From the IMG/VR virus record IMGVR_UViG_3300028800_000105, positions 1 to 59,280 of that record: DNA of 59,280 nt. One strand, given 5' to 3'. The stretch is from a virus. Made by a program: the position numbers and the translations under genes. This document shows positions 1-59,280 of this stretch, one piece after another; positions within the stretch are counted from its first letter, which is position 1, and each line of letters opens with the position of its first letter. The notes under the pieces are model-generated. The model saw only the letters and a program-made list of their open reading frames with translations. It was not told the origin of the DNA and ran no database searches.

Positions 1-97
1 CAACACCGTTGAGCGAGAAAATCTCAACGGTGCCGTCGTCAGCAATGCGGTAGCCAAACTGCTGGTCTGGATACCACCAGCGCGGCTTACCAGTCAC
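1..97 (-). CDS. Partial virion-type protein, cut by the left edge
   Basis: A GTG-started frame (GTG at 97-95) reads MTGKPRWWYPDQQFGYRIADD and on to the edge without a stop, so 32 residues are visible. It follows 101-403 closely in the leftward head operon and is probably a fibre, decoration or minor tail protein, but nothing diagnostic is visible. If the window were a closed circle, this frame would run 22 codons past the junction before a TGA. Confidence 0.55.
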   Translation of the reverse strand, partial: MTGKPRWWYPDQQFGYRIADDGTVEIFSLNGV

Positions 98-100
98 GGA

Positions 101-403
101 TTAACTCCCGGAAGCGAGAAAGGAAACAGTCGAGCCGGTCGAAGCAACGATCCCGTACAGGGCCTCGTCGATGTGCAGCTGAATCTTCAACGTCCCGGAG
201 GCCGCCAACGGGTAGCCGGTCGTAGTCGTGACCCCCGACGGTCCCAGATACACGATCGCACCCGAGCTGTTCGACAGGGCAATGTCGCGGTTCGACAGCA
301 GATAGCCGCCCTGCTCCTGGCCGTAGGTGGCGTTGGGGGCAGCCACGATCAGCGTGCCCCCCACCGTTGTGTCGATCGCCTTCTGTCCGGAAGTGACAGC
401 CAC
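101..403 (-). CDS. Hypothetical virion-associated protein (100 aa)
   Basis: The GTG start at 403 sits 2 bp past the TAA of the upstream gene. A longer frame reaching back to 469 is out of register with that gene and was not used. The product is rich in Ser, Thr, Gly and Ala (VAVTSGQKAIDTTVGG at the start) with a beta-rich look, like small head-fibre or decoration proteins placed after the capsid gene. The function is inferred only from position. Confidence 0.7.
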   Translation of the reverse strand: MAVTSGQKAIDTTVGGTLIVAAPNATYGQEQGGYLLSNRDIALSNSSGAIVYLGPSGVTTTTGYPLAASGTLKIQLHIDEALYGIVASTGSTVSFLASGS

Positions 404-405
404 TC

Positions 406-687
406 TTAAACCTTGCCCACCCAGGTCGCAGCACCAGCAGCACCAGCGACTGTGCATTGATACAGCCAAGTGTTCGCACCCGAAAAGTCGGTGCGGAAGT
501 AGGCGTCACCGACGTTACCGCCGATGGCAGGAACACCGGCACCAGAGTTCACAACGATGCCAGTCGCACCCTGGTTCGTTGCAAGCTGAACCGGTGATCC
601 GAAAACATTCACAGCACCCGAGTTCGTGTTCTGAGCCGTGTCGAGGCCCAGGAACTGGTTCGGATACTCCTCAGCGAAACCGCTCAT
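406..687 (-). CDS. Hypothetical head-fibre-like protein (93 aa)
   Basis: It starts at 687 with MSGFAEEYPNQFLGLDTAQN and overlaps the stop of the upstream gene by 4 bp (ATGA coupling). The middle (GDAYFRTDFSGANTWLYQCT) resembles short beta segments in phage fibre proteins that carry a W-x-Y strand. It is part of the leftward head operon downstream of the capsid gene. The exact role is unknown. Confidence 0.75.
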   Translation of the reverse strand: MSGFAEEYPNQFLGLDTAQNTNSGAVNVFGSPVQLATNQGATGIVVNSGAGVPAIGGNVGDAYFRTDFSGANTWLYQCTVAGAAGAATWVGKV

Positions 688-1097
688 TTAACAAGTCCTT
701 TCTCGGCCTCATGGGCGGCGTCTTTGCCGCGAAGTCTTGTCCCATCCGAAAGCACATACCAGCCCGCACCGACATGCAACGGAAACTCGGTATCGACGAT
801 CGGGTCGCCCCCATACACCGGCAGCGCCGGAACGGTGCGCTCACGGTCGGTACCCGTCCCCTTCACAACCTCACCCGACGGAGACACGTTCACCTGCAAC
901 CGCTCAATCTTCCCCATCTCCATCAGGTTCGCCGCGGCAGCACCCCACTCACCGGCAGGGACAACATCGCCAGGCTCATACCTGACGATCTCGCCCGAAC
1001 CGACAGGATGCTCAACCGTGATCGGGAACGTCGCGATGTACGTGTACTGAATCTGCAACTCCGCCAGCTTCCTTTCTCGTTGCGCCTGCGTAACCAT
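684..1097 (-). CDS. Putative head-completion protein (137 aa)
   Basis: The ATG start at 1097 has a strong site (AAGGAGG) just upstream. The product is predicted soluble, with an alpha-helical start (MVTQAQRERKLAELQIQY) followed by a beta-rich segment that includes a DVVPAGEWG motif. It is the first gene after the major capsid protein, where head-tail connector or stopper genes are normally found. The role is inferred from position. Confidence 0.75.
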   Translation of the reverse strand: MVTQAQRERKLAELQIQYTYIATFPITVEHPVGSGEIVRYEPGDVVPAGEWGAAAANLMEMGKIERLQVNVSPSGEVVKGTGTDRERTVPALPVYGGDPIVDTEFPLHVGAGWYVLSDGTRLRGKDAAHEAEKGLVK

Positions 1098-1114
1098 GAC
1101 TTCCTCCTTGGTAT

Positions 1115-1143
1115 GTGGGGGGCCGCTCCTACCGGCCCCCCAC
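1115..1143. terminator. Strong hairpin after the capsid gene
   Basis: GTGGGGGGCCG (1115-1125) pairs perfectly with CGGCCCCCCAC (1133-1143) around a 7-nt loop. On the minus strand it lies between the capsid stop and the next gene's ribosome site and lacks a clear U-tract there. It may be an attenuator or an mRNA-stabilising hairpin rather than a full terminator. Confidence 0.55.
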
Positions 1144-1162
1144 TTTACCCCCAGCTACCCGC

Positions 1163-2155
1163 TTACGCAGATACCGCGTTGTGGAAGTACGCTCCCAGGT
1201 CGGCACCCACGATCTTGGTTGCGAACGCCAGCTCAGCCTCAGTCCGGACGGTGCCGATCCCAAGCCACGGCATCGGGATCTGAGAGATCCGCGACCCGAA
1301 CGACCCGGAACCAAGCAAACCAACCCAGGTGAAGATGTACCCGGCCGACGGAACCATGATTCCCGGCTGCGGCTCCGCGTAGAGCAGCAGACAGTCCTTC
1401 GTCGGGGTGATGAACTGGAAGTTGTCAGTCGCACCCTGGTTCGCCAGGTTCTGGATGGCGGCACCGACGAGCACCTGGAAGTTGTCCACTCCCGGAGGCG
1501 CGATCAGCGAAGCCAGCAGATCCGTGGTGACCACACCCCGCTGGGTGTACTTGATGCGCTGCACGATCTCGTCGTGGTTCTTCAGGACTTCCCAGACCCG
1601 CGGGCCGAGGATGAACCGGTTCGGGAACTTCGCCGTCGTCTGCTTGACAGCCCAAATCTGGGCCTCAATGTCTTCCAGCGGCGTCGAGTTCGCGAGGTTC
1701 CACTGAGGCGACGGCGTAATGTCGCCGCCCGTCGTCGAACCCGTCCACGTCGATGTTGCCATCACCGTGTTCTGAACCAGGATCTCCCGCTTCAGCAGGA
1801 TCCGCTGCGTGATGAACAGGGTCGCGTCACGGTCCGCGTTAAGCGGCTCGTCCGAGTTCGCCCTGATCTGCGGATCAACGTCGACGCTGAACGCATACAC
1901 CGGCGCGTAGTACGACGGTGTGTTGTCCAGCCCGTACCCGCCACCAGCCGACTCGGTGCCAGGGGCACGCTCAGTCGCCTCATCACGGAACCAGTCGCCC
2001 TTCGTGTAGATGAAGTAGCGATCCGACTGCTTCTGCACCGGCACCACCGGGAAAATCTTGTCCGCGATGTAGTCGGTCGAGTCCTGCATATACGCCTGGC
2101 TGATGTTCGTCAGCGGGCGGTTTACGTGTACAGCACTAAGGGTAGGTTCTGCCAT
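1163..2155 (-). CDS. Major capsid protein (HK97-type)
   Basis: This 330-aa protein begins MAEPTLSAVHVNRPLTNIS and continues YIADKIFPVVPV, a start known from many actinophage and metagenomic major capsid proteins. The rest has the expected mixed alpha/beta pattern (ILGPRVWEVLKNHDEIV, YTQRGVVT). It lies directly downstream of the decoration and scaffold genes and upstream of head-completion genes. No long N-terminal delta domain is present, which fits a separate scaffold (2613-3800). The motif at residues 9-23 recurs in the protease gene. Confidence 0.93.
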   Translation of the reverse strand: MAEPTLSAVHVNRPLTNISQAYMQDSTDYIADKIFPVVPVQKQSDRYFIYTKGDWFRDEATERAPGTESAGGGYGLDNTPSYYAPVYAFSVDVDPQIRANSDEPLNADRDATLFITQRILLKREILVQNTVMATSTWTGSTTGGDITPSPQWNLANSTPLEDIEAQIWAVKQTTAKFPNRFILGPRVWEVLKNHDEIVQRIKYTQRGVVTTDLLASLIAPPGVDNFQVLVGAAIQNLANQGATDNFQFITPTKDCLLLYAEPQPGIMVPSAGYIFTWVGLLGSGSFGSRISQIPMPWLGIGTVRTEAELAFATKIVGADLGAYFHNAVSA

Positions 2156-2175
2156 TTGATCTCAGCTCCTTTCCC

Positions 2176-2613
2176 TTAGTCGCCCGCGGCGCAAAGGCCG
2201 GATGGGTTGAACAGGATTGCGGTGTCAGAACCAGCAGCGCCTGCCTGTAGAGCTACCCCAAGCACCTGGCTCCCCGAGACGGTGTACGGCGTTCCGGTGA
2301 ACACCGTCGAACCCGTGTACTTCACTGCCTTGCCGGACGCATCCGACGTGACAAGGTCACCGGCAGAGAACGTTCCGCCAGCCTGGATCTTCGTCGGGCC
2401 GAGCATGCGCACCTGAGAAGCAACCGGCGCCGAGGAGGAGCCGACCGGTGCGTCCTGCATGACACCGATCGCACGCTGACCAGCCGTGGAGACCACGACG
2501 AGATAGCCCGTCGAGGCCAACTGCACGAACTTGAACTGGTTGCCTGTCTGATCGGTGTTGGCCTGAAGGGTGAAGTCCTGGCCGGTATTGGTTCCGTAAG
2601 CAGGACCGGCCAT
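2176..2613 (-). CDS. Capsid decoration protein, DUF2190-like
   Basis: The 145-aa product is Gly/Ser/Thr-rich and starts MAGPAYGTNTGQDFTLQANTD. It contains DUF2190-like elements (RAIGVMQDAPV, GDLVTSDASGKAV, VLGVALQAG). Proteins of this type trimerise on HK97-fold capsids as cement proteins. It sits between scaffold and capsid genes and overlaps the scaffold stop region by one base. Confidence 0.85.
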   Translation of the reverse strand: MAGPAYGTNTGQDFTLQANTDQTGNQFKFVQLASTGYLVVVSTAGQRAIGVMQDAPVGSSSAPVASQVRMLGPTKIQAGGTFSAGDLVTSDASGKAVKYTGSTVFTGTPYTVSGSQVLGVALQAGAAGSDTAILFNPSGLCAAGD

Positions 2614-3800
2614 TACGAGATCCTCCCGATTCCGGTCTCAGCGAGATACTTGCTGTACAGGCTCGGATCCTGCTCGAACACCCGTGCCAGCGCCTGCTCC
2701 TGAGACATCTTCACGTCCGACTTCGACACGATCTCCGACGCCTTCTCAACCGCGGTCGAGTAAGCATCCGACTTCGGTGTACCGTCGGCCGTCGCCCGGC
2801 TGCCCTGCTCCGTGAAAAGGTCGCCCTTCGCGATCCGCGTCTCCGCAGCCGACAGAAGCTCATGCAGCTTCTCCACCGACTCCGGGGCCAGCTTCTCGGC
2901 AGCCTCTTTCAGGATCGGGGCAAGATCATCTGCGGGGGCAACATGCGACAGCGAAGCGGCCTTCGCGAGAGCCTCGCGATGCTTCATCGTGTCGTCGGCC
3001 TTCTGCAGACGCTCCTGCGCCTCAGCCAGATCCTTTGCCATCTTGTCCGCCTTCTCGATCTGAGTCGAGAAGAATGCGCGGGCCTCCTCGGGGACTCCTG
3101 TGTAGTCCCAGCCCCCGTCTTCCTTCTGTACCGGCACCTGGAACTCCACTGTGCCCCCTTCTGTGTCGTCGATTCCCCCGGCATCAACCGGGTCTTCCTT
3201 GGCAACAGCCTGCTTGCCCTTCCGCTTGAACCTGTCAGCGAAACTTGGTTTCTGATCGTTGGCGTCGTCCTCCGGGCCGTCACCGGCATCCTTCGCCATG
3301 CAGGTCCCTCCGCAATCGCCGTCGCAACCAGGAGCATGGTCGGCGGCTACCTTCGGCGCCGTCTCTCCGGTCCCGAACAGCTCACCGTCGGTTCCTGACC
3401 CGTCCTTGGGGGCGCCACTAGCGGAACCGTCTGTGTCATCGCCGCTAGACGATCCGTACAGGTCGCCCATCCCCGACACCGTGGTGGTGTTCAGAGGCGG
3501 GTTGATCCGGCCGTACAGCTCGGTGCCGATCTTCTCGATCAGCTCGGGAGAGAACTCGCCCTCGACGCCCTTGAGCAGCCTGACCGCAGCAACAACAGCC
3601 TTCTCGACTGTCTCGTCGTTCAGGCCGTCTTTGCGGATCTCGTCCAGGAGAGAACCCTCACGCTCCCACGGGATTTCAAGGATGTCCGAAAGCTCTGTGT
3701 CCAATTTCCTTGCTCCCTTCAGCAGCAAAAAACGCCGCCTGTTTGCGGCGCGTTCGACGAGAGAGACCTCGTCTCCATCTACATCGGTTAGAAGCTTCAT
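2613..3800 (-). CDS. Capsid scaffolding / assembly protein
   Basis: This 395-aa acidic protein starts MKLLTDVDGDEVSLVERAAN, the N-terminal signature of assembly proteins that accompany XkdF-type proteases. A low-complexity Gly/Asp/Ser region spans about 110-180 and includes a Cys-rich patch (CDGDCGGTCM). A long helical, coiled-coil-prone segment covers about 230-330. Together with the neighbouring protease gene it would form the internal scaffold removed during capsid maturation. Confidence 0.85.
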   Translation of the reverse strand: MKLLTDVDGDEVSLVERAANRRRFLLLKGARKLDTELSDILEIPWEREGSLLDEIRKDGLNDETVEKAVVAAVRLLKGVEGEFSPELIEKIGTELYGRINPPLNTTTVSGMGDLYGSSSGDDTDGSASGAPKDGSGTDGELFGTGETAPKVAADHAPGCDGDCGGTCMAKDAGDGPEDDANDQKPSFADRFKRKGKQAVAKEDPVDAGGIDDTEGGTVEFQVPVQKEDGGWDYTGVPEEARAFFSTQIEKADKMAKDLAEAQERLQKADDTMKHREALAKAASLSHVAPADDLAPILKEAAEKLAPESVEKLHELLSAAETRIAKGDLFTEQGSRATADGTPKSDAYSTAVEKASEIVSKSDVKMSQEQALARVFEQDPSLYSKYLAETGIGRIS

Positions 3801-3838
3801 TCGGGGGTTCTATCGCCACCCGAATAAAGAACGTTCTT

Positions 3839-4339
3839 CTATTTGCCGAGAGCCATCCGTTTAACGTCGGCCAGGGAGCCGTTCAGATCATCCAGGTGCT
3901 GAGAAATCTTCTGCAGTACAACCAGGCTCGCCTCGGTGTTTTCGGCTGTTGTTTTCGCCAGAACCTTCGCCCGCTCATCGGAACGTGTGTCGGCCTTTTT
4001 CAGCTCGGTAACCACATGGTTGAACGCCTTCACCGTGATCTCATGTCGGTCAATGTCGGCCTGCTCATGCTCGTTCGCCCATTTGATGAACGGGTCCAAC
4101 ACCATCGACACGTCGGTTTTGTGTTCCAACAGTTCGATGCGGCGCTGACGGTCGGCACCCAAAAGACGCTCTTTTTCAAGCGCCTCGGTCAGCACCTTGT
4201 TCGCCTCCGACAGCTCCTGAACCGCCGAGCCGCCGCCGCCTCTACTTAGACGCCAGGCGGCGCCGATCGCGACGATGAGCAGGAACCAAGTTGGGACGCT
4301 GCCGACCCACGATGGTGTCGAATCCAACATCAAGATCAT
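3839..4339 (-). CDS. Membrane-anchored coiled-coil protein
   Basis: The chosen ATG (4339) overlaps the TGA of the protease gene (ATGA). An N-terminal hydrophobic segment (WFLLIVAIGAAW) is followed by long charged helices from about residue 35 to the end (166 aa). It lies between protease and scaffold genes. A membrane or inner-core role is possible, but I do not recognise the family. Confidence 0.75.
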   Translation of the reverse strand: MILMLDSTPSWVGSVPTWFLLIVAIGAAWRLSRGGGGSAVQELSEANKVLTEALEKERLLGADRQRRIELLEHKTDVSMVLDPFIKWANEHEQADIDRHEITVKAFNHVVTELKKADTRSDERAKVLAKTTAENTEASLVVLQKISQHLDDLNGSLADVKRMALGK

Positions 4340-5367
4340 CCACCTGCACCCGGAACGTTGAATTGGGCGTTGATAGACGCAGCCCAATCCTCAGGCTCCA
4401 AATGGCCCATAAAGTCGGCCGGTACCGGCACATGGTAGGACTGGCGGATACCGGAGCCACCGATCGACAGGCCGGTGTATTTCCCCGCCAGCACGTCCTG
4501 CCACACCTGCTTGTCCTCAACATGCAGGACAAGCACCCAGGTTCCTTTCTTGATCATCTCCTTCCCGTCGTAGGTGAAATCGACGGGGGCGATGAACGAC
4601 TCGACCGGAACCACCGACGGCTTGTCTTTGAAGAAACCGGGCTTGCGGTGCTGCAGCTTCGACACCGACGCCTTGCCCCGGATCGACTTCTTCAGATAGT
4701 TGTGGGCCGCCTTCTCGACCTGGTTCGGAAGCATGTAGTCGTCCTGGGAGTCGAGCGTGTTCGGTTCCAACACAACCCCGTAGACGAGCTGCTTAACCTT
4801 GTCGGCCTTGCTGACGCGCAGCTTTTTCGTACGACCCATGTAGCCAACGGAAATGTCCTTTAGTGGGCGGTTGACGTGGACGGAACTCAACGGCGGCCCG
4901 ACCGGGGAGGCGGCAGCCAAACTCATCTCGTCCAACGCAGGCGGCATCGCCGACGACGCACCCTGGTCACCGGCCGGGGGCAGATCACCGGCCGGGCCGG
5001 GCGCTGTGTCCTTGTACAGCTCACCACCGGCCAGCGCCTGCAACTCACGCCACGAATGGGCGGAATCCTTGTAATGGGCAACCACGTTCGGGTTAATCCA
5101 CATCAGGTCGCCGGAAGCGTCGGACGCGAAGTCGTTCGCCTGGATGTGGAGAATGTCGCCCTTCTTCGCCCTCAGCTTCGTCGGGTTCGTTTTCCCAACG
5201 TAGTGGCCGTCCCTGGTTTCCATCCGGTAGATCAGATGGTTCTGCGGCGCGTGATGCATGCCATGCACCCGCAGGTTCAGGTCGCGTGGCTTCGCCTGGC
5301 CCTTAAGAAGTTGGAATAGCTTTCCATCGACTTTTGGACGGGTAGTTACCCCGTTCAGGTCGATCAC
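4336..5367 (-). CDS. Prohead protease, XkdF-like
   Basis: The 343-aa protein has an XkdF-type serine-protease domain at about 185-320 (KQLVYGVVLEPNTLDSQDD, PVESFIAPVDF, GTWVLVLHVED, YTGLSIGGSG). A separate N-terminal domain of about 110 residues and a Pro/Gly/Ala linker precede it. Residues 163-177 (VHVNRPLKDISVGYM) closely match residues 9-23 of the capsid protein. It overlaps portal and downstream genes by 4 bp each. Its expected role is cleaving scaffold and capsid precursors in the prohead. Confidence 0.88.
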   Translation of the reverse strand: MIDLNGVTTRPKVDGKLFQLLKGQAKPRDLNLRVHGMHHAPQNHLIYRMETRDGHYVGKTNPTKLRAKKGDILHIQANDFASDASGDLMWINPNVVAHYKDSAHSWRELQALAGGELYKDTAPGPAGDLPPAGDQGASSAMPPALDEMSLAAASPVGPPLSSVHVNRPLKDISVGYMGRTKKLRVSKADKVKQLVYGVVLEPNTLDSQDDYMLPNQVEKAAHNYLKKSIRGKASVSKLQHRKPGFFKDKPSVVPVESFIAPVDFTYDGKEMIKKGTWVLVLHVEDKQVWQDVLAGKYTGLSIGGSGIRQSYHVPVPADFMGHLEPEDWAASINAQFNVPGAGG

Positions 5368-6794
5368 GACTTGTTGTTCTCGCCGCTGCTCCCCGACGAG
5401 TCCTCTGTCGAATTGTCACCGAAGCCGCTGTTCTGCTGCGGCAGAGCGGTGTAATCCCAGTCGGGGGAAGCGGCAGGGATACCAGCCTGGTCGTTCATCC
5501 ACGGCAGCGCCGTCGACCAGTCGATCGGGGCGCCTGCCTTCGCGACCCTGCCCACATAGTTGCCCAACGTGTCCAGGTCGATCGTTTCGACGGAGCCGTG
5601 GCACAGCTTCGGCATCGGGTCTTTGAACCCGTTCAGCATCCACAGCGTCGGGATCATCTGGGTGTTGATTACCGAACTGATGATGTCCAGATAGGCGCCC
5701 AACGAGGCGGAGAACATGTCTTTCTTCGTCACCGACAGCGCATACGAGCCGACCTTGTCCTGGCCCATCATCACCAGGTCGGCCAGCACCGACGTTGCCA
5801 TCCGTGTCTCGTAACGAGAGATGACGTCTCCGGCCGCGAACTGGCGGTGGCCGCCCGAGTTCAGCAGCTCCAACGTCCAGCCGAACGGCAACACCACACC
5901 CTCCTGCTCATCCCGGCGAATGCTCGAAACCGTCACCTTCGCCTGCTGCAGCATCTGCGCCATGTCCGGGTCGTTTACATCCCAGATGTCGACACCTTCC
6001 GGCGGCGTCAGCACCGGCAGCCCGGCCAGGTCGCGCTCAATCCCGATCGCCTCGATCTGCTGGATGTTCTTCACGAACCACCAGGAGCGATAGGCGTTGC
6101 GCAGGATGCTGCGCCCTTCCGGGTTGTCCTTGAACACCGTCGTCCGGAAATGCAGCGCCTTCTCACGCGGAATGAACCGAAGCAGATAGTCCGGCGGCGG
6201 GTTCTGGATCATCCCTTCAATGTCGCCAACATCGTCGAAAACCCATTTCCAAAGCGAGTCCTGGGCCCGCAGCGGGATCTTCGCCAGGCCGATCGTGCCG
6301 TCCGTCTCACGGCTGTTCAACGACTGGACAGGGCTGTAGCCGTTCCTGATCTTGAAGCACATTTCGTGGTAGCTGTACCCGTACGGCAGGAACGACAGGA
6401 TCTCGCCGAGCGTGTCCTCCCACGAGAACATCATGTCGTCCAAAACCGACTGCATCCAGACGGCGCCACGGGTGTCTTTCTCCTCGAACCACCATGACAC
6501 CCGGCGCATCAACGACTGGATCGCGTACAGGATCGCGCCGATGATCGGATCCTGGTCCGACATTTCCCGGTAAACCTGGGCGGCCTGCCGTCCCTGCTGA
6601 AGCTGGTTAAGCCATTCCTCGAAGACGAAGCCGCCCCAGTGGCGCAGACCGGAACGGCCGTACTCCTCGTAAATGTCGGCGCCACCACCCAACCAGTATT
6701 TCGCCTGCGGGCTGGCGGCTTTAGTAAACGAGATGATTTCGCGAGGACCGAAGTCGCCGTTCCACCGGTAGTTGGCTCTTTCGATTTCGCTCAC
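5364..6794 (-). CDS. Portal protein, DUF935-like (Mu gp29 family)
   Basis: The 476-aa protein shows portal features: DPIIGAILYAIQSLMRRVSW near the start, LPYGYSYHEMCFK, and the core LRNAYRSWWFVKNIQQIEAI followed by ERDLAGLPVL. The C-terminus is acidic and Ser/Asn-rich. Length and order (terminase, cassette, portal, protease, scaffold, capsid) fit. The dodecameric portal would form the packaging and ejection vertex. Confidence 0.92.
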   Translation of the reverse strand: MSEIERANYRWNGDFGPREIISFTKAASPQAKYWLGGGADIYEEYGRSGLRHWGGFVFEEWLNQLQQGRQAAQVYREMSDQDPIIGAILYAIQSLMRRVSWWFEEKDTRGAVWMQSVLDDMMFSWEDTLGEILSFLPYGYSYHEMCFKIRNGYSPVQSLNSRETDGTIGLAKIPLRAQDSLWKWVFDDVGDIEGMIQNPPPDYLLRFIPREKALHFRTTVFKDNPEGRSILRNAYRSWWFVKNIQQIEAIGIERDLAGLPVLTPPEGVDIWDVNDPDMAQMLQQAKVTVSSIRRDEQEGVVLPFGWTLELLNSGGHRQFAAGDVISRYETRMATSVLADLVMMGQDKVGSYALSVTKKDMFSASLGAYLDIISSVINTQMIPTLWMLNGFKDPMPKLCHGSVETIDLDTLGNYVGRVAKAGAPIDWSTALPWMNDQAGIPAASPDWDYTALPQQNSGFGDNSTEDSSGSSGENNKS

Positions 6795-7114
6795 AGATCA
6801 GAAGTATCGCCCGACGGGCGGATCGAGGTTATCACCCTAACTGTTGAGCCTCTCTTGTCGATCAGGTAGAGACGTTTTTCGTCTTGTGTCCAGCAGAAGC
6901 GTAACGTGCGGTCGATCTCATGGAAGTTCCGTTTGCCACGGGCGCGTTTGCCTCTCGACCAGCGCGGCTCCTTCGACGAATATCGGCCCTCATCCAACGC
7001 CGACTGCACTTCATGGGCGATCAGCTGCCGTAATTCCTCACGGCGCAAACGGATCGGAAACCGTTCCCGGAACTGTTCGATCGCGTGGTGTTTAACCTCG
7101 ATCAGCCGGGCCAT
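6791..7114 (-). CDS. Hypothetical basic protein (107 aa)
   Basis: It starts MARLIEVKHHAIEQFRERFP and is rich in Arg and Lys, with a small beta sheet near the C-terminus (LRFCWTQDEKRLYLIDKRGS). The pattern vaguely recalls short RelE/BrnT-like folds, but no catalytic set is clear. It is coupled by ATGA to the portal gene. Function unknown. Confidence 0.72.
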   Translation of the reverse strand: MARLIEVKHHAIEQFRERFPIRLRREELRQLIAHEVQSALDEGRYSSKEPRWSRGKRARGKRNFHEIDRTLRFCWTQDEKRLYLIDKRGSTVRVITSIRPSGDTSDL

Positions 7115-7125
7115 CCGGCCGGAGC

Positions 7126-7878
7126 TTACATCTGGTGGTGGCGGCGCATTTCCGCTTTGATCAGATGCTGTTTCCCCATCGCGTCGGTCAGCATCCCGTC
7201 AGGGCGGGTGCGGTAATGGAAAAGCACCTCGTTAACCGCAGCGTATCTCGCACCACGAGTCATCAGGTCGATCGCCAGGTCGTAGTCCTCAAACCCGTCC
7301 GTCATCCGGCCGTTGTAGCCTCCAACCGACTTCAGCAACTCCGTCCGGAACAGGGAGCAGTAGTAGGTGCGGTTGAACTCCCACATCACATCAACGGTGA
7401 CCTGATCGAGCGGCCGATCGTATCCTGGCATGTATGTGCCATTCCGGGTCGGGCCGTGCTCTTGGAGGCCAGGGACAACAACGTCGGCGTCCCTGAGCAG
7501 CGGATACATCTTCTCGATGTAGGTGTCCTCGATCCAGTCGTCGGCGTCGAGGGGCAGAAAAGCGTCGCTCCGGGTGAGCATCAGCCCGGTGTTTCTGGCT
7601 GACGGCAAACCACGGTTCGTCACCCGCACATAGCGGGCGTGGTAGTTCGAACAGTGTTCCTCGGTTTTCGCCGCATGCATCGGTGTTGAGCCGTCGTCGA
7701 CGACGATGATCTCGACCGGCTGCACCGTCTGCTTCGTGCAGGACAGCAACGCCTCAGCCAGGAAGTGCGACTGTTCGAAACAGGGGATCACGATTGTGAC
7801 GCCTTCCGGCCGCAGGGCGTCGCGTTCCAGGATCACCTGGTAAGTCTCCCTCATTCCGAGCGCGGACGCGATGCTCAT
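7126..7878 (-). CDS. Glycosyltransferase family 2 (GT-A)
   Basis: This 250-aa protein shows a classic GT2 layout: VTIVIPCFEQSHFLAEAL, then IIVVDDGST (DDG nucleotide-binding motif), NRGLPSARNTG, LPLDADDWI (metal-binding DxD) and GFEDYDL near the acceptor site. It should transfer a sugar from an NDP-sugar. It belongs to the sugar cassette inserted between terminase and portal, so virion glycosylation or host-glycan modification are the likely roles. Confidence 0.9.
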   Translation of the reverse strand: MSIASALGMRETYQVILERDALRPEGVTIVIPCFEQSHFLAEALLSCTKQTVQPVEIIVVDDGSTPMHAAKTEEHCSNYHARYVRVTNRGLPSARNTGLMLTRSDAFLPLDADDWIEDTYIEKMYPLLRDADVVVPGLQEHGPTRNGTYMPGYDRPLDQVTVDVMWEFNRTYYCSLFRTELLKSVGGYNGRMTDGFEDYDLAIDLMTRGARYAAVNEVLFHYRTRPDGMLTDAMGKQHLIKAEMRRHHQM

Positions 7879-8597
7879 AGCTCTTTGATCATGTCGCGCA
7901 GCATTTTGTCCCTATCCAACGGCTTCGGAACTTCCATCCAGTTGGAGGCGTTCGTGAAGTGGATCCAGCCGTCGAAGAACTCGTAGCCGTGCGATTGCAG
8001 CCCGTAGCCGTCCTCCGGCCGGATCACCCCGTAACCATGTTCGGGCCGGTGCATCTTCGCCCAGTCCTCCGGCGTGAACAGCGACCAGAGCATCGAGCCG
8101 CAGTCGCCGTCGTCGCGTTTCCGTTCGCCACGGATCCCGTCGAAGTTCGGTATCCGGTCGCCCAACCATTCCTGGTCGAACGCGCAGAAGCCGGGCCACA
8201 GATACTGCTTCTGCGACGGCGGGTGCGACTGGCCGATCCCGTAGAACCCGGCCTTGCTGATCTTGTCGATCAGCGTCACATTGTGACGGGGGAACACGTC
8301 ATGGTCTAGGGTGATCCAGTAACGGGATCCTTTTTCGCGTGCCACCCTCGCGGCGTGGTTGAGGGCGTCGTTGTGGAGCGTCGAGCCGCCAGGGGTGCGC
8401 ATGTAGCCGACACCCAGCTGCAAACAGGTTTGCTCCATCCCTTTCGGATTGGTGATCGTGTTGTCGATCACACAGATGCCGTTGATTTCCGGGCAGAACT
8501 TGTCGATCAGCCGTTTCTGTTCCCAGAGCAGATCGGGTCGGCCGAAGCCGACAACGAAGGCGTCAACCCCAGCCGAGTGATTCGAAGTCGTTTTCAT
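7875..8597 (-). CDS. Putative GT-A glycosyltransferase (240 aa)
   Basis: A Rossmann-like start (VDAFVVGFGRPDLLWEQ) leads to a DxD-like WITLDHDVFP at about residue 100. The C-terminal half is aromatic-rich (GYGLQSHGYEFFDGWIHF). It overlaps the preceding gene by 35 bp and the next by 4 bp. The motifs suggest a glycan-active GT-A enzyme, but the family assignment is weaker than for 7126-7878. Confidence 0.75.
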   Translation of the reverse strand: MKTTSNHSAGVDAFVVGFGRPDLLWEQKRLIDKFCPEINGICVIDNTITNPKGMEQTCLQLGVGYMRTPGGSTLHNDALNHAARVAREKGSRYWITLDHDVFPRHNVTLIDKISKAGFYGIGQSHPPSQKQYLWPGFCAFDQEWLGDRIPNFDGIRGERKRDDGDCGSMLWSLFTPEDWAKMHRPEHGYGVIRPEDGYGLQSHGYEFFDGWIHFTNASNWMEVPKPLDRDKMLRDMIKEL

Positions 8598-9522
8598 AGA
8601 TCATCGCCATCCAGTTCTTCTCGTAGGGCCAGTAGTGATCACCGGGGTGCGGGATCGCCCGGCGCAGGTAGAACTTCGACTTTTCCAAATCACGCTCGCA
8701 GCCGTGGCCGTACTGGTGGCACCACGAGAGCATGAACGACGCGTTGTCCAGGTCGGGGATGATCGGCTCCCGCAGCAGCAGCTGGTACGCCTCTTCCGGC
8801 GAGCGTTGGAACGCAAACCAGAACTCACGGATCCAGGCTTTCCCCCAGGAGCCAACAGGCCGCAGCCCTGGAATGTAGACGCTGTTTTCGTAGTTCGGCT
8901 CGAAGATGTTCAGGTACCAGTCGAGATGCATGGCGTCGTAGGGCGGCCCGACCCGGATCGGGTTCATGTGCAGCCGGTTGAAGAACCTGGTGCGCGGGAA
9001 CAGATGGAACGTCGTGTCGGTTTGGCATTTGTTGAAAAAGATGCCGTCAACCTCCTGCATGTCCTGCCGGTACTGCATCCAGGTTTCGCAGGCCAAGACG
9101 CGGGAGCGGAGCGGGTAGTAGGTCGGGATTTCCGCGTCGACACGCAGATGCGGGCCGACAGCGGTCTGCATGTGTTCAGCGACTTCCAGGTAGACGTCGA
9201 AGGCATCCGGATGTGTGTTCTCGAACGACACGTCCGCCTCGGAGACGGCGAACCATTCCTGGCCGTCCGTCTCGAACTGGTCGCGGATCGCAACGTTGAA
9301 GTTGTCGGTCGCCTCCTCCATGTTGTTGCAGCCGGGCAGGTTGTAGACGCACTTCACCCGCTTCTGGAACTTCAGGTCGCGCAACAGCCTCCGGCAGCGT
9401 GGGTCGTCGGTGCCGTTGTCGACGATCACCAACTCATGCGGAGTCGTCATCCACCTGTACGAATTGACCGTCCGTTCCAGGGTTTCGTAGCGGTTGAAGG
9501 TTCCGATGAAGACGGTGATCAT
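8563..9522 (-). CDS. Glycosyltransferase, GT2-like (319 aa)
   Basis: It begins MITVFIGTFNRYETLERTVN, typical of GT2, followed by LVIVDNGTDDPRC and FAVSEADVSF, which takes the DxD position. The long C-terminal part is Trp/Tyr-rich and unusual for GT2, and may hold the acceptor site. The start overlaps the methyltransferase stop by 4 bp, so the two are probably translated together. Confidence 0.85.
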   Translation of the reverse strand: MITVFIGTFNRYETLERTVNSYRWMTTPHELVIVDNGTDDPRCRRLLRDLKFQKRVKCVYNLPGCNNMEEATDNFNVAIRDQFETDGQEWFAVSEADVSFENTHPDAFDVYLEVAEHMQTAVGPHLRVDAEIPTYYPLRSRVLACETWMQYRQDMQEVDGIFFNKCQTDTTFHLFPRTRFFNRLHMNPIRVGPPYDAMHLDWYLNIFEPNYENSVYIPGLRPVGSWGKAWIREFWFAFQRSPEEAYQLLLREPIIPDLDNASFMLSWCHQYGHGCERDLEKSKFYLRRAIPHPGDHYWPYEKNWMAMIYENDFESLGWG

Positions 9523-10139
9523 TTCTGCGCCAACAGGATCGCGAGCTGCTTCGGAACCTCCCGGCCGCCGCTGTGCGTCCAGCCCGGAGTCTCGAACGTG
9601 AACGCCTCCACCGTCTGGTAGTGCTTGAAGCTGGTCAGGCTGAAGGAGACGGCGTGCCCGGCCCCGCCCTCCATGTCGTATCCGTCCAGGCCCTTCTGCC
9701 GGTACGGCACCAGGATCAGCACCCGGTCTGCCAAACCGAACATCCGTTCCAGCATCGTTTCGTAGTCTTTGAAGTGTTCCAACACGTTCGACGCGACCGC
9801 CAGGTCGAAGAAATGGCCGATCGTGTCGTGGAGGATGTCGAACTTGCGGAAGAACAACGTCGGATGCTTAACGGTCGCCTGGTTAACTGCTTCGCGGGAG
9901 AAGTCGGTCGCGAAGATCGTGGTTGGCCTGTACAGCTCGTTGATCATCGCGGACAGCTCGCCGGTGCCACAGCCGATCTCGATGATCGCCGGGCCTGCCA
10001 GGGCAGCGTTGATCAGGGGGTGTTCGCGTGCCTGACGGAGAAAATCCCGGGAAATCTGGTAGTTCTGCCGAGAGTGGTGCTTAACCCCGTTCGGGTCGCT
10101 GTAACGCATCCGCCAGTAGGACGAGGCAAGATCGCTCAT
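9519..10139 (-). CDS. Class I SAM-dependent methyltransferase
   Basis: SAM-binding motif I is clear (IIEIGCGTGE), motif II is FATDFS, and NVLEHFKDYE follows as the usual post-II helix. The 206-aa size fits small-molecule or sugar methyltransferases. Between glycosyltransferases it most likely methylates a sugar or nucleotide-sugar intermediate. Confidence 0.88.
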   Translation of the reverse strand: MSDLASSYWRMRYSDPNGVKHHSRQNYQISRDFLRQAREHPLINAALAGPAIIEIGCGTGELSAMINELYRPTTIFATDFSREAVNQATVKHPTLFFRKFDILHDTIGHFFDLAVASNVLEHFKDYETMLERMFGLADRVLILVPYRQKGLDGYDMEGGAGHAVSFSLTSFKHYQTVEAFTFETPGWTHSGGREVPKQLAILLAQK

Positions 10140-10795
10140 CGCCCCACCCGCTGGGCGGGTGTCTTATCCAGGGCAACCAGCTTCCGCTCGTACTGCTCGG
10201 GCCAGAACGTCTTGTAGTACGAGTCGTTATCTGGATAACAGTAGGACGGGGTGAGAACTACTTCGGGCTTGACCAGCAGCAAAGTGTGGTTGAGAGCACT
10301 TTCGTCGTGCCAGACCGGAGTCACTCCGGAGGCCCGGTCAAGGTTGATCTTGTCAGAGACGATCTCGGCCAGGTCGAACATCGCCTCTGCTGTTCCACCG
10401 ACGAAACCTCCGCAGTAGTAGGTGCCGCCACGATGTGGCGCGACATAGCTGAATGATTCCGGGCGTCGCTCGTAGGGGAGTCGCTCCTTTACCTCTCCGA
10501 CGTAGCCGGGATGCTGAGTTGCGGTGATCCCGTCGTTGGGCAGGATCTCGTCCCACACATCTGCGACGAACAGCATGTCGGCGTCAGACATGAACACGTA
10601 GTCAGACTCTGGGAAGCCGAGAAACAGATGATGCCAACGCAGCATTGTTGCCTCCGGCCAACCAGGTGTCCCTGACAGCATCAGGAGTTCCACCTCGTCG
10701 GTGGGGTGGAAGAACTGCTCGGCTGAGTCGAACAGATCATCAGCGAACTTCTCGTAAATCTCCCCGGTCACAACGGTGACCAATGTGGTTTTCAT
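10136..10795 (-). CDS. GT6-like glycosyltransferase
   Basis: The 219-aa protein has the signature blocks of family GT6 (ABO / alpha-1,3-galactosyltransferase family): SDADMLF as DxD, HPGYVG, TYYCGGFVGG, VWHDESALNH and KPEVVLTPSYCY. GT6 enzymes add Gal or GalNAc in alpha-1,3 linkage with retention. As in cyanophage and animal members a DxD is kept, whereas many bacterial GT6 enzymes carry NxN. There is no membrane anchor, so the enzyme would be cytoplasmic. Confidence 0.82.
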   Translation of the reverse strand: MKTTLVTVVTGEIYEKFADDLFDSAEQFFHPTDEVELLMLSGTPGWPEATMLRWHHLFLGFPESDYVFMSDADMLFVADVWDEILPNDGITATQHPGYVGEVKERLPYERRPESFSYVAPHRGGTYYCGGFVGGTAEAMFDLAEIVSDKINLDRASGVTPVWHDESALNHTLLLVKPEVVLTPSYCYPDNDSYYKTFWPEQYERKLVALDKTPAQRVGR

Positions 10796-11685
10796 CGCAG
10801 CTCCTGAAACGCACGGTCGATGTTTTCCAGGTTCTGCCGGTACGTGTAACGGGCTGCGATCTTCTGCTGCTCACGCACCAGCTCGGAAAAGTCCTTCTGC
10901 CGCAGCTTCAGCACGTTCTCCAGCAGCTCCTTCGTGCCGTTGCCAGCCACCGTCGCACCGCTGAACAGTTTGTTCACCGCATGCACGTTCGTGAACATCA
11001 GCTGGCCGTAGGAGGCGTTCTTGAAGCAACGGCAGGGCAGGTAGCCATGCCCGACCTGCCAGCCGCCAGCGATCGCCGGGGCCAGCCTCGCCTGCCGGAT
11101 CAGCCGCACGTTGTCCTCGTCGGAGATGTGGGTGTAGTGAACGAACTTGAAGCCCAGCCCCTCCAGCCGGTTGCGCAGCTCGGAGATCACCATTTCGTTG
11201 CCCAGCTCGCCCATCGAGGAACGCTCAGACCAGATCGCCCCGACGAAAACAGCCTCGTTGCTGGTGGTGTTGAAGACCGGCTCCATGAACTCCTCGGCCA
11301 GCAGGTTCGTCCCCCAGGGGAAGAAAACGATCCGGCCGTCCTTGTCGAACGAGCGGCACTCATCCCATTTCTCGCCGGTCGCCGCGTCCGTCCAGACCTG
11401 CATACGGAGGATGTCCTCCGGTGGGGCGTGCTGACAGACGACGTGGGAGGCGTCGAAGTTGTGCAGCACATAGCGGGTGCCCTCAACGTAGTCGAGGTAT
11501 TCGCTGTCGATGTCGATCGCGATGCAGGTAACGCCGGGTCCCAGTAAATCGTTTCGGGCCTCGATGTCGTTCACCCACACCGACTGAATCCCCATCTTCC
11601 GGGCTGTCTCGTGGTAGTGGCGATGGATGTGCCGGTGCGACGACAGATCCTTGTGCCCGCCCCAAACGACGAGCTTCTCGATCAC
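10792..11685 (-). CDS. Putative GT-B glycosyltransferase (297 aa)
   Basis: The N-terminal half has Rossmann-like strands (LVVWGGHKDLSSHRHIHRH, VTCIAIDIDSEYL). The second half resembles the donor domain of GT-B enzymes (AVFVGAIWSERS, ARLAPAIAGGWQVGHGYL, ATVAGNGTKELLENVLKL). It overlaps its neighbours by 4 bp on both sides. The sugar specificity cannot be read. Confidence 0.72.
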   Translation of the reverse strand: MIEKLVVWGGHKDLSSHRHIHRHYHETARKMGIQSVWVNDIEARNDLLGPGVTCIAIDIDSEYLDYVEGTRYVLHNFDASHVVCQHAPPEDILRMQVWTDAATGEKWDECRSFDKDGRIVFFPWGTNLLAEEFMEPVFNTTSNEAVFVGAIWSERSSMGELGNEMVISELRNRLEGLGFKFVHYTHISDEDNVRLIRQARLAPAIAGGWQVGHGYLPCRCFKNASYGQLMFTNVHAVNKLFSGATVAGNGTKELLENVLKLRQKDFSELVREQQKIAARYTYRQNLENIDRAFQELR

Positions 11686-12479
11686 AGCCTGCCCGCCCTG
11701 CGCAAAGCCTCGGCCTCATGCGGAGCCACGTTTGAAACAGACGGCCAGTCCACCATCGTCTCCGCCTCGGCTGCCGCATCGACAGGCTCCGGCTCGGGAG
11801 CTGGCTCCTCGGTGATCGTGTCCAGCAGACGGTTTCCCACACGGGACAGATCAACAACTGTGGAACCCTTCACGTAGATATGGAGCAGAACCTCGTTGTG
11901 CAGCGTCTCCCAGAACCACACCTCAACCTTGTCGTTCAGCTCAAGCACACGTTCGATCTCAGACTTCGACCACCAGTTCTGCCACAGCCCGTCGATCTCC
12001 CTGGTCAGGTAGGTCTCCTTGCCTGGGCGCATGAAGAACACCACCACCGCCTCAAAGCGGGCCACCCGGATCATTTCGTTCAGGGCAGGTTGGATCTTCG
12101 GCAGATGCTCCAGAATGTGGCGGGCATACACCAGGTCGCGGCTTGAGTCCTGGAACGGCAGCTTCTCGATCGTCCCCTCGACCAAAGGCATCTTGCCTTT
12201 GCCGTAGGTGTGGGCGATCTTGTCTGACGCATCTCTGAGGGCCTTCGACGGCTCGACCCCGATGTAGTCAACCGGGTAGCTGATGTTCTGCATGCCGATC
12301 CAGTCGATGCCCAACCCGGCCCCGCAGTCGGTCACGGTCTTGTATTCGCACTCAGCGATCCGCTGCCGGATGCGGAGCCGGGAGGGTGCGTCCGGTCCAC
12401 CAAGCCAGGTTTCTAGCTGATCAAGCCCACCGGCCTGCGCGAACGCATCCCACCACGTCTTAATCTCATCTTGTTCCAT
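11682..12479 (-). CDS. Class I SAM-dependent methyltransferase with acidic tail
   Basis: Motif I is VTDCGAGLGID, an acidic residue follows at YIGVEPS, and ARHILEHLPKIQPALNEMIR is the typical methyltransferase helix. A Pro/Glu/Ala-rich tail (EEPAPEPEPVDAAAEAE) extends beyond the catalytic fold (265 aa in all). It is the second methyltransferase of the sugar cassette and probably acts on a sugar or lipid-linked glycan. Confidence 0.85.
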   Translation of the reverse strand: MEQDEIKTWWDAFAQAGGLDQLETWLGGPDAPSRLRIRQRIAECEYKTVTDCGAGLGIDWIGMQNISYPVDYIGVEPSKALRDASDKIAHTYGKGKMPLVEGTIEKLPFQDSSRDLVYARHILEHLPKIQPALNEMIRVARFEAVVVFFMRPGKETYLTREIDGLWQNWWSKSEIERVLELNDKVEVWFWETLHNEVLLHIYVKGSTVVDLSRVGNRLLDTITEEPAPEPEPVDAAAEAETMVDWPSVSNVAPHEAEALRRAGRL

Positions 12480-12488
12480 GAGTGCCTT

Positions 12489-13298
12489 TCAGTAGTTGAA
12501 GACAAGCTGCCGCTCACAATGGGCAGCGTCGATGTTGCTCAGATCCATCCCGCCCAACGACAGCCGCTTCCCGTTCAGGAACTCACGGTTCAGATCGTAG
12601 GCCGCGAACGGGTACGTCTCGCCGTGACGGTTGCGATGGGTGGTGTTCACGATGTTCGCAGGAATGTTGACCAGACAGCTCTCCTGGTAGATGCCCGTCA
12701 GTTTCTGACGTGCGCTCTTCGTTGCTTTCACAAGCACGTCTTCCAGCTCGTTCGGGTTGGAGAACTCCTTGCCCCAAAGCAGCTCCTGCAGATCGTCGCG
12801 CCGCCACACGTTCCCGTCCAGGGACGCCGGGTAGCCGAAGTCCCACTGGCCGCTCCGCCAGATGTACTTGAGCATGTCGCCGCTGACTTCCGTCCCGGAG
12901 GGCGTCATCTGCTCGCAGCGCATCGGGTAGCAGTAGGTGGTGTTGCCGCCCAACCTGAGCGAAACGGTCAGCAGATCAGGGTCGGCATCGAGGGCCTCCT
13001 GCGGGTAGGGGACGTAACGGAACGGCCGGTAGAACAGGTCGTCGTCGGTCAGGAACGCGACATGCGACCAGTGGCTGTCCAGGATCTGCTTGGTGTCGTT
13101 GAAGAAACCCTGCTGGGGGATCATCAGCGTCTGCTGGTGCAGCTCAAAGATCAGGTCGTAGCCCTGGTCGAACTCCGAGGCGGTCGCCTTGTAGAGCACA
13201 ACAACGCTGGCGAACAAACCATTGAAGTTCTTCAGTATCGAATTAAGCAGCAGGTCGAGCTGGGCTGGCCTGTCCTTGCTGAAGATGATCGCTCTCAA
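12489..13298 (-). CDS. Putative GT-A glycosyltransferase (269 aa)
   Basis: The start MRAIIFSKDRPAQLDLLLNS and the acidic block LTDDDLFYRPF at about residue 80 fit a GT-A enzyme with a metal-binding DDD. The gene carries one perfect copy of the 15-bp palindrome (12696-12710), read in frame as RQKLT. It is the only structural-operon gene with the palindrome, which otherwise marks the right arm. Confidence 0.78.
   Translation of the reverse strand: MRAIIFSKDRPAQLDLLLNSILKNFNGLFASVVVLYKATASEFDQGYDLIFELHQQTLMIPQQGFFNDTKQILDSHWSHVAFLTDDDLFYRPFRYVPYPQEALDADPDLLTVSLRLGGNTTYCYPMRCEQMTPSGTEVSGDMLKYIWRSGQWDFGYPASLDGNVWRRDDLQELLWGKEFSNPNELEDVLVKATKSARQKLTGIYQESCLVNIPANIVNTTHRNRHGETYPFAAYDLNREFLNGKRLSLGGMDLSNIDAAHCERQLVFNY
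12696..12710. repeat. 15-bp palindrome, perfect copy (in gene)
   Basis: CGTCAGTTTCTGACG inside the glycosyltransferase 12489-13298, encoding RQKLT on the minus strand. It is the only copy left of the divergent control region. Confidence 0.9.
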
Positions 13299-13513
13299 TG
13301 CATATGTCCATTCTCGGTCGCATGCTTTTTGCAGGCCTTATGCACAGTCCCCTCGATCGGGACCTGGCCCTGGCGGATGTAGCAGTAGAAGCAGCGGTTA
13401 TGCCAGAGATGCCAGAGCACAGTTGACCAGCCACCAATCGCGATGAACGACGTGATCCACTGCCAGTAGTTGGCACCTTCGTTGAACCAGTATTGGTGGT
13501 TCAACCAGTGCAT
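13295..13513 (-). CDS. Small membrane protein with zinc-knuckle-like tail (72 aa)
   Basis: An aromatic hydrophobic segment (WITSFIAIGGWSTVLWHLW) is followed by a Cys/His cluster (CFYCYIRQGQ ... HKACKKH). The start at 13513 gives MHWLNHQYW. It lies within the sugar cassette with a 4-bp overlap to 12489-13298. It could anchor a cassette enzyme at the membrane, but there is no direct support. Confidence 0.7.
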   Translation of the reverse strand: MHWLNHQYWFNEGANYWQWITSFIAIGGWSTVLWHLWHNRCFYCYIRQGQVPIEGTVHKACKKHATENGHMH

Positions 13514-13717
13514 TCACACCGTTTCCTGCTCGACCCGCTGGATGTCTTCCGGCCACAGCTTGCGCCACACCCGCCCGTCCAACACCTCGTAGACCAGCTG
13601 GGGCTGGGAGAACGGCGGGCGTTTGTCGAGCGTCTTCTTCACGTCCCGGTGGTCGGCGGTGATGGTGCCGCCCCCGGCCGCGTCGGTCAGGGTGAAGATC
13701 CATTTAAAGTGCAGCAT
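13514..13717 (-). CDS. Hypothetical protein (67 aa)
   Basis: It starts MLHFKWIFTLTDAAGGGT and overlaps the preceding glycosyltransferase by 14 bp. It is soluble with mixed charge (RRVWRKLWPED type C-terminal region). Nothing recognisable; retained because of tight packing and good coding character. Confidence 0.65.
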   Translation of the reverse strand: MLHFKWIFTLTDAAGGGTITADHRDVKKTLDKRPPFSQPQLVYEVLDGRVWRKLWPEDIQRVEQETV

Positions 13718-14306
13718 CGGTTTCCTCCGGTCGGATGTGGGCGATTACCTCTGGTGCCCAGGTCGGTTCGCCGTAGATTGCCTTCAGCCCCTTCGCGTAG
13801 TCAAGATCGCCGGAGTAGTGCAGGCCGAAGCGGGAGTCGGACTTGCGGGCGAAGATCATCGGGGTGCCCACGTCGCCATGCATGATCGTTTTGTATCGCC
13901 AGCAGGTGATGCCGTCGGCGTGGCTTCCCGGCCCGAACTCCATCTTGAAAATCACGAAGTCGTGCTGGATGTACTTCCTTAGTGTTTTGATCGCTCCGGG
14001 TGCTGCCACGTCGTCGTCGTCGATCGTCCAGACGTGCGAGGTGTCCACGAAACGGTCGAGCGCCATGTTGCGCAGCGGGTGGCCCCAGTTGCCCTGTTCG
14101 GTCTCCCAGGCGTAGGTCCAGACGGGGAGCGGGAACTCGCGGGCCAGCTCCTGGCAGAGGAACTCGACGTGTGGCAGGTCGCCGTCCACCATCACGACCA
14201 CTTCGTCGTTTCCGCTCAGGTCGGGCAGGAAGGAGCGCAGGCAGCGCTCTAACGTCGGACGGCCGATGGTGGGGACGATGACGGTGATCGCTAGCGGCTC
14301 AGCCAT
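13704..14306 (-). CDS. Glycosyltransferase family 2
   Basis: This 200-aa minimal GT2 enzyme begins ITVIVPTIGRPTLERCLRSF. It has VVVMVDGDLPH and the metal-binding run WTIDDDDVAAPGA, followed by RFGLHYSGDLDYAKGLKAIY. The C-terminus is short, suggesting a simple catalytic core. It is part of the sugar cassette between terminase and portal. Confidence 0.88.
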   Translation of the reverse strand: MAEPLAITVIVPTIGRPTLERCLRSFLPDLSGNDEVVVMVDGDLPHVEFLCQELAREFPLPVWTYAWETEQGNWGHPLRNMALDRFVDTSHVWTIDDDDVAAPGAIKTLRKYIQHDFVIFKMEFGPGSHADGITCWRYKTIMHGDVGTPMIFARKSDSRFGLHYSGDLDYAKGLKAIYGEPTWAPEVIAHIRPEETDAAL

Positions 14307-14491
14307 GAGACCCTTTCAACCCGGCCGACGTGAGCGAACCGGAATCCCCTGTTGAGGGCGTATCTGATCCGTCTGCGGTTGGCACGACAGTTGCGACACT
14401 CTCCGCGATAGCCGCCACCGGAGTTCGTGTCTCTGGTGAAGGCAGAAATGGGCTTTTCTTGCTTGCACTCAGTACAAATTGCCGATGTCAC
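14291..14491 (-). CDS. Small zinc-binding protein (66 aa)
   Basis: Two CxxC pairs (CTECKQEKPISAF and CRNCRANRRR) with a conserved K-x-x-K-P-x-x-x-F spacing form a typical phage treble-clef or recruitment zinc motif, often seen beside HNH enzymes. It overlaps both neighbours by 16-23 bp. The role is unknown. Confidence 0.75.
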   Translation of the reverse strand: MTSAICTECKQEKPISAFTRDTNSGGGYRGECRNCRANRRRIRYALNRGFRFAHVGRVERVSWLSR

Positions 14492-14999
14492 TTGGAACCT
14501 CCATCATTGGAGTCGGGTCTGCGTTTGGCAGCAGGTGTTTATGTTCGTTCAGATGCTCCACTGGCGGTAGATGGACGTGCGGTTGTTCGCCGTATTGTCG
14601 TGCCAAAAGGTGACGCATCAGAAACACATCGAATTGCCTCCATGAGATTCGGCTGTTCAATACCTCCTCGATTGCTTTCGGGTATTTCCGCATGAACGCG
14701 GAGCGGAACCAGGTGCATCCCAACGCTGGCCCGACGTTCGTCAGCCACTCGTAGGGAAAGCAACCATAATCACAATCACAATATAAAACGGCATCTACCA
14801 CATCTGGTCGAATTACTATGTCTGGTTCAACGATGAAGATGCCGATTGCTTCTTTCCAATACTCGTGGATTGTTTTCACGTATCCGACCGGATCGCTTGT
14901 ACTGAGTACATGGAAATCTGCGTCACCCCAATGCTGTTCGATCGCCAGGATCGTGTCGTCTTTGATCTGATCCTCGACGTAGCAGCAGACCAGCCTCAT
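14469..14999 (-). CDS. Putative glycosyltransferase-like protein (176 aa)
   Basis: The start at 14999 (MRLVCCYVEDQIKDDT) is chosen because its ATG overlaps the upstream stop (ATGA). An acidic motif EPDIVIRPDVVDAV sits at the DxD position of GT-A-like phage proteins, followed by GCFPYEWLTNVGPALGC. Base composition is locally more AT-rich than in the neighbours (14750-14830), which may reflect recent acquisition. Confidence 0.7.
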   Translation of the reverse strand: MRLVCCYVEDQIKDDTILAIEQHWGDADFHVLSTSDPVGYVKTIHEYWKEAIGIFIVEPDIVIRPDVVDAVLYCDCDYGCFPYEWLTNVGPALGCTWFRSAFMRKYPKAIEEVLNSRISWRQFDVFLMRHLLARQYGEQPHVHLPPVEHLNEHKHLLPNADPTPMMEVPSDIGNLY

Positions 15000-15442
15000 A
15001 GCGTCAGCGCCGATTGGGGGACGAAGTAGGCTGGTGGTCTTTCCCCGTAGGTTTGAAGCCATTCTGGTCTCTTGGCGTCCCTGCCTTTAATCCAGCCCAC
15101 AACATCAAACACAGGGATGCGACCTATGACGAGGAAGAAGGCGTCGTCATTGCGATCATCGTCTCTGACGATCAAATCGTAATGAGCTTTGCTCCTTGTC
15201 CTGACTTGAACAGCCCCGACATCACCTCCAGTTTTGAAGGTATTGACAGAACCGTTCCAGTAGCGATTGCGGAGCTTGGCTACGGCCATCTCTCCAGCCG
15301 CACCCTCGATGTGAATAGTCCAACCGTCTTCGCCGTCGAAGCCGTGGCGATCGGGACGATGCTGCCTCAACGCCTCGATTTGCCGTCTCATACCGACCTG
15401 GGCGGCTATTGCCGCCTCTGGCCAATCTAGTTCAACTCTCAC
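14996..15442 (-). CDS. Conserved phage hypothetical protein (148 aa)
   Basis: GTG start at 15442, overlapping the upstream TGA. The central block AVQVRTRSKAHYDLIVRDDD and FFLVIGRIPVFDVVGWIKGRD resembles phage proteins with a PD-(D/E)XK-like or VRR-like beta core (E-x-V-x-V-R...D-x-I). The catalytic set is not certain. Its position just after terminase and a small head protein is common in actinophages. Confidence 0.75.
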   Translation of the reverse strand: MRVELDWPEAAIAAQVGMRRQIEALRQHRPDRHGFDGEDGWTIHIEGAAGEMAVAKLRNRYWNGSVNTFKTGGDVGAVQVRTRSKAHYDLIVRDDDRNDDAFFLVIGRIPVFDVVGWIKGRDAKRPEWLQTYGERPPAYFVPQSALTL

Positions 15443-15831
15443 TTCACCATCCTTTCGATTGTGAGCGGGCCGATCGGGGCCATCCAGCCTTTGCCGAGCA
15501 GCTGGGTGCTTGTCCCCCAGGTGGGGAGTGGGGTGAACTTGGTCAGGATGTAGCGGGAGCGCATCCGGCCCAGGTGTCGCTGGGGGGGCGAGATGCGCAG
15601 CTGGATCGATTCTTCCAGGCGGAGCGGCGGCACGATCTTCTTCTCGATCGCGGTCACTTCGGCTTGCAGCTCGCCGCTGATCTCCAGCACGGTCATGGTG
15701 CAGACAGTGGGTTTGCCCGCCTCGATCTTCAGGTCGAGCTTCTGCACGTCGGTGAGGGCGACCCCGTTGCTGGCGTACACCTGGGTGCCCGCAGCGGTGC
15801 CGTCCGTCTTAATTGTGATTTGGTTCTCCAT
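15439..15831 (-). CDS. Hypothetical head or packaging-associated protein
   Basis: The ATG at 15831 gives MENQITIKTDGTAAGTQVY; a TTG at 15843 would add four residues. The product (130 aa) is beta-rich (KLDLKIEAGKPTVCTMTVLE, LRLEESIQLRIS). Similar short proteins lie near terminase genes in actinophages. It follows the large terminase by about 30 bp. Function unknown. Confidence 0.72.
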   Translation of the reverse strand: MENQITIKTDGTAAGTQVYASNGVALTDVQKLDLKIEAGKPTVCTMTVLEISGELQAEVTAIEKKIVPPLRLEESIQLRISPPQRHLGRMRSRYILTKFTPLPTWGTSTQLLGKGWMAPIGPLTIERMVK

Positions 15832-15862
15832 ACCCCGATTCAACAGGAACCGGGGGGCACTT

Positions 15863-17314
15863 TCAACCTGCTTCAGTCCATTTCGATCCGCCCTGGCCTG
15901 CGGTCAGGACGGGCAGCGCGAGTTCGCTGATCTCCTCAACCTGCATCGTTCCTGGTTTGGCGGACTGGTATTTGCGCCACGCTTCGGTGTCTCCGGTGCC
16001 GTCCCAGCGGGATCCGTGCAGGGGCAGGTTCATCGGCTGGCTGACGGTCAGGCGCTTCCAGGGCATCCGTTTGACCGCGAGGGCTGCGGCCATTGCCAGG
16101 TCGTCGGTCATCCCGTCGGGGACGGTGTAACGGACACCGCGTGGCGTGTAGCTGTACTCAAACGATTCAAGCTCGTCGCGGAGGCTGCCTTTGCCGTCGC
16201 TGGTGGAGAAGTCGGGCCAGTGGATCTTTTCCTCTTGCAGCGCCAACGCCAGCCCTTCCAGCAGGTCTTGCCGGGAGCGGTCGGTGAAGGTGTAGCCGAG
16301 GACGCGCATGTCGCCTCGGCGTTGCAGGTCTTCGACGATTGCGTCGCCGGTGCCGGTCGAGTCCACGTAGGCCATCACCCGCCCGACTCTGCGGACGATC
16401 TCCAGGGTGGTTTCCCGGTGGGGTTTGCGGAAGCGGTCCAAATAGGTGGCGTGGCCGTTGCGGTCGAACAGGCAGACGGCCGTCCAGTCACGGGATTCCG
16501 CATCGCCGGTCTTCACGACATTAACCGCCCCGCGTCCGGCGAGGTCTACTCCGGCTGCGATCGGTGAGTCGGGCGAGAAGAACTCGATTCCGGCGCAGCA
16601 GGCTTCGATCGCTCGCAGGCCGAACGGGTTGGAGGCGTCGTCCAATGCCTCAGCCATGTACAGCTGGCGGAAAACGTCCTCTTGGCCTAGCCGGATGAAG
16701 TCTCGTTTGGCGGAGTCGATTTCTTCGCGAGCCAAAACTCCAGCTTCAACAGCGTCCCATGCGGTGATTCGGTGGAAGGCCATTCCATCGACACCCGACT
16801 CCGCAAGACGCGAGAGCCGGTAGAACCAGTTTTTTCGTCCACGAACGTTTCCAATAATTCGTACAGGCCCTCGGGTTGCGGTAAGAGTGGATCGGATTGC
16901 ATGCCATGACTCCTCTCTCATCCGGGACGCTTCGTCCATGACGCAGGCGTACACGTCTTCGCCGTAGAGGTCGTCTGGGCGCTCGCCGGACTTGAACATG
17001 ATCCGGGTTTGGTTGGGCAGCAGAATGAAGAACGCCGACTGGTTCCGCTTACACATTGCTTTAAGTGGTTCAAGCATGTTCCAGCAGCGGCGGAAGGCGA
17101 TCTCGGTTTGGGTGTAGACGGGGGCGACCCACCAGTAGTTCTGGCCGGGTTCGCCCCTCAGCCCCTGCTCGATGATCCAGGCCAACGCCCCGACCGTTTT
17201 CCCGGCTTTGGTCGAGGACTCGATGCAGCTGATGCGGGCAGGGTCGTAGATCGCGTCCCGCTGTTTCGGGTACAGCGTCGCGCCCTGGAAAACGATGGTG
17301 CGGTCTTTAGCCAC
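15863..17314 (-). CDS. terL: Terminase large subunit
   Basis: The 483-aa protein has an N-terminal ATPase with Walker A SSTKAGKT (33-40) and Walker B VYACVMDEA (121-129), and a motif III-like RIIGNVRG. The C-terminal RNase H-like nuclease begins near GVDLAGRG and includes AYVDSTGTGDAIVEDL and DGMTDDLAMAAALAV. The GTG start overlaps the end of a tiny membrane gene. It cuts and pumps DNA into proheads. The small-subunit candidate is far away at 30626-31090. Confidence 0.95.
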   Translation of the reverse strand: MAKDRTIVFQGATLYPKQRDAIYDPARISCIESSTKAGKTVGALAWIIEQGLRGEPGQNYWWVAPVYTQTEIAFRRCWNMLEPLKAMCKRNQSAFFILLPNQTRIMFKSGERPDDLYGEDVYACVMDEASRMREESWHAIRSTLTATRGPVRIIGNVRGRKNWFYRLSRLAESGVDGMAFHRITAWDAVEAGVLAREEIDSAKRDFIRLGQEDVFRQLYMAEALDDASNPFGLRAIEACCAGIEFFSPDSPIAAGVDLAGRGAVNVVKTGDAESRDWTAVCLFDRNGHATYLDRFRKPHRETTLEIVRRVGRVMAYVDSTGTGDAIVEDLQRRGDMRVLGYTFTDRSRQDLLEGLALALQEEKIHWPDFSTSDGKGSLRDELESFEYSYTPRGVRYTVPDGMTDDLAMAAALAVKRMPWKRLTVSQPMNLPLHGSRWDGTGDTEAWRKYQSAKPGTMQVEEISELALPVLTAGQGGSKWTEAG

Positions 17315-17399
17315 GGCGTCCGAAGAGCAGGAACAGCAGCACGACCAGCACGACCAGCACGAGAACGCCGCCGCCGATGTAGATTCCGGCCCCGATCAT
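17307..17399 (-). CDS. 30-aa single-pass membrane peptide
   Basis: ATG at 17399 overlaps the TGA of the glycosidase-like gene (ATGA), and its TAA lies inside the start of terL. The product is MIGAGIYIGGG plus one long Val/Leu helix ending FGRRG. Double coupling and the clear transmembrane helix support translation. A role in lysis timing or membrane anchoring is possible. Confidence 0.6.
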   Translation of the reverse strand: MIGAGIYIGGGVLVLVVLVVLLFLLFGRRG

Positions 17400-18256
17400 G
17401 CGTATTCCGCCTTCAGGACGGCCAGCAGCTCAGGATGGTTCTGCAGCTCGCCGGACGTTGGCCCGCCCCCAGGCCCCCACAGGTAGACGGCCTGGCCGAG
17501 CTGCTTCGTCGCCTTCCAGGTGTTCGCCATCTCGGTTAACTGGGAGGGGTTGGGGAGCTGGTAGACGCCGCCGTCGGTGAACGCACCCAAAACACCGTAG
17601 TAGTGGATGCCCATGTTGTCGGCCGCTGTCGCCCGACTGGTTATGTCGTTCATGTTCCAGTTGTCACGGTTCGGGTAGCCGTCGATCGCGAACGCCGTAC
17701 AGGTCGCCTTGAAGTTGGAGAAGATGCTGGTGTCCCACATCGCGATGATCGTCGGAACGTTAAGGACAGATTGGAGGAGCGCACCGCGTGCCGCCACCAG
17801 CGCGGGGGCGTTGCTGTGCGACATGGACGGCTCGTCGGCCACATACCAGCCGGTAATCACGCCCGGATAGCTGGCAACAGCCTGTTTCGCCGCCGCGAGC
17901 ACATCCTGGTCGGTCCGGGAGAACGCCCCGGCAGAGTCGTTCCAGTAGCCCAACGTCGCCCACGCCTTGCCACCCGACGCCTTCAGCGCGTCCATTGACG
18001 GTATGTCGTCGGCCCCGCAGATCAGGGTGTTCCCGCCGACCGCCTGGATTGCAGGCCACGCCGACGCACCAGAGTTGTTGTAGTAGACAACAACGCCGGA
18101 AGGCGGGGGAGGAGTGTTACCGATCTGGGCGAGCAACGCCAAAGCGTTCGCCCAATGCGTCCCTGCCGGAGGAACCGTCCACTTAGAGTTCTTGTAGCCA
18201 ACAGTGGTTAATTTCAGTTCGGCCACCGCCTGGTCGCGCAAAGAAACGTCGCTCAT
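17396..18256 (-). CDS. Glycoside-hydrolase-like TIM-barrel protein
   Basis: The start at 18256 (MSDVSLRDQAVAEL) is chosen by its 4-bp overlap with the upstream gene. The 286-aa sequence reads like a (beta/alpha)8 glycosidase: VVVYYNNSGASAW, GGKAWATLGYWND, GVITGWYVADEPSM with a candidate acid/base Glu, PTIIAMWDTS, CTAFAIDGYPN, MGIHYYGVLG. There is no signal peptide. Its place before terL is unusual; a virion-bound depolymerase is one option. Confidence 0.75.
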   Translation of the reverse strand: MSDVSLRDQAVAELKLTTVGYKNSKWTVPPAGTHWANALALLAQIGNTPPPPSGVVVYYNNSGASAWPAIQAVGGNTLICGADDIPSMDALKASGGKAWATLGYWNDSAGAFSRTDQDVLAAAKQAVASYPGVITGWYVADEPSMSHSNAPALVAARGALLQSVLNVPTIIAMWDTSIFSNFKATCTAFAIDGYPNRDNWNMNDITSRATAADNMGIHYYGVLGAFTDGGVYQLPNPSQLTEMANTWKATKQLGQAVYLWGPGGGPTSGELQNHPELLAVLKAEYA

Positions 18257-18579
18257 GCCCGTCCTTTCACACACAGATCGCACAAACAATCAGCCTTCGG
18301 CAAACCACTGTAACCGCAATGGGAGCCAGCAGAAACCGACGCCCGCTTCGGCGGCCTCCCCAACACCTGACGCTGACGGATCGCAGGAGGCGTGTACCCG
18401 ATGTGCTCATTCAAAAGGTTCCGCACCAGCTCCGACAGCGAATAGCCGCCAGCAGCCTCAAACCACAAACGCTTCTCAACCTCAGTACAACGCACATTAA
18501 TATAAGTCTTCGACCTGTGAGCGATCGGGCGGCGCAAAAACAACGCCTGCTTGCCCTCAAACCTTTCAGGAGACGGCAT
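18253..18579 (-). CDS. Putative DNA-binding protein with Cys tail (108 aa)
   Basis: A segment SKTYINVRCTEVEKRLWFEAAGGYSLSELVRNLLNEHIG has the strand-helix-helix pattern of a ribbon-helix-helix protein. A Cys-rich tail (CDLCVKGRA) follows. It overlaps the preceding and following genes. In the leading part of the structural operon it may regulate transcription. Confidence 0.65.
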   Translation of the reverse strand: MPSPERFEGKQALFLRRPIAHRSKTYINVRCTEVEKRLWFEAAGGYSLSELVRNLLNEHIGYTPPAIRQRQVLGRPPKRASVSAGSHCGYSGLPKADCLCDLCVKGRA

Positions 18580-18779
18580 CAGAACAACCCGCGCTGAGCA
18601 ACCGGCACACCACGACGCAGCTTATCGACACAAAACACACACGCGAACTTCCCCTCCACAACCTCCCGCAACACAATCTGATTCGCCCCACCCTGACCCC
18701 GCAACCGCTCCCAACCAGTCACCCGCCGAAACGCCCGACCCTCAACCACCTGACCACCACAGAAAAAACAATCCACCAT
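18579..18779 (-). CDS. Small zinc-ribbon protein (66 aa)
   Basis: The start at 18779 (MVDCFFCGGQVVEGRAF) avoids a Gly/Val-rich out-of-family N-terminus of the longer frame. Two CxxC pairs (CFFCGG, CVFCVDK) fit a zinc ribbon. It overlaps the next gene by one base. Confidence 0.65.
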   Translation of the reverse strand: MVDCFFCGGQVVEGRAFRRVTGWERLRGQGGANQIVLREVVEGKFACVFCVDKLRRGVPVAQRGLF

Positions 18780-18784
18780 GACAG

Positions 18785-18937
18785 TCACGAGTGCGGCTCC
18801 AACGCCAACCCCAACGCACGCAACTCCAAACACACAGCCACCACACACAACGCCGCAGGAGCCTGCAACCCCTCCAAAATCGCCCGCACCTCATCAGCCC
18901 TCCGACGCGCAGACGCAACCTCATCGCGAAACGCCAT
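18785..18937 (-). CDS. Small protein (50 aa)
   Basis: The ATG at 18937 shares bases with the TGA of 18937-19188 (TGATG), indicating coupling. The product begins MAFRDEVASARRRADEVRAI and has a Leu/Ala/Val-rich C-terminal half, so it may be amphipathic or membrane-associated. Function unknown. Confidence 0.55.
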   Translation of the reverse strand: MAFRDEVASARRRADEVRAILEGLQAPAALCVVAVCLELRALGLALEPHS

Positions 18938-19188
18938 CACGACCACACCGAAACCGGCAACCCATTATCCAGCCGCCACCGCCAATGCGCCTGCGCCCGC
19001 GCAACCCGCGCAGCCAACTCCTGCGCAGACTCCGGCTCACGACCATGCTGCGCCCGATACGCCGCAATCTTCGCAGCCTCATCGTTCGCCAACACCCTCC
19101 CCACCCGATCAGCCTCCGCATACCTCTCCCGCTCAGCCTTCTGCTTCGCCTTGAAAGCCGCCTGCCGCTCTGCGTTTGATAGAGCCAA
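18937..19188 (-). CDS. First gene of the leftward operon (83 aa)
   Basis: The TTG start at 19188 lies 9 bp after an AGGAGG ribosome site. The protein is highly charged and helical (ERQAAFKAKQKAERERYAEA, QHGREPESAQELAARVARA). It heads the long minus-strand structural operon just left of the divergent control region. Function unknown. Confidence 0.68.
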   Translation of the reverse strand: MALSNAERQAAFKAKQKAERERYAEADRVGRVLANDEAAKIAAYRAQHGREPESAQELAARVARAQAHWRWRLDNGLPVSVWS

Positions 19189-19232
19189 AGTAACGAACCT
19201 CCTTTTACGTGGTAACGGAACTCAGTCCCACG

Positions 19233-19245
19233 ATTCTACATCAAG
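19233..19245 (-). promoter_or_regulatory. Promoter-like motif for the leftward operon
   Basis: On the minus strand the sequence is CTTGATGTAGAAT, containing a -10-like TAGAAT. The identical 13-mer occurs at 46512-46524 before the SSB gene. No good -35 is visible, so an extended -10 or an alternative sigma factor is possible. Confidence 0.5.
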
Positions 19246-19299
19246 AGAAACGATACCGCGCCACAGCAAAAAACGTCTGACGGGTAGACCGCGCGCGTT

Positions 19300-19510
19300 T
19301 TCGTCGCTGGCAACGTGATCTGTCGCCAGAGCCGACAACTAGTCGCCAGTCGAGGCAACGCTCCGCGTCGCCACTCCTGGCAACAGGGCTCTTGCCTGCG
19401 CTGGCAACGCTCCGCGTCGCCTGCGCTGGCAACGGTCGCGATGCCAGTGCTGGCAACAAACAGCGTCAGTTTCTGACGGTCGCTCACGGTCGCTCCGGAC
19501 GGTCGCTCCG
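19300..19510. repeat. Short direct repeats (GGCAAC / CTCCGCGTCGCC / GGTCGCTC)
   Basis: CTGGCAAC or GGCAAC occurs at least six times, twice followed by GCTCCGCGTCGCC. Next to it GGTCGCTC repeats three times. The arrangement resembles iterons or regulator-binding clusters in the divergent control region. Confidence 0.6.
19464..19478. repeat. 15-bp palindrome, perfect copy
   Basis: CGTCAGTTTCTGACG in the divergent control region, directly after the GGCAAC repeats. Confidence 0.9.
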
Positions 19511-19631
19511 GGGGACGTGGCCCAACTGACGCTGCGGGGACTCTTGCTTCGCTCTGCCTCGTTCTGTGTCGCTCTGGGGTGGCTCTGGGGGGTGGGTCGC
19601 TGGGGGTGCTGGGGGGTGGGGTTGGCTGGGG

Positions 19632-19833
19632 GGTTGTCTGTGCTGGAAACATTTGCGGGTGCTTCGACTGGCGTGCTACGCTTACTGCAAGTAGGTGAAG
19701 CACGACGGTATCGACCGTGTAGCTGCCTACCTGGTACTTGAACCTTGACAACTGCATACGGGGATTCACCGCCTGCCGGGGGCACGTCAGAAACTGACGT
19801 GGGCTGCGGCGGGTGGCGTTGTCTGTGCTGGCA
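19632..19833. repeat. Left arms of nested inverted repeats
   Basis: Segments here recur inverted after the next gene: TAGGTGAAGC (19692-19701), CAACTGCATACGGGG (19749-19763) and GTTGTCTGTGCTGGCA (19818-19833). A further copy of the last one lies at 19632-19646. Their complements are at 20785, 20826 and 20808. Confidence 0.75.
19785..19799. repeat. 15-bp palindrome, perfect copy
   Basis: CGTCAGAAACTGACG upstream of the first rightward gene, between two inverted-repeat arms. Confidence 0.9.
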
Positions 19834-19867
19834 TCCCTCAATCACTCAGACAGGGGTGATGTCAGTA

Positions 19868-20785
19868 ATGGCAACAACAGAAACACAGACTCCCGCGAAG
19901 ACTCCGGCGAAGCGGACTCCCGCTCCGTCGAAGGTTCCGACGTATGACACGTCGGATGGTGCCACGGTCGATTCGTCGGCTCTGCACACTGCTTCGCAGG
20001 CTGTTGCTGCGGCTCTGAAGGCTGGTGCTGCGGCGTTCGTCCGGGCAGGTGCTTTTTCGCACACTGTCGCCTCTCAGATCGTCGCGGCGCGTCTCTCGAT
20101 CACGTTGCAGTCTGGCATGCCAGACTTCGGCGGAAAGAGTCTCGCCTACGCCGAGCTGAAGGAGAAGGTTATCGACCCGTTCTACGCCGGTCTGGACCAG
20201 CCCGTTCGCGGGCAGCTTCAGAGTCGCGTGAGTACTGCTCTGACGGAGCATCTCGACCGGGCGATTTCCGACTGGACTCTCGCGAACCGGAGCGGTCTGC
20301 CTGCGAAGGCAGATGTCAGCATGTCCGGGGATGCGAAGAAGGCAGAGGGTCCCGATCGCCCGCCGCGTCTGGTGGTCGATCCGACTCCGGCGTTGAAGAA
20401 GGCTGTTCTCGACGTGTACGCCGCGTCGAAGCTGGAGCCCGCCGTGGGTCGCTGGGGTAAGGAGAAGGCTGCTGTTGTTCCGAAGGAACAGCCGAAGCTG
20501 GACTCCCCCGTTCTCAACGTGTCCGAGGCAGCTGCGAAGGTCCGCGATGGTGGCGTGGCAGCTGCGGCGTCGGCAGGGTCGGTGCATGAGCTGGCAACAG
20601 CTCTCTACACCGCTCTGCTCGCCGCGAAGAACATCGGCGCGGAGGATCGGAAGGCAGGCGAGGCATCGTCGCTCGCCGCTTCCGACGTACTGAAGGCCTG
20701 CGGAAAGATTTTCGCGGGCAAGTGGGAAGGCGAAGCGGACGCCGCGAAAATCGCCGCGTCTCTCTGGGTCGCACCGACCCAGTAG
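19868..20785 (+). CDS. Ala/Lys/Pro-rich protein, first rightward gene (305 aa)
   Basis: The start MATTETQTPAKTPAKRTPAP (19868) follows an AGGGG site; ATG 19859 is an alternative. The Lys/Pro/Ala-rich N-terminal tail resembles histone-like or nucleoid-binding tails. The rest is Ala-rich and helical (SQAVAAALKAGAAAFVRAGA, AAKVRDGGVAAAASAGSVHE). The gene is bracketed by nested inverted repeats and heads the early arm. An abundant DNA-binding or structural protein is a reasonable guess, but no family is recognised. Confidence 0.75.
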   Translation: MATTETQTPAKTPAKRTPAPSKVPTYDTSDGATVDSSALHTASQAVAAALKAGAAAFVRAGAFSHTVASQIVAARLSITLQSGMPDFGGKSLAYAELKEKVIDPFYAGLDQPVRGQLQSRVSTALTEHLDRAISDWTLANRSGLPAKADVSMSGDAKKAEGPDRPPRLVVDPTPALKKAVLDVYAASKLEPAVGRWGKEKAAVVPKEQPKLDSPVLNVSEAAAKVRDGGVAAAASAGSVHELATALYTALLAAKNIGAEDRKAGEASSLAASDVLKACGKIFAGKWEGEADAAKIAASLWVAPTQ

Positions 20786-20840
20786 CTTCACCTAGCTAGA
20801 CCATTCCTGCCAGCACAGACAACAACCCCGTATGCAGTTG
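20785..20840. repeat. Right arms of nested inverted repeats
   Basis: GCTTCACCTA (20785-20794), TGCCAGCACAGACAAC (20808-20823) and CCCCGTATGCAGTTG (20826-20840) are the reverse complements of upstream segments at 19692, 19818 and 19749. They lie immediately after the gene's stop codon. Confidence 0.75.
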
Positions 20841-20887
20841 CCAGGGTTCGGGTGCCACCCGAACCGCTTCACAAAAAGGAGAGCCCG

Positions 20888-21094
20888 ATGAGTGACGGAA
20901 TCGGAATCGCCAGTCCTGCCGAGTACATCCGGTATTGCTGGCCGAACCGACACAACGCCTTCACCCGCATGATGATTTGGAACGCCATCGGCGCCGAGCG
21001 AAGGCATCGAATCCGGCAGGCAGACCGCTACCCCTACGGATCACGCTTCACCGTTCCAGCACCGAAACGTCGCCCAGACCACGCGCTACGCTAG
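20888..21094 (+). CDS. Hypothetical protein (68 aa)
   Basis: ATG 20888 lies after an AAAGGAG site and gives MSDGIGIASPAEYIRYCWPN. It is basic with a His/Arg-rich middle (GAERRHRIRQADRYPYGSR). A strong terminator follows at once. Function unknown. Confidence 0.7.
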   Translation: MSDGIGIASPAEYIRYCWPNRHNAFTRMMIWNAIGAERRHRIRQADRYPYGSRFTVPAPKRRPDHALR

Positions 21095-21106
21095 ACCGCA
21101 CCACCA

Positions 21107-21140
21107 GCCCCCCACCCTTCGCGGGTGGGGGGCTTTTTTT
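21107..21140 (+). terminator. Rho-independent terminator
   Basis: GCCCCCCACCC (21107-21117) pairs with GGGTGGGGGGC (21123-21133), followed by seven T residues. It is a textbook terminator ending the first rightward unit. Confidence 0.92.
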
Positions 21141-21174
21141 GTGCCCTCGACCACCCACCAGGTAGAGCCCCGAC

Positions 21175-21189
21175 CGTCAGAAACTGACG
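21175..21189. repeat. 15-bp palindrome, perfect copy
   Basis: CGTCAGAAACTGACG in the gap upstream of 21349-21522. Confidence 0.9.
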
Positions 21190-21348
21190 CACCCAGGAAC
21201 AGTTCGCAGCTGGCTCGTTTGCGCGACTGTCGCAGTTAGCAGAGAGTTCAACAGTTCGTTGCCAGTTCAGTTAACTGACGAGTTGAAAGTGAGTTCACTG
21301 GCGTGTTAATGTTTACTTAGTTGTCCTAGACAGAAGGAGCAACTGGTT

Positions 21349-21522
21349 ATGGGAATGTTCCAGTACCAAGCGCAGGGGAACATCGTGGTCATGGATTTCG
21401 GTGACGGCATGTGCACCCCTGTTTGCATCGCGGTCACGAACGCAATGGCGGAGCGCATCGCTGCCGCCATGACTTCGCTCGACCTCGACGATCTCATGGC
21501 AGAGATCGCCGCGATGAACTAG
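21349..21522 (+). CDS. Small protein (57 aa)
   Basis: ATG 21349 follows an AAGGAG site with good spacing. The product MGMFQYQAQGNIVVMDFGDG continues with a helix rich in Ala/Met (NAMAERIAAAMTSLDLDDLM). A weak promoter (TTGAAA 21283, GTTAAT 21305) lies upstream. Function unknown. Confidence 0.65.
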   Translation: MGMFQYQAQGNIVVMDFGDGMCTPVCIAVTNAMAERIAAAMTSLDLDDLMAEIAAMN

Positions 21523-21523
21523 A

Positions 21524-21595
21524 AACGCGCTGGCGCTAGCCAGTGTCCACCCGGTAATGGTGGGTGGTTAACACGGTTCGATTCCGTGAGCGTTA
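21524..21595 (+). other. tRNA-like segment (degenerate)
   Basis: A good T-arm (CACGG-TTCGATT-CCGTG, 21572-21588) and a partly paired acceptor (AACGC/GCGTT) are visible. The D-arm is a plain CTGGC/GCCAG hairpin, and the anticodon stem CCACCC/GGGTGG leaves a 9-nt loop without U33. It is probably a decayed tRNA, an attachment-site-like tRNA remnant or a tRNA mimic rather than a working tRNA. Confidence 0.35.
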
Positions 21596-21605
21596 CGCAA
21601 GAAAG

Positions 21606-21640
21606 AGCCCTCGTCAGTCAGTTACTGACGGGGGCTTTTT
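21606..21640 (+). terminator. Terminator built on a palindrome variant
   Basis: AGCCCTCGTCAGT (21606-21618) pairs with ACTGACGGGGGCT (21624-21636), followed by TTTTT. The stem contains an AGTCAG-TTA-CTGACG variant (21616-21630) of the genome-wide palindrome. Confidence 0.85.
21616..21630. repeat. 15-bp palindrome, variant
   Basis: AGTCAGTTACTGACG within the terminator stem. Confidence 0.6.
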
Positions 21641-21675
21641 CTTTACCCTTCTGTCAATGGGCGAAAGGACTTAAC

Positions 21676-22035
21676 TTGACTGACGAACGCCAGAACAGCG
21701 GAACAGACAACAAGTTCAAAGTTAACTGGAAGTCGAAGCCGAAGCAGTTACGGCGCATACCGAACCACGGAACCGTCAGCCGTTACAGCAACAACGCATG
21801 CCGCTGCGACGAATGCCGAAAAGCATGGTCAGACCACATCCGTGAATACAACCATCGCACCGGGCGTAGAAAGCCACGGGAGCAATACCTTGCAGAGCTG
21901 AGAGCTGCGATCGTTGTTCCAGAACACGGAACAGCTGTGCGCTACAACAAGCCCCACTCATGCCGTTGCGATGAGTGTCGCGCTGCGTCATCTGCGCAGA
22001 AACGCGAGTGGCGCAAGCGAACAGGCAAACACTGA
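21676..22035 (+). CDS. Tandem CRCDxCR zinc-knuckle protein (119 aa)
   Basis: The TTG start at 21676 is 6 bp after GAAAGGA and excludes an N-terminus that would cover the terminator. Two homologous units are visible: HGTVSRYSNNACRCDECRKA and HGTAVRYNKPHSCRCDECRA, each followed by a basic helix. Proteins with this HGTxxRY...CRCDxCR unit are common in actinobacteria and their phages. A nucleic-acid-binding role is likely. Confidence 0.82.
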   Translation: MTDERQNSGTDNKFKVNWKSKPKQLRRIPNHGTVSRYSNNACRCDECRKAWSDHIREYNHRTGRRKPREQYLAELRAAIVVPEHGTAVRYNKPHSCRCDECRAASSAQKREWRKRTGKH

Positions 22036-22043
22036 TCCGTTTT

Positions 22044-22125
22044 AGAAACGGTATGGATTAAGAAACGGTATGAATGGTTCCGTTTGAAAACGGTATGAAA
22101 GCATGCTTTAGAAAACGGTATGAAA
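22044..22125. repeat. Iteron-like direct repeats (AAACGGTATG x4)
   Basis: AAACGGTATG recurs with its core C at 22049, 22066, 22091 and 22116 (spacing 17, 25, 25). The last two units also carry GCATGC palindromes (22101, 22128). The array ends about 30 bp before a promoter. It could be a repressor-binding cluster or a replication iteron set. Confidence 0.75.
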
Positions 22126-22162
22126 AAGCATGCTTTTCCTGGGGTGGTCACGCTGAAAATAC

Positions 22163-22192
22163 TTGCAACTGCCCCCACCCTCTTGTTATAAT
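22163..22192 (+). promoter_or_regulatory. Promoter P1
   Basis: TTGCAA (22163-22168), an 18-bp spacer and TATAAT (22187-22192). Six bases later AGTGGGA begins, which pairs with TCCCAC near 22235 to make a 5' hairpin. A palindrome starts 55 bp after the -10 start. The architecture is shared with promoters at 32643 and 51965. Confidence 0.8.
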
Positions 22193-22241
22193 TTAGTCAG
22201 TGGGAAATGCGTAGTTGATCTGTTCCTCGCAGATCCCACCG

Positions 22242-22256
22242 CGTCAGATTCTGACG
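22242..22256. repeat. 15-bp palindrome, ATT-centre copy
   Basis: CGTCAGATTCTGACG, 55 bp downstream of the -10 of promoter P1. Confidence 0.8.
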
Positions 22257-22288
22257 CCCATCTCTGGGGAGATAAAGGAGACAGCGCC

Positions 22289-22357
22289 ATGCGCCCTGGC
22301 TTATTAGTGCGGGTCGTCCAGGACTGGACTGGACGGCCCGAACTACTAAGGAGGTGA
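22289..22357 (+). CDS. Leader peptide candidate (22 aa)
   Basis: The ATG follows AAAGGAG with good spacing; the peptide is MRPGLLVRVVQDWTGRPELL plus RR. Its 3' end contains the ribosome site of the next gene (AAGGAGGTGA), and its body holds a CGTCCAG/CTGGACG hairpin. It is probably a translational leader rather than a stable protein. Confidence 0.5.
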   Translation: MRPGLLVRVVQDWTGRPELLRR

Positions 22358-22363
22358 CACAGC

Positions 22364-22552
22364 ATGGAAGACGAGACCAAGCAGGTAACTGCCGTCCCGT
22401 TCAAGTCGTATGCGAAATGCCTCGACAGCAGGCGCGTCGCAACGAAGCCGTCGAAGGAACCGTTCAACGCGGTTCCTGCCGTCGGACGCAGGTACGTGAA
22501 CGAAATGCCCTGCGACCGCACGTCACGGCTGCCCGACACGATCCTCGTGTAG
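22364..22552 (+). CDS. Hypothetical protein (62 aa)
   Basis: The start MEDETKQVTAVPFKSYAKCL follows AAGGAGGTGA. It is soluble and basic in the middle. Its TAG stop is part of the following intercistronic hairpin. Function unknown. Confidence 0.7.
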   Translation: MEDETKQVTAVPFKSYAKCLDSRRVATKPSKEPFNAVPAVGRRYVNEMPCDRTSRLPDTILV

Positions 22553-22591
22553 TTGAAGGTGCCGTCAGAAACTGACGGTGCCTTGAACTAC
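22549..22591 (+). promoter_or_regulatory. Intercistronic hairpin 1 with palindrome 22563-22577
   Basis: GTAGTT...AACTAC outer stem, AAGG/CCTT inner stem, tip CGTCAGAAACTGACG (perfect copy). The upstream stop codon lies in the 5' arm and the next ribosome site directly follows the 3' arm. Confidence 0.8.
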
Positions 22592-22605
22592 GAAAGGAGA
22601 CAGCG

Positions 22606-22842
22606 ATGACTGATCTCGTCTATGTAGACGATGAGAGCATCAGCCACCGCCCCGGTGATAGAGCGTACTGCTACTACACCATGCGTCCCGGAACGATCGG
22701 GCGCGACCTGGGCGACGGCTGGTTCGATTTCGACTACGACGACGGAACCAGTGACATGCTCAACGGCCAGAGGATCTGCCGACCCGAGCATGCCGAAAAG
22801 ATGGGCTGGCCGAACCCACGATCAGAACCCGTCACAGCATGA
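22606..22842 (+). CDS. Hypothetical acidic protein (78 aa)
   Basis: ATG after AAAGGAGAC. MTDLVYVDDESISHRPGDRA leads into a beta-rich middle (GTIGRDLGDGWFDFDYDDGT), with the look of a small SH3-like barrel. Its stop overlaps the next ATG. Function unknown. Confidence 0.7.
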   Translation: MTDLVYVDDESISHRPGDRAYCYYTMRPGTIGRDLGDGWFDFDYDDGTSDMLNGQRICRPEHAEKMGWPNPRSEPVTA

Positions 22843-22931
22843 GCGCCTTCCAGATTGCATGGTTGACGTTCTGGACCCCGGTACTGCTCGCCATCTACAT
22901 CTGGGCGTACCGGGCACGAACACCGTCGTAG
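22839..22931 (+). CDS. Single-pass membrane peptide (30 aa)
   Basis: ATGA overlap with the previous stop. MSAFQIAWLTFWTPVLLAIY continues IWAYRARTPS: one hydrophobic helix and a short basic tail. Coupled translation supports it. Confidence 0.6.
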   Translation: MSAFQIAWLTFWTPVLLAIYIWAYRARTPS

Positions 22932-22971
22932 TTGTGGTTGCCGTCAGATTTCTGACGGCTTCCAGAACGAC
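22928..22971 (+). promoter_or_regulatory. Intercistronic hairpin 2 with variant palindrome 22942-22957
   Basis: GTAGTT...AACGAC outer stem; the tip is CGTCAG-ATTT-CTGACG, one base longer than the standard palindrome. A GGGAGG ribosome site follows. Confidence 0.75.
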
Positions 22972-22988
22972 GAAGGGAGGTGATGAAC

Positions 22989-23336
22989 ATGCTCATCAGC
23001 GGCCCGCAGGTGACAGCCCTCGCGGAGTTTGCCGATGGTGGCGAAATCGTTCTGCTCTCAGCGATCTTCGACCCGAACGTGCATCCCGAAAACCTCTGGA
23101 TCCTCAGAGACGACGGCGTACAGGTCACGATCGCCCGAGACGGGACGATTAAGCCGTGGACGGAAGCAGACACACCGTTGCTGGCAGACCCGGAGCGCAG
23201 AAAAGCGTTGCAGGCCTACACCAAAAACGACCACCTCTGCCCTGTCTGCGGCGAACCAGCAGTCTCTCCAGGAGACGACTGTGGGAAAGACTCCTGCGCA
23301 GAACAGCTTCGACAGCAGGAGCTTCTGAATCACTGA
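22989..23336 (+). CDS. Hypothetical protein with C-terminal zinc knuckle (115 aa)
   Basis: ATG 22989 (MLISGPQVTALAEFADGG) is preferred because it is 8 bp from GGGAGG; ATG 22983 is too close. The N-terminal part has a beta pattern with the phrase VTIARDGTIKPW. The C-terminal CPVCGEPAVSPGDDCGKDSC is a zinc-binding tail. Confidence 0.72.
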   Translation: MLISGPQVTALAEFADGGEIVLLSAIFDPNVHPENLWILRDDGVQVTIARDGTIKPWTEADTPLLADPERRKALQAYTKNDHLCPVCGEPAVSPGDDCGKDSCAEQLRQQELLNH

Positions 23337-23338
23337 TC

Positions 23339-23380
23339 GTAGTTAAGGGTGGAGTCTTCGCAGGCTCTGCCCTGAACTAC
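23339..23380 (+). promoter_or_regulatory. Intercistronic hairpin 3 (no palindrome)
   Basis: Same position and outer stem (GTAGTT/AACTAC) as its neighbours, but the inner stem is AGGGTGGAG/CTCTGCCCT with an unrelated loop. The kept pairing despite changed bases argues for selection on RNA structure. Confidence 0.75.
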
Positions 23381-23394
23381 GAAAGGAGACGGCA

Positions 23395-23697
23395 ATGAGC
23401 CAGAAGCGCAACTCGGCGCTATCTATGCGTCGAGTCAGTGACAGACCTGAGTTGTTCGGTCCTGTCACACCAGCGTGGAAGGCTGACAATGCGGAGTATC
23501 TCTCGCAAGTGAGCACCGAGCAGGCGTTGAAGCAGTTGCCTGACGAGATCGAGAGTGCCCGTTCAAGCATCCGTCGGATGCTGGCAGTTGCGTTTGCTGC
23601 CGACGATCTGACGATGTTTGAGTCAGCCTGCAACATGAGTTGGTGGCTGGAGTCTGTGATCGACCTGATGCAGACCAACCACAACATCCAGGTGTAG
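23395..23697 (+). CDS. Hypothetical helical protein (100 aa)
   Basis: ATG after AAAGGAGAC; MSQKRNSALSMRRVSDRPEL then helices STEQALKQLPDEIESARSS and a Trp-containing C-terminus (NMSWWLESVIDLMQ). Soluble; function unknown. Confidence 0.7.
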   Translation: MSQKRNSALSMRRVSDRPELFGPVTPAWKADNAEYLSQVSTEQALKQLPDEIESARSSIRRMLAVAFAADDLTMFESACNMSWWLESVIDLMQTNHNIQV

Positions 23698-23701
23698 GGC
23701 G

Positions 23702-23824
23702 TTGATCCCGCACGTAATCACGCCCGAGCAGGCACGTATTGCCTGGATTTACTGGGGAACAGACTGGACGTTCCTCACAGCCAGTCAAGTTCAAGAAGCA
23801 CTTGACTGGTGGTACGAGACGTAG
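23702..23824 (+). CDS. Small aromatic protein (40 aa)
   Basis: The TTG start gives MIPHVITPEQARIAWIYWGT and a Trp-rich helix to the stop (EALDWWYET). A weak AGG-containing site precedes it. Its TAG lies in the next hairpin as for neighbouring genes, which supports it. Confidence 0.5.
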   Translation: MIPHVITPEQARIAWIYWGTDWTFLTASQVQEALDWWYET

Positions 23825-23863
23825 TTAAGGGTGGCGTCAGTTTCTGACGCTGCCCTCAGCTAC
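23821..23863 (+). promoter_or_regulatory. Intercistronic hairpin 4 with palindrome 23835-23849
   Basis: GTAGTT...AGCTAC outer arms, AGGG/CCCT inner stem and a perfect CGTCAGTTTCTGACG at the tip. Confidence 0.8.
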
Positions 23864-23932
23864 TTCATAGCTGAACTCTTTCCATAGTCAGACGATGCTG
23901 GCCTGATCGTGTGCCTAGTGGAAGGAGACACC

Positions 23933-24400
23933 ATGAGAAAGGCACTGATCGCAACCATCCTGGTTGCGCTTTGCGTCTGCGTGACAGCGCAGGCCAACCC
24001 CTTCGGAAACGTTCTGGAAGGCAGCGGGCGAACCAGCCCGATCTGCCGGGGGCAGAACAACATCGTGACCTGCAACCGGCAGGACGAACACGGCTACTCG
24101 CTCAGGATCAGCACCACGACAGTTACCGTCGGTGTTCCTGTCTACGCCAAAGGACACGGCTACATCATCAAGGCACTTTTCACTGTCAAGCAAGTGCCGG
24201 GTGCGAGCAAAGCGATCACCCCGAACCACGCAGATAGCATCATGCTGTACGCGGGCATCTACTGCGACCAGAACTTCACCGGGGCGATCATGTGTGTGCC
24301 GAACACCGTCACCGGCTACGGCATCGAGATCGACACGCACCACGTAGTAGTGCTGAACGTCACCACAGGCCAGATGGTGTTCAGCAAAGTAGTTCCGTAG
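23933..24400 (+). CDS. Secreted protein with signal peptide (155 aa)
   Basis: ATG 23933 is spaced from AAGGAG. A clear signal peptide MRKALIATILVALCVCVTAQ ends near AQA|NP. The mature part has four Cys residues that could form disulphides (SPICRGQNNIVTCN, YCDQNFTGAIMC) and a beta-rich pattern. It may act outside the cytoplasm, for example in superinfection exclusion, but no family is recognised. Confidence 0.8.
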   Translation: MRKALIATILVALCVCVTAQANPFGNVLEGSGRTSPICRGQNNIVTCNRQDEHGYSLRISTTTVTVGVPVYAKGHGYIIKALFTVKQVPGASKAITPNHADSIMLYAGIYCDQNFTGAIMCVPNTVTGYGIEIDTHHVVVLNVTTGQMVFSKVVP

Positions 24401-24442
24401 TAGTTGAAGGTGGCGTCAGTTTCTGACGCTGCCTTGAACTAC
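24400..24442 (+). promoter_or_regulatory. Intercistronic hairpin 5 with palindrome 24414-24428
   Basis: GTAGTTGAAGG...CCTTGAACTAC arms with perfect CGTCAGTTTCTGACG at the tip; AAGGGAG follows. Confidence 0.82.
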
Positions 24443-24452
24443 GAAGGGAGAC

Positions 24453-24755
24453 ATGATGGGACAGATCAGCGCTAAGTCGCTGAAACGAGTCCTCGTCTCC
24501 AGACTCCGCAGCGGTGTGTCCAGGTCGGATGCGCCATACCCGCCCGCAATCGGGCTTATGTCCGATGCCGAACGGAAAGAAGTCGCGGACTGGACCGAGG
24601 CCGTATTCCAGCTCCTGGAAGAACGGGAGCGGGTCTACGAAGAAGCACAGGCGAAGAACTGTTTCGACTGTGGAGCACCGGCAGGGCGTCCCTGCTACCC
24701 CGAATACGGGTGCGACGCCATCAGCCGAGCAGCAGGGCATCGAGTGACAGCCTGA
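24453..24755 (+). CDS. Hypothetical protein with Cys cluster (100 aa)
   Basis: ATG 24453 after AAGGGAG. A helix-rich middle (MSDAERKEVADWTEAVFQLL) precedes a zinc-type motif CFDCGAPAGRPCYPEYGC. The stop overlaps the next ATG (TGATG). Confidence 0.7.
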   Translation: MMGQISAKSLKRVLVSRLRSGVSRSDAPYPPAIGLMSDAERKEVADWTEAVFQLLEERERVYEEAQAKNCFDCGAPAGRPCYPEYGCDAISRAAGHRVTA

Positions 24756-24922
24756 TGTGGAGCTACCTCGTCGAAGTTAAGAGCGAAGACGGGGATGGGG
24801 AATGGCACACGGTGACGGAACCGCTCAACTGGTTCCTCGCCAATCAGGTGATGGAGGATTACATCAACAACAGCCAGTTCCTTCCCGGCTCCGCAGTTCG
24901 CCTCACCTGCACTTGGAAGTAG
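24755..24922 (+). CDS. Hypothetical protein (55 aa)
   Basis: TGATG coupling sets the start. MWSYLVEVKSEDGDGEWHTV resembles the start of 25494-25679 (LVEVKAED), so the two may be distant paralogues. Function unknown. Confidence 0.65.
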   Translation: MWSYLVEVKSEDGDGEWHTVTEPLNWFLANQVMEDYINNSQFLPGSAVRLTCTWK

Positions 24923-24961
24923 TTGAGGTTGGCGTCAGTTTCTGACGCCTTCCTGAACTAT
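24919..24961 (+). promoter_or_regulatory. Intercistronic hairpin 6 with palindrome 24933-24947
   Basis: GTAGTTGAGG...CCTGAACTAT arms and perfect CGTCAGTTTCTGACG tip; AAGGGAGG follows. Confidence 0.8.
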
Positions 24962-24979
24962 GAAGGGAGGTGAAAACCT

Positions 24980-25153
24980 ATGTGTGTTTACGCGACGTAC
25001 TACGAGTACGACGAGGAAGCTGAGGAAAACGCTGCTTTTGAGCGTGAGCGGGAACGTCAAGAGCTGCTCGCTGCAAAGCGCGCACGCAAGCTCGTTAATG
25101 AGCTGATCGCAGACGTTCAAAGCTCCCCGGCTCCGGAACTGATTCCTGCGTAG
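24980..25153 (+). CDS. Charged helical protein (57 aa)
   Basis: ATG after AAGGGAGGTG. MCVYATYYEYDEEAEENAAF is followed by an uninterrupted charged helix (ERERERQELLAAKRARKLVN), coiled-coil-prone. Function unknown. Confidence 0.65.
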   Translation: MCVYATYYEYDEEAEENAAFERERERQELLAAKRARKLVNELIADVQSSPAPELIPA

Positions 25154-25193
25154 TAGCTGAGAATGGCGCCCCACGGGGCGCTGTTCTGAGTTC
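25153..25193 (+). promoter_or_regulatory. Intercistronic hairpin 7 (no palindrome)
   Basis: AGCTGAGAA...TTCTGAGTT arms with a GGCGCC/GGGCGC inner stem and CCACG loop. It sits in the same stop-to-RBS position as the palindrome-tipped hairpins. Confidence 0.65.
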
Positions 25194-25223
25194 CTAGACA
25201 GGGGACTCAGAAAGGAGACAGCA

Positions 25224-25391
25224 ATGAGCCTCATCATGGAGGCGATCAGCGCGCTCCGCAGGCAGCCCAAGCTCAAGCCTGCGCCCAAGCCGTTGAACAG
25301 CCACCAGCGGTGCGAGTTCGTGTACGGGGGCGTGCGTTGCAACATGAAGCGCACCACCTACGGCAAGTTCTGCACCATCCACAAGCGATGA
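25224..25391 (+). CDS. Small zinc-type protein (55 aa)
   Basis: ATG after AAAGGAGAC. A basic Pro/Lys start (MSLIMEAISALRRQPKLKPA) leads to CEFVYGGVRCNMKRTTYGKFCTIH, a C-x-x-x..C..C..H set typical of short phage zinc motifs. Confidence 0.65.
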   Translation: MSLIMEAISALRRQPKLKPAPKPLNSHQRCEFVYGGVRCNMKRTTYGKFCTIHKR

Positions 25392-25534
25392 CCGGCGTTC
25401 TGCTCGTCATCGCGCTCTGCGTTCTGATGCTGCTTTGGGCAGGCGTCATGGCCGGAGCAGTCCTCGGCATCCAATGGGTTGGAAAGGAGACCGATGGAGA
25501 AACGATTCACGTTCCTGGTCGAAGTGAAGGCTGA
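25388..25534 (+). CDS. Membrane protein (48 aa)
   Basis: ATGA overlap with the previous gene. One strong hydrophobic helix (VLLVIALCVLMLLWAGVMAG) and a short polar tail. It overlaps the next gene by 41 bp. Confidence 0.55.
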   Translation: MTGVLLVIALCVLMLLWAGVMAGAVLGIQWVGKETDGETIHVPGRSEG

Positions 25535-25679
25535 AGACCGCAACGACGCGATCTCTTTCTTCACCGCCCTCGCGATTGAAGGCAACACCATGCATGCCGA
25601 GGGGAAGATCGACAACGTGAACATCCTCGACGGCATCAACCTCGTCCAGGTAGTTCCAGAAATGCCCGTCAGAAACTGA
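25494..25679 (+). CDS. Hypothetical protein (61 aa)
   Basis: ATG 25494 after GGAAAGGAGACC. MEKRFTFLVEVKAEDRNDAI suggests a small alpha/beta fold related to 24755-24922. The stop is inside a following palindrome. Confidence 0.65.
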   Translation: MEKRFTFLVEVKAEDRNDAISFFTALAIEGNTMHAEGKIDNVNILDGINLVQVVPEMPVRN

Positions 25680-25681
25680 CG
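25667..25681. repeat. 15-bp palindrome, perfect copy
   Basis: CGTCAGAAACTGACG covering the last codons and stop of 25494-25679. Confidence 0.9.
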
Positions 25682-25693
25682 GCACAACTGCGA

Positions 25694-25727
25694 CTTGACA
25701 AGCCCTGCGCAAGCGGGGCTTTTCAAG
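25694..25727 (+). terminator. Terminator-like hairpin
   Basis: CTTGACAAGCCC pairs with GGGGCTTTTCAAG; the T-run is short and inside the stem, so it may be weak or act both ways. Confidence 0.6.
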
Positions 25728-25747
25728 TGCCAAAAACGGGAGACAAA

Positions 25748-26077
25748 ATGGGACTCACAGACTGGTGGCGTTGGGACACCCAAACAAACAAGGAGGCAGT
25801 TCATGCACGAGATGCACAAACAAGCATGGTGGATATCCCTCGGGCTGCTCCTGCTCCTGCTCGGCCTGAACCTGTTCGGCGGCATTACACAGATCGTTTG
25901 CGTCGTGCTCGCAGCGGCGATCCTGCTCGGAGTTCTGCGCAAGCTCGGACGTATGGGCACAGGTGGACGGCAATCTCCTGGGGCCTAGTTGCTGTAGCGC
26001 TCTTTTTTTTGTTCCTGAAATGGTTCCTTAAGGACACGTTTGACTACGAGTCCTTTGAAGGGCAGAGGATGTCATGA
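25748..26077 (+). CDS. ORF ending in a membrane helix (109 aa), uncertain
   Basis: ATG 25748 follows CGGGAGAC. The start (MGLTDWWRWDTQ) and the end (WGLVAVALFFLFLKWFLKD) look protein-like, and its stop overlaps the next ATG. The middle is Arg-rich and overlaps 25803-25988 in another frame, so part may be a shadow. A frameshift or a missed start near 25950 is possible. Confidence 0.45.
   Translation: MGLTDWWRWDTQTNKEAVHARDAQTSMVDIPRAAPAPARPEPVRRHYTDRLRRARSGDPARSSAQARTYGHRWTAISWGLVAVALFFLFLKWFLKDTFDYESFEGQRMS
25803..25988 (+). CDS. Membrane protein (61 aa)
   Basis: ATG after AAGGAGG with good spacing. MHEMHKQAWWISLGLLLLLL plus a second hydrophobic stretch (ITQIVCVVLAAAILLGVL) predicts two membrane helices. 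Nested in a second ORF in another frame. Confidence 0.7.
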   Translation: MHEMHKQAWWISLGLLLLLLGLNLFGGITQIVCVVLAAAILLGVLRKLGRMGTGGRQSPGA

Positions 26078-26223
26078 GCAACTTCTGGCTCATCCTCATT
26101 CTCTGGGTGATCACGTTCTTCTGCGGAGTTGTGCTCTGCGTCTGCGTTTACAGCCTGATCAGAGACAACCGGGCGCTCAGAGAGATCATCAAGAAGGAAC
26201 GTGAGGCTCGTGGGACTGACTGA
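26074..26223 (+). CDS. Membrane protein (49 aa)
   Basis: ATGA overlap sets the start. MSNFWLILILWVITFFCGVV is a strong membrane helix followed by a charged cytoplasmic tail (RDNRALREIIKKEREARG). Resembles small membrane-anchored coiled-coil peptides of phages. Confidence 0.65.
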   Translation: MSNFWLILILWVITFFCGVVLCVCVYSLIRDNRALREIIKKEREARGTD

Positions 26224-26524
26224 CCTGTTCAAAGCCGCGCCAGACCCGGAGCCAGAACCAACAACAGGCAAAACACCAGAGCCAGACCCCGAGCCAGAGC
26301 CAGAGCCAGAGCCAGAAGTTCACTACCGGCTCACCATCAACTACATAGACCAGAAATCTTCGTCTTTCAGCTTCGACACGATGAAAGAAGCAAAAGACGT
26401 TTGCGAAATGCTTCGCTTCTACGGCGGCAAAGGCGTCATCCAAATCACCGACTGGGAATGGGTGAACGCCAGAAACATCACCTGGTTCGGGATCAGAACC
26501 ATCCAGGGACAGCGACGGATCTAG
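26201..26524 (+). CDS. Protein with Pro-Glu repeat (107 aa)
   Basis: GTG 26201 after AAGAAGGAAC. After MRLVGLTDLFKAAP comes a run of PEP/DPEPEPEP repeats, likely an extended linker. A small alpha/beta domain follows (YRLTINYIDQKSSSFSF, VCEMLRFYGGKGVIQIT). Function unknown. Confidence 0.68.
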   Translation: MRLVGLTDLFKAAPDPEPEPTTGKTPEPDPEPEPEPEPEVHYRLTINYIDQKSSSFSFDTMKEAKDVCEMLRFYGGKGVIQITDWEWVNARNITWFGIRTIQGQRRI

Positions 26525-26552
26525 ACCAACTGAAGAGTCCACGGGGGACGAA

Positions 26553-26579
26553 ACGCCTGCGGGCAGTTAACGCAGGCGT
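26553..26579 (+). terminator. Terminator-like hairpin
   Basis: ACGCCTGCG pairs with CGCAGGCGT (9 bp). No long T-run follows, so it may be an attenuator ahead of 26609. Confidence 0.5.
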
Positions 26580-26608
26580 CTTGGTCAAGCAGAAAGGAGG
26601 TTAATAAC

Positions 26609-27538
26609 TTGGCTCACGAACAACCGAAGTTCGGCACGTACCGGATCTTCGTCAGCACCTGCTGGTGGGGGGACGCCAACGCCACACAGACATACATGGG
26701 GTTCACCCGCCATCCCAACCTGTGCTGCAACTGGTACGACCAGAACAACGCGATCCACGCCGCGAAAGAAGTTCGGCGTAGTAACCCGGACGCAGAAGGG
26801 CAACTCAGCGTCCGTTACAAGAAGGCAGACGGAGGCTGGGAAACCGTCTGGCAAGAAGCCCCAGAGCAGCGGGTGGGGCGCATGCTCATCTACTACGGCG
26901 GGAAGCCGTGGGAAGACAGCTCGGGGATCAAGAGAACCGGCTGGTACATCCACGGCAAGATCACCGAGTACACGGCAGACCGTCCGAAAGGAGCCGACCG
27001 CTTCGCGAACGTGCAGGAAGTGATCGGCCTGATCCGAGAAGCACATCCAAACGCACCAGAAATGACGATCGTCTCCGTAGACGACCCCACCGTCATCTAC
27101 TGGCGCGAAAACAACGAGCAAGGAGCAGACATGAGTGACGTTGACAGCGGCGACCTGAACCAGCCGCTTCTCATCCCACGGGAAACACTGATCGGCATTC
27201 TGCAGGAGAAGCTCGACGCCGAAGTCGCAGACCGCGAGGCGGCGGCGGCGAAGCTCGTCGCAGACCGCGAGGCGCTGACCGAGGCGATCCTCGCGCTCAG
27301 CGAGGACGTGATCACCAACCTCGTCGCATCAGCGCTCGGCGGCTACAGCACCGCGAAGACGCTGGAGAAGGTCGAGGAGATCGCGAAGGACGAAAGCAAG
27401 TCCGGCTGGGTCTCCAGCGTGGCGAAGCCGAACACGGCCGAGACGAAGCTCGGCAAGCTCGTCCGTGTCCTGACCGCAGCCACGAGCACGACAGACGTGG
27501 AGGTCAAGACGACCGACTCGATCTACCCGCTCCTGTAG
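26609..27538 (+). CDS. Large hypothetical protein with possible internal start (309 aa)
   Basis: The TTG start is 8 bp from AAAGGAGG. The N-terminal half seems to hold two similar alpha/beta units (FGTYRIFVSTCWWG... and GWYIHGKITEYTADRP...). The C-terminal third is coiled-coil (KLDAEVADREAAAAKLVADR). An in-frame ATG at 27131 with GGAG upstream could give a separate 135-residue product MSDVDSGDLNQPLLIPRETL, as in phages that make scaffold-type fragments. Function unknown. Confidence 0.75.
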   Translation: MAHEQPKFGTYRIFVSTCWWGDANATQTYMGFTRHPNLCCNWYDQNNAIHAAKEVRRSNPDAEGQLSVRYKKADGGWETVWQEAPEQRVGRMLIYYGGKPWEDSSGIKRTGWYIHGKITEYTADRPKGADRFANVQEVIGLIREAHPNAPEMTIVSVDDPTVIYWRENNEQGADMSDVDSGDLNQPLLIPRETLIGILQEKLDAEVADREAAAAKLVADREALTEAILALSEDVITNLVASALGGYSTAKTLEKVEEIAKDESKSGWVSSVAKPNTAETKLGKLVRVLTAATSTTDVEVKTTDSIYPLL

Positions 27539-27579
27539 TTAAAGGTGGCGTCCCTCACGGGACGCTGCCTTCAGCTAAC
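27535..27579 (+). promoter_or_regulatory. Intercistronic hairpin 8 (no palindrome)
   Basis: GTAGTTAAAGG...CCTTCAGCTAAC arms with GGCGTCCC/GGGACGC inner stem and TCAC loop. Third member of the family that keeps the stem without the palindrome. Confidence 0.75.
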
Positions 27580-27609
27580 CGGAGCTAGTAAGTGACCCAT
27601 TAACCGGGT

Positions 27610-27645
27610 TATAATGGGTTATTAACTGATTGTGTAATCAGTTAG
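27610..27645 (+). promoter_or_regulatory. Possible promoter with dyad
   Basis: TATAAT at 27610-27615 has no clear -35. It is followed by TAACTGATT...AATCAGTTA (27623-27644), a 9-bp inverted repeat that could be an operator or a 5' hairpin. Confidence 0.45.
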
Positions 27646-27654
27646 GAAAGGGGG

Positions 27655-27669
27655 CATCAGAAACTGATG
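27655..27669. repeat. Palindrome variant that includes a start codon
   Basis: CATCAGAAACTGATG keeps perfect symmetry with a changed outer base pair. Its last three bases are the ATG of 27667-27900. Confidence 0.75.
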
Positions 27670-27900
27670 CAGGTAACGGTAATCGAGAAACCCGACCTGC
27701 CCGCAAAGTTCTTCCAAGAACCATCGCACATCGGGATCTCATTTACTCAGAAAGACAAGGCGTACTGCGGCGCAAAGATCGATCTCAACGATCCTTGCGC
27801 ACATCACATCATCATCAGCACAAGAGGCACATGCGTCTGTGGACGCGATCTCTGCGCGGAATGCGTCGAGCGTTACCAAGAAAAACGAGCTGGGAGGTAA
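27667..27900 (+). CDS. Small zinc-type protein (77 aa)
   Basis: The ATG is the right edge of a palindrome variant; GGAAAGGGGG lies 13-17 bp upstream. MQVTVIEKPDLPAKFFQEPS, then CGAKIDLNDPCAHH and CVCGRDLCAECVERY give a Cys-rich, probably zinc-binding fold. Confidence 0.72.
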   Translation: MQVTVIEKPDLPAKFFQEPSHIGISFTQKDKAYCGAKIDLNDPCAHHIIISTRGTCVCGRDLCAECVERYQEKRAGR

Positions 27901-27905
27901 GAGAA

Positions 27906-28076
27906 GTGACCCTAGATCAAGCGCGAGTTGTCTGCGCTGAACTAATTGCCGAGGGTACTTACGACAACACCGATCAGGCAGCCAACGAGCTGCTCCTACG
28001 CGACGAAATCGAGATCGAGGTTTACGTCGAGCTGATTTCTCGTGAAGCGTGGGAACGGGTCATGGTGGTTGCCTAA
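27906..28076 (+). CDS. Hypothetical helical protein (56 aa)
   Basis: GTG after GGGAGG. MTLDQARVVCAELIAEGTYD is helical and acidic, with a second helix (EVYVELISREAWERVM). Function unknown. Confidence 0.65.
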   Translation: MTLDQARVVCAELIAEGTYDNTDQAANELLLRDEIEIEVYVELISREAWERVMVVA

Positions 28077-28106
28077 ACCAACACCTCACGCTGAGAGGAG
28101 GTTGAA

Positions 28107-28292
28107 ATGGCAACAGCAATCGAAGCCGAGAAGATCGCCAGAGTCATCGACGAAACACAGGTCGAAGACCAGATCAGGCTCGGGATCGCCCGCCGACTTG
28201 CCGACGTGCTGCAGACCAGCACCCGTGGCTTCAAGCGGGAGAAGTTCATCGAGGAAGCAACAAAGACGAAGCGACCACTGGTTCGCTACTAA
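28107..28292 (+). CDS. Hypothetical helical protein (61 aa)
   Basis: ATG after GAGGAGG. MATAIEAEKIARVIDETQVE, with a basic C-terminal half (RGFKREKFIEEATKTKRP). Function unknown. Confidence 0.68.
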   Translation: MATAIEAEKIARVIDETQVEDQIRLGIARRLADVLQTSTRGFKREKFIEEATKTKRPLVRY

Positions 28293-28313
28293 ACCCACGC
28301 CAAAGGAGACGGT

Positions 28314-28484
28314 GTGACTAAGGAACAGTTGGATCCGCAAGAGGATGAGGTTTTCCTTCTTGCCCTCGACTGGTGCACGGAGAAGTTCGGCCTTTCCGCA
28401 GGCGGGCAGCCAAAGGAACCGGCCAATCCGCAGCAGGCTGCGCTGCTCGCCGCCATTTCTACCGATAGGAGAACCAAGCCATGA
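28314..28484 (+). CDS. Hypothetical protein (56 aa)
   Basis: GTG 28314 after AAAGGAGACG. MTKEQLDPQEDEVFLLALDW; the stop overlaps the next ATG (ATGA). Function unknown. Confidence 0.62.
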   Translation: MTKEQLDPQEDEVFLLALDWCTEKFGLSAGGQPKEPANPQQAALLAAISTDRRTKP

Positions 28485-28780
28485 CTGAAGCGATGGTGGT
28501 CGCCCCAGAGATCACGGAGGAATCCGATTTACTTCCTCTGAAAACCATCGACCCCATCAAAGAAGCAGAGTGGGAAGGATTCCTTCGCACCCTCCACATT
28601 TGGGAGATGCGCAGACTTTGTAAGCGGGACGAGATCGTTCTGCACGACAGGTTTGTTGCCGGGAAGGTGGACTTGCTCGACGTGTACGCGGAGATCGCTG
28701 AACCTCGCGACTTGGAGGCAGCGCACAAAGCGCACGAGAAGGCGAGCAAGCCCACCAACCCACTCCCGATCACTGATTAA
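28481..28780 (+). CDS. Hypothetical acidic protein (99 aa)
   Basis: ATGA overlap with the previous gene. MTEAMVVAPEITEESDLL, then a helical core (KEAEWEGFLRTLHIWEMRRL). Function unknown. Confidence 0.68.
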   Translation: MTEAMVVAPEITEESDLLPLKTIDPIKEAEWEGFLRTLHIWEMRRLCKRDEIVLHDRFVAGKVDLLDVYAEIAEPRDLEAAHKAHEKASKPTNPLPITD

Positions 28781-28781
28781 C

Positions 28782-28796
28782 CGTCAGAAACTGACG
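28782..28796. repeat. 15-bp palindrome, perfect copy
   Basis: CGTCAGAAACTGACG immediately after the stop of 28481-28780. Confidence 0.9.
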
Positions 28797-28819
28797 GTAA
28801 CACTTCCTCAGTTTTCAAG

Positions 28820-28849
28820 GATCAGGGGCCGTTAAACGCGCCTCTGATC
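28820..28849 (+). terminator. Terminator-like hairpin
   Basis: GATCAGGGGC pairs with GCCTCTGATC around an 8-10-nt loop; only a short TT run follows. Confidence 0.5.
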
Positions 28850-28885
28850 TTACCACGTTCTTGGCTCAAAGAAAGGGAAAATCGC

Positions 28886-29137
28886 ATGAAATGCTTCCAC
28901 TGCGGAGAGCCAATCCACTCCTACGAAGAACGAGCCGACATCATCACCTACGACGCACACCGTGAGTGCGCGTTGCGCATGGTGATCGGAGGCATCGGCC
29001 ACCTGATCGACCATGCGCACTTCTGCCGCAGCGACGCAGGCCCAGACGCCGGACTCGACTACCGCACATCGGCGCTGCTCGTAGACGTGTGGGTGAAACG
29101 AAAGGGTGTCGAAGCGGCTACCGCTATTCCAACATGA
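28886..29137 (+). CDS. Zinc-type protein (83 aa)
   Basis: ATG after AAAGGG. MKCFHCGEPIHSYEERADII has CxxC and an HxxC (HRECAL) that could complete a zinc site. The C-terminal half is helical. Stop overlaps the next ATG. Confidence 0.7.
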   Translation: MKCFHCGEPIHSYEERADIITYDAHRECALRMVIGGIGHLIDHAHFCRSDAGPDAGLDYRTSALLVDVWVKRKGVEAATAIPT

Positions 29138-29259
29138 CCACAGACAGCAACAAGAAACAGTTCTATGACCTTGCCCTGGGTGACTGGTTCCGCTGGAAAC
29201 GAGAAGGCAGGAACTGGTACATCAGAATCCACCACTTCATCAGATGGGGGCCGAAGTGA
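29134..29259 (+). CDS. Small basic protein (41 aa)
   Basis: ATGA coupling. MTTDSNKKQFYDLALGDWFR, aromatic and basic (WYIRIHHFIRW). Its stop overlaps the next GTG. Function unknown. Confidence 0.6.
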   Translation: MTTDSNKKQFYDLALGDWFRWKREGRNWYIRIHHFIRWGPK

Positions 29260-29444
29260 CTCAGCGCACCAAACCAGAAGCGTTCAGCATGACCGAGGGC
29301 GACAGAATCGTTCTCAAGTCAGCGATGGTGCTACGAGGGACGAACAACAAGTCGCAAGTGATGCGCGAGGCGATCCACTACTACGCGAAGCGGCTGCGCC
29401 AGGAAGCAGAATCAGCTCGGAACCAAACCGATGCGGATAGTTAG
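29256..29444 (+). CDS. Ribbon-helix-helix-like protein (62 aa)
   Basis: GTG 29256 overlaps the previous TGA. The segment DRIVLKSAMVLRGTNNKSQVMREAIHYYAKRL has the strand-helix-helix pattern of Arc/CopG-type DNA-binding dimers. It is one candidate binder for the genome-wide palindrome. Confidence 0.62.
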   Translation: MTQRTKPEAFSMTEGDRIVLKSAMVLRGTNNKSQVMREAIHYYAKRLRQEAESARNQTDADS

Positions 29445-30135
29445 CGTCGCGGACTTACACGGCTTCCTGCCCGACGAACTGCCCGAAGGTGACGTGCTAG
29501 TGATCGCCGGTGACGTGATGCCGGTAGACGACCACACCTTTCTCGGGCAATCAAACTTCGCTGAGCGCAAGCTCAACCCCTGGCTGATTTACCAGCAGGA
29601 GAAGTTCACCGACGTGATCGGGATTGCGGGCAACCACGACTTCCTGTTCGACCCTGCGATGGCTGGGCGCTGGGCGCTCGGCTCTTACGCCTTCCCGGAC
29701 GCAGGCCCACGTTACGCCAGGGATCTGGAGTGGACGTATCTGTTCGACGACGTTTGCAAGGTCGGCTGGTACGTGTTCTACGGAACTCCTTATGTACCGC
29801 ATCTGCCGATGTGGGCGTTCCATTCCACGGAAGAAGAGATCGCGCACAGACTCTCCCGCGTCCCAGGGGACGGAGAGATCGACGTGTTCATCACGCACGA
29901 TCCTCCCTACAGCGCGGGCGACAAGGTGATCGGCGGAGAGCACGTCGGCTCAACCGCCCTTGCCAGTCAGCTGCGGCGAATCCACCCGCTGCATGTGGTT
30001 TGCGGGCATATCCATGAGGACTACGGGGAGCACACCCTGCTTGGGGATATGCCTGTGCACAATTCCTCCTACGTTGATGTGCAATACAAACCAGTTAATC
30101 AACCGCTGGTTTTTGACATTGAAGGAGAAAAATGA
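29431..30135 (+). CDS. Metallophosphoesterase (234 aa)
   Basis: All calcineurin-like motifs are visible: DLH (8-10), GDVMPVD (about 27-33), GNHD (about 67-70), THDPP (about 153) and GHIH (about 191). The compact size fits phage phosphoesterases of the MPP superfamily that act on nucleotides or RNA ends. It overlaps the previous gene by 14 bp. Confidence 0.88.
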   Translation: MRIVSVADLHGFLPDELPEGDVLVIAGDVMPVDDHTFLGQSNFAERKLNPWLIYQQEKFTDVIGIAGNHDFLFDPAMAGRWALGSYAFPDAGPRYARDLEWTYLFDDVCKVGWYVFYGTPYVPHLPMWAFHSTEEEIAHRLSRVPGDGEIDVFITHDPPYSAGDKVIGGEHVGSTALASQLRRIHPLHVVCGHIHEDYGEHTLLGDMPVHNSSYVDVQYKPVNQPLVFDIEGEK

Positions 30136-30185
30136 GTGGCCGCACGCCCTGGAAAGACATCAGGCACAAGAACCCGAGGAGGTGA
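30132..30185 (+). CDS. Tiny peptide (17 aa), possible leader
   Basis: ATGA overlap with the phosphoesterase stop; MSGRTPWKDIRHKNPRR. Its last codons contain the GAGGAGG ribosome site of the next gene, so it may serve translational coupling. Confidence 0.4.
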   Translation: MSGRTPWKDIRHKNPRR

Positions 30186-30189
30186 CCGG

Positions 30190-30687
30190 ATGACCGACGA
30201 ACTAAAGGAACAGATGGATTGGGAGCACGCCGAGGCAGTTGAGGGGAAGCCGCACGGGGTTGTTATCTCAATTCGGCTCGATCCCACAGAGGCCGAACGC
30301 CTGAGGACGCTGGCCTCCGACCTACACCTCAACATGTCCCAGGTTGTGCGAAGGGCGCTTGCCACTTTTGACGAGACCGCTGGAAGATCGCTTTCGCCTG
30401 GTTGCACAGCAACAAGAAGCCGCTGTGGAAGCGGCTCACGCTGTACTGGGGAAAAGTTGAGCCTGATGGCCCAATGCCGTAACACCCACCCTGTTTACGG
30501 ACAGTGCAAGCTGAGCCTCGGGCACCACTACGAGAAGCACATCGGCAGCTACCAGGTGTCACCTGGGGCCTGGAAGGATGCGAGTTGGTTCGACAGCGAC
30601 GGCTACGAACCGTCAGAAACTGACGCTACTCCTCCTCATCAGGAGCGGCCTCTATCTCAGGAACCCGACCACCCAGATCCAACTTGA
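30190..30687 (+). CDS. RHH protein with C-terminal Cys/His extension (165 aa)
   Basis: ATG 30190 after GAGGAGGTGACC. The N-terminal GVVISIRLDPTEAERLRTLA and LNMSQVVRRALATF form a ribbon-helix-helix pattern. After a Ser/Arg/Gly linker, MAQCRNTHPVYGQCKLSLGH resembles a stand-alone phage protein, so this may be a fusion or two genes read together. A palindrome codes for PSETDA near the end. The 3' end overlaps the terminase small-subunit gene on the other strand. Confidence 0.65.
   Translation: MTDELKEQMDWEHAEAVEGKPHGVVISIRLDPTEAERLRTLASDLHLNMSQVVRRALATFDETAGRSLSPGCTATRSRCGSGSRCTGEKLSLMAQCRNTHPVYGQCKLSLGHHYEKHIGSYQVSPGAWKDASWFDSDGYEPSETDATPPHQERPLSQEPDHPDPT
30611..30625. repeat. 15-bp palindrome, perfect copy (in gene)
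   Basis: CGTCAGAAACTGACG read in frame as part of PSETDA in 30190-30687; it ends one base before the minus-strand gene 30626-31090. Confidence 0.9.
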
Positions 30688-31090
30688 AATTGATCGCGCC
30701 GTCATGGTCGCCAGCGAACTCGATGCGGGTGGGCAGGTGGAACTCCTCGGGCATCATGCGTTCCGCGACCCACTGCAGATGCTTGTTGTCCCATTCCTTG
30801 ATGTAGCCGACGATCTCTCCCCGGTGGAACACCGGCTTCTCGTTCGGCTCTAGCGCCCGCCTGATGATCTCGTAGCGTGTCATGCCCTTGATCAGCTCGC
30901 GGGCGGCGTCAAGCTGTAGCTTGAAGTTGGGCGACACCTTCACACGGTTGTTGACGACCGTGGTGTTGACGCCCACCTGCTCGGCTGCCTTCGCGACAGT
31001 GCCGTAGGCGGCGCTGCTGATGTATGCCTCTAGGAACGGCTTCTCCCAAGGCTCAGGATTCTCAGCGATTTCGTTGGAAGGATCAGTCAT
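30626..31090 (-). CDS. Terminase small-subunit candidate (154 aa)
   Basis: The helix-turn-helix-like AAYGTVAKAAEQVGVNTTVVNN is followed by DAARELIKGMTRYEIIRRAL and a C-terminal beta part (FHRGEIVGYIKEWDNKHLQW, INFKLDLGG). Together these resemble small terminases or packaging proteins that bind DNA. It lies on the minus strand inside the plus-strand arm, 13 kb from terL. Another DNA-binding role cannot be excluded. Confidence 0.65.
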   Translation of the reverse strand: MTDPSNEIAENPEPWEKPFLEAYISSAAYGTVAKAAEQVGVNTTVVNNRVKVSPNFKLQLDAARELIKGMTRYEIIRRALEPNEKPVFHRGEIVGYIKEWDNKHLQWVAERMMPEEFHLPTRIEFAGDHDGAINFKLDLGGRVPEIEAAPDEEE

Positions 31091-31349
31091 GCCCGATGAT
31101 GATAGGTTGGCTCAGTTTAGGAAAGAGTACAAGCCGCGCACCAACAAGCAGGTCGGCCTTCGCATGCATGAGGGCGATATCAAGGTTTTGGATGAACTCT
31201 GCGACATGCTCGGAATGGGCCGGGGCGACGTTGTGCGACGGGCGGTTTTCATGCTCTACGGGGCGATGAAGGCAGCGAGCAGGCAGAAGTTCATTTCGCC
31301 AGAATCCCGGCCTGATAAGCGAGTGTCAGGCCAAGAGCCTGATCTGTAG
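31089..31349 (+). CDS. Ribbon-helix-helix-like protein (86 aa)
   Basis: ATG 31089 shares bases with the opposite-strand start of 30626-31090. TNKQVGLRMHEGDIKVLDEL and MGRGDVVRRAVFML fit a ribbon-helix-helix DNA-binding dimer. It is divergent from the packaging gene and convergent with 31291-31464. It could control the minus-strand island. Confidence 0.65.
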   Translation: MPDDDRLAQFRKEYKPRTNKQVGLRMHEGDIKVLDELCDMLGMGRGDVVRRAVFMLYGAMKAASRQKFISPESRPDKRVSGQEPDL

Positions 31350-31464
31350 TGAAGCCTGCGTTGCAGAGCGCTTGGAAATAAGTGAAGACCATCTCCGCGA
31401 AATTAACCTGTGATTCGCGGATTGATCCCCAGTCCAGCGGCGGCTCGTTGATCTCATCAGGCAA
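31291..31464 (-). CDS. Hypothetical protein (57 aa)
   Basis: The TTG start at 31464 is 7 bp after GGAGG; the longer Arg-rich frame is not credible. MPDEINEPPLDWGSIRESQV, then an aromatic helix and FTTDQALGLTLAYQAG. Its start overlaps the end of the ParB-like gene. Function unknown. Confidence 0.65.
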   Translation of the reverse strand: MPDEINEPPLDWGSIRESQVNFAEMVFTYFQALCNAGFTTDQALGLTLAYQAGILAK

Positions 31465-32284
31465 GTTCGATCCTCCATTCGTTACGGAACAAGTTGTGGA
31501 CAACTCCGCAGCTTTGGCAAGTAACTGTTGCGACAGGGCTTGGAGCGACAGGAGCGCGCTCGACGTAGGCTGTTCTGACCTGACCGGACGCCGAAACACG
31601 AACGTCCTCCTCCTTTGCTGGGGGAGTCCACGTCTCGATCTCTGTGCGGACAGTCTGAACTTCCTCATGCGTTGGTTCGTACTCTGCCTCAAAGCGCATC
31701 TTCGCACGGACAGCCTCGACTGTCACGGACGAGGTGCCGGTGATCGCACCGATCAGCCGTGAGCTACGCGCCCAGTCACGCTTCAGCTCCGAACGGATGA
31801 TCGCCTCTTTCTGCTTGCGGTTCAGATGCCTGCGTGCCGTATTAACCGCGACGGCGATCTCATGTTCCTGCTCGGCAGTTAAGCCAAGAATGAACTTGGC
31901 TGGGATCTCGGACAGACCAATCTGTTCAGAGGCCAGCCAGCGGTGCCTGCCGTCGATTAACTGATGCTCACCGATCAAGACAGGCACTTGGACACCGAAC
32001 TCACGGACGCTGGCGACGAGCGCGTCGAACTCCCCATCTGTCAGCGGCAGGAAGTAGCCGCTGTTGAGCAGGATTTCGCTACGCAGCTCGTTGAGGCGAT
32101 CGGAGACCCAGGATGCCGTTCGCCCTAGCTCTTTCGCGAGCGTGCTCAGGGAGTAACCATCGGGCATCTCGTCCCCAATCACCACTCTCACCGCCTTCGA
32201 CCGGGGTGAGAGTGACTCCAAATCCAAATCCCTTAGCGCTCTCGTCCAGCTCGTCGAAGACGTAATCCTGGACTTTTCCTCCAT
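31457..32284 (-). CDS. ParB-like DNA-binding regulator with sigma-region-4-like HTH
   Basis: The start at 32284 (MEEKSRITSS) is tentative. Residues from about 20 (ALRDLDLESLSPRSKAVRVV, SLSTLAKELGRTASWVSDRL) look like sigma-70 region 4. Next comes a ParB/Srx-like domain (VPVLIGEHQLIDGRHRWLAS), the conserved NTARRHLNRKQKEAIIRSEL, a second HTH (GAITGTSSVTVEAVRAKM) and a Cys-containing tail. The first part overlaps the sigma-like ORF in another frame, so a +1 frameshift could join them. It is a candidate master regulator. Confidence 0.72.
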   Translation of the reverse strand: MEEKSRITSSTSWTRALRDLDLESLSPRSKAVRVVIGDEMPDGYSLSTLAKELGRTASWVSDRLNELRSEILLNSGYFLPLTDGEFDALVASVREFGVQVPVLIGEHQLIDGRHRWLASEQIGLSEIPAKFILGLTAEQEHEIAVAVNTARRHLNRKQKEAIIRSELKRDWARSSRLIGAITGTSSVTVEAVRAKMRFEAEYEPTHEEVQTVRTEIETWTPPAKEEDVRVSASGQVRTAYVERAPVAPSPVATVTCQSCGVVHNLFRNEWRIELA

Positions 32285-32621
32285 TTCGTCCGAGGACTCG
32301 CCTTGGCCCAACATCAACGGCTCGTTTGGGAATGACGAATCGTGCGAACTGCTCAAAGGTTTGCATCCTCCCCGGATCGAAGCGGCGTTCCAGTCGTTGC
32401 AGGATAATCACAAGGTCTTGCAGGCTGTCGTCGTACCATTCCGGGCGCAGGAACATTCCCATGTTGTCGAACGCCTCGTCCAGGTGCTTGCGACAGAAAG
32501 ACTCGGCGTCGCGCACCGGGCCTGGATGCCAATGTGTGGGTTGGCGATTCCTGACGCTGTATGCGCTGGCACCCACCGAAAAGATTTGTTGGTAAAGGCG
32601 CAACAGCGTGCATTTAAGCAT
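32079..32621 (-). CDS. Sigma-factor-like ORF (180 aa)
   Basis: ATG 32621 gives MLKCTLLRLYQQIFSVGASA. The core DAESFCRKHLDEAFDNMGMF, LEDLVIILQRLERRFDPGR-like run and TFEQFARFVIPKRAVDVG recall sigma-70 region 2 (F-x-x-[FY]-A-x-x-x-I-x-x-x-A). The segment after about residue 113 overlaps the next ORF and looks less protein-like. Region 2 here plus region 4 in the next frame would make a complete small sigma factor. Confidence 0.55.
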   Translation of the reverse strand: MLKCTLLRLYQQIFSVGASAYSVRNRQPTHWHPGPVRDAESFCRKHLDEAFDNMGMFLRPEWYDDSLQDLVIILQRLERRFDPGRMQTFEQFARFVIPKRAVDVGPRRVLGRNGGKVQDYVFDELDESAKGFGFGVTLTPVEGGESGDWGRDARWLLPEHARERARANGILGLRSPQRAA

Positions 32622-32642
32622 GGGATATCGGACGCCCAAAAG

Positions 32643-32671
32643 TTGAAAGTGGTGCTCCCAGCTGTTATAAT
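32643..32671 (+). promoter_or_regulatory. Promoter P2
   Basis: TTGAAA (32643-32648), a 17-bp spacer and TATAAT (32666-32671). AGTGGG begins six bases later and can pair with CCCAC before 32713. A palindrome begins 55 bp after the -10 start, exactly as at P1. It drives 32753 and the following genes. Confidence 0.85.
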
Positions 32672-32720
32672 GTAAGTAGTGGGTTGTGCGCAGCCAGATG
32701 GCTCCCCCCACCGAATGCAA

Positions 32721-32735
32721 CGTCAGTTTCTGACG
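32721..32735. repeat. 15-bp palindrome, perfect copy
   Basis: CGTCAGTTTCTGACG between promoter P2 and the ribosome site of 32753. Confidence 0.9.
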
Positions 32736-32752
32736 GTGTGAAAGGAGACTAA

Positions 32753-33274
32753 ATGAAGGTGATTTCTGGTGCCCAAGTCGGTGCCGATATCGCCGGTCTG
32801 CGGGCGGCAAAGGCCTGCGGGATCGAAACGGGCGGCTGCACGCCCAAGCTGGGGCGGATCAAGGGTGGCTTCCGAACGCAGGAAGAGATGGAGCTGTATG
32901 GGCTCTACGCAACCTGGTCCTACAACTACCCGTACCGCACCAAGATGAACGTCATCTCGTCGGACGCAACGATCCGGCTGGCGACGACCTTCAACTCACG
33001 CGGCGAGCAGCTGACGCTGAAGGAGCTGAAGGAAAACAACAAGCCGTACCTGGACATTCCCATCGTGAGGGTGCGAGGGGAGTGGCAGTGCGACGTTTTC
33101 TACCAGAGTGCCGCTTCTTGGCTTCGTGACAACGGGTATGAGACGGTGAACATCGCCGGGAACGCCAATCCTGATATCGAAGGGGTCGTTGAGCGCTACC
33201 TGACCCTGGTGTTCAGACGTTGGCAGTTCCTCATGCAGTTCCCGACCGGCTATCCAGGTGAACATCGAAAGTAA
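32753..33274 (+). CDS. SLOG-fold protein, YpsA-like (circularly permuted)
   Basis: The start MKVISGAQVGADIAGLRAAK with GGCTPKLGRIKGGFRTQEEM matches the circularly permuted YpsA-type SLOG family (GGQTGVD...GG..P). A later Rossmann-like segment ends NIAGNANPDIEGVVERYL. SLOG proteins bind nucleotide-derived ligands and often work in signalling or defence. It is the first gene after P2. Confidence 0.78.
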   Translation: MKVISGAQVGADIAGLRAAKACGIETGGCTPKLGRIKGGFRTQEEMELYGLYATWSYNYPYRTKMNVISSDATIRLATTFNSRGEQLTLKELKENNKPYLDIPIVRVRGEWQCDVFYQSAASWLRDNGYETVNIAGNANPDIEGVVERYLTLVFRRWQFLMQFPTGYPGEHRK

Positions 33275-33283
33275 GGAGACGAA

Positions 33284-33499
33284 ATGGCGATGCTTGCGCC
33301 GAAGCACGCTGTCGGGAAGACACAGATCATCCCGTCGCGTGGCCCGCACTCCCAGGTGTATGTCGAGGATGATCTCGCCTACGCTCTGGTGACGTTGGGG
33401 CTGATTAACTACGACCCGGACTACGGCCCTAACGCAAGGGTCTACCGTCCGACCCGGCCTGCGAACGAGGCCACGGTGAGGTCATGGCTGGCTCACTGA
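33284..33499 (+). CDS. Hypothetical protein (71 aa)
   Basis: ATG after AAGGAGACG. MAMLAPKHAVGKTQIIPSRG; the middle VYVEDDLAYALVTLGLINYD suggests a small alpha/beta fold. Overlaps the next gene by 16 bp. Function unknown. Confidence 0.68.
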   Translation: MAMLAPKHAVGKTQIIPSRGPHSQVYVEDDLAYALVTLGLINYDPDYGPNARVYRPTRPANEATVRSWLAH

Positions 33500-33777
33500 A
33501 AGGCATGTTCACGCTGTCGAAGACGCCCGAGGAGATCCAGGAGGCGGAGCGGCAACGGAGCACCGGCTCCCCGTATCTTACGATGCTGGCGGACAAAACG
33601 GAACTGAACAGCGTCCCCTGCGTCGTCGTCAGTCGCATTCCGGGGGGCAGCCCGATTTCCAAGCGGGAGCCGTATCCGGGTGTGTTCGTGCTCCTCGACC
33701 GCAACGGTGATGTCGTTGCTGTGCGCGTCGAGGCGCGGAGGAATATCGGGGCTGACGAAAACGATCTATTTACCTAA
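33484..33777 (+). CDS. Hypothetical protein (97 aa)
   Basis: ATG 33484 within the end of the previous gene, preceded by GGTGAGG. MAGSLKGMFTLSKTPEEIQE, then a beta-rich end (GVFVLLDRNGDVVAVRVEAR). Function unknown. Confidence 0.68.
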   Translation: MAGSLKGMFTLSKTPEEIQEAERQRSTGSPYLTMLADKTELNSVPCVVVSRIPGGSPISKREPYPGVFVLLDRNGDVVAVRVEARRNIGADENDLFT

Positions 33778-33825
33778 AACAGTTCTGAAAAATCCACAAA
33801 AACCGCTGACGGATTTGGGGTGGTT

Positions 33826-34185
33826 ATGGACGCCGAACCTCGTCTTCCAGCAATTCACATCGTGAAGATCGAAGACGGAGAGGTTGACGTTGTTACCTCT
33901 CCGATCTGTGATTTCTGCGGTGACTCAGGCCCGGAGTGGGACTACGGCTGCGAAGACTTCGTTCTGCCTGGTATCCCGTCGCCGTTCGGTGACGGAGACT
34001 GGGCTTCGATGGGACACTGGTGTGTCTGTGGCCCATGCTCACGCATGATCGACAGCGGCCAGCTCGGTCAACTGATGCAGCGCATGATGATTAACGCACC
34101 AGCCCACATCAAGTTGGAGTGGGCGAAGGCGATCATCGGCGGCTTCCTGCTGAACATGACCGGGGAGAAAGAACCGTTCGGTTAA
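33826..34185 (+). CDS. Zinc-type hypothetical protein (119 aa)
   Basis: ATG 33826 after GGGG; GTG 33820 is an alternative. CDFCGDSGPEWDYGCED and WCVCGPCSRMI contain paired Cys suited to zinc. A helical C-terminus follows. Function unknown. Confidence 0.7.
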   Translation: MDAEPRLPAIHIVKIEDGEVDVVTSPICDFCGDSGPEWDYGCEDFVLPGIPSPFGDGDWASMGHWCVCGPCSRMIDSGQLGQLMQRMMINAPAHIKLEWAKAIIGGFLLNMTGEKEPFG

Positions 34186-34190
34186 CCGGG

Positions 34191-34205
34191 CGTCAGTTTC
34201 TGACG
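34191..34205. repeat. 15-bp palindrome, perfect copy
   Basis: CGTCAGTTTCTGACG just before the ribosome site of 34221-34394. Confidence 0.9.
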
Positions 34206-34220
34206 CGGATTGGAGATTCC

Positions 34221-34394
34221 TTGCCGTTACATAAGCGTTGGGAACATGAACTACAGATCCTGACTTGGCGTGGCAAGGCCAAGGGTCAGTGCAGGTGCGG
34301 TAAACAGTCAGAGGTTGTGTCGGTGGACGACAGCCACACGATCACGGAATGGCATAACAAGCACACCGGGCTGGTGGAAAAGCCTGGGAGATAG
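34221..34394 (+). CDS. Small protein with CxC motif (57 aa)
   Basis: TTG 34221 is 6 bp from GGAG. MPLHKRWEHELQILTWRGKA, then CRCG and His residues. Function unknown. Confidence 0.6.
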   Translation: MPLHKRWEHELQILTWRGKAKGQCRCGKQSEVVSVDDSHTITEWHNKHTGLVEKPGR

Positions 34395-34403
34395 GAGCCA
34401 GTG

Positions 34404-34688
34404 ATGTTGCAGAAAGCAAAGAGAGGCAGGAACAAGGGCAGCTACAAGTTCTCAGACGACCTGACGTTGAACGGCTACCAGGTCGCAGACAGCGGCAACG
34501 TGGAGTTCTTCGCCTGGACTTCACGCGGCCTGTTCGTCCAGTTCAAGGGGGCGAACTGGTATCTCTACGAAGGCGTCAGCCGACAGCGCACAACGGCCAT
34601 GAGTCGGGCGTTGAGCGTCGGCCAGTACCTGAACGCGCACATCAAGCCCAACTACAAGGTCACGAAGCTGGTGTGGCCGGAGAAGTAG
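34404..34688 (+). CDS. KTSC-domain-like protein (94 aa)
   Basis: ATG 34404 after AGGAG. The C-terminal half (VQFKGANWYLYEGVSRQRTT, then ALSVGQYLNAHIKPNYKV) matches the KTSC pattern Y-x-Y-x-x-V...A-x-S-x-G-x-[FY]-x-x-x-I. KTSC domains are small beta proteins sometimes fused to RNA-binding or lysyl-tRNA-synthetase-related modules. Confidence 0.72.
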   Translation: MLQKAKRGRNKGSYKFSDDLTLNGYQVADSGNVEFFAWTSRGLFVQFKGANWYLYEGVSRQRTTAMSRALSVGQYLNAHIKPNYKVTKLVWPEK

Positions 34689-34699
34689 GAAAGGAGAAC

Positions 34700-34879
34700 G
34701 TGTATCACTTTGCGATGTACCTCATCGAGGGCGGCGGCGGCTTCCTTGCGCTGCTGATCATCCCGATCATCCTGATCCTGATCACCTCAGAGCATGAGGG
34801 CAAGAGCCACCTGAAGACGCTGTTGGAGAACCACTTCTTCGACAAGCTGGCAGAGCTGGCGAATCGTCGCGACAAGTAA
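34700..34879 (+). CDS. Membrane protein (59 aa)
   Basis: GTG 34700 after AAAGGAG. MYHFAMYLIEGGGGFLALLI has one long membrane helix (FLALLIIPIILILI) and a charged helical tail. Function unknown. Confidence 0.65.
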   Translation: MYHFAMYLIEGGGGFLALLIIPIILILITSEHEGKSHLKTLLENHFFDKLAELANRRDK

Positions 34880-34958
34880 GAAACCCTCGGGCCGGAGGGT
34901 GGCGGGTTACCCATTGCAAAGGTGAACCCCCGTCACCATCAACATGACCGAGGGTTTC
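34880..34958 (+). other. Structured intergenic element
   Basis: GAAACCCTCGG (34880-34890) pairs perfectly with CCGAGGGTTTC (34948-34958) around a 57-nt, itself foldable loop. It directly precedes a palindrome and two alternative starts, so it may control their use. Confidence 0.6.
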
Positions 34959-34962
34959 TGCA

Positions 34963-34977
34963 CGTCAGTTTCTGACG
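34963..34977. repeat. 15-bp palindrome, perfect copy
   Basis: CGTCAGTTTCTGACG between the structured element and the AAAGGAG site of 34991. Confidence 0.9.
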
Positions 34978-34990
34978 AAAGGAGACCGTC

Positions 34991-35437
34991 TTGTTGGGGA
35001 TCGTTCCCTACACAAGCGCCATCGCTCAACACGGAGGTGTGAGTATGTTCTGGACGATCGGTGGGTTCATCCTGCTGACGTTGTTCGCAGGTGCGGTTGC
35101 CGGGGGCGTCATCGTCGGCTACCGCGCCCTCAGCGTGATCGGGCTGAAGGGAAAGCTGGAAGCGACGAAGGTGAAGGTCGAGCTGGAGAACGCCGAGCAC
35201 GGCCTGCGCGTCGTCGAGCATCAGCACGGGCAGCACATCCTGCAGCTGATGGAGGGCGAGAGCACGAAGGGGGTTGTTGCGGTCCCAAAAGATGAGGCAG
35301 CCGATGAGCTGCCACCCGAAGTAGTGAGCGGCGAAGTCGAGCATCCCCCGCTCTCCGACAAGGAGTATTTCGGACGGAACCGCGATCAGCGTGACGCGGA
35401 GGACGCCGACTTTCGCAAAATCGTTCGGTATCCGTAG
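34991..35437 (+). CDS. Membrane protein with possible dual start (148 aa)
   Basis: TTG 34991 follows GGAG by 6 bp, and ATG 35045 (MFWTIGGFILLTLFAGAVAG) follows GGAGG by 7 bp. Both look usable, giving products that differ by 18 residues before one membrane helix. A charged helical tail and an acidic Pro-rich end follow. The paired starts recall dual-start holin genes, but only one membrane helix is seen. Confidence 0.68.
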   Translation: MLGIVPYTSAIAQHGGVSMFWTIGGFILLTLFAGAVAGGVIVGYRALSVIGLKGKLEATKVKVELENAEHGLRVVEHQHGQHILQLMEGESTKGVVAVPKDEAADELPPEVVSGEVEHPPLSDKEYFGRNRDQRDAEDADFRKIVRYP

Positions 35438-35778
35438 TGCCGATCGAGATAGAGGACTTCCATCGGCTCGTCACAGAGCTGATGGGGGGCAGCGGGCAGG
35501 GTGTGGAGATCACTCCGTGGGCTGAGTCCAGGGGGATCAACCCGGACGCTCTCTACACCCTGATCAGCACCGTCACCTGGAACATCAAGGAGGAGTTCTT
35601 CTCCGCTCTGAAGGAGCGGGCTGAGCCGACCGGGGTGACGGACGAGGGCCAGCTGGTCATGGCGGCCGAGATGGACGACGATGACCTGGCTTCCCTGCTC
35701 GGGACGGTGGCTTTCCAGACGTTCTGTTTCGCCTGGGAAGCCGCCGTCCAGATGGGAGGTGCAGCCAAAGATGCTTGA
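35437..35778 (+). CDS. Hypothetical protein, tandem paralogue A (113 aa)
   Basis: The GTG shares a base with the previous TAG. MPIEIEDFHRLVTELMGGSG, then GINPDALYTLISTVTWNIKE and a long helix ending FCFAWEAAVQMGG. It aligns with the next gene in helix order and end motif, so the pair probably arose by duplication. Confidence 0.7.
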   Translation: MPIEIEDFHRLVTELMGGSGQGVEITPWAESRGINPDALYTLISTVTWNIKEEFFSALKERAEPTGVTDEGQLVMAAEMDDDDLASLLGTVAFQTFCFAWEAAVQMGGAAKDA

Positions 35779-36091
35779 GTGGGAGGACGTGCAACGTCTG
35801 ATCGCTGAGAGCACCCATGTGCTGATGGGTGCCCAACAAGGCGATCGAGTCAGCGGTTGGGCGAGAGGCAACAACGTTGACCCGGAAGTAATCTCCCGGA
35901 TCCGCGCAAGCTCTTTCAACATGCTGTCAACAGTGATGGACAGGGTGGCGAGCGTGAACGACGAAGAGACCGAGGCGAAGCTGGTTCAGCTCACCGTCGA
36001 ATCGATCGGTGTCATGTACTTCATGCTTGGCTGGGATGCCCACAAGCAGTACGGGGGAGGTGACGATCGATCAAAGGACTTTCCAAGCTAG
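35771..36091 (+). CDS. Hypothetical protein, tandem paralogue B (106 aa)
   Basis: ATG 35771 overlaps the previous stop region by 8 bp. MLEWEDVQRLIAESTHVLMG, NVDPEVISRIRASSFNMLST and a closing MYFMLGWDAHKQYGG parallel paralogue A. The phosphatase ORF begins in another frame at its 3' end. Confidence 0.7.
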   Translation: MLEWEDVQRLIAESTHVLMGAQQGDRVSGWARGNNVDPEVISRIRASSFNMLSTVMDRVASVNDEETEAKLVQLTVESIGVMYFMLGWDAHKQYGGGDDRSKDFPS

Positions 36092-36585
36092 ATGTTGTTA
36101 GCAAGATCGCCCCTGGCATTTATCAGGGGGGAAGACCAAGCTCGTATCTCGGCAACAACCTCGTGGTCTGCTGCGAGGAAGCCATCCCCGAAACTGTGGG
36201 CAACTACAAGGGGATGTTCATTCATGTGCCGATGATGGACGAGGATTGGTTCCAGCCGAAGGAGCGGGATGTGATGGTGGCGGCGGCAGCCGTCGTCGAG
36301 ATGTGGCGTCGGCATGGGCGCACACTCATCCACTGTTCGGCTGGTCTAAACAGGTCTAGCGTCGTCACCGCGATGACGCTGGTCGAACTCGGCCTGAGCA
36401 GGGCCGAGGCAATACGTCTCATCCGTGAGAAGCGAGACCCGCTCTGTCTCTGCAACCGCACGTTTGAGCGTTGGGTGCTGAGGGAGCCGATGCCCACGGC
36501 TGAAACATCAATCTTCAACCAGCCGTCAGAAACTGACGGTGCAGCAGAAGGGACGGAAGATGGCAGAGTTGATTCGGCAGGGTGA
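36070..36585 (+). CDS. Dual-specificity-phosphatase-like protein, start unclear
   Basis: The PTP signature HCSAGLNRSS is intact with GIYQGGRPSSYL upstream and LGLSRAEAIRLIREKRDPLC downstream, a compact DSP. The conserved N-terminal part lies upstream of the first GTG (36163), where the frame opens only after a TGA at 36061-36063. The only start-like codon with a ribosome site (GGGGGAGG) is ATC 36070. An ATC start or a frameshift from 35771-36091 is needed for a full domain. A palindrome lies in frame (PSETDG). Confidence 0.7.
   Translation: MKGLSKLDVVSKIAPGIYQGGRPSSYLGNNLVVCCEEAIPETVGNYKGMFIHVPMMDEDWFQPKERDVMVAAAAVVEMWRRHGRTLIHCSAGLNRSSVVTAMTLVELGLSRAEAIRLIREKRDPLCLCNRTFERWVLREPMPTAETSIFNQPSETDGAAEGTEDGRVDSAG
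36524..36538. repeat. 15-bp palindrome, perfect copy (in gene)
   Basis: CGTCAGAAACTGACG read as PSETDG near the phosphatase C-terminus and 22 bp before the next start. Confidence 0.9.
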
Positions 36586-36907
36586 CATTCTCCTGCGCAA
36601 GATCGAGGACGAGGGCCTCGCGAAGAGGCTGCGCAAGGAAGGCACGAACGTGCCGCGTGTCCGTGGCAAGGGTCTGATCATCGCCTTGGGCGAGGCGACC
36701 GGACACCACCACCGGGTGCTGACGAAGGGCGTCCGGGTCATTCAGCGCGACGGCAAGCGGTATCTGGTCGTGCCGCAGGGCACCGTCGCGGAGTTCGTCC
36801 ACGAGGAGCATGAGACGCTCCTGGTTGGCGCTGGTGTGCATGAGATCAGCAACCAGCGGGAGTACGAGCCGAGCCTCGCCGCGAAGCAGCGGCGCGTCTA
36901 CGACTAA
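36560..36907 (+). CDS. Partner of the DUF6745-like protein (115 aa)
   Basis: ATG 36560 (MAELIRQGDILLRKIEDEGL) has GGACGGAAG upstream. GKGLIIALGEATGHHHRVLT, VPQGTVAEFVHEEHETLLVG and a closing QREYEPSLAAKQRRVYD match a small beta-rich protein I associate with DUF6745 neighbours in bacteria (RQGDVLL...GEVTGHAH...EEH...REY). The stop overlaps the next ATG. Its function is not known. Confidence 0.72.
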   Translation: MAELIRQGDILLRKIEDEGLAKRLRKEGTNVPRVRGKGLIIALGEATGHHHRVLTKGVRVIQRDGKRYLVVPQGTVAEFVHEEHETLLVGAGVHEISNQREYEPSLAAKQRRVYD

Positions 36908-37887
36908 TGGTTCTGGCAATGGTGCCGCAGGAGCAGACCGAAGAGGCTGCTGCTCCTGCGGCTCCTGAGCCTGCGGTGGTTGTCGAACCGCTGTCGGAGG
37001 CTCAGGTCGGACGCATCATCGCGACGCTCCAGGCAGACACGACCAGCAAAGCCGTCTGGGTGAAGCGAACGCACAAGCGCATACACCGGTATTGGAACCG
37101 TCGAACACAACAGTACGAGGACACCTACGAAACCCTGCACGAGACGAAGGGCACGCCGGTGCGCAGGTACTCGGACGAGCAGATCATGCAGCTGCTCAAC
37201 CTGACGGAGGCCGAGTTCAAGAACTCCTTGCGTGTGCACCGCAGGCAGATGCGTCGCCCGTACACGCAGAAGCGGATCTACACCGAGTTCTGCAAATGGG
37301 TGGCGAAGAACAAGAAGTGGCCGACGATCGACGACTTCAAGCCGTCGAAGGGGACAGGTCTCTGCTCGACCTGGACGCTGGAAAACCACATCGGCAGGGG
37401 AAATAACAGCATGTACTACGAGAGCGTAGGAAGGCTGCCTGCTCTTAACCCGCCGATCGGCACCGGACAGTCCGCGCTGCACTGGCTGATTAACTACTAC
37501 TGCGTGGACAAGTACGACCGGCTGACGCCACAGCTGATCCTCTCCGTCCCGAACGTGACCGTCAGGCGCGACCTGATGACCAAGTACGGGATCGAGAACC
37601 TCCTCCGTGACGGCGGAGGAACAAAGAGGCAGCAGGATGAGTTCGGCATCCTCTGGCAGCTGCCGACGGACAACGAACGGGACAACAGGACGTTGTACGT
37701 CGAGGTGGTTAACTCCTCGCCACGGGTTGACGAGAAGACCGGAGAGCTGATCCTCGACGAGAACGGGGAGAAAATCTTCGACCACTACTTCCTGCGTGTG
37801 AATCCGAACGTGTTCACCGCGAAGGCTGCGGTTGCCTGGACGTTCCAGGTGCCGGAGCCGCAGTTCAATATCATCGCCCAGTCGTAG
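36907..37887 (+). CDS. DUF6745-like protein (326 aa)
   Basis: An Ala/Pro-rich start (EQTEEAAAPAAPEPAVVVEP) is followed by a basic segment. The C-terminal part LMTKYGIENLLRDGGGTKRQ, FGILWQLP, TLYVEVVNSSP, YFLRVNPNVFTAKAAVAWTF matches the usual DUF6745 end (YG.E.ll.d.g...q.D..G.LW..VVNstpe...YFLRVPP...A..AVAWTF). The phage copy is shorter than bacterial ones. It is coupled to its partner gene by a one-base overlap. Confidence 0.75.
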   Translation: MVLAMVPQEQTEEAAAPAAPEPAVVVEPLSEAQVGRIIATLQADTTSKAVWVKRTHKRIHRYWNRRTQQYEDTYETLHETKGTPVRRYSDEQIMQLLNLTEAEFKNSLRVHRRQMRRPYTQKRIYTEFCKWVAKNKKWPTIDDFKPSKGTGLCSTWTLENHIGRGNNSMYYESVGRLPALNPPIGTGQSALHWLINYYCVDKYDRLTPQLILSVPNVTVRRDLMTKYGIENLLRDGGGTKRQQDEFGILWQLPTDNERDNRTLYVEVVNSSPRVDEKTGELILDENGEKIFDHYFLRVNPNVFTAKAAVAWTFQVPEPQFNIIAQS

Positions 37888-37902
37888 TGTCAGAAACTGA
37901 CG
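37888..37902. repeat. 15-bp palindrome, one-base variant
   Basis: TGTCAGAAACTGACG directly after the stop of 36907-37887. Confidence 0.75.
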
Positions 37903-37932
37903 GCCGTGCCCTCGACGGTGGGGGCACGGCCG
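37901..37932 (+). terminator. Terminator-like hairpin
   Basis: CGGCCGTGCCC pairs with GGGCACGGCCG (11 bp). It shares its first bases with the palindrome; only CTTC follows, so it may be an attenuator. Confidence 0.6.
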
Positions 37933-37954
37933 CTTCAGACTTACAGGAGACGAG

Positions 37955-38017
37955 ATGATTTCTAGACGTGGTTGGTGGCACCGACTGTTGATCTGGTGGT
38001 CAAGGAGATGGCAGTGA
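37955..38017 (+). CDS. Trp/Arg-rich leader peptide (20 aa)
   Basis: ATG after AGGAGACG; MISRRGWWHRLLIWWSRRWQ. Its TGA overlaps the GTG of the next gene (GTGA), and its end contains that gene's AAGGAG. It is a likely coupled leader or small membrane-active peptide. Confidence 0.5.
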   Translation: MISRRGWWHRLLIWWSRRWQ

Positions 38018-38460
38018 ACAGTTGGGCGTGGAGCATCCTTGCCGTCGTGGTCATGATCTGGACTTGTCGGGAGGGCAAGGAGGGGCTTGGGAAGATCATC
38101 ACCTACCCAATGGTCATGCTCCTAATTAAGAAACAGTCTGAAAAACTCCACAAAAAAACCGACGCGGGAACAGTGACCCAAAGAGATTTCTACCGGGCGC
38201 TCTGGGTTTTGAAGCACGTCTTTGCCACACCAAGCAGGTTCAGACTTTGGCAGCTGGCTGTGCTCTACGTCATCTGGTTCCCCATCTCATTTGCAGTTAA
38301 CTTCGGTGAACCTGACCCGTTTATCCTCATCTGGATCGCCCTCTACGCAGACGATCTTCTGACCGGAGGCAAGAACAAGTGGAAGAAAAGATGGAAGAGC
38401 CTGAAGAACAAGGTGAAGTGGAAAATGCTGCTCCCGAAACCGGCGAATCAGCCATCCTGA
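38014..38460 (+). CDS. Integral membrane protein (148 aa)
   Basis: GTG 38014 (MNSWAWSILAVVVMIWTCRE) is 6 bp from AAGGAG. Hydrophobic stretches near residues 4-17, 85-105 and 110-125 (VLYVIWFPISFAVNF, FILIWIALYADDLL) predict two or three membrane helices. A very basic Lys/Trp tail ends it. Function unknown. Confidence 0.7.
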   Translation: MNSWAWSILAVVVMIWTCREGKEGLGKIITYPMVMLLIKKQSEKLHKKTDAGTVTQRDFYRALWVLKHVFATPSRFRLWQLAVLYVIWFPISFAVNFGEPDPFILIWIALYADDLLTGGKNKWKKRWKSLKNKVKWKMLLPKPANQPS

Positions 38461-39017
38461 TCTGCGGGCTTGTCGAGAGCGACGATTCGATCGTCGTTGA
38501 GGGCGCCATCACGATCACCTGTTCGGTCTGCGAAGCGGCGATCTACGTCGCACCGTCCGGGCAGAAGCTCTTGGCCGACGACCCGACCACCGTCCCGATG
38601 TGCGGCACCTGCGGCGATCTGGCGATCCTCAACGCCCGTGAGAGCGGCGACGAGGTGACGATGCACACGCTGCCCGAAACGCCCGAAGAACTACTGACAT
38701 ATTTCAAGAACAAGTTGGAGGAGCGGCGTCAGAAACTGACGGAGATGTACGGCGAAGCTGACTTCAACCTGAAGCCGAACCCGGACGGGTCTTTTAACGT
38801 GAAAATCCACCCGGAGGCGATTAAGGAGTTCCGTCAGCTGTTCCCTGACATGCCACCGATGGACGAGCTGTTCATGAAGATTCACATTGGCGAGTGTGCC
38901 GTGTGCGGCGAGGACGCGAGCAAGATGGGCGCGATGGAACCCGAGTACATCGACCTGGCAACAGGTGAAGTTCACGGCCATGTGATTTGCGAGGAGTGCC
39001 TGCTGAAAGGGGAGTAA
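38379..39017 (+). CDS. Acidic zinc-ribbon protein (212 aa)
   Basis: GTG 38379 is 9 bp from GGAGG (ATG 38391 is an alternative) and overlaps the membrane gene by 82 bp. Zinc-type pairs CSVCEAA...CGTCGDL and CAVCGED...CEECLL flank a helical centre where a palindrome encodes RQKLT. Function unknown. Confidence 0.7.
   Translation: MEEKMEEPEEQGEVENAAPETGESAILICGLVESDDSIVVEGAITITCSVCEAAIYVAPSGQKLLADDPTTVPMCGTCGDLAILNARESGDEVTMHTLPETPEELLTYFKNKLEERRQKLTEMYGEADFNLKPNPDGSFNVKIHPEAIKEFRQLFPDMPPMDELFMKIHIGECAVCGEDASKMGAMEPEYIDLATGEVHGHVICEECLLKGE
38727..38741. repeat. 15-bp palindrome, perfect copy (in gene)
   Basis: CGTCAGAAACTGACG encoding RQKLT in 38379-39017. Confidence 0.9.
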
Positions 39018-39658
39018 TGAAGTTACCGACGCAGCTCTGGTTGAGCGAGGAAGATGCCGTCCCCGCCCCAACCAGACTGAAGGATGCAGTAAATGCTTCC
39101 TCAACCTTTTGGAAGCCGACGGGTGGCATCTGGACTTCCACCTACGGTGGCGGCTGCTCCGAATGGTGGGAGTGGTGCAAGGGTGAGGGGTTCGGTGACT
39201 ACCGGTCGGCGTGGCTGCTTGAGCCGATGGAGGCTCGCATCCTGGTGATCAGAAACCCGGAAGACCTCGCTGCTGCCCACCTTCTCTACCCGCGCAAGTC
39301 GCCGGACGAGCTGGGGAACATCAGGTCGTACCGTGACCTGCTCGACTACGAGAAGATTAAGTACGACTACGACGCGATGTGGGTTCCGAACCCGCACCCG
39401 CACCGTCTGACGATCGACAGTTTGTTCTTCAACGTGATGGACGTGGAGTCCACGGTCTGGTTCCGCTGGTGCTTCTCAAACATTGAGAAGATCGACCTTG
39501 AATCTCCGCACCGAATGTGCCGCTCTGAGTACAAGCGCGGCAAGGAGAAGCTGATCTGTCGTCTGACCGAGGGTCATGACGAGATGCACAAGGCTGGTTG
39601 GTTTGAATCGTTCTCGTGGTCAGACAAGGCTGCGAAATTAACCAAGGAGGAAGCATGA
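39017..39658 (+). CDS. Hypothetical protein (213 aa)
   Basis: ATG 39017 after GGGGAG; the previous TAA overlaps by one base. MKLPTQLWLSEEDAVPAPTR, then a Trp-rich domain (GGCSEWWEWCKGEGFGDYRS) and a C-terminal CRSEYKRGKEKLICRLTEGH with Cys/His. This last motif resembles the CxxxxGHxxxH ends of other phage proteins. Function unknown. Confidence 0.72.
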   Translation: MKLPTQLWLSEEDAVPAPTRLKDAVNASSTFWKPTGGIWTSTYGGGCSEWWEWCKGEGFGDYRSAWLLEPMEARILVIRNPEDLAAAHLLYPRKSPDELGNIRSYRDLLDYEKIKYDYDAMWVPNPHPHRLTIDSLFFNVMDVESTVWFRWCFSNIEKIDLESPHRMCRSEYKRGKEKLICRLTEGHDEMHKAGWFESFSWSDKAAKLTKEEA

Positions 39659-40116
39659 AGTTGGGAGCTGCATTGAGCCAGCGGGCGAAGCTGGCCCAGA
39701 GGCTGAACGATCTGAAGGGCAGGATCAAGGCGAACTGTCTTGTGCAGGAGGGTCAGCAGGCGACGGAGGATCCGGCGTTGCTGATCTCGGAGTACAGCAT
39801 CGCGTCGGCTGACTTCCGTGACCTGGTGGAGAAGATCGCGCTGACGAACGCGGCCACGATGGTCGGGGAGAGGACGCTGCTGGCGTTGCTGCAGGACAGG
39901 GAGTCGCTGATCAGGATGCGCAACCTGTACGGCACGACCGCTGACTCGGCCACGCCCAGCTCTGACCGCTACCGGTACATGCGTTCGGAGTTGGCCCACA
40001 CGTCCACGGTTGATGTGGCGGAGATGCGGCGGCTGGAGGATTCTTTGAACACCCAGATCGCTGAGCTGGACTCTCTGATCCAGCAGACGAACTGGGAAAC
40101 AGACATTCCTGACTAA
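39655..40116 (+). CDS. DIP1984-family protein
   Basis: ATG 39655 overlaps the previous stop (ATGA). MKLGAALSQRAKLAQRLNDL, VQEGQQATEDPALLISE, TLLALLQDRESLIRM and STVDVAEMRRLEDSLNTQIA match the DIP1984 (septicolysin-like) family. The family is helical and common in actinobacteria; its biochemical role is unclear. Length (153 aa) is typical. Confidence 0.82.
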   Translation: MKLGAALSQRAKLAQRLNDLKGRIKANCLVQEGQQATEDPALLISEYSIASADFRDLVEKIALTNAATMVGERTLLALLQDRESLIRMRNLYGTTADSATPSSDRYRYMRSELAHTSTVDVAEMRRLEDSLNTQIAELDSLIQQTNWETDIPD

Positions 40117-40241
40117 CTGATTGTCGGTAGCAGGGCTGTTGTTCTGTACGAGAGTGTGCGCGGTGGTTCTCGGCTTACGCCGAACCCGATCGGTTGGTCT
40201 GAACGGTTCGACCCTCTTTCACAACTCAAGGGCGACCGAAG

Positions 40242-40358
40242 ATGTACCGCCGAGCCATCACAGATGACGAATCACAACTCATCATCTACCGCCTACAAAC
40301 TCGGCCAGAGGCCCTGCGAGGGTGGGTACGGGGACAATCAGAAGAAGAGGAGGGGTGA
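40242..40358 (+). CDS. Small protein (38 aa)
   Basis: ATG 40242; MYRRAITDDESQLIIYRLQT ending GQSEEEEG. Its TGA overlaps the next ATG (TGATG) and its last codons supply the GAGGAGG site. The 125 bp before it (40117-40241) hold no clear feature. Confidence 0.55.
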   Translation: MYRRAITDDESQLIIYRLQTRPEALRGWVRGQSEEEEG

Positions 40359-40747
40359 TGCACGTTCGCTGGTTCGGTCAGTCGTGGGGAGCGCCTGTCT
40401 GCGATCCAGACTACGAAACAGAAGTGCCAGTGGGAACGAAGTGTTTGGAATGCACGAAGGTGATCGGCCTCAATGACAGAGGGGTCGTCACAGCATGCTC
40501 GGATGCCATCTGGGGCCACTGGTCGATGAAGATCAACGGGGTCAAGGTGACGTGCTGCTCATACCATCTGGTCTGCTGGCTGGATCAGGTGATCGGCGGC
40601 GAAATGTCACACAAGATCCGTTCACGGATGGGACGCAACCGAAGCATGGTTGACCCGGAGTTCCAGGAGGCAGCGTCAGTTTCTGACGATGAAGACGTGG
40701 TTCCCGGCCGTGGCTGGGGCAAGAAGGTCGAAGATGCGGAAGATTAA
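40358..40747 (+). CDS. Cys-rich hypothetical protein (129 aa)
   Basis: ATG 40358 after GAGGAGGGG. MHVRWFGQSWGAPVCDPDYE and CLECTKVIGLNDRGVVTACS, with CCSYHLVCWL, suggest a zinc-binding fold like those in phage proteins that read kCl.C...I...D.G. A palindrome encodes ASVSDDED. Function unknown. Confidence 0.7.
   Translation: MHVRWFGQSWGAPVCDPDYETEVPVGTKCLECTKVIGLNDRGVVTACSDAIWGHWSMKINGVKVTCCSYHLVCWLDQVIGGEMSHKIRSRMGRNRSMVDPEFQEAASVSDDEDVVPGRGWGKKVEDAED
40674..40688. repeat. 15-bp palindrome, perfect copy (in gene)
   Basis: CGTCAGTTTCTGACG encoding SVSD in 40358-40747. Confidence 0.9.
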
Positions 40748-40865
40748 GCTGCCGCACCTAGGTGAGGGTGCCCTACTCCCGGTGCTGTTGATCCTGTTGC
40801 CGCTCATGCTGATTGCCAAAGCGACCAGATGGGTGCTGGGTCTTTTCTTCCGCTGGGAAGATTAA
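40734..40865 (+). CDS. Membrane protein (43 aa)
   Basis: ATG 40734 overlaps the previous gene by 14 bp. MRKIKLPHLGEGALLPVLLI continues LLPLMLIAKATRWVLGLFF: one or two membrane helices. Function unknown. Confidence 0.6.
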   Translation: MRKIKLPHLGEGALLPVLLILLPLMLIAKATRWVLGLFFRWED

Positions 40866-40867
40866 GT

Positions 40868-40900
40868 GTGGGGGACGGCCCGCCAGGAACCGTCCCCCAC
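40868..40900. terminator. Convergent-gene hairpin
   Basis: GTGGGGGACGG (40868-40878) pairs perfectly with CCGTCCCCCAC (40890-40900) between convergent genes 40734-40865 (+) and 40909-41385 (-). It can act in both directions although T-runs are short. Confidence 0.7.
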
Positions 40901-40908
40901 TGAGGATG

Positions 40909-41385
40909 TTACTGAGAGAAGCTGACTTCGGCTGTGGCCGGAGGGCCAGCCGTGACGGTCACGTTGCCGGAACCGGAAACACCAGAGCCACCGTCGGTGG
41001 CTGTGATTGCAACTGAACCCGTTGCGCCCGTAAGATTAACTACAGCGGTGAGGCCAGTCGGGTCGGCGGAGCCATCGACCGTGGCGATCGTGTCGTCCGA
41101 GGACGCCCACGAGACGGAGCCGGTCGGGGACGTTGCGTCGCCCTTGGCGTCAGCGAAAGCGACCGCCGCGTTGACGAGGCTTACGTCGTTGCTTACTGAG
41201 ATATCTGCCACTTCTTCTCCTTCGCTGTCTAGGAACAAAACCGCTGCCCGTTGCGGCAGCAAGACGAAACTCTCAATCAGTTCCTTGATATCGGCAAGGC
41301 AGCGGAAAATCTTGTTGAGCGCTTCCCTTGCCCACTCAGGCGTGTCGTGGTGGTGTTCGTGTGTCCACCATTCAGAGTCGGTCAT
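40909..41385 (-). CDS. Ig-like (BIG2-type) domain protein (158 aa)
   Basis: Start at 41385 after GGAGG. The first 50 residues form a helical, His/Trp-rich module (MTDSEWWTHEHHHDTPEWAR). The rest is a bacterial Ig-like domain (VSWASSDDTIATVDGSADPT, TAVVNLTGATGSVAITATDG, GNVTVTAG). Such domains decorate virions and bind sugars. It is an isolated minus-strand gene in the plus-strand arm with its own signals. Confidence 0.82.
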   Translation of the reverse strand: MTDSEWWTHEHHHDTPEWAREALNKIFRCLADIKELIESFVLLPQRAAVLFLDSEGEEVADISVSNDVSLVNAAVAFADAKGDATSPTGSVSWASSDDTIATVDGSADPTGLTAVVNLTGATGSVAITATDGGSGVSGSGNVTVTAGPPATAEVSFSQ

Positions 41386-41419
41386 TGAACCTCCGCCATA
41401 GGTGTGCCCGAATATCCTA

Positions 41420-41434
41420 CAACTAATCTAGTTG
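41420..41434. promoter_or_regulatory. Operator-like palindrome between divergent genes
   Basis: CAACTAATCTAGTTG has 6-bp arms and a 3-bp centre, as in the genome-wide palindrome but with a different sequence. It lies between the Ig-like gene (-) and 41447 (+). Confidence 0.5.
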
Positions 41435-41446
41435 AAGGGGTGGTTA

Positions 41447-41686
41447 ATGCCTCGCAAAGACCCGGAGAAGCGGGCGGAGTATCAAAAGAAGGCAGGTCGT
41501 CTGTGGTATCTGCGCAACCGTGAGCTGACGATCGCGAGGGCGAAAGAGTTCAAGCGCACCCACTACATCGGAACGTGTGTGAACTGCGGCGGGCCAACCG
41601 TCGGCAGCTCACCGAGCAACATCCCGAAGTGGTGCTCGCAGAAGGAGTGCGCTTCGTTGCAACGCAAACCGAAGGGAGATCAATGA
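41447..41686 (+). CDS. Zinc-type basic protein (79 aa)
   Basis: ATG 41447 after AAGGGG. MPRKDPEKRAEYQKKAGRLW resembles basic starts of phage HNH-like or zinc proteins; CVNCGGPTVGSSPSNIPKWC and CASL complete a Cys set. Stop overlaps the VWA start. Confidence 0.7.
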   Translation: MPRKDPEKRAEYQKKAGRLWYLRNRELTIARAKEFKRTHYIGTCVNCGGPTVGSSPSNIPKWCSQKECASLQRKPKGDQ

Positions 41687-42393
41687 AAGTTCCAGGAGAT
41701 GCAGGTCAGACAACCCTGGTCGCGTTCGTGCTGGACGAGTCCGGATCGATGCAGGGGGTCAAAGACGACACGATCGGTGGCGTCAACACATATTTCGCCA
41801 CGCTGAAGAAAGAGACGCCGGAGGCACTGGTGTCTCTGATGCTGTTCTCGTCCAGGGGCGACGAGTATTTCCGCCCGCTGTGTTCCGGCGTGAAGGTGAA
41901 GGACGTGCCGGAGCTGACGGCGAGCAACTATCAGCCGTCAGGCAACACACCGCTGCGCGACGCGATCGGGAAGGCGATCTCCGACTCCGCGATGCGGCGT
42001 GCCGACAGGTACACGATCGTGATCATGACCGACGGGAACGAGAACGACTCCAAGGAATGGACGCACGAGGGGGTCGAGAAGCTGATCAAGGAGAAGCAGG
42101 CTCTCGACAACTGGACGATCGTCTTCCTCGCCTCAACAGTGAAGGCTCGCGAGCAGTTCGTCAGCATGGGCGGGCAGCACACGAACTCGATGCACTACGC
42201 AGGTTCGGGCATCAGCGGCCAGAGCGTCGGTGCGACGTTCAGAAGCGTTGCGAAGGCGACGGTGGCACGCACACAGTCTCCGATGGCATCGACGCAAGAC
42301 TTCTTCAAGGACGCTGGGCAGACCGAGGCCGACTACGACGCACCGAAGGTGGTCGATCCCCCGAAGAAACGCGCTCCGCGCAAGAAGTCCTGA
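41683..42393 (+). CDS. VWA-domain protein (236 aa)
   Basis: The MIDAS motif DESGSMQGV is at residues 18-26, with NTPLRDAIGKA (Thr) and YTIVIMTDGNEND (Asp) completing metal binding. EALVSLMLFSSRGDEYFRPL and NWTIVFLASTVKAREQFVSM are core strands. A basic Pro/Lys tail ends it. VWA proteins often act with AAA+ ATPases; an AAA+ gene is at 52191. ATGA-coupled to the previous gene. Confidence 0.85.
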   Translation: MKVPGDAGQTTLVAFVLDESGSMQGVKDDTIGGVNTYFATLKKETPEALVSLMLFSSRGDEYFRPLCSGVKVKDVPELTASNYQPSGNTPLRDAIGKAISDSAMRRADRYTIVIMTDGNENDSKEWTHEGVEKLIKEKQALDNWTIVFLASTVKAREQFVSMGGQHTNSMHYAGSGISGQSVGATFRSVAKATVARTQSPMASTQDFFKDAGQTEADYDAPKVVDPPKKRAPRKKS

Positions 42394-42394
42394 C

Positions 42395-42409
42395 CGTCAG
42401 ATTCTGACG
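42395..42409. repeat. 15-bp palindrome, ATT-centre copy at a start site
   Basis: CGTCAGATTCTGACG ends 2 bp before the ATG of 42412-42897 and takes the place of a normal ribosome site. Confidence 0.8.
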
Positions 42410-42411
42410 CT

Positions 42412-42897
42412 ATGGCTGAAAAGCGAAAGACGGCCAAGCTGGACTATGCCGCCCTGGGGAAAGCCGGGTCGATCAAGAAGCTGGAGAAGTACACGGCCGA
42501 GCAGCTCAGCGAGCAGGCCAAGCGCGGCGTCGCCACCAGGGAGGCGAACAAGGCTCGGCGTAAGGCCGAGGCGGAGGCGGCGGTTGTGATTGAGCCACCG
42601 AAGCGCGAGAAGAGGGTGGGGCTGTTCAAGACCATGACGCCGGAGGAAATCCTGGCGTTCAGGCAGGAGACTGGGCGCAGGGGCGGCAAGATCGGTGGGC
42701 AGAACCGCGCCCGCAACCTGGGGTCGAGGGGCATGTCGGAGTTGCAGCGGCAGAGCGTGACTAAGGCCAGGGGCTTCGCGAACACGCCGAAGCTGGAAGA
42801 CGACGGAGAGGTCAAGTTCAGCAGATGGGGCAACCCGCTGACTGAGAAAGACCTGAAGCCAACACGAGGCAAGGGGAAGGAGACGGATGTTCGCTGA
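42412..42897 (+). CDS. Basic helical protein (161 aa)
   Basis: MAEKRKTAKLDYAALGKAGS is followed by long Lys/Arg/Ala helices (GVATREANKARRKAEAEAAV) and a Gly/Arg-rich core (TGRRGGKIGGQNRARNLGSR). It may bind nucleic acid. The start lies directly after a palindrome with no clear ribosome site. Confidence 0.7.
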   Translation: MAEKRKTAKLDYAALGKAGSIKKLEKYTAEQLSEQAKRGVATREANKARRKAEAEAAVVIEPPKREKRVGLFKTMTPEEILAFRQETGRRGGKIGGQNRARNLGSRGMSELQRQSVTKARGFANTPKLEDDGEVKFSRWGNPLTEKDLKPTRGKGKETDVR

Positions 42898-43198
42898 TGC
42901 TGACGTGGCTGGGGCTGCGCAATGGCTCGACCGCGAGGCTCCGGGTTGGGAGCACAAGATCACCAGGCCGCTGACGAACAGTTTCGGCGGGTGCGTTCTC
43001 GGGCAGGTGTTCGGCGGCTACATACGGGGCATGATGCTGAAGGGGGCGAGAGACCTTCCGCGTCGGCAGCAGGATGCGTTCGTGTACGTCAGGCGTCTGG
43101 TGCCCCAGTGGAAGAGAGAGATCGAGGCACGTCAGAAACTGACGTTCCCGCCAGTCTGGACGGGGAAGGTGAAGTCCGAGTCCCCAGTCCACGCCTGA
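42887..43198 (+). CDS. WLD-type hypothetical protein, paralogue 1 (103 aa)
   Basis: ATG 42887 after AAGGAGACG overlaps the previous gene. MFADADVAGAAQWLDREAPG, NSFGGCVLGQVFGGYIRG and a C-terminal EIEARQKLT correspond to the WLDQ...SQCVLGQIYQEE...KERQKLT segment at 44953-45300. Both carry a palindrome at the RQKLT position. Function unknown. Confidence 0.72.
   Translation: MFADADVAGAAQWLDREAPGWEHKITRPLTNSFGGCVLGQVFGGYIRGMMLKGARDLPRRQQDAFVYVRRLVPQWKREIEARQKLTFPPVWTGKVKSESPVHA
43130..43144. repeat. 15-bp palindrome, perfect copy (in gene)
   Basis: CGTCAGAAACTGACG encoding RQKLT in 42887-43198. Confidence 0.9.
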
Positions 43199-43621
43199 AA
43201 AGAAGCATGACCCGCCGGATCGCGCGATGCGGTCCGACGGGTCATGCTAGTGTCCCGACCGCGAAGTTAAGGACGGGGCGTAGTCTACACGAGCACAGCT
43301 GATTAAGACAGCTCCCTGCGGTAGACAAGGACCTGGGACTGGCCGTTAGAGGGTGACTGTTTCCCCTTCCCAGATTCCATGAGAACCCCCGCCGCTGGCC
43401 GCAAGGCCGGGAGCGTCAGCAAGGTGGTAAAGAGCGCCTGGGCACCGATTGAGCTGATGACGAGCTTGCTTCCGACAGCTATACGGATCGCATGCTGCTT
43501 CCTTCCCTACCAGGGGGAGGAACGGCTCCATCCTCTGCTGCCGTCTCGCATGTATCCGTCGAAGTGCAGTTGACTTGAAAACAAACAAACCCCTTAAGCC
43601 GGAGCAGGGAGTCATCCACGA
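43199..43621 (+). other. Gene-poor, structured intergenic segment
   Basis: No convincing gene lies in these 423 bp. AGCATGACCCG (43204) pairs with CGGGTCATGCT (43238) as an 11-bp hairpin. Further on are GTCTAC/GTAGAC, AGCTG/CAGCT and a GGCC-GCAA-GGCC tetraloop stem near 43400. A 64-codon ORF (43379-43573) lacks protein-like character. A structured RNA is possible. Confidence 0.45.
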
Positions 43622-43870
43622 ATGCCTACGCAGCCTGATGATGTTGAGGCTCTGTTAAAGAGCATCCATCATGATTTGACTGTTTCGCGTGCGCGGCTGA
43701 ATGAGGCGATCAACATGTTCGCTGCGCTTAACTTGCCCTCGACGGCGATGGCTACCTGCGACCGGTGTGGTGCTGAGTTCGCAGGGCCGCGCACGTTGGC
43801 GGAACATCTGTACGTGCAACACGGCGGGCCACGGCCTGACGACCCGATCGACATTCCTTTGGACGCCTGA
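43622..43870 (+). CDS. C2H2-like zinc-finger protein (82 aa)
   Basis: MPTQPDDVEALLKSIHHDLT is helical; ATCDRCGAEFAGPRTLAEHL plus YVQH is a C-x2-C-x12-H-x4-H finger. Probably nucleic-acid-binding. Stop overlaps the next start by one base. Confidence 0.75.
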   Translation: MPTQPDDVEALLKSIHHDLTVSRARLNEAINMFAALNLPSTAMATCDRCGAEFAGPRTLAEHLYVQHGGPRPDDPIDIPLDA

Positions 43871-44136
43871 TGAAGCTGACGATGTACGACAGGTCGGTGT
43901 TCGTTGAGCTGACTCGGCGCAACCTGGAGGCTTTGCTGATGAAGCTGGACTTGCCGGAGGGCGAGTCGGCCTGCACGATCAGCAAACCGTCAGACGATCA
44001 GAAACTGACGTTGTTCGTGAAGGCTGTCGAGGACGAACAACACTACGAGCAGGAGGGCAGACCTGCAGGGATGATGCATCCGCGTGAAGAACGCAAACTC
44101 ACGAAGCCCACGACGGGCGTTGTGTTCTACCACTAG
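43870..44136 (+). CDS. Hypothetical protein (88 aa)
   Basis: MKLTMYDRSVFVELTRRNLE with an alpha/beta pattern and a basic end (REERKLTKPTTGVVFYH). Contains a degenerate palindrome read as DQKLTLF. Function unknown. Confidence 0.7.
   Translation: MKLTMYDRSVFVELTRRNLEALLMKLDLPEGESACTISKPSDDQKLTLFVKAVEDEQHYEQEGRPAGMMHPREERKLTKPTTGVVFYH
43996..44010. repeat. 15-bp palindrome, two-base variant (in gene)
   Basis: GATCAGAAACTGACG; one arm is intact and the other altered. Confidence 0.5.
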
Positions 44137-44148
44137 CAGGAGGAGCAG

Positions 44149-44502
44149 ATGAAGGTCACTGATGCCGACGCGACGAGCAACGTCGTTCCGATCGGCGGAC
44201 AGAAGCAGCGAAGCGTCACCGGGGGCGACAAGGTGGTCTGGACACACATGGGTCCAGGGCATCCGCAGTGGGAGGAGTTCCTCGGCCGTCTGGAAGGCAA
44301 AGACGGGCTGAACGTCACCAAGGCAGCCGACGACTCGATCAGCTGGGAATGCGGCGACAGCTACGACCTGGCCGAAACCATCCTGATCGGAGACATGGGC
44401 TTCGGGGAAGACTTCACCTACAGCACCATCGAGTTCTTCCAGGAGCGCGGCACACAGTGCGACTGCGAAGTGCTGTTCAACGCAGAAACCAAGTTCAACT
44501 AG
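44149..44502 (+). CDS. DUF2695-like protein (117 aa)
   Basis: ATG after AGGAGGAGC. HPQWEEFLGRLEGKDGLNVT, then FFQERGTQCDCEVLFN near the end resembles the G-x-x-CDCE-[VI]-L-F-N close of DUF2695 proteins. The N-terminal 40 residues are variable. Function unknown. Confidence 0.68.
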   Translation: MKVTDADATSNVVPIGGQKQRSVTGGDKVVWTHMGPGHPQWEEFLGRLEGKDGLNVTKAADDSISWECGDSYDLAETILIGDMGFGEDFTYSTIEFFQERGTQCDCEVLFNAETKFN

Positions 44503-44703
44503 CCTGATCTCCCAGCAGCGACGGGACAGGGGGCTGGGACCTGCGGAAAGGGAGGAGGGCTTGGGACCACCCGATCCGTCTGTCTGGACCCGTCGCAACA
44601 AGTTTCCTAGCAGCGGTGAGACGTGGCGCTAGGAGCCCCGGAAAGGCGGCGAAATCATCACTGGCGACGCCGCCCACCCGATCCAGCGGACTCACCGCAA
44701 CAA
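44503..44703 (+). ncRNA. Structured gene-free segment before the tRNA
   Basis: GCGGTGAG (44613-44620) pairs with CTCACCGC (44691-44698), and inside it GGCGGCG (44645-44651) pairs with CGCCGCC (44668-44674). No ORF is convincing in these 201 bp. It may be a small RNA or a tRNA-processing leader. Confidence 0.4.
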
Positions 44704-44774
44704 ACCCTGGTAGCTGAGTGGAACAGCAACGGTTTCCTAAACCGCGTCACGGAGGTTCGATTCCTCCCCAGGGT
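44704..44774 (+). tRNA. tRNA-Arg (anticodon CCT)
   Basis: Perfect 7-bp acceptor ACCCTGG/CCAGGGT, D-arm GCTG...CAGC, anticodon loop TTCCTAA with CCT at the anticodon position, and T-arm GGAGG-TTCGATT-CCTCC. CCA is not encoded; A44775 is the discriminator. It reads AGG codons, rare in GC-rich actinobacteria. The first anticodon-stem pair is an A-C mismatch. Confidence 0.93.
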
Positions 44775-44854
44775 ATGGCGCAGCAGGGCAGGTTTTACGT
44801 CTCCTTCCTGCCCTGCGCGCCTCTACAATCAGGGACACACGAAAGGGGAAAAGC

Positions 44855-45031
44855 ATGACCAGCCTCATGGAGCAACGCGAACAGCTCGCCCGCGACCGCT
44901 ACCAAATCGACCGGGTGATGGCAGAAACGATCGTTGCCGAACCCGAAACCCCGCCGAAGAAGAACGCGACCCGCGAGTCCAACGAGGCGTCGAATGGCTC
45001 GACCAGCACGTCCCCGACTGGGCCAACCTGA
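44855..45031 (+). CDS. Frame A of a split WLD-type gene (58 aa)
   Basis: ATG 44855 after AAAGGGG. MTSLMEQREQLARDRYQIDR is a strong helical start that continues into VMAETIVAEPETPP. After about residue 33 the sequence becomes Ser/Asn/Thr-rich while the -1 frame becomes protein-like. Either this is a short gene, or it joins the next frame by frameshift. Confidence 0.55.
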   Translation: MTSLMEQREQLARDRYQIDRVMAETIVAEPETPPKKNATRESNEASNGSTSTSPTGPT

Positions 45032-45300
45032 TCAAACTGAAAACGTTCGACATCGGCAACAGCAGCCAATGCGTGCTCGGACAGATTTACCAGGAAGAGA
45101 TGGACCCCTACGGGTACGCGCTCGGCAAGCACGACCTGGAACCGATCGACGAACACACCCTCGGCTTCAACATCTACGACAGCCTCGACCTCGACCTGCA
45201 CGAAGAAAGACCACTCACGTCCAGCAAAGAGGAATGGGACGCCCTCAACAACAGCTGGAAGCAAGCGATCAAGGAGCGTCAGAAACTGACGGCCTCCTAA
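44953..45300 (+). CDS. Frame B: WLD-type paralogue 2 without its own start
   Basis: The frame reads AEEERDPRVQRGVEWLDQHV, then SSQCVLGQIYQEEMDPYGYA, SLDLDLHEERPLTSSKEEWD and KERQKLTAS to the stop. It is homologous to 42887-43198 but has no ATG, GTG or TTG nearby in frame. The boundary given is arbitrary; it lies in the -1 frame relative to 44855-45031. A -1 shift near 44950 would give one 148-residue protein. Confidence 0.55.
   Translation, partial: AEEERDPRVQRGVEWLDQHVPDWANLIKLKTFDIGNSSQCVLGQIYQEEMDPYGYALGKHDLEPIDEHTLGFNIYDSLDLDLHEERPLTSSKEEWDALNNSWKQAIKERQKLTAS
45277..45291. repeat. 15-bp palindrome, perfect copy (in gene)
   Basis: CGTCAGAAACTGACG encoding RQKLT three codons before the stop of 44953-45300. 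Confidence 0.9.
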
Positions 45301-45376
45301 ATGTGGCCCCAGCCCCAGGTTTCGACCACGGCAACGGTCGGCAGACGACGCACACCTGGGGAAGGGCCACAAAAAG

Positions 45377-45421
45377 GGGCAGGGCGGCGGGCCTGGTTCG
45401 TCTACCGACCGCCCTGCCCCT
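45377..45421 (+). terminator. Strong intergenic hairpin
   Basis: GGGGCAGGGCGG pairs with CCGCCCTGCCCC (12 bp). Just upstream CCCCAGGT (about 45311) can pair with ACCTGGGG (about 45351). No T-run follows, so it may protect or attenuate mRNA before 45441. Confidence 0.55.
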
Positions 45422-45440
45422 CGCCACAAAGGAGGAACCC

Positions 45441-46037
45441 ATGAACATCGACGAAGCGAAAGAGTTCGCTGACCTCCTCGCTGACCGAGACTCCCTGCTG
45501 GCCGAGCGGGACTCACTGAGAAACCAACGCGACCAGGCGCTTTCAATACGCCGTCCGTGCCCGAACTGTCGCGGAGGCGGAAGGGTCAGCACCTCAATGT
45601 CTCGCCACTCCCAGCCATGCGGACGATGCGACGGACGTGGCTGGCTTGCGGACGAGGCTCTCGCCGCTGCTGAGGCTGAGGTTGTCTCACTGAGAAACCA
45701 ACGCGACGGGCTGAAGTCGAACCTCGACGGCGCACGCGAGATGCTGGCCCCGTTCACGAAGTGGCCCGCTGAACCGCTGCTTGTCACGGTGGACTCCGTC
45801 TTGGCTGAGGTCGTCTCACTGAGAAACCAACGCGACGCTGCACGGCAGGAGTTCCAGCGAACGGAGGTTGCGGCCGAGATTGAAAGAGGTGCCCGACTTG
45901 CTGCTGAGGCCCGTGTGGAAGCACTCACGAAGGCGGCGCAGTACGTCGAGCGCAACCAGAACACGCCGCACTTCCTCAAGGAATACCTCCGTGCTGCTCT
46001 CGCTGCTTCCCTTCCTGAACGACAGGAGGACGAATGA
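45441..46037 (+). CDS. Coiled-coil protein with DnaJ-like zinc motif (198 aa)
   Basis: ATG after AAGGAGGAACC. A coiled-coil is interrupted by CPNCRGGGRVS...CGRCDGRGW, a DnaJ-type CxxCxGxG pair. The peptide SLRNQRD occurs three times, coded each time by the identical CACTGAGAAACCAACGCGAC (about 45515, 45689, 45819). That suggests recent internal duplication or recombination. Function unknown. Confidence 0.72.
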   Translation: MNIDEAKEFADLLADRDSLLAERDSLRNQRDQALSIRRPCPNCRGGGRVSTSMSRHSQPCGRCDGRGWLADEALAAAEAEVVSLRNQRDGLKSNLDGAREMLAPFTKWPAEPLLVTVDSVLAEVVSLRNQRDAARQEFQRTEVAAEIERGARLAAEARVEALTKAAQYVERNQNTPHFLKEYLRAALAASLPERQEDE

Positions 46038-46189
46038 GCTACAGAACCACCGCAATACTGATCAGCATTGTCGCGATCGTCCTCAACGCCTACAAGCGCG
46101 ACTGGGTGGCCGGATTCGTCGCCGCCCTCGCCCTCTACATGATCGGCGTCGGATCAATCGAATGGTGGTACTCGCGTGAGCCGAAATGA
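46034..46189 (+). CDS. Membrane protein (51 aa)
   Basis: ATGA overlap. MSYRTTAILISIVAIVLNAY plus a second hydrophobic stretch (VAGFVAALALYMIGVGSI) predict two membrane helices. Function unknown. Confidence 0.65.
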   Translation: MSYRTTAILISIVAIVLNAYKRDWVAGFVAALALYMIGVGSIEWWYSREPK

Positions 46190-46353
46190 GCTGGCAGCCA
46201 CGCTGGAAGTTACCACCCGAACCGATCCGTGACGACGAAGAACAAGTCAAAGACCTTTACTTCAAAACGATCGGCCCCCGCGACCTGATCCCCTGGGAGC
46301 GCCTGCAGGAATGGCAGAAAGAATCATGGAGACGTGAGTACCGTGGTCAGTGA
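46186..46353 (+). CDS. Hypothetical Trp-rich protein (55 aa)
   Basis: ATGA overlap. MSWQPRWKLPPEPIRDDEEQ, ending ERLQEWQKESWRREYRGQ. It overlaps the next gene by 20 bp. Function unknown. Confidence 0.6.
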   Translation: MSWQPRWKLPPEPIRDDEEQVKDLYFKTIGPRDLIPWERLQEWQKESWRREYRGQ

Positions 46354-46516
46354 CTGGGATCGAGAGAACATCGACGCGATCATGGAAGGCCACGGCGACT
46401 GGTTCACCGCCCAGCTGCTCCGCCTCTGCCAGAAAGCCGACCACCAAAACCTGCACCTACTCCGACTCGTCTTCCCCGAAGTTGTGCTGCTCTACGAAGA
46501 ATGGCTTGACGCTTGA
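46334..46516 (+). CDS. Hypothetical protein (60 aa)
   Basis: GTG 46334 after GGAGAC (GTG 46343 is possible). MSTVVSDWDRENIDAIMEGH, then a helical Leu/His-rich part. Function unknown. Confidence 0.6.
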   Translation: MSTVVSDWDRENIDAIMEGHGDWFTAQLLRLCQKADHQNLHLLRLVFPEVVLLYEEWLDA

Positions 46517-46524
46517 TGTAGAAT
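46512..46524 (+). promoter_or_regulatory. Promoter-like motif before the SSB gene
   Basis: CTTGATGTAGAAT, identical to the minus-strand motif at 19233-19245 before the structural operon. It contains a -10-like TAGAAT and begins the replication-gene block. Confidence 0.5.
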
Positions 46525-46551
46525 TAACCTCCCACCACCAAGGGAGGCATC

Positions 46552-47163
46552 TTGCTTCAAGAAACAATGATCAAGGCCGTCAACAAGCGCGACCTCGTTC
46601 GCAAACGAGACAACAAGCCGTTCACGCTCTACGAAATCGTTGACCACAACAACGTCAAATGGTCAACCGGCAGGCGCGACCTGGCCGAAGAAGCAGCCAA
46701 CCTGATCGGCAAGCCCGCACAGATCCAAGGGCACGAAGAACAGAACAACAACGGCTACACCAACTACTACCTGGACGACATCTTCCCAGGCAACGGACAG
46801 CCACAACAGCCGCAGTCCACCGACTTCAGGCTCCCGCAGGAGCGCGCACAGACCACCACGGCCTTCCAAGGCCATGTGCAGAACCCTGCCATCACCCAGT
46901 CAGAAACTGACGGTGACAAACAAATCAGGATCATGCGGCAAGCGGCAGCCAAGGTCTCCGCTCTCATCTCACCGTCCGCAACCGAGTTCTGGGCCAACTG
47001 CGACACGCTGCTGAACTACTTCATGACCGGGCAGAAGCCACAGATCGTCCCGATGTCAGTTTCTGACGGAGGCACCACCCAGACCGGCAACAAGTTCTTT
47101 GCCGACCCAGGGCCAGAAGCCGACAAGCCGCTGTTCGACACCGACGACGACATTCCGTTCTGA
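46552..47163 (+). CDS. ssb: Single-stranded DNA-binding-like protein (203 aa)
   Basis: TTG 46552 is next to AAGGGAGG; ATG 46567 is an alternative. The N-terminal half is OB-fold-like (KPFTLYEIVDHNNVKWSTGR, AQIQGHEEQNNNGYTNYYLD). A Gln/Pro-rich linker and an acidic end TDDDIPF match the SSB C-terminal tip that recruits partner proteins. Two palindromes are in frame (SETDG, SVSDG). It is followed by nuclease genes, fitting a recombination/replication block. Confidence 0.8.
   Translation: MLQETMIKAVNKRDLVRKRDNKPFTLYEIVDHNNVKWSTGRRDLAEEAANLIGKPAQIQGHEEQNNNGYTNYYLDDIFPGNGQPQQPQSTDFRLPQERAQTTTAFQGHVQNPAITQSETDGDKQIRIMRQAAAKVSALISPSATEFWANCDTLLNYFMTGQKPQIVPMSVSDGGTTQTGNKFFADPGPEADKPLFDTDDDIPF
46898..46912. 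repeat. 15-bp palindrome, one-base variant (in gene)
   Basis: AGTCAGAAACTGACG encoding SETDG in the SSB gene. Confidence 0.75.
47054..47068. repeat. 15-bp palindrome, one-base variant (in gene)
   Basis: TGTCAGTTTCTGACG encoding SVSDG in the SSB gene. Confidence 0.75.
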
Positions 47164-47982
47164 GTGAGACTCTCCGGCTGGGACGCACCGTTCCAACATC
47201 TGTCCGCGTCAGCGATCTCGCTGCTGATCACCTGTCCAGAACAGTTCAGGCTGCGTAGGATCAAACGCATCCCGGAAACCTGGGGGATCGACAAGTTCAT
47301 CGGCTCCGTCGATCACAAAACCCACCAGGAGAACTTCACCCAAAAGATCGTCACGGCCAAAAACCTGACGATCGAAGACATGGCCGGGGCGTACCACCGC
47401 ACCTGGGACAAGGAGTATCTGGAGTCCGACGAGGAGCCAGACTTCGGAGACAAAGACCCCGTGCAAACACGGGAACACGGCTGGCAGATGGTGGAGGCCT
47501 ACCACGACCTGGCCTCCCCGTCTGTCCAGCCGATCAACGTTGAGGAAAGATTTGAAGTACGAGTCCCTGACGTTCCCATCCCCGTCGTCGGCTACACCGA
47601 CGTGGAAACTAAGGAAACTCTTATAGAGCGGAAGACGACTGGGGCGCGGCTGAAGAAGCCGAAAGCGAAATGGCTGACGCAGGGACGCATCTACTCGATG
47701 GCCTACGCGAAGCCAGTCGAGTGGCATGTCGTGACCAAACAGGTCACCCCGCAGGTCATCACCCCTTACTACGAGCCGGGTTTGCGGCTTGACAGCGCAG
47801 ACCATGACGCGACCGCGCTGATGATCCAGCAAGCCGCCTACACCCTGAACGACCTCTGGTTAAGATACGGCCCCGATACACCGTGGCCGGTAAACGGGCT
47901 GTACCACGACTGGGCATGTTCCTACTGCTCATTCGGACCGAGCTACGGGAAAAACTGCGTAGCTTGGAAGGGGTCAGCTTGA
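47164..47982 (+). CDS. PD-(D/E)XK nuclease, Cas4/RecB-like
   Basis: GTG 47164 follows the SSB stop directly. LSASAISLLITCPEQFRLRR is the typical Cas4/RecB-type start. VVGYTDVETKETLIERKTTG gives the catalytic D and E-x-K, and QGRIYSMAYA is the usual QxxxY motif IV. CSYCSFGPSYGKNC near the end and Cys 25 suggest an Fe-S or zinc cluster as in Cas4/AddB. It is a probable recombination exonuclease (272 aa). Confidence 0.87.
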   Translation: MRLSGWDAPFQHLSASAISLLITCPEQFRLRRIKRIPETWGIDKFIGSVDHKTHQENFTQKIVTAKNLTIEDMAGAYHRTWDKEYLESDEEPDFGDKDPVQTREHGWQMVEAYHDLASPSVQPINVEERFEVRVPDVPIPVVGYTDVETKETLIERKTTGARLKKPKAKWLTQGRIYSMAYAKPVEWHVVTKQVTPQVITPYYEPGLRLDSADHDATALMIQQAAYTLNDLWLRYGPDTPWPVNGLYHDWACSYCSFGPSYGKNCVAWKGSA

Positions 47983-48686
47983 CAAAGTTTCCGATCGAAG
48001 ATCGCGTAAACGTCCAGGGATTAACCGCTGAGGAATGGCCGCAGGAGCTGCCGAAGATCGGCCCGTACTGCGCCGCACCCGGCTGCACACGACCAGCCGA
48101 CCACGCACACCACCTGTTCTCACGCGGGATGATGGGCGGAGCCTTCGACTGGGTTCGCCTCCCGGACGGCCGCGTCACCGGCAACAAGATGCCGCTCTGC
48201 TTCGCCCATCACGAGCTGGTCACAAACAACGAAGTCACCATCTGGTTTGAGCAGTTCAACGGCTTCCAGTGGATCGACAGCAAGTCCGAGTTCCCGCAGA
48301 TGATGAAGTACCAGCCGCCGATGGCGTCAGTTTCTGACGTTGGCGACGACATTCTCTTCCCGAACGTCCCGGTCTTGACAGAAAGCAACGGCCATGTGCA
48401 CGACGAGCGGGCTGTCTGCCCCACCTGTGAGCGCCCGCTGCCGAAGCCGAAGATCGAAAACGACCCGGAGAAGCCGAAAGAGCGCAAAACGTGGGCTGTC
48501 TCGGTGCCAGCAGAGCGTTGGGAGGACGGAGCGGACGTTCTCGACGAGCTTTTGGAGGCCGCACGCGACGAGCTTGACAGGGTGGGCATCAGTTACGGCG
48601 ACGGCAAGAAGGTGAAGTACGCGATCCTGTCAACCGCGCTCGCGCTTTTCGTGCAGCACGCGGATCATGTACTCGCAGACGCATGA
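47979..48686 (+). CDS. HNH endonuclease-like protein (235 aa)
   Basis: TTG 47979 overlaps the previous TGA and follows GGAAGGGG. CAAPGCTRPADHAHHLFSRG then MPLCFAHHELVTNN form an HNH core with Cys and His metal ligands. It resembles phage recombination nucleases with CxxxxC..H.HH. A second CPTCERPLPKP and a helical C-terminus follow. A palindrome encodes ASVSDV. Confidence 0.78.
   Translation: MTKFPIEDRVNVQGLTAEEWPQELPKIGPYCAAPGCTRPADHAHHLFSRGMMGGAFDWVRLPDGRVTGNKMPLCFAHHELVTNNEVTIWFEQFNGFQWIDSKSEFPQMMKYQPPMASVSDVGDDILFPNVPVLTESNGHVHDERAVCPTCERPLPKPKIENDPEKPKERKTWAVSVPAERWEDGADVLDELLEAARDELDRVGISYGDGKKVKYAILSTALALFVQHADHVLADA
48325..48339. repeat. 15-bp palindrome, perfect copy (in gene)
   Basis: CGTCAGTTTCTGACG encoding SVSD in the HNH gene. 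Confidence 0.9.
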
Positions 48687-49048
48687 AGTTCGTTCTGCTC
48701 GGGGAGCCTGTGCCGAAGGGCAGGCCGCGACTGAACAAAACAACCGGCACCATCTACACGCCAGCGGACACCAGGGTCTACGAGGACTCGATCGCGATGA
48801 TGGCGATGACGCAGCGCGAGAAATACGGGACGCAGGCTGTCCAGGTTTCCGTCGCGTTCTTCACCGCCAAGAAGAAACTCGACGGCGACAACTGCCTGAA
48901 ATCGGTGCTGGACGGGCTGATGAAGGGCGGCGTCTTCGACGATGACAGCCAAGTCGTCCAAGGCAACTACATCAAAATCAAGTCCGCCAACCCCAGAATC
49001 GAAGTCGTCGTTGAGCCAGCAGAAGAACTATCTGAAATATCAACGTAG
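48683..49048 (+). CDS. rusA: RusA-like Holliday junction resolvase
   Basis: ATGA overlap with the HNH gene. MKFVLLGEPVPKGRPRLNKT, VQVSVAFFTAKKKLDGDNCL and KSVLDGLMKGGVFDDDSQVV carry the RusA acidic residues (the D-x-D-N region and DDSQV). Length 121 aa is normal. It would resolve junctions during replication and packaging. Confidence 0.93.
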   Translation: MKFVLLGEPVPKGRPRLNKTTGTIYTPADTRVYEDSIAMMAMTQREKYGTQAVQVSVAFFTAKKKLDGDNCLKSVLDGLMKGGVFDDDSQVVQGNYIKIKSANPRIEVVVEPAEELSEIST

Positions 49049-49139
49049 ATGCGTCTACTGCGGCGGACTTACTAACAGATTAACTTGTGCAGGTCACTCC
49101 GACTTGATAGGTTTAGACTTCTACTATCAGAGGGGGTGA
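49011..49139 (+). CDS. Small zinc-type protein (42 aa)
   Basis: TTG 49011 inside the end of rusA; MSQQKNYLKYQRRCVYCGGL, CAGHSD. Base use is more AT-rich than the neighbours. A CxxC...CxxH set could bind zinc. Confidence 0.5.
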   Translation: MSQQKNYLKYQRRCVYCGGLTNRLTCAGHSDLIGLDFYYQRG

Positions 49140-49140
49140 G

Positions 49141-49311
49141 GTGTCACAGGTTGCCTGGTGTCTAAATTGCGGATACCCGATCGGGACCGCTCAAGAGGTT
49201 CTCTGCACAGACCGAAGGGGGTGCAACAGACGTAGGAAAAATCGATTAACCTTCCGCGAAATCGCGGTGAAAGCAGCAGTTCTCACGAAAGAGATACAGA
49301 GAGGATTCTGA
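49141..49311 (+). CDS. Small zinc-type protein (56 aa)
   Basis: GTG 49141 after GGGGGTGAG. MSQVAWCLNCGYPIGTAQEV and CTDRRGCNRRRKNR place four Cys residues in a short basic protein. Stop overlaps the next ATG. Confidence 0.6.
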   Translation: MSQVAWCLNCGYPIGTAQEVLCTDRRGCNRRRKNRLTFREIAVKAAVLTKEIQRGF

Positions 49312-49535
49312 TGGCAAGGTTTACGGCAATGAAGCTGTACGAGTACGCAGTGATCAAGCAGGCCCTCCTCGACCGCGACGACGTGGTGACAGACCCCGCC
49401 GCCGTCCTGGTCAGCCCGACCACCGTGCTCGCGAACGACCTGGAGGAGGCCAAGGCCTACGCTGCCAGGGCCATTCCCGACGAAGAGATCGGGAACATGG
49501 AGCGCATCGAGATTCTGGTCAAGTCTTTCGGCTAG
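49311..49535 (+). CDS. Conserved phage hypothetical protein (74 aa)
   Basis: MARFTAMKLYEYAVIKQALL, TTVLANDLEEAKAYAARAIP and ERIEILVKSF match a small alpha/beta protein common in phages (YEYAVI...vLA.d...A...AaraIp...ieIlVrpF). Function not known to me. Confidence 0.72.
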   Translation: MARFTAMKLYEYAVIKQALLDRDDVVTDPAAVLVSPTTVLANDLEEAKAYAARAIPDEEIGNMERIEILVKSFG

Positions 49536-49576
49536 AACCCGACGCTGATGTAACCGCTAGTTACCCACCCTGGTAC

Positions 49577-49759
49577 GTGTCAACGTTTAGCCCACCGAAC
49601 TCCGGTGGGAGCAGCGGCACGTTCACGATCCAGCCGGGGCAATGGACGAGTAGCGGGACGTGCACCATTCCCATCCCGAACTTCACGGTCGGGCGTGGGA
49701 ACATCACGTACAAGAACGCTGGCGGGACGATCGACGGCAAGCCGTCGAGCTTCGGATAG
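49577..49759 (+). CDS. Hypothetical Gly/Ser/Thr-rich protein (60 aa)
   Basis: GTG 49577; MSTFSPPNSGGSSGTFTIQP, ending GTIDGKPSSFG. Beta-rich, but the ribosome site is weak. A minus-strand ORF (49580-49900, GTG start) covers the same DNA and also begins in a protein-like way, so strand choice is uncertain. Confidence 0.42.
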   Translation: MSTFSPPNSGGSSGTFTIQPGQWTSSGTCTIPIPNFTVGRGNITYKNAGGTIDGKPSSFG

Positions 49760-49928
49760 AGACGCCTGCAACAGATCGTTGCCAGGGCAGACAACCTGAT
49801 CCAGAAGCCGAAGGCGATCTTCGACCGTTGGTGCCGTCACAAGCAGGTTCAACGCTGCCCGGTGGCGAATCATCATCGCGTGTGTTTCAATAGCGTCCAC
49901 AAGTTAATCCTAACGAAAGGATGTGGAC

Positions 49929-50132
49929 GTGGAAGGAAGCACATCACTTACGGGATACCGGGGATCCACCAAGACAGGCTCGTACTCGCTCTACCAGCGG
50001 GACCATGAGCTGATCGAGTGGTGCGCCGAATACCTGGGCTGCAAGAAGTCCGACGTGATCCGCACAGCCGTGCGCACGATGGCAACGCAGCTGGCAAGCC
50101 TGAACCTCAAAGGCACCAAGCCACTTCCGTAA
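49929..50132 (+). CDS. DNA-binding-like small protein (67 aa)
   Basis: GTG 49929 is 8 bp from AAAGG. SYSLYQRDHELIEWCAEYLG and KKSDVIRTAVRTMATQLA have a ribbon-helix-helix pattern. CGTCCACA (about 49892) can pair with TGTGGACG over the ribosome site, which could control translation. Confidence 0.6.
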   Translation: MEGSTSLTGYRGSTKTGSYSLYQRDHELIEWCAEYLGCKKSDVIRTAVRTMATQLASLNLKGTKPLP

Positions 50133-50209
50133 GTAGACACAGACACTACTGAAGTGTTAAAGTAGTGAAGGTGGGCGAAAGCACACCACGACAGGGCAAT
50201 TCAGCCGAC

Positions 50210-50224
50210 CGTCAGTTTCTGACG
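50210..50224. repeat. 15-bp palindrome, perfect copy
   Basis: CGTCAGTTTCTGACG upstream of 50247, about 50 bp after a GTTAAA-type -10-like sequence near 50155. Confidence 0.9.
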
Positions 50225-50246
50225 GTCACGAAAGAAGAGGGGTTGA

Positions 50247-50606
50247 GTGCCAACACCACGCTCGATCAAGGAGCAGATCGCCTCCGGCAACTATGCCCTG
50301 GTCGATCCGCTCGACTACATCATCATCGGCTTCCTGCCCGATGAGGGATCGCTGTTCATGGGTCTCTACCCGAACGGCGAGCTTGTGCCGAACCTGCTCA
50401 AGAAGTTCACAGCCGAGCAGCGCAAGGCGATCACCAGCACCATGCTCTCCGCGAGGCTCCGGGTGCTTCACCTGATGGGCCTTGTCGTCTGCAAGGAGAG
50501 GGGGGTTTCGGCAGGCGGGAAGCAGGTGTGGCAGCGCACAGCCAAGGGCGCTGCGGAACTGAAGAAGTGGAAGGGGGGCAAGAATGGCTCAGCCGACGTT
50601 GGTTGA
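50247..50606 (+). CDS. Winged-helix-like protein (119 aa)
   Basis: GTG 50247 after AGAGGGG. MPTPRSIKEQIASGNYALVD, then MLSARLRVLHLMGLVVCKER and KQVWQRTAKGAAELKKW read like a winged helix (recognition helix and wing). It overlaps the ParB-like gene by 23 bp and may regulate it. Confidence 0.68.
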   Translation: MPTPRSIKEQIASGNYALVDPLDYIIIGFLPDEGSLFMGLYPNGELVPNLLKKFTAEQRKAITSTMLSARLRVLHLMGLVVCKERGVSAGGKQVWQRTAKGAAELKKWKGGKNGSADVG

Positions 50607-51471
50607 AGAGCTGCACGCAGCATCCGAGATCAGGAAGGTGAAGCTGGCCCTGCTCCGGCCGGACATGACCTACCAGCGGGAGTTCTCTCAAGCTCTCGTC
50701 GATGAGATCGCCAACAACTGGGATCTCGTCGCCTCCGAACTCCTGCTCGTCTCCGACCGGGGGCCGCGCAAGGACGAGGAAGTGGATGGCGGGTTGTTCA
50801 TCGTCAACGGTCAGCACCGCACCAACGCGGCCGTCAAGCAGGGGATTCTGGAGCTGGACGCCCGCGTGATCAACCTGCGGGACAGCAAGAAGTTCCCCGA
50901 CCCTGGCAAGGTCGAGGCGATGTTCCGCCTCAAGACGAACGTGAAGTTGGGTGACCGGCCGCTTGAGCGGTTCAAGGCCCAGCTTCGTGCAGGCGACCCG
51001 GAGTCGATGGCGATCGTGAAGCTGCTCGCACGCTACGGGGCAGAAATCAACCAGACCCCCCAGGAGACGGGGATCAACTGCATCGCCACCATCGAGGCTC
51101 TCTACCGGGCGGACGAGACAGGGGCTCTGCTCGGAGAAACACTGGAAGTTGTTCGTGACACTTGGGAGCATGTCGGCGGCAAGAACGCGCAGTCGTCTGT
51201 TCTCAAAGGCATCTTCTGGTTCATCGCCAAACACTCGTCAGAATCTGATCGTGGTCGGCTCGTGACGAAGCTGAAAGGCATCGGCATCACGAACCTGCAT
51301 GGCCGCGCTCGGCAGACGGGGCTGACGATGGGCGGGTCGCTCTGGATCAACGTGTACCGCTCGATCGTGGAGCTGTACAACGAGGGTCTGCGTGAGCGGA
51401 ACCGTCTCTCCTGGATGCTCCGGGGCAAGGCGGTGCTCAGCAAGGGCGGCGCACAAGAGCCGACCATCTGA
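50584..51471 (+). CDS. ParB/Srx-like protein, DUF6551-type (295 aa)
   Basis: AEVRKVKL-like start (ASEIRKVKLALLRPDMTYQR), EFSQALVDEIANNWD and LFIVNGQHRTNAAVKQGI give the ParB N-domain pattern with the G-Q-H-R motif. A helical C-terminal region (GRARQTGLTMGGSLWINVYR) follows. Phage proteins of this type may bind DNA or NTP. It is the second ParB-like gene in the window. Confidence 0.8.
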   Translation: MAQPTLVEELHAASEIRKVKLALLRPDMTYQREFSQALVDEIANNWDLVASELLLVSDRGPRKDEEVDGGLFIVNGQHRTNAAVKQGILELDARVINLRDSKKFPDPGKVEAMFRLKTNVKLGDRPLERFKAQLRAGDPESMAIVKLLARYGAEINQTPQETGINCIATIEALYRADETGALLGETLEVVRDTWEHVGGKNAQSSVLKGIFWFIAKHSSESDRGRLVTKLKGIGITNLHGRARQTGLTMGGSLWINVYRSIVELYNEGLRERNRLSWMLRGKAVLSKGGAQEPTI

Positions 51472-51503
51472 GCCGATAGCTTTCTCCAAACCGAAACAGG
51501 AAG

Positions 51504-51530
51504 GCCCCCCCGTGAGTTAACCGGGGGGGC
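51504..51530. terminator. Hairpin after the ParB-like gene
   Basis: GCCCCCCCG (51504-51512) pairs with CGGGGGGGC (51522-51530). A T-run is missing on the plus strand. Confidence 0.6.
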
Positions 51531-51575
51531 GACCTACTAGGACAAGGGGGGGAGCTGAGGCTTCTTGCAACCCTA

Positions 51576-51923
51576 TTGCTCGTTCTCATATGCGTAGTTA
51601 CTGCCACCGCGACCGCCGCCATGCCGAAGACATGGCATGCGCCTGCGTGGTGGCTGAAGCAGGCAGTTTGCATCCACTCGCATGAAGGCGCGTGGAACGA
51701 CAACACAGGAAACCGCTACTTCGGCGGCATGCAGTTCCTGCAGTCCACCTGGGAGAAGATCGGTGGCCCGCACGAACTCGCGTTCGACCATCCAGGCGAC
51801 CAGGCGAACTACCCTTTCAACGTGTCCCCCAGGGAACAGTTGTACTACGCCTACCTGGTTTGGCTGAGAGACCACCACTCCTGGTCGGAGTGGGGAACGG
51901 CAGGAGTCTGCGGGCTGCGCTAA
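51576..51923 (+). CDS. Rpf/transglycosylase-like muralytic protein
   Basis: The TTG start at 51576 is tentative; the frame is open upstream (LRLLATLL...), so a CTG start may give a longer signal peptide. After a hydrophobic leader, CIHSHEGAWNDNTGNRYFGG and MQFLQSTWEKIGGPHELAFD match the resuscitation-promoting-factor / lysozyme fold with the catalytic Glu in SHEGAW. It would cut peptidoglycan outside the membrane. It is well away from the lysis cassette. Confidence 0.8.
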   Translation: MLVLICVVTATATAAMPKTWHAPAWWLKQAVCIHSHEGAWNDNTGNRYFGGMQFLQSTWEKIGGPHELAFDHPGDQANYPFNVSPREQLYYAYLVWLRDHHSWSEWGTAGVCGLR

Positions 51924-51964
51924 TTGTTGGGGGTGCAGACCCGCAGGCTCCGGCCTGTAAGAAC

Positions 51965-51994
51965 TTGCAAGTGACCCAACTGTATTGATATAGT
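51965..51994 (+). promoter_or_regulatory. Promoter P3
   Basis: TTGCAA (51965-51970), an 18-bp spacer and TATAGT (51989-51994), then AGTGGGAA six bases later, able to pair with TTCCC near 52040. Palindromes follow at 52066 and 52155. It leads the AAA+ ATPase gene. Confidence 0.8.
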
Positions 51995-52065
51995 TCTTGT
52001 AGTGGGAAATCCTTGATCCCTCGCTGACGAGAGCGATCGGTTCCCGCCCCGCGAAAGCCACGGCC

Positions 52066-52080
52066 CGTCAGAAACTGACG
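52066..52080. repeat. 15-bp palindrome, perfect copy
   Basis: CGTCAGAAACTGACG, 77 bp after the -10 start of promoter P3. Confidence 0.9.
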
Positions 52081-52154
52081 CTGGCCCCCACCACTCTCAG
52101 GAGGTTCAGACGACGCAGCCCTAGAAGCACGTCCGCAACCAAAACAGAACCCAA

Positions 52155-52169
52155 CGTCAGAAACTGACG
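52155..52169. repeat. 15-bp palindrome, perfect copy
   Basis: CGTCAGAAACTGACG just before the ribosome site of 52191-53675. Confidence 0.9.
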
Positions 52170-52190
52170 TTCCCCACGGAGAGAGGGCAG

Positions 52191-53675
52191 ATGGCAACAA
52201 TTGAGGTGAATTACCAGCACGACAAGAAGGAAGCGGCGCGAGCGCAGAAGGAAATCCGTCGCCGCCTGGAAGAGTTAGGCGGGAAGCTGTACGACGACGA
52301 CGACGTGACCTACCAGGGCAACCGGCTGATTCTGCCGGAGAACATGGACCTGAAAGGCGCGATCGGCTTCCTGGAGAAGAAGCGGCAGGAGATGGAGAAA
52401 GAGACCGTCTTCTCCCGCACCTTCAACTACCGGCCCTGGGACGGCGCCTGGTGCATGTGGCAGGCGCTGAAGCGCGTGTTCGGCATCGTCGGCCACCAGG
52501 AGACCGTGTACCAGACGATGTTCGGCCCGCAGGTTGAGCCTCCGGCCATGATCACGATCAACGTGGACGTGGACAAGCAGGAGCAGATCCCCTGGGGCAC
52601 CTTTGCACTCCCGATGTTCCCCGGCCTGCTCTTCCAGACCGAGACGGGACGCAACGACTTCGGCAACGTCTTCATGCTCTATGCGAACGGGCCGAAGAAG
52701 TACAAGGCAGCCGTCGAGGGGATCTTCACGCTGATCGAGCTGGAGCTGAAGGAACGCTCGATGTACCGGGGCCGTGCCTTCGACGGGCAGCAGTTCCCCG
52801 AGTTCGTCGATCTGTCCGCCGTCGATCCCCGCAAGGTCGTCTACTCGCAAGAGGTGATGACCCAGCTGGAAGCGAACGTCTGGGCGCAGCTCCGGCACAC
52901 CGCCGAGTTTGAGCGCCTCGGCATCCCGCTCAAGCGGGCCGTCCTCGTCCACGGGCCATACGGCACCGGCAAGACGCTCGCAGCAACGCTCACAGGTCAG
53001 GAGGCGGTGGCGAATGGCTGGACGTTCATCAAGGCCCGCCCTGGCCGGGACGATCTGGGTGAAGTCATGCAGACCGCCCGTCTGTATCAGCCCTCGGTCG
53101 TGTTCTACGAAGACATCGATCAGGTCGCGGCCCCCGAAGCCGGAGGCCACGAGGCGATCTCACGACTGCTGGACGACTTCGACGGGGTAAGCGCGAAGGG
53201 CACGCGCATCCTCTGCATCCTCACCACCAACCACCCGGAGCGCATCCACAAGGGCATGGTGCGACCGGGACGCCTCGACGCCATGATCGAGATTAACGAC
53301 CTCGACGTGGAAGGAGTTGCCAAGCTCGTCCAGTCGTGCATCGAGGAATCCCTTGCCGACGGAATCGACTGGGACGCAGTGTTTGAGGCAGCCGAGGGGT
53401 ACAAGCCCGCGTTCGTCACCGAGCTCTCAACTCGGGCCGTGCGCTACCTGATCGCCAGGATGAAGGGTTCTCCGGGCGACGAAAAGGTGACCACGGAAGA
53501 CCTCGTGCACGCCGCAGTTGGCCTGCGGCCCCAGTACGACAAGATGACCGGGGCCAGGGACACGCAGGAACGGCACGAGCTGGCAGACGTGCTCGGCCGT
53601 GAGGTCACCAAGGCCGCAACGATCGCGGTGCGCGAGAACGTCCAGGATCGGCTGCTCGATCCGGCGAAGAGCTAG
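52191..53675 (+). CDS. AAA+ ATPase (494 aa)
   Basis: ATG after GAGAGAGGG. The classic AAA module has Walker A GPYGTGKT (about residue 256), Walker B VVFYEDIDQ, sensor-1 ILTTNHPE and arginine fingers MVRPGRLD, as in FtsH/spastin-type ATPases. A 230-residue N-terminal domain is unfamiliar; there is no protease domain. It may remodel a protein complex, perhaps with the VWA protein at 41683. Confidence 0.9.
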   Translation: MATIEVNYQHDKKEAARAQKEIRRRLEELGGKLYDDDDVTYQGNRLILPENMDLKGAIGFLEKKRQEMEKETVFSRTFNYRPWDGAWCMWQALKRVFGIVGHQETVYQTMFGPQVEPPAMITINVDVDKQEQIPWGTFALPMFPGLLFQTETGRNDFGNVFMLYANGPKKYKAAVEGIFTLIELELKERSMYRGRAFDGQQFPEFVDLSAVDPRKVVYSQEVMTQLEANVWAQLRHTAEFERLGIPLKRAVLVHGPYGTGKTLAATLTGQEAVANGWTFIKARPGRDDLGEVMQTARLYQPSVVFYEDIDQVAAPEAGGHEAISRLLDDFDGVSAKGTRILCILTTNHPERIHKGMVRPGRLDAMIEINDLDVEGVAKLVQSCIEESLADGIDWDAVFEAAEGYKPAFVTELSTRAVRYLIARMKGSPGDEKVTTEDLVHAAVGLRPQYDKMTGARDTQERHELADVLGREVTKAATIAVRENVQDRLLDPAKS

Positions 53676-53701
53676 GCCAAGGGCACCGGCCTAGTCAGGG
53701 C

Positions 53702-53753
53702 GGTGCCACCGGATCATTCCTACGGGAGTGAGGGACGGCGCTCCGGTGGCACC
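53702..53753 (+). other. Inverted repeat abutting a palindrome
   Basis: GGTGCCACCGGA (53702-53713) pairs with TCCGGTGGCACC (53742-53753), 12 bp, right after the AAA+ gene. The last base is the first of the next palindrome. Confidence 0.65.
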
Positions 53754-53767
53754 GTCAGAAACTGACG
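53753..53767. repeat. 15-bp palindrome, perfect copy
   Basis: CGTCAGAAACTGACG immediately after the inverted repeat and before 53786. Confidence 0.9.
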
Positions 53768-53785
53768 GTCAGAAAGGAGTTCGGT

Positions 53786-54043
53786 ATGGGCGAAGCGACA
53801 GGCGTCCTGACGATCAAGCGCGGCGACGTGAAGGAGGAGTTCTCCTGGAACGGCGACGTGCAGGATCGTGCGGCGGCTCGTGCGGCGTTCGACTCGGCAA
53901 TGGCGACACCCGGCATGCTGGGCATCGCGTTCAAGTCGCCGGGGAAGGGCGAGCGGGTCAGCTCGTTCGACGAGATCGAGAAGATCGAGAGGGAGACCGG
54001 TGTTGTCTCCGCTCAGGTCACTACGGGACTCGTCGGGGGCTAG
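53786..54043 (+). CDS. Hypothetical protein (85 aa)
   Basis: ATG after AAAGGAG. MGEATGVLTIKRGDVKEEFS, then RAAARAAFDSAMATPGMLGI; a small alpha/beta protein often found in phages. Function unknown. Confidence 0.7.
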   Translation: MGEATGVLTIKRGDVKEEFSWNGDVQDRAAARAAFDSAMATPGMLGIAFKSPGKGERVSSFDEIEKIERETGVVSAQVTTGLVGG

Positions 54044-54533
54044 GAAGGTCAGGAGGGGCGGGGCAGTTGCGACTGTCCCGTCCCCCTACGACCTCAACCC
54101 CATCCCGAAACTGGTCGAGGAATACAAGACCGAAGGCCACCTGACAGTCCAGGCACCCGACGGACAAACCACCTACTACCTGTACCAGAAAGACACCGCA
54201 CCGTTCCTGCACGTTGGCTGGTTCCGGCAAGACACACCATCGACGCGAGACACGCGCTTCGGTGACCGGGTATGCGGCTGGATGAACTCAGGCACCTGGG
54301 GCACCATCGTCCGCCCCAACAACATGGGCTGCGTCTGCGACGAATGCCTCACCGAAGCAGGGATCACAGATAAAGAAAAACGACACCTGCTGGGGATTCC
54401 GGCGCTGGAAGCCGTCCTCGGCTGCATCTTCTCCGGATACCAAATGTGGCGGTTCGTTTGCGGCATGGGGATCAGCAACATGGGCAGCTACAGCGAACCC
54501 CCGATCGCCCACTCACCTACCGACTGGCTTTAG
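54000..54533 (+). CDS. Hypothetical protein (177 aa)
   Basis: The only usable starts are GTG 54000 or TTG 54003, 4-7 bp after GGGAG, inside the previous gene. After a basic start, PYDLNPIPKLVEEYKTEGHL and a Cys-containing second half (CVCDECLTEAGITDKEKRHL) follow. Function unknown. Confidence 0.65.
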   Translation: MLSPLRSLRDSSGARKVRRGGAVATVPSPYDLNPIPKLVEEYKTEGHLTVQAPDGQTTYYLYQKDTAPFLHVGWFRQDTPSTRDTRFGDRVCGWMNSGTWGTIVRPNNMGCVCDECLTEAGITDKEKRHLLGIPALEAVLGCIFSGYQMWRFVCGMGISNMGSYSEPPIAHSPTDWL

Positions 54534-54722
54534 AAGCTCCTCCCGTGGGGGAAGGAGGGCGCAGACAGCCCCCTGCCGGTTGGCTGCGTCACGGGGCGGG
54601 CGGCATTCTGCTCCGTCGCCCGCCCCATCCCTACGGGAGCTAGAACTGGGGGCCTACCAAGCTCGCTTCTCACACCGTAGTGCGGTAGGCTCCCAGTTAA
54701 CCCACACCACCAGAAAGGAGTA

Positions 54723-54737
54723 CGTCAGAAAATGACG
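54723..54737. repeat. Palindrome variant containing a start codon
   Basis: CGTCAGAAAATGACG; the single change from the consensus creates the ATG (54732) of the next gene. Confidence 0.7.
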
Positions 54738-54938
54738 TTAACCCAGATTCAGGAAACAGTCGAAGCCCCGGCTGAAACGACCACTGTCAGGGTCGAACCG
54801 ACCCCCGTCCAGGCAATCATCAACGATATGATCTCGCTCGCCCGAGGGGGCCGCTGGATCCAGTCCCGTACTACCGACGGACGGGGCCACTACTGCACCG
54901 CAGGGCTTGCTCAGAAGGCTCTCGGGTGGCTTCGGTAA
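54732..54938 (+). CDS. Hypothetical protein (68 aa)
   Basis: ATG 54732 lies inside a palindrome variant; AAAGGAG is 11 bp upstream. MTLTQIQETVEAPAETTTVR, then AIINDMISLARGGRWIQSRT and a Cys. Function unknown. Confidence 0.65.
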   Translation: MTLTQIQETVEAPAETTTVRVEPTPVQAIINDMISLARGGRWIQSRTTDGRGHYCTAGLAQKALGWLR

Positions 54939-55393
54939 ACACCTGGCAGATGATCCTGGGTCCCAACGCGACCCAGAAGATGGTCGATCAGATGAACGCC
55001 AAGGACCTGATCGAGAAGATCAAAGCCGGTGAGCAAGCACCGATCACGGTTCACATCGACACGCTCGGCACGGTCACCACGTCAGGGACCACCCCCGCAG
55101 GGGTGAAGGATCTGCAGAAGATGGCCGACCTGAAGCTCGATCTTGGCCCCATGTATGCCATACCAGTGATCCCAGGCGAAGAAATACGCACCTACCAGCA
55201 GGTGATCAGCGCACTCTCCAGGGCGATCCCACCCGAATGGGTGAAAGAACAAAAAGAGCGCAACCCCCAGCGAGAGAAGTGGCAAGCCGACGCCTGGGTT
55301 GTTCAGTACAACGACGACCCGCAGACAACGCTCGACGACATAGTGCAGTGGTACGAACGAGCGATCCTGCTCATCGGCCATCCTGAGAACTAG
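54926..55393 (+). CDS. Hypothetical protein (155 aa)
   Basis: GTG 54926 overlaps the previous gene by 13 bp. MASVNTWQMILGPNATQKMV, helical N-terminal half and a C-terminal part rich in Trp and acidic residues (WYERAILLIGHPEN). Function unknown. Confidence 0.7.
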   Translation: MASVNTWQMILGPNATQKMVDQMNAKDLIEKIKAGEQAPITVHIDTLGTVTTSGTTPAGVKDLQKMADLKLDLGPMYAIPVIPGEEIRTYQQVISALSRAIPPEWVKEQKERNPQREKWQADAWVVQYNDDPQTTLDDIVQWYERAILLIGHPEN

Positions 55394-55422
55394 CCGGGGT
55401 GTGAAAGCCACCCCAATGCTGA

Positions 55423-55566
55423 TTGTCTAAAACAGACGCCAAGCGTGAAAAGTCAGAGCGCAACCAGTTCTACGCGATGCGCTACAAGCAACGAGAGTGC
55501 GAACGGTGCAAGCACCGGTCGAGCAGGCCAGGCAAGTGCAAACTCTGCGACGGGAGGATGAAGTGA
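55423..55566 (+). CDS. Small zinc-ribbon protein (47 aa)
   Basis: TTG 55423 follows an in-frame TGA directly. MSKTDAKREKSERNQFYAMR, then CERCKHRSSRPGKCKLCDGR gives two CxxC pairs. The ribosome site is weak, but the zinc pattern is convincing. Confidence 0.55.
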   Translation: MSKTDAKREKSERNQFYAMRYKQRECERCKHRSSRPGKCKLCDGRMK

Positions 55567-55607
55567 TGAGACCAAGTAAGACGTAACACTCCCAAGAGGG
55601 GTCTCAT

Positions 55608-55868
55608 ATGCAGAGGTGGCACAGCCAGCGCGAAGAAGCGATCATGCTCAAGCGTTGGAAGCACGAAATGGAGTTGCACAGGTACGACTGGCGTTGCCCG
55701 CCAACGGACGCGAAAGCCTGCCATTGTGCGCGTGGCAAAGGTTCGATGCGGAAACGGACGCCGTATACTGAGCATCACGCAAGCTGGCGCAGCTGGTGGA
55801 ACGAGTCCAGCAGGAAGCGCTTCAGGCATCAGAAGCACAAAGCAATCGAATACGAACTTAAGGCGTGA
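55608..55868 (+). CDS. Very basic protein (86 aa)
   Basis: ATG 55608 after AAGAGGGG, inside an ATGAGACC/GGTCTCAT inverted repeat (55567-55605). MQRWHSQREEAIMLKRWKHE; Arg/Lys/His/Trp-rich to the end. Possibly nucleic-acid-binding. The downstream RNA element starts at its stop. Confidence 0.6.
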   Translation: MQRWHSQREEAIMLKRWKHEMELHRYDWRCPPTDAKACHCARGKGSMRKRTPYTEHHASWRSWWNESSRKRFRHQKHKAIEYELKA

Positions 55869-56391
55869 GGCTGGGGTAAGCGCCACGAGGGGGCCGCTGT
55901 CACCGAAAGGTCGGCCGTTGATCGTGGACGAATCCCCGACCGGGCCAGTATGAGCTACCACGATCGCTCAGCTGGCACAGGCGAATACCCCAGCCTTACG
56001 AAAGAGGGGCACCCGTGTACCGAGCAGTTGGAGCGGGGGCCTTGGCTACACGGTGTTGATGGTTAAGCGCCCCTGCGGGGGAGGAACGCCTCTGGCTGTC
56101 GAGCTACCAATGACGGAGCTGAGAAATTGGCACGTTCTCTTTCTCACGCGGCAAGACCGCAAGGTTCCCGAGGAAGCAGCCGGGTAGCGGCCGCAGGTTC
56201 TCAGATCCCTATGACAACCGATGGACTACGTGACCTAAGTAGCCTTACGGAGCCTCGCTCCGTCGATCGAGTGTTAACTCGTGGATAGGCGAAAATGGTG
56301 AGGTTTAGGATCAACCGTGCATAGGGGCGTCACACTGGAACCTGCGGTCATTAACTTAGAAGTCTGGGGTCTGACGGCTCTCTCCCCAGAG
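55868..56391 (+). ncRNA. Large structured non-coding RNA candidate (about 520 nt)
   Basis: No convincing ORF. AGGCTGGGGTA (55868) pairs with TACCCCAGCCT (55986), 11 bp, closing a domain with GATCGTGG/CCACGATC and a GAAA tetraloop (ACC-GAAA-GGT). Other helices are CCGTGTA/TACACGG (56013/56047), GCGG-CAAGA-CCGC, ACGGAG-CCTCG-CTCCGT, and a long-range 9-bp CCGCAGGTT/AACCTGCGG (56191/56339). A strong terminator follows. It does not match tmRNA, RNase P or intron cores that I know; GOLLD or ROOL relatives should be tested. Confidence 0.6.
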
Positions 56392-56423
56392 AAAAGGCCC
56401 CGGCTTACGCCGGGGCCTTTTTT
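56392..56423. terminator. Bidirectional terminator
   Basis: AAAAGGCCCCGGC and GCCGGGGCCTTTTTT form a perfect stem around TTAC. It ends the structured RNA from the left and the lysis operon from the right. Confidence 0.93.
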
Positions 56424-56442
56424 GTGCGCCCGCACCCACCTG

Positions 56443-56631
56443 TCAACCCGGAGAGCGTACCACCGGCCACGACACTCCCGCAAGTACCTGGCAGGCCAGC
56501 CCGGAAGCAACCAACCCGATCAGCGTCAGCAGCGTCACATGGGTTGAGAACACCCCGAACGCCAGAATCGCAGCGATGATGAACAACACCAGCGCAGCGA
56601 CCATGAACAAACTGCCGAACCCGACGGTCAT
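56443..56631 (-). CDS. Membrane protein (62 aa)
   Basis: Start at 56631 overlaps the previous stop. MTVGFGSLFMVAALVLFIIA and VTLLTLIGLVASGLACQVLA form two membrane helices. It is the last gene of the lysis operon; holin or spanin-like accessory roles are possible. Confidence 0.72.
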   Translation of the reverse strand: MTVGFGSLFMVAALVLFIIAAILAFGVFSTHVTLLTLIGLVASGLACQVLAGVSWPVVRSPG

Positions 56632-56825
56632 GCGCCGTACTTTCCGTCGTCGAGCTTCTGCAGGTTCTCCTTGTAGTTCACCCGTCCAACGTCGTCACCG
56701 AAGCCCGACGCCTTATCGGTGAACACCCAGGCGCAGATCCGGTCATGCTCGTTCTTCACGCCGTTCGTGAGAGCGTCGAAATCAACGCCGTTCTCGTCGG
56801 TGACTGTAACCCACGACATGCTCAT
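56628..56825 (-). CDS. Hypothetical protein (65 aa)
   Basis: MSMSWVTVTDENGVDFDALT, soluble and acidic, in the lysis operon between an enzyme and a membrane protein. Function unknown. Confidence 0.7.
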   Translation of the reverse strand: MSMSWVTVTDENGVDFDALTNGVKNEHDRICAWVFTDKASGFGDDVGRVNYKENLQKLDDGKYGA

Positions 56826-56837
56826 TACCCGTACCTC

Positions 56838-57635
56838 CTATTGCAGAGATTGCAGGGCGGCGTTCAAACCTGCCAGGTCGAAGCCGCGTTCATTCTTGCC
56901 GTTCTTCAGCTCCTCCGGGTATACGATCCCCCACGCCTCGTCTACCAGGTTGGTGTAGAACGCCTCGGTGATCCACAGGTGTTTTGCCCACGACACTACT
57001 CCGCCGCGTCCGGCGTTCCGGCCGAAGCCAGGGATCGCGTGCCCACCGATCACCGAGGAGTTGGGATCGTAGTCCCATGTACCCGAAGCGAACTGGTCAT
57101 ACTGAGCTTGCTGAAACTGGAAACCGATCTCAACGGCTGAGAAGATGTAGACAGCCTCCATGTATTCGTTCCAGTCACCCGCCGTCAAAGAGACATAGGC
57201 GCCAATTTTGTGCCTATGCCCGGCCGCATCCAATAGGCCGACCTTCTGACGGTAGTTCATAGCGACCCGCATGTCCGTACCGTTATCCGTATTCGGGTCG
57301 TTCAAAACGTAGCCGGTGACGGCGCTGTAATCAGCGATCGACTCCTTACCCGTAATCGTCACCGAGCGGCCAGCAAGTTTGTTCGTCTCACGGGTCGTGT
57401 GCGCCCCGCACGCAAACACACAATCCCCCGCACCCTGGAAGCCAGGGGCAACGGTGTTGTCAGGGCCGTTTCCGTTCATCTGCCAATCCCAGGCCTGTTC
57501 GCCGTCACCGAAGATCGTGCCGTGACCGAACGTCGCAGGCGGGGTCGGCAGCGCGGCCTGTTCCGCCTTCAGCCCCTTGAAGGTGATGTCCCGGCTGTCA
57601 GGGGTAGCTGGTTTCTTACCAAGCAGACCAGTCAT
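56838..57635 (-). CDS. Papain-fold cysteine-peptidase-like protein (265 aa)
   Basis: GFQGAGDCVFACGAHTTRET holds the candidate catalytic Cys, and SSVIGGHAIPGFGR the His, as in C1A/C39-like folds. EWAWGIVYPEEL-like C-terminal strands follow. It sits beside holin-like genes, suggesting a lysis or ejection enzyme. Similar proteins occur in actinophage lysis or minor tail regions. Confidence 0.8.
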   Translation of the reverse strand: MTGLLGKKPATPDSRDITFKGLKAEQAALPTPPATFGHGTIFGDGEQAWDWQMNGNGPDNTVAPGFQGAGDCVFACGAHTTRETNKLAGRSVTITGKESIADYSAVTGYVLNDPNTDNGTDMRVAMNYRQKVGLLDAAGHRHKIGAYVSLTAGDWNEYMEAVYIFSAVEIGFQFQQAQYDQFASGTWDYDPNSSVIGGHAIPGFGRNAGRGGVVSWAKHLWITEAFYTNLVDEAWGIVYPEELKNGKNERGFDLAGLNAALQSLQ

Positions 57636-57856
57636 TTAGCCGGGGGGGTGGCCGCAGCCGCAGCCTTCGTCTTGTTCGCCTGTACAGCACCAACAATCGT
57701 GATCGCCAGGAACAGAACGGCGTTCACAACACCGTCAGTGGCGGCAAGCTGCGTCTGCGTAAAGACCACGTTGAACGCAATCAACAGAGCAGCGATCGAG
57801 TTAATGACCGTCAGTAGTGGTGTTTGGATTGTGTCGAGAAGTGCCAGCCAGTTCAT
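57632..57856 (-). CDS. Holin-like protein (74 aa)
   Basis: Two hydrophobic helices (LLTVINSIAALLIAFNVVF and NAVLFLAITIVGAVQ) with a charged Lys/Ala end fit a class II holin. It is coupled to both neighbours by 4-bp overlaps. Confidence 0.75.
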   Translation of the reverse strand: MNWLALLDTIQTPLLTVINSIAALLIAFNVVFTQTQLAATDGVVNAVLFLAITIVGAVQANKTKAAAAATPPAK

Positions 57857-58146
57857 TGATGCTCCCTCCCGCAGCGCGTATTTCGCAGCTGGTTGGTTTG
57901 AGTGAGGTAAACCTCTTTCCGCAGGGCTTTATCGGCTGGGTCGTTGAAATGATGCGGGCCAAGGTAGGCAGTCGTCAGGTTCTGAACGATCACGTCGATG
58001 ATCTGATTGTGTCTGCCGCACGCTTGGCCGTCGGTGTTGCGCAGATCAATCGTGTTCCACAACGTGACAGCTGCCAAACAAAAGATCAAACAGAGGTTCG
58101 TGAAAGCCATCCTCGTAGTGAGGAGGAACGGTGGAGCGCCCTTCAT
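57853..58146 (-). CDS. Membrane-anchored small protein (97 aa)
   Basis: ATG 58146 is chosen by its overlap with the previous TGA. MKGAPPFLLTTRMAFTNLCL leads into one membrane helix (AFTNLCLIFCLAAVTLW). The rest is polar with several His/Asn. A spanin-like or accessory lysis role is possible. Confidence 0.65.
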   Translation of the reverse strand: MKGAPPFLLTTRMAFTNLCLIFCLAAVTLWNTIDLRNTDGQACGRHNQIIDVIVQNLTTAYLGPHHFNDPADKALRKEVYLTQTNQLRNTRCGREHQ

Positions 58147-58367
58147 TTTCCCTGCGCGATCACCAAAAGGGTCGCAAGGATCGCCAAAATACCGATGAAG
58201 ACAGTCCCGAACAGCCACCGCTGGTAGGTAGAGAGCGCCCTTGAGCCAGCCTGCGCAGCCAACAACGTCTTCACATCAGCCTTAATCTCACCCACGTTGT
58301 CTTCTATCGGCTTGGTTATCAAGTAAAGCTCGCGACGAGTCACGTATTCTCCGTTCCCCTCGGCCAC
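58143..58367 (-). CDS. Membrane protein, possible holin (74 aa)
   Basis: A charged coiled-coil start (ITKPIEDNVGEIKADVKTLL) is followed by a C-terminal membrane helix (FGTVFIGILAILATLLVIAQ). This layout resembles XhlA-type hemolysin/holin partners. Confidence 0.75.
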   Translation of the reverse strand: MAEGNGEYVTRRELYLITKPIEDNVGEIKADVKTLLAAQAGSRALSTYQRWLFGTVFIGILAILATLLVIAQGK

Positions 58368-58380
58368 GGATTGACTATCG

Positions 58381-59046
58381 TCAGAGAGGCTTCTTGCGAT
58401 TGGCCAGGAACTGTGCGTAACGCTTCCACCAGTCCAACGGGATACGCCGAGGTACGTTAGGACGAACGACAGGATTCCTCTCCCCGTACTTCCTCCAAGG
58501 GCCCTCCCCTAAACGCCACGCCGTCCACGAGTAAAACCCCGTCATTGCACGGAGTTTGTCCTGCGGGGTCGGCGGAGGCTCCACGATGTGCAACGTCAGA
58601 AACTGACGTGGCCTCGGATCCTGAGACAGGTTGTACTTGTTCGGTGCACCCTGACGGCCGAAGCTCCACAGCAGCGGATCAGCACCATCCTGCAACACCA
58701 TCGTCGCGTGATCCTCCCCGTCAACGCCGAAGGTGATGATGTCGCCAACCTCCAGCTCCTCCGGGGCGTCCACATGGTGCAGCTTGATCCACAGCGTCTG
58801 CGAGTTCCCATACGGCCCCCAGTCGTTCATCATCGGATCCGGGGCACCCGGCGACCACCGGCAAATGTACTGAACGCCTTTACTACAGTCTCCCCTGACA
58901 TGCTGGCCGGGATGCCACGGCGGAGGCGGCACCGGCATCGGCCTGACAGCCTCATACGTCCAGTCGCCACGAGACTGCTCGTCCGCCAACGTCTCATACA
59001 TCAGCAGCTGCATCTTCGCCCGGATCGGAGGCAACGGAATCGTCAC
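58381..59046 (-). CDS. CHAP/NlpC-like endolysin (221 aa)
   Basis: VRGDCSKGVQYICRWSPG carries the candidate Cys, LEVGDIITFGVDGEDHATMV the His, as in NlpC/P60 and CHAP amidases. A palindrome encodes RQFLT in the middle. The C-terminal 60 residues are basic and may bind the wall. First complete enzyme gene of the lysis operon. Confidence 0.82.
   Translation of the reverse strand: MTIPLPPIRAKMQLLMYETLADEQSRGDWTYEAVRPMPVPPPPWHPGQHVRGDCSKGVQYICRWSPGAPDPMMNDWGPYGNSQTLWIKLHHVDAPEELEVGDIITFGVDGEDHATMVLQDGADPLLWSFGRQGAPNKYNLSQDPRPRQFLTLHIVEPPPTPQDKLRAMTGFYSWTAWRLGEGPWRKYGERNPVVRPNVPRRIPLDWWKRYAQFLANRKKPL
58594..58608. repeat. 15-bp palindrome, perfect copy (in gene)
   Basis: CGTCAGAAACTGACG inside the endolysin gene, read as RQFLT on the minus strand. 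Confidence 0.9.
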
Positions 59047-59258
59047 AGGAACACCCTCACCCCAGGAAGTCTAATGCGGTTATTGAACACAGGAACATTG
59101 GATGGCGTCGGTGACGTTGAGTCACCATCCTTCAGATTAATCCTGTTCTGCATCACCGGGACGTTTGAGATCGTCCACTCGTTGCTGGCCCCATCCTTCA
59201 ATCTCATCCGGTTATTGAAACAAGGGAACCCACAATGGAACTCATCTGGCACGTACAA
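59043..59258 (-). CDS. Repeat-containing small virion protein (71 aa or partial)
   Basis: A TTG at 59258 gives MYVPDEFHCGFPCFNNRMRL, but the frame is open to the right edge (AVQVYSWLY...), so it may be the end of a longer protein. NVPVMQNRINLKDG and NVPVFNNRIRLPG are imperfect repeats of one unit. Similar repeats end short fibre or tail-tip proteins. Confidence 0.6.
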   Translation of the reverse strand: MYVPDEFHCGFPCFNNRMRLKDGASNEWTISNVPVMQNRINLKDGDSTSPTPSNVPVFNNRIRLPGVRVFL

Positions 59259-59280
59259 CCATGAGTAGACCTGGACAGCT

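Follow-up and report, generated by a model that had tools for sequence, protein, structure and literature searches.

To our knowledge, sites for a regulator that are dispersed over a genome have been described in only a few groups of phages, mostly in connection with lysogeny. The repressor of the cluster A phages halts transcription elongation at such sites, the stoperators, and these phages carry an integrase or a parABS system. The conserved inverted repeats of phage phiC31 are symmetric and are bound by a phage repressor, and RHH repressors of the CopG, Arc and MetJ type are small dimers that read short symmetric half-sites; each of the RHH repressors familiar to us controls a single promoter or a few, as opposed to some 30 sites over an early arm. 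Stoperators, as in phages L5 and Bxb1, are scattered over the genome in up to about 30 copies, and their word varies by immunity group (PMC6550527, PMC9283540). In the cluster K mycobacteriophages, the SAS and ESAS repeats are found largely in the non-structural arm, at gene starts, and the inverted-repeat sequence of the ESAS varies between subclusters (PMC3203893, PMC11373665, PMC12699233). The SPBRE of Bacillus phage SPbeta is a 15-bp element that is repeated at several promoters under one master repressor, MrpR (PMC10516654).

The stretch of DNA analysed here (the window, 59,280 nt) is part of the 75.9-kb circularly permuted genome of an uncultured phage, designated A below, and holds 27 exact copies of the palindrome CGTCAG-N3-CTGACG, as compared to 0.03 expected from dinucleotide shuffles, so that chance repetition can be rejected. 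The site is a perfect, symmetric dyad with 6-bp arms and a 3-bp centre composed only of A and T: read on the plus strand, the centre is AAA in 14 copies, TTT in 11 and ATT in two (22242 and 42395), and the copies therefore have no preferred orientation. The length of the centre is rigid, with three bases in all 27 of these copies and four in one further site (CGTCAG-ATTT-CTGACG at 22942, a 1-bp insertion). Together with about eight looser copies, of which the leftmost is at 21616, the exact and near sites in the window total about 36 (Table 1). As a control, gapped palindromes with 6-bp arms were counted in 57 stretches of other viral contigs (586 kb) and reached at most three copies, as against 5-10 copies per 10-kb piece of the early arm of A. 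The first-pass annotation of this DNA had reported 25 copies with AAA or TTT centres and about 36 sites in all, only one of them (12696) left of 19.4 kb. These counts and positions were correct; the two ATT copies bring those with exact arms to 27, and site 22942 had not been listed as such. Two other classes of repeat were rejected, namely mobile REP- or MITE-like elements, because the flanks are unconserved except at a few copies at 22.5-25 kb, and intrinsic terminators, which site 21616 alone resembles.

Table 1. Palindromic sites, predicted promoter elements and candidate binding proteins in the window
Feature	Position	Strand	Remarks
Exact site, TTT centre	12696..12710	.	Only copy left of 19.4 kb; in late-arm minus-strand gene
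Exact site, TTT centre	19464..19478	.	
Exact site, AAA centre	19785..19799	.	
Exact site, AAA centre	21175..21189	.	
Variant inverted repeat	21612..21630	.	Within intrinsic terminator-like hairpin directly 3' of tRNA-Ile
TATAAT	22187..22192	+	49 bp ahead of site 22242
Exact arms, ATT centre	22242..22256	.	In leader downstream of TATAAT
Exact site, AAA centre	22563..22577	.	Start 28 bp downstream; longer inverted repeat flanks
4-base-centre site (ATTT)	22942..22957	.	3-base form there in G001
Exact site, TTT centre	23835..23849	.	Longer inverted repeat flanks
Exact site, TTT centre	24414..24428	.	Longer inverted repeat flanks
Exact site, TTT centre	24933..24947	.	Start 32 bp downstream
Exact site, AAA centre	25667..25681	.	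Overlaps stop codon of gene
TATAAT	27610..27615	+	39 bp ahead of variant site 27655
Variant site CATCAGAAACTGATG	27655..27669	.	Symmetric double change
Exact site, AAA centre	28782..28796	.	1 bp 3' of stop codon
Candidate RHH protein (weak)	29256..29444	+	PF01402 14.4 bits at 29334-29393, below cut-off
Candidate RHH protein	30136..30687	+	PF01402 above cut-off at 30265-30366
Exact site, AAA centre	30611..30625	.	RHH gene 3' end; adjoins TerS
Candidate RHH protein	31089..31349	+	phrog_876 E=6e-7; PF01402 20.1 bits vs 20.5 cut-off, 31161-31247
TATAAT	32666..32671	+	49 bp ahead of site 32721; region divergent from ParB-like gene
Exact site, TTT centre	32721..32735	.	Start 17 bp downstream
Exact site, TTT centre	34191..34205	.	
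Exact site, TTT centre	34963..34977	.	Directly followed by AAAGGAG
Exact site, AAA centre	36524..36538	.	Start 21 bp downstream
One-mismatch site	37888..37902	.	
Exact site, AAA centre	38727..38741	.	Intragenic
Exact site, TTT centre	40674..40688	.	Close to gene 3' end; next start 45 bp on
Exact arms, ATT centre	42395..42409	.	Stop upstream, next start downstream
Exact site, AAA centre	43130..43144	.	Intragenic
Two-mismatch site	43996..44010	.	
Exact site, AAA centre	45277..45291	.	Gene 3' end
One-mismatch site	46898..46912	.	
One-mismatch site	47054..47068	.	
Exact site, TTT centre	48325..48339	.	Intragenic
Candidate binder, small RHH-like protein	49929..50132	+	Syntenic homologue in B, 39% identity
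-10-like TTAAAGT	50157..50163	+	46 bp ahead of site 50210
Exact site, TTT centre	50210..50224	.	22 bp 5' of gene 50247; equivalent site in B
119-aa protein	50247..50606	+	Site 22 bp upstream; B homologue 47%, site ~15 bp upstream
Two-mismatch site	51236..51250	.	
-10-like TATAGT	51989..51994	+	71 bp ahead of site 52066
Exact site, AAA centre	52066..52080	.	
Exact site, AAA centre	52155..52169	.	Start 21 bp downstream
Exact site, AAA centre	53753..53767	.	Start 18 bp downstream
One-mismatch site	54723..54737	.	
Exact site, AAA centre	58594..58608	.	Minus-strand gene, window's right-hand edge

By the gene calls and early/late boundaries of a simple caller, which are approximate, 25 of the 27 exact copies lie in a 37-kb region that constitutes the early 49% of A. 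The copies favour intergenic gaps and spots directly 5' of ribosome-binding sites: among the 33 exact or one-mismatch copies, 20 are intergenic (8.0 expected) and nine have a start no more than 45 bp downstream (2.9 expected). An earlier description of the sites as often intragenic holds for about one-third of the exact copies, which fall within called genes, some of them deep inside with no start close by, but it understates the enrichment of intergenic placement. Every TATAAT word in A (n = 3) sits 39-49 bp ahead of a copy, and predicted promoter elements as a whole, -10-like words included, are located 39-71 bp upstream of sites.

The array might act at the level of RNA, the transcribed palindrome forming a short hairpin 5' of the Shine-Dalgarno sequence whose binding or processing would control translation or make messages more stable. 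Most copies form a 6-bp hairpin in predicted structures, many sites lie 14-35 nt upstream of starts, and at four copies within 22.5-25 kb the inverted repeat extends beyond the arms with the help of G-U pairs. What is fixed, however, is the sequence of the arms and not their pairing alone, a compensatory change being seen once (27655), and the rigid spacing and a centre that is AAA or TTT in either orientation are unlike a loop that is read. The copies at 12696 and 58594, moreover, are located in opposite-strand genes, and the palindromes of two other phages described below have either a centre of just two bases of many kinds (relative B) or no centre (G008). Action through an RNA hairpin is, in our estimation, quite improbable.

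Relative B (78.4 kb) has capsid genes in common with A and carries 28 exact copies of another palindrome, CGTAAC-N2-GTTACG; the word of A has zero copies in B and the word of B has zero copies in A. A start follows 19 of its 33 sites at no more than 45 bp; the distance is mostly 14-27 bp, with the site just 5' of the Shine-Dalgarno sequence. Conservation of the copies in related phages, which the first-pass annotation had named as a test of its proposal, is mixed, as only G001, a near-identical sister contig, and G002, with two copies, retain the exact word, the more distant B keeps an array with a different word, and the array was not found in G012, G013 and G014, which are other relatives with the capsid module of A, or in the 29-kb fragment G015, which encodes one RHH protein. 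Start-associated palindromes with words of their own are also present in the unrelated phages Tunturi_4 and G031, and G008 has its own palindrome array. The sequence GTAAC-N2-GTTAC precedes gene starts in both B and G031, between which shared proteins were not detected, and this coincidence favours a host DNA-binding protein, i.e., a regulator exploited by the phage, as the binder of the palindromes. G031 was found through a search with the word of B, however, so that the match could be due to chance, and relatives with a common capsid module use different words. The word of A matches at least 119 genome stretches from diverse bacteria, each a single match and none an array, and among the matches listed in scans of viral sequences and genomes with this word, arrays were confined to A-type contigs and the others were single copies. 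A host protein as the binder thus appears a rather slim prospect.

The dispersed early-arm copies, both promoter-proximal and intragenic, and the swapped words recall the immunity groups of cluster A (PMC6550527), as would be the case for classical lysogeny stoperators, at which an immunity repressor binds the array and silences the prophage. A parallel with the stoperators of L5 had been drawn in the first-pass annotation, and its functional side stands, but the sites of A are symmetric, and no tyrosine or serine integrase and no ParA could be detected in A or B (searches with PF00589, PF00239 and PF13614 gave no match in either genome); it is the array-less G012 that has an integrase. Family scans of the early proteins did not bring out an HTH immunity repressor. 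Near-identity searches of annotated phages returned just one match, of 43 bp, in repetitive coding sequence, and a search of bacterial genomes with the portal protein did not find a prophage. Because integrase and ParA went undetected in A and B, a plain role in lysogeny for their arrays seems doubtful from the sequences, and we judge the classical stoperator reading to be unlikely.

That B has this layout with another word suggests a protein, encoded by the virus, that binds every site and controls the early genes as a set. The RHH proteins that had been proposed as candidates are real, PF01402 being above the cut-off for one and the others below cut-off or weak (Table 1). The 49929 protein has a weak match to phrog_876 and an RHH-like helix pair in its predicted model, for which fold comparison gave RHH neighbours at E above 1 only. 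Synteny of its gene and gene 50247 extends to B, and in both genomes a site precedes gene 50247. A guess by eye that gene 50247 encodes a winged-helix protein was dropped because the AlphaFold model is poor (pLDDT 45), and PDB sequence searches with this protein and the RHH proteins gave nothing meaningful. Four RHH genes in A and three in B compare with none in two near-complete array-less relatives, and RHH proteins were not detected in G012, G013 and G014, which lack the array; this correlation is weak evidence, since the array-less relatives differ from A in nearly all early genes. RHH proteins were likewise not found in Tunturi_4, G008 and G031, each with its own palindrome array, and an RHH protein is therefore dispensable for such an array.

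ParB_N and DUF6551 domains are encoded in A. They would suit parS-like sites for partition or DNA organisation, bound by the ParB-like proteins 31457 or 50584, but homologues of these two occur in phages that lack the palindromes (G012 and G013 for 31457, G011 for 50584), ParA was not found in A, and the sites track gene starts. We regard such a function as very improbable. Of the first-pass proposal of a dimeric binder acting over the early arm, the dimer fits the rigid spacing, symmetry, free orientation and word swap, and the ParB-like candidates are not supported.

Our preferred reading, to which we would give about an even chance, is that the palindromes are operators for a phage-encoded homodimer, most likely a small RHH protein, that represses or road-blocks early transcription. 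A dimer or pair of dimers would read both 6-bp arms at their fixed 3-bp spacing by way of the A/T-rich centre, at sites that follow several putative early promoters by about 45 bp, in leaders, or that lie 5' of ribosome-binding sites and sometimes in genes; the copies deep within genes speak against this reading. Because the sites lie in leaders, between genes and inside genes, the bound protein would work chiefly as a series of road-blocks past the promoters, reducing early transcription one gene at a time, and we favour this over action by promoter covering alone. The likely occasion would be the late switch, at which early genes would be turned off, or a carrier state without integration, in which they would be kept silent. 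More tentatively, start-associated perfect palindromes may form a recurrent layer of phage control that has arisen several times (in the A/B family, Tunturi_4, G031 and perhaps G008), each time with its own word and dimeric reader; in A and B, which have no detected integration system, an RHH protein would road-block early genes, and word and reader would co-diverge.

Relatives that share capsid genes and have the first word, the second word or no array constitute a natural experiment on how a set of operators spread over the genome, along with its reader, is gained by a phage, changed in sequence and lost. They include two essentially complete array genomes (A and B) without a detectable integrase, offer defined pairs of words for testing RHH specificity, and raise the question of whether a protein can tune the expression of individual genes by binding downstream of the promoter. 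Tunturi_4 has a cultured host, and this class of array is therefore directly testable.

As compared to the systems described at the outset, the array of A differs from each in its details. The conserved inverted repeats of phiC31 have another sequence and presumably a repressor of a different family. SPBRE sites number about ten, at promoters, and MrpR has a tyrosine-recombinase fold; no PF00589 protein of this type was found in A, where a diverged fold could escape the profile. The SAS, an asymmetric 13-mer, takes in the Shine-Dalgarno sequence, whereas the palindrome of A is perfect and lies between promoter and Shine-Dalgarno; the 13-bp SAS GGGATAGGAGCCC has no exact match in A and two matches with two mismatches, as chance predicts, and identity with the SAS was rejected for want of this word. 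The 17-bp inverted repeat of the ESAS is imperfect, with a variable spacer, and the ESAS contains a promoter, whereas the palindrome of A is shorter, perfect and also intragenic. Like the SAS and ESAS, however, the array of A occupies mainly the non-structural arm and is tied to gene starts. Stoperators, which belong to temperate phages and are recognised by a monomeric repressor, are asymmetric 13-mers mostly in one orientation, whereas the site of A is a perfect 15-bp dyad in a genome in which no stoperator-type repressor, integrase or ParA was detected. In encoding an RHH protein with a PF01402 match above the cut-off (30265-30366), A fits the RHH type of operator, and in its many copies over the early arm (25 of 27 in 37 kb) its array is like the stoperators of cluster A.

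Twenty-seven exact copies of the gapped palindrome CGTCAG-N3-CTGACG are found in the window against 0.03 expected, and together with a copy that has a four-base centre (22942-22957) and about eight looser ones they bear out the total of about 36 given in the first-pass annotation. No gapped palindrome with 6-bp arms exceeds three copies in 57 other viral stretches (586 kb), whereas 10-kb pieces of the window's early arm hold 5-10 by the same yardstick. In two of these control stretches, L054 and L074, TGAGAA-N3-TTCTCA occurs three times each, which may mark a further palindrome array. The centres of the exact copies are AAA (14), TTT (11) or ATT (2). The sequence of the arms is itself fixed, beyond mere pairing, the spacing is rigid, and the centre consists only of A/T in both orientations; judged from sequence, these are the marks of a predicted symmetric protein site on DNA. 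At position -2, A is preferred (it is present in 28 of 54 half-sites), and the full site may thus be 19 bp long. Four copies at 22.5-25 kb are flanked by longer inverted repeats that would lengthen an RNA hairpin, and action of the palindromes at the RNA level is thus conceivable, although the fixed arms, rigid spacing and either-way A/T centre speak against it. The four-base centre at 22942-22957, where the sister contig G001 has the three-base form, is a natural 1-bp insertion and offers a ready-made spacing variant.

G001 (IMGVR_UViG_3300028563_000026) is 99.9% identical to window positions 19674-59280, runs 16.6 kb beyond the window end (G001 39612-56254) and then overlaps window positions 1-406. 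Since the two join at both ends, the window is part only of a circularly permuted phage genome of 75,923 bp, here called A. The one sizeable divergence between them within the window is a block of about 90 bp (30507-30596) that stops just short of the palindrome at 30611, inside the 3' part of a ribbon-helix-helix (RHH) gene. The early region of A holds 25 of the 27 exact copies. On the late strand, a run of genes at 7-14.5 kb, between the portal-like and terminase genes, resembles glycosyltransferases or sugar-related enzymes by eye, and is largely kept in the related contigs G009 and G010.

Coordinates of arms, promoter words and start-associated palindromes
Feature	Genome	Position	Strand	Remarks
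Late arm	A	window 1-19 kb plus extra 16.6 kb	mostly minus	terminase, portal-like, capsid, long tail genes
Early region	A	19.2-56.2 kb	mostly plus	many small genes
TATAAT	A	22187		49 bp before copy
TATAAT	A	27610		39 bp before copy
TATAAT	A	32666		49 bp before copy
Palindrome before start	G031	36251		example
Palindrome before start	G031	37395		example
Palindrome before start	G031	40148		example

With genes called by our own script and expectations drawn from nearby random positions, 20 of the 33 copies in A that are exact or have one mismatch are intergenic (8.0 expected) and nine fall in the 45 bp ahead of a start (2.9 expected), in the order palindrome, short gap, Shine-Dalgarno, start. TATAAT occurs only three times in the whole genome, always in the early region and ahead of a copy, and two weaker -10-like words lie 46 and 71 bp ahead of copies; the sites are therefore placed downstream of promoters, in leaders and between genes, with some intragenic. 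Early promoters at 22187, 32666, 51989 and 50157 have in common AGTGGG or GGTGGG a short distance downstream of the -10; this element might be a second operator.

Capsid and portal searches returned many relatives of A. Genome B (~78.4 kb), assembled from overlapping G010, G016 and G025 with G028 bridging the last junction, is about 70-77% identical to A in terminase, portal-like and capsid proteins, and carries 28 exact copies of CGTAAC-N2-GTTACG. Neither genome has an exact copy of the other's word. The 45 bp ahead of starts in B contain 19 of its 33 copies, against an expectation of 2.5, mostly at a distance of 14-27 bp. The B word also occurs in G009, a third such phage. The capsid module is also common to G012 (71.9 kb), G013 (63 kb), G014 and G015, in which repeated palindromes were not found, nor were any in the upstream regions of the first three. 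As the same module accompanies the A word, the B word or no array, array and word appear from these sequences to be gained and lost independently of it. A minus-strand gene of B (75641-76411) resembles by eye a Ku-like DNA end-binding protein.

Candidate DNA-binding proteins of the early arm of A comprise four RHH proteins, two ParB-like proteins (31457 and 50584, named by start) and the unassigned 50247 protein. Both ParB-like proteins, which the first-pass annotation had listed as candidate binders, are disfavoured because they have homologues in array-less genomes (31457 in G012 and G013, 50584 in G011). RHH proteins were detected in A (four), B (three) and the G015 fragment (one), and none in G011, G012, G013 or G014; contig G027, from the metagenome that also yielded G009, combines the B word with an RHH homologue. 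The gene pair 49929 (a weak RHH assignment) and 50247 is syntenic in A and B, and in each genome the start of 50247 is preceded by a palindrome at a distance of about 15-22 bp. In B, a site also lies 20 bp ahead of the start of the RHH gene at 77048-77296, as would be seen in autoregulation. As to the dimeric binder proposed at first pass, anatomy and comparison support a putative dimer-bound array, and an RHH protein is the best but unproven candidate reader in A and B.

Some unrelated phages have palindromes of their own. Tunturi_4, which infects a cultured acidobacterium (PMC11924767; no word beginning "palindrom" occurs in that paper's text), has seven exact copies of CTGCACA-N-TGTGCAG, and 13 with one mismatch allowed; seven of these 13 are no more than 45 bp from a start (0.9 expected). 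Besides this array, its sequence (PP885687.1) contains TCTTGACAC 15 times, which looks like a repeated -35 promoter element. In G031, which has no detected protein in common with A or B, seven of ten YGTAAC-N2-GTTACR copies lie 16-35 bp before starts; the near identity of this palindrome to the B word, in an unrelated phage, could reflect either a shared host factor or convergence. G008 has five exact copies of CTACTACACGTGTAGTAG, all between called genes. No RHH protein was found by family search in Tunturi_4 or G008, or with the 49929 profile in G031, so other proteins would have to read the arrays of these phages.

Searches of A and B detected no tyrosine integrase, serine recombinase or ParA, which makes it doubtful that their arrays serve lysogeny only; integrases are present in Tunturi_4 and in array-less G012. 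More likely, the array would act in early-gene shut-off during the lytic cycle or in silencing in a carrier state.

Among known systems, stoperators (PMC6550527, PMC9283540) are likewise dispersed, but differ from the A array in being asymmetric and oriented and in their tie to temperate phages. SAS/ESAS elements (PMC3203893, PMC11373665, PMC12699233) resemble it in their association with starts and their non-structural bias, and the inverted repeats of ESAS vary between subclusters much as the word differs between A and B; their sequence and anatomy differ, however, and the SAS word is absent from A. SPBRE (PMC10516654), a repeated element whose reader was identified only decades later, provides a precedent. 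We file the A array, which belongs to neither stoperators, SAS/ESAS nor SPBRE, as a dispersed phage operator array of a known kind.

Follow-up and report, generated by a model that had tools for sequence, protein, structure and literature searches.

Evidence for a large structured non-coding RNA outside Rfam at the head-on junction of two operons in a tailed phage

In the 59,280-base IMG/VR virus record analysed here (the window), about 560 nt of sequence separate a rightward run of small, non-structural genes (54.7–56.4 kb) from a leftward lysis operon. Is this segment the untranslated end of an operon, or does it encode a large structured RNA of its own and, if so, of which class? To our knowledge, only a few large, ornate phage RNAs have been described, and none of them has an established function.

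The phage is tailed and distant from the phages in INPHARED: a DNA comparison with that collection gave no match, and its terminase is at most about 28% identical to INPHARED phages. The portal is about 40–41% identical to those of Arthrobacter phages and 47% to that of a phage contig from faeces, and by structural genes the closest relatives are phages infecting actinobacteria. A second contig of the same phage, IMGVR_UViG_3300028563_000026, shares 99.99% identity over 14 kb, has a different start point and adds 16.6 kb past the window end, including the tape-measure gene, before it rejoins position 1. Taken together, the two contigs point to a circular map of about 75.9 kb.

The features of the locus are collected in Table 1. 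The segment is the final element of the rightward run and meets the lysis operon head-on at the terminator. A family search with the 86-aa ORF directly upstream gave no hit, and the first helix of the RNA includes, in its 5′ strand, the TGA stop of this ORF (55866–55868).

Table 1. Coordinates of the RNA, its parts and the adjoining genes in the window.
Feature	Position	Strand	Remarks
Upstream ORF	55423–55566		Flanks the RNA on the upstream side; positive codon score
86-aa ORF	55608–55868	+	Directly 5′ of the RNA; from the ORF list; positive codon score
Whole structured RNA, terminator included	55864–56422	+	About 560 nt; non-coding, long-range helices, no Rfam class; transcript ends inferred
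Domain I	55864–56000	+	Closed by a 15-bp helix; z −5.0
Domain II	56003–56188	+	Hairpin-rich; least certain part; z −0.3
Domain III	56189–56349	+	Closed by a 12–13-bp helix; z −4.0
Internal loop CCUAAG (56234–56239)/AAUGG (56294–56298)	56234–56298	+	In domain III
Terminator hairpin	56391–56422	both	14-bp stem; U-run on +, T-rich tail on −
Leftward lysis/late genes	56443–59258	−	Converge on the RNA
62-aa ORF	56443–56631	−	Positive codon score
65-aa ORF	56628–56825	−	Positive codon score
Cysteine-peptidase-like protein, 265 aa	56838–57635	−	phrog_19005
Small membrane protein	57632–57856	−	Part of the lysis/late genes

The segment at 55864–56422 on the plus strand is non-coding. When scored with the phage's own codon usage, all six frames of 55869–56390 are negative throughout and contain 4–10 stops each, and the short ORFs on both sides of the RNA score positive on the same measure. 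These scores bear out the preliminary description of this DNA, which had called the segment gene-free, and reveal none of the translated ORFs across the region that it had named as evidence against an RNA.

The same description had portrayed the segment as packed with helices. To score this, only helices closing at least 40 nt were counted. The strongest of them was matched in one of 200 dinucleotide shuffles, while neither the second strongest nor the sum of the top five was matched in any, and long-range helices this strong occur in none of 221 other windows of the same length from the phage. The ends of the segment were chosen to fit it, which confers some advantage in this test, but the margin is still wide. 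The long-range helices are beyond chance, and in this respect the earlier portrayal is correct. The total folding energy, in contrast, is ruled out as proof of structure by the genome-wide control: without the terminator, the minimum free energy (MFE) of the segment has a z of −3.5 against shuffles, but 30 of 196 genome windows fold equally well, in part because a hairpin-forming palindrome is repeated abundantly in this phage. Taken separately, domains I and III stand out against shuffles, whereas domain II does not (Table 1). On the minus strand, z is weaker for domains I and III (−3.4 and −3.3, respectively), and more G-U pairs form on the plus strand. In a sliding fold scan with a span of 150 nt, the RNA did not stand out, because the fixed grid of the scan cuts through the RNA domains.

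Overall, the fold comprises three domains followed by the terminator. In outline it agrees with the preliminary description, whose structured RNA of about 520 nt beginning at 55868 is upheld as a structure and starts about 4 nt earlier, at 55864. Two of the helices that it listed are present but longer than it had given. The domain-closing helix of 11 bp has 15 bp (55864–55878/55986–56000; 14 Watson-Crick pairs and one G-U) and closes domain I, while the long-range helix of 9 bp at 56191/56339 has 12–13 bp (56189–56201/56337–56349) and closes domain III. Beyond its closing helix, domain I continues through a short internal loop into two inner arms. The tip of the first arm reads ACC-GAAA-GGU, and the second arm ends in a 10-nt loop holding CCACGATC (55958–55965), which is complementary over 8 nt to GATCGTGG (55920–55927) in the first arm; judged by this complementarity, the two can pair in a putative loop pseudoknot. 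Of the GNRA-like loops claimed earlier, the GAAA at 55905–55908 caps a hairpin in the centroid fold, and the GCAA at 56159–56162 in domain II is a possible tetraloop in competition with another hairpin.

Inside domain III, an inner helix of 7–8 bp (CCCTATG/CATAGGG, 56207–56213/56320–56326) and two hairpins (56247–56263 and 56268–56281) are predicted. The internal loop CCUAAG/AAUGG forms in a fold that lies 1.3 kcal/mol above the MFE, and we take it to resemble the classical 11-nt GAAA-tetraloop receptor (CCUAAG/UAUGG). It is an attractive guess from the modelled fold that the GAAA loop of domain I docks into this receptor-like loop. Short internal direct repeats, two copies each of GAGCTACCA, AGCCTTACG and TAAGCGCC, were discarded as a feature, as they are at about chance level for a 525-nt sequence.

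The strong terminator that had been taken to end the RNA is indeed present. However, an A-run ahead of it means that the convergent lysis operon can use it as well. Since it can serve two convergent operons, it does not by itself define an RNA gene. A sigma-70-type promoter was sought upstream of the RNA and was not found.

The preliminary description could not place the RNA in any recognised class, and the searches agree with it. No Rfam family, including GOLLD, ROOL, introns and tmRNA, reaches its gathering score in the RNA region, and with lax filters on exactly the RNA stretch the sole match was one of 13.4 bits (E = 1.8) on the opposite strand. Neither the GOLLD covariance model (gathering threshold 150 bits) nor the group I and group II intron models matched at E up to 10. 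The ROOL model (gathering threshold 99.1 bits) matched neither the RNA nor the control genomes, and therefore the negative result for ROOL leans on the gathering-threshold scan and the lax scan of all Rfam. As the RNA lies between complete ORFs, none of which is split, it is not an intron. At the RNA, neither ARAGORN nor Rfam reports a tmRNA, and no tRNA was found. A cis-regulatory test showed no same-strand gene directly downstream; the genes that follow are encoded on the minus strand, and thus the RNA is not a leader or riboswitch. The 10-mer GGAAGCAGCC (56172–56181) also occurs in helix 8 of SRP RNA; a targeted Rfam scan was empty, and the likeness is taken as chance. This 10-mer, a ROOL-like size and the phage setting would speak for a divergent representative of one of the catalogued classes (GOLLD, ROOL, group I or II intron, tmRNA or SRP RNA). 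Given the empty targeted scans at E up to 10, the silent GOLLD and ROOL searches, the ARAGORN result and the unsplit ORFs, this identity is largely refuted, and we rate it as very improbable. A large structured RNA outside Rfam is thus supported.

Large phage RNAs whose function is not known have been described before, and two of them, ROOL and GOLLD, have recently been shown to build RNA-only cages (PMC12286853). The ROOL RNA (RF03087) is comparable in size and complexity to the RNA described here, being a highly structured, non-coding phage or prophage RNA of about 570 nt with long-range helices and pseudoknots. ROOL RNAs reside in phages or prophages, often adjoin tRNA genes and form a homo-octameric cage. 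Our RNA is on a phage record, and within the window it does not appear to adjoin a tRNA island, the nearest tRNA there being at 44704–44775 and none being detected within 11 kb of the RNA. GOLLD (RF02032), the expression of which increases at lysis, is likewise large, phage-encoded and of unknown function, and has a conserved GAAA loop and kissing or pseudoknot contacts, but exceeds 800 nt compared with about 560 nt here. If the RNA functions at all, it does so in the manner of the known large phage RNAs, yet it belongs to none of the classes tested.

No relative of the RNA came up when phage and plasmid DNA was searched, nor in whole-record searches of related phages or in 50 phage records. 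Three exact-motif scans (two domain III motifs against viral contigs and one motif against bacterial genome contigs) gave, apart from the RNA itself, only matches in unrelated contexts. Covariance models of domains I and III, which score 183 and 218 bits on themselves, respectively, were silent outside the window and its twin contig, although models built from one effective sequence would miss distant relatives. The domain III model was also silent, under stricter filters, in 397 genomes of one bacterial phylum. The near-identical second contig holds the only other copy found. In a search guided by neighbouring genes (endolysin-like protein, AAA ATPase, terminase, portal and two tail proteins), the phage relatives at about 70% identity (G004, G005, L156 and L157) are fragments that stop before the RNA locus, and G006 (portal 57%) likewise stops short of it. 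The metagenomes with relatives at about 70% identity are 3300028573, 3300028666, 3300047160 and 3300046718. These searches yielded no diverged homologue on which covariation could be assessed, and the lack of detected relatives must not be taken as evidence that the RNA is unique.

Combined, these results lead us to favour, with some reserve, a genuine functional large structured non-coding RNA. We infer that it would be read rightward as the tail of the 54.7–56.4 kb run up to the terminator shared with the lysis operon, and that it would be either released by processing of the operon transcript or made from its own promoter. Its three domains, of which two have long closing helices, would probably be joined by tertiary contacts, possibly the docking of GAAA into the CCUAAG receptor-like loop together with the domain I pseudoknot; the location of tetraloop and receptor-like loop in different domains is counted in favour. 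The RNA might then accumulate during infection, as proposed for ROOL and GOLLD. Since no same-strand gene lies behind it, the most economical reading is a role in trans or as a stable structural molecule, and we regard such a role as the most likely. Against this explanation stand the missing diverged homologue, the ordinary overall MFE, a domain II no better than shuffles, the failure to find a sigma-70-type promoter upstream and a terminator for which the convergent operons alone could account. More tentatively, the RNA may represent a class of large phage RNA not described before, built of several domains and having a tertiary architecture of its own, with docking of the tetraloop/receptor-like type and pseudoknots; it would derive from the end of the non-structural run, be stable and possibly self-assemble in infection. 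If true, an unrelated large RNA at a non-structural/lysis gene junction would point to more than one origin of such RNAs, and it would offer a compact new case for work on structure and function.

Alternatively, the segment could be decayed sequence or an extended 3′ untranslated region, lying between two convergent operons that share a bidirectional terminator, with no independent RNA; its helices would then shield the operon mRNA from 3′ exonucleases or be incidental. The U/T-runs on both strands of the terminator fit this explanation, as do the unexceptional overall folding energy and the absence of detected homologues, and since the first helix already contains the stop codon of the ORF, the segment is a continuation of the operon mRNA. 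However, long-range rather than local helices are the outliers, and a simple 3′ untranslated region would need nothing but the terminator. On balance, we consider this explanation unlikely, but it deserves serious weight. An antisense or interference element, in which rightward transcription reaches the 3′ end of the lysis operon and tunes late or lysis expression, would suit the convergent layout, with the first leftward gene starting only 21 nt past the terminator. Yet the terminator separates the RNA from the lysis genes, so that overlap needs read-through, and antisense action would not require long-range self-structure, which makes this role improbable.

An RNA-based replication origin appears similarly doubtful. 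The prophages of parABS cluster A mycobacteriophages have non-coding RNA-based origins of about 600 bp, which are RNA-dependent and work without RepA (PMC7157519). They offer an actinophage precedent of similar size that is likewise non-coding and absent from Rfam (PMC7157519), and a ParB-like protein is encoded near our RNA (50584–51471). However, blastn (word size 7) of the RNA against the RedRock, Alma and Gladiator origins gave at best chance-level matches of 10–11 nt, the domain I model has no match in these phages, and kinship was rejected on these grounds. The RNA is also located near a GC-skew maximum, which is terminus-like, rather than a minimum, although transcription direction shapes skew too. 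Finally, the cluster A origins lie directly upstream of parA on the opposite strand, whereas our RNA adjoins small ORFs without family hits and the lysis genes, with no ParA seen adjoining. As an observation on those origins themselves, the RedRock, Alma and Gladiator sequences (L174 633–1298, L175 549–1161 and L176 465–1063, respectively) align with long invariant blocks and match no Rfam family, and a covariation analysis of this functional origin RNA looks feasible.

An unannotated gene-free region of 340–580 nt with strong terminators is found in Laroyevirus Arthrobacter phages (Salgado, LiSara, Wheelbite, Shrooms, Waltz and Kovu), with which the portal shares about 41% identity. It occupies a different genomic place and shares no significant similarity with our RNA, and kinship was rejected. 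In its own right, this region (L055 26835–27173, L057 26220–26799 and L158–L161) combines a conserved block with a promoter-like sequence, and in Kovu it gave no Rfam hit. It is a candidate for an RNA or a regulatory element, and diverged homologues of it are already available.

Several other elements were observed in the phage. A dispersed 15-bp near-palindrome, CGTCAG(AAA/TTT)CTGACG, is present in about 30 copies within 12696–58608 of the window (for example at 22563, 24414, 36524, 45277, 52066, 52155, 53753 and 54723 (1 mismatch)), nearly all of them at 19–59 kb; they occur in either orientation, within genes as well as between them. Allowing up to two mismatches, 40 matches were counted compared with 5.9 expected, a number reached in none of 100 shuffles. 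The set looks like operator or 'stoperator' sites for a phage regulator. Around the palindrome, a hairpin family, AAGGTGNCGTCAGNNNCTGACGNTGCCTT, occurs between genes in three copies (22556–22584, 23828–23856 and 24407–24435; none expected). At 34878–34962 on the plus strand lies a compact 85-nt intergenic candidate for a structured RNA, closed by a 12-bp helix (z −4.7; 0 of 200 shuffles) and with a copy of the palindrome immediately behind it; a marginal Rfam hit to a nematode sRNA at this place is surely spurious. A VWA-domain protein (41575–42393) and an AAA ATPase that has relatives in Gordonia, Mycobacterium and N4-like phages (52191–53675) possibly form a MoxR/VWA-like pair.
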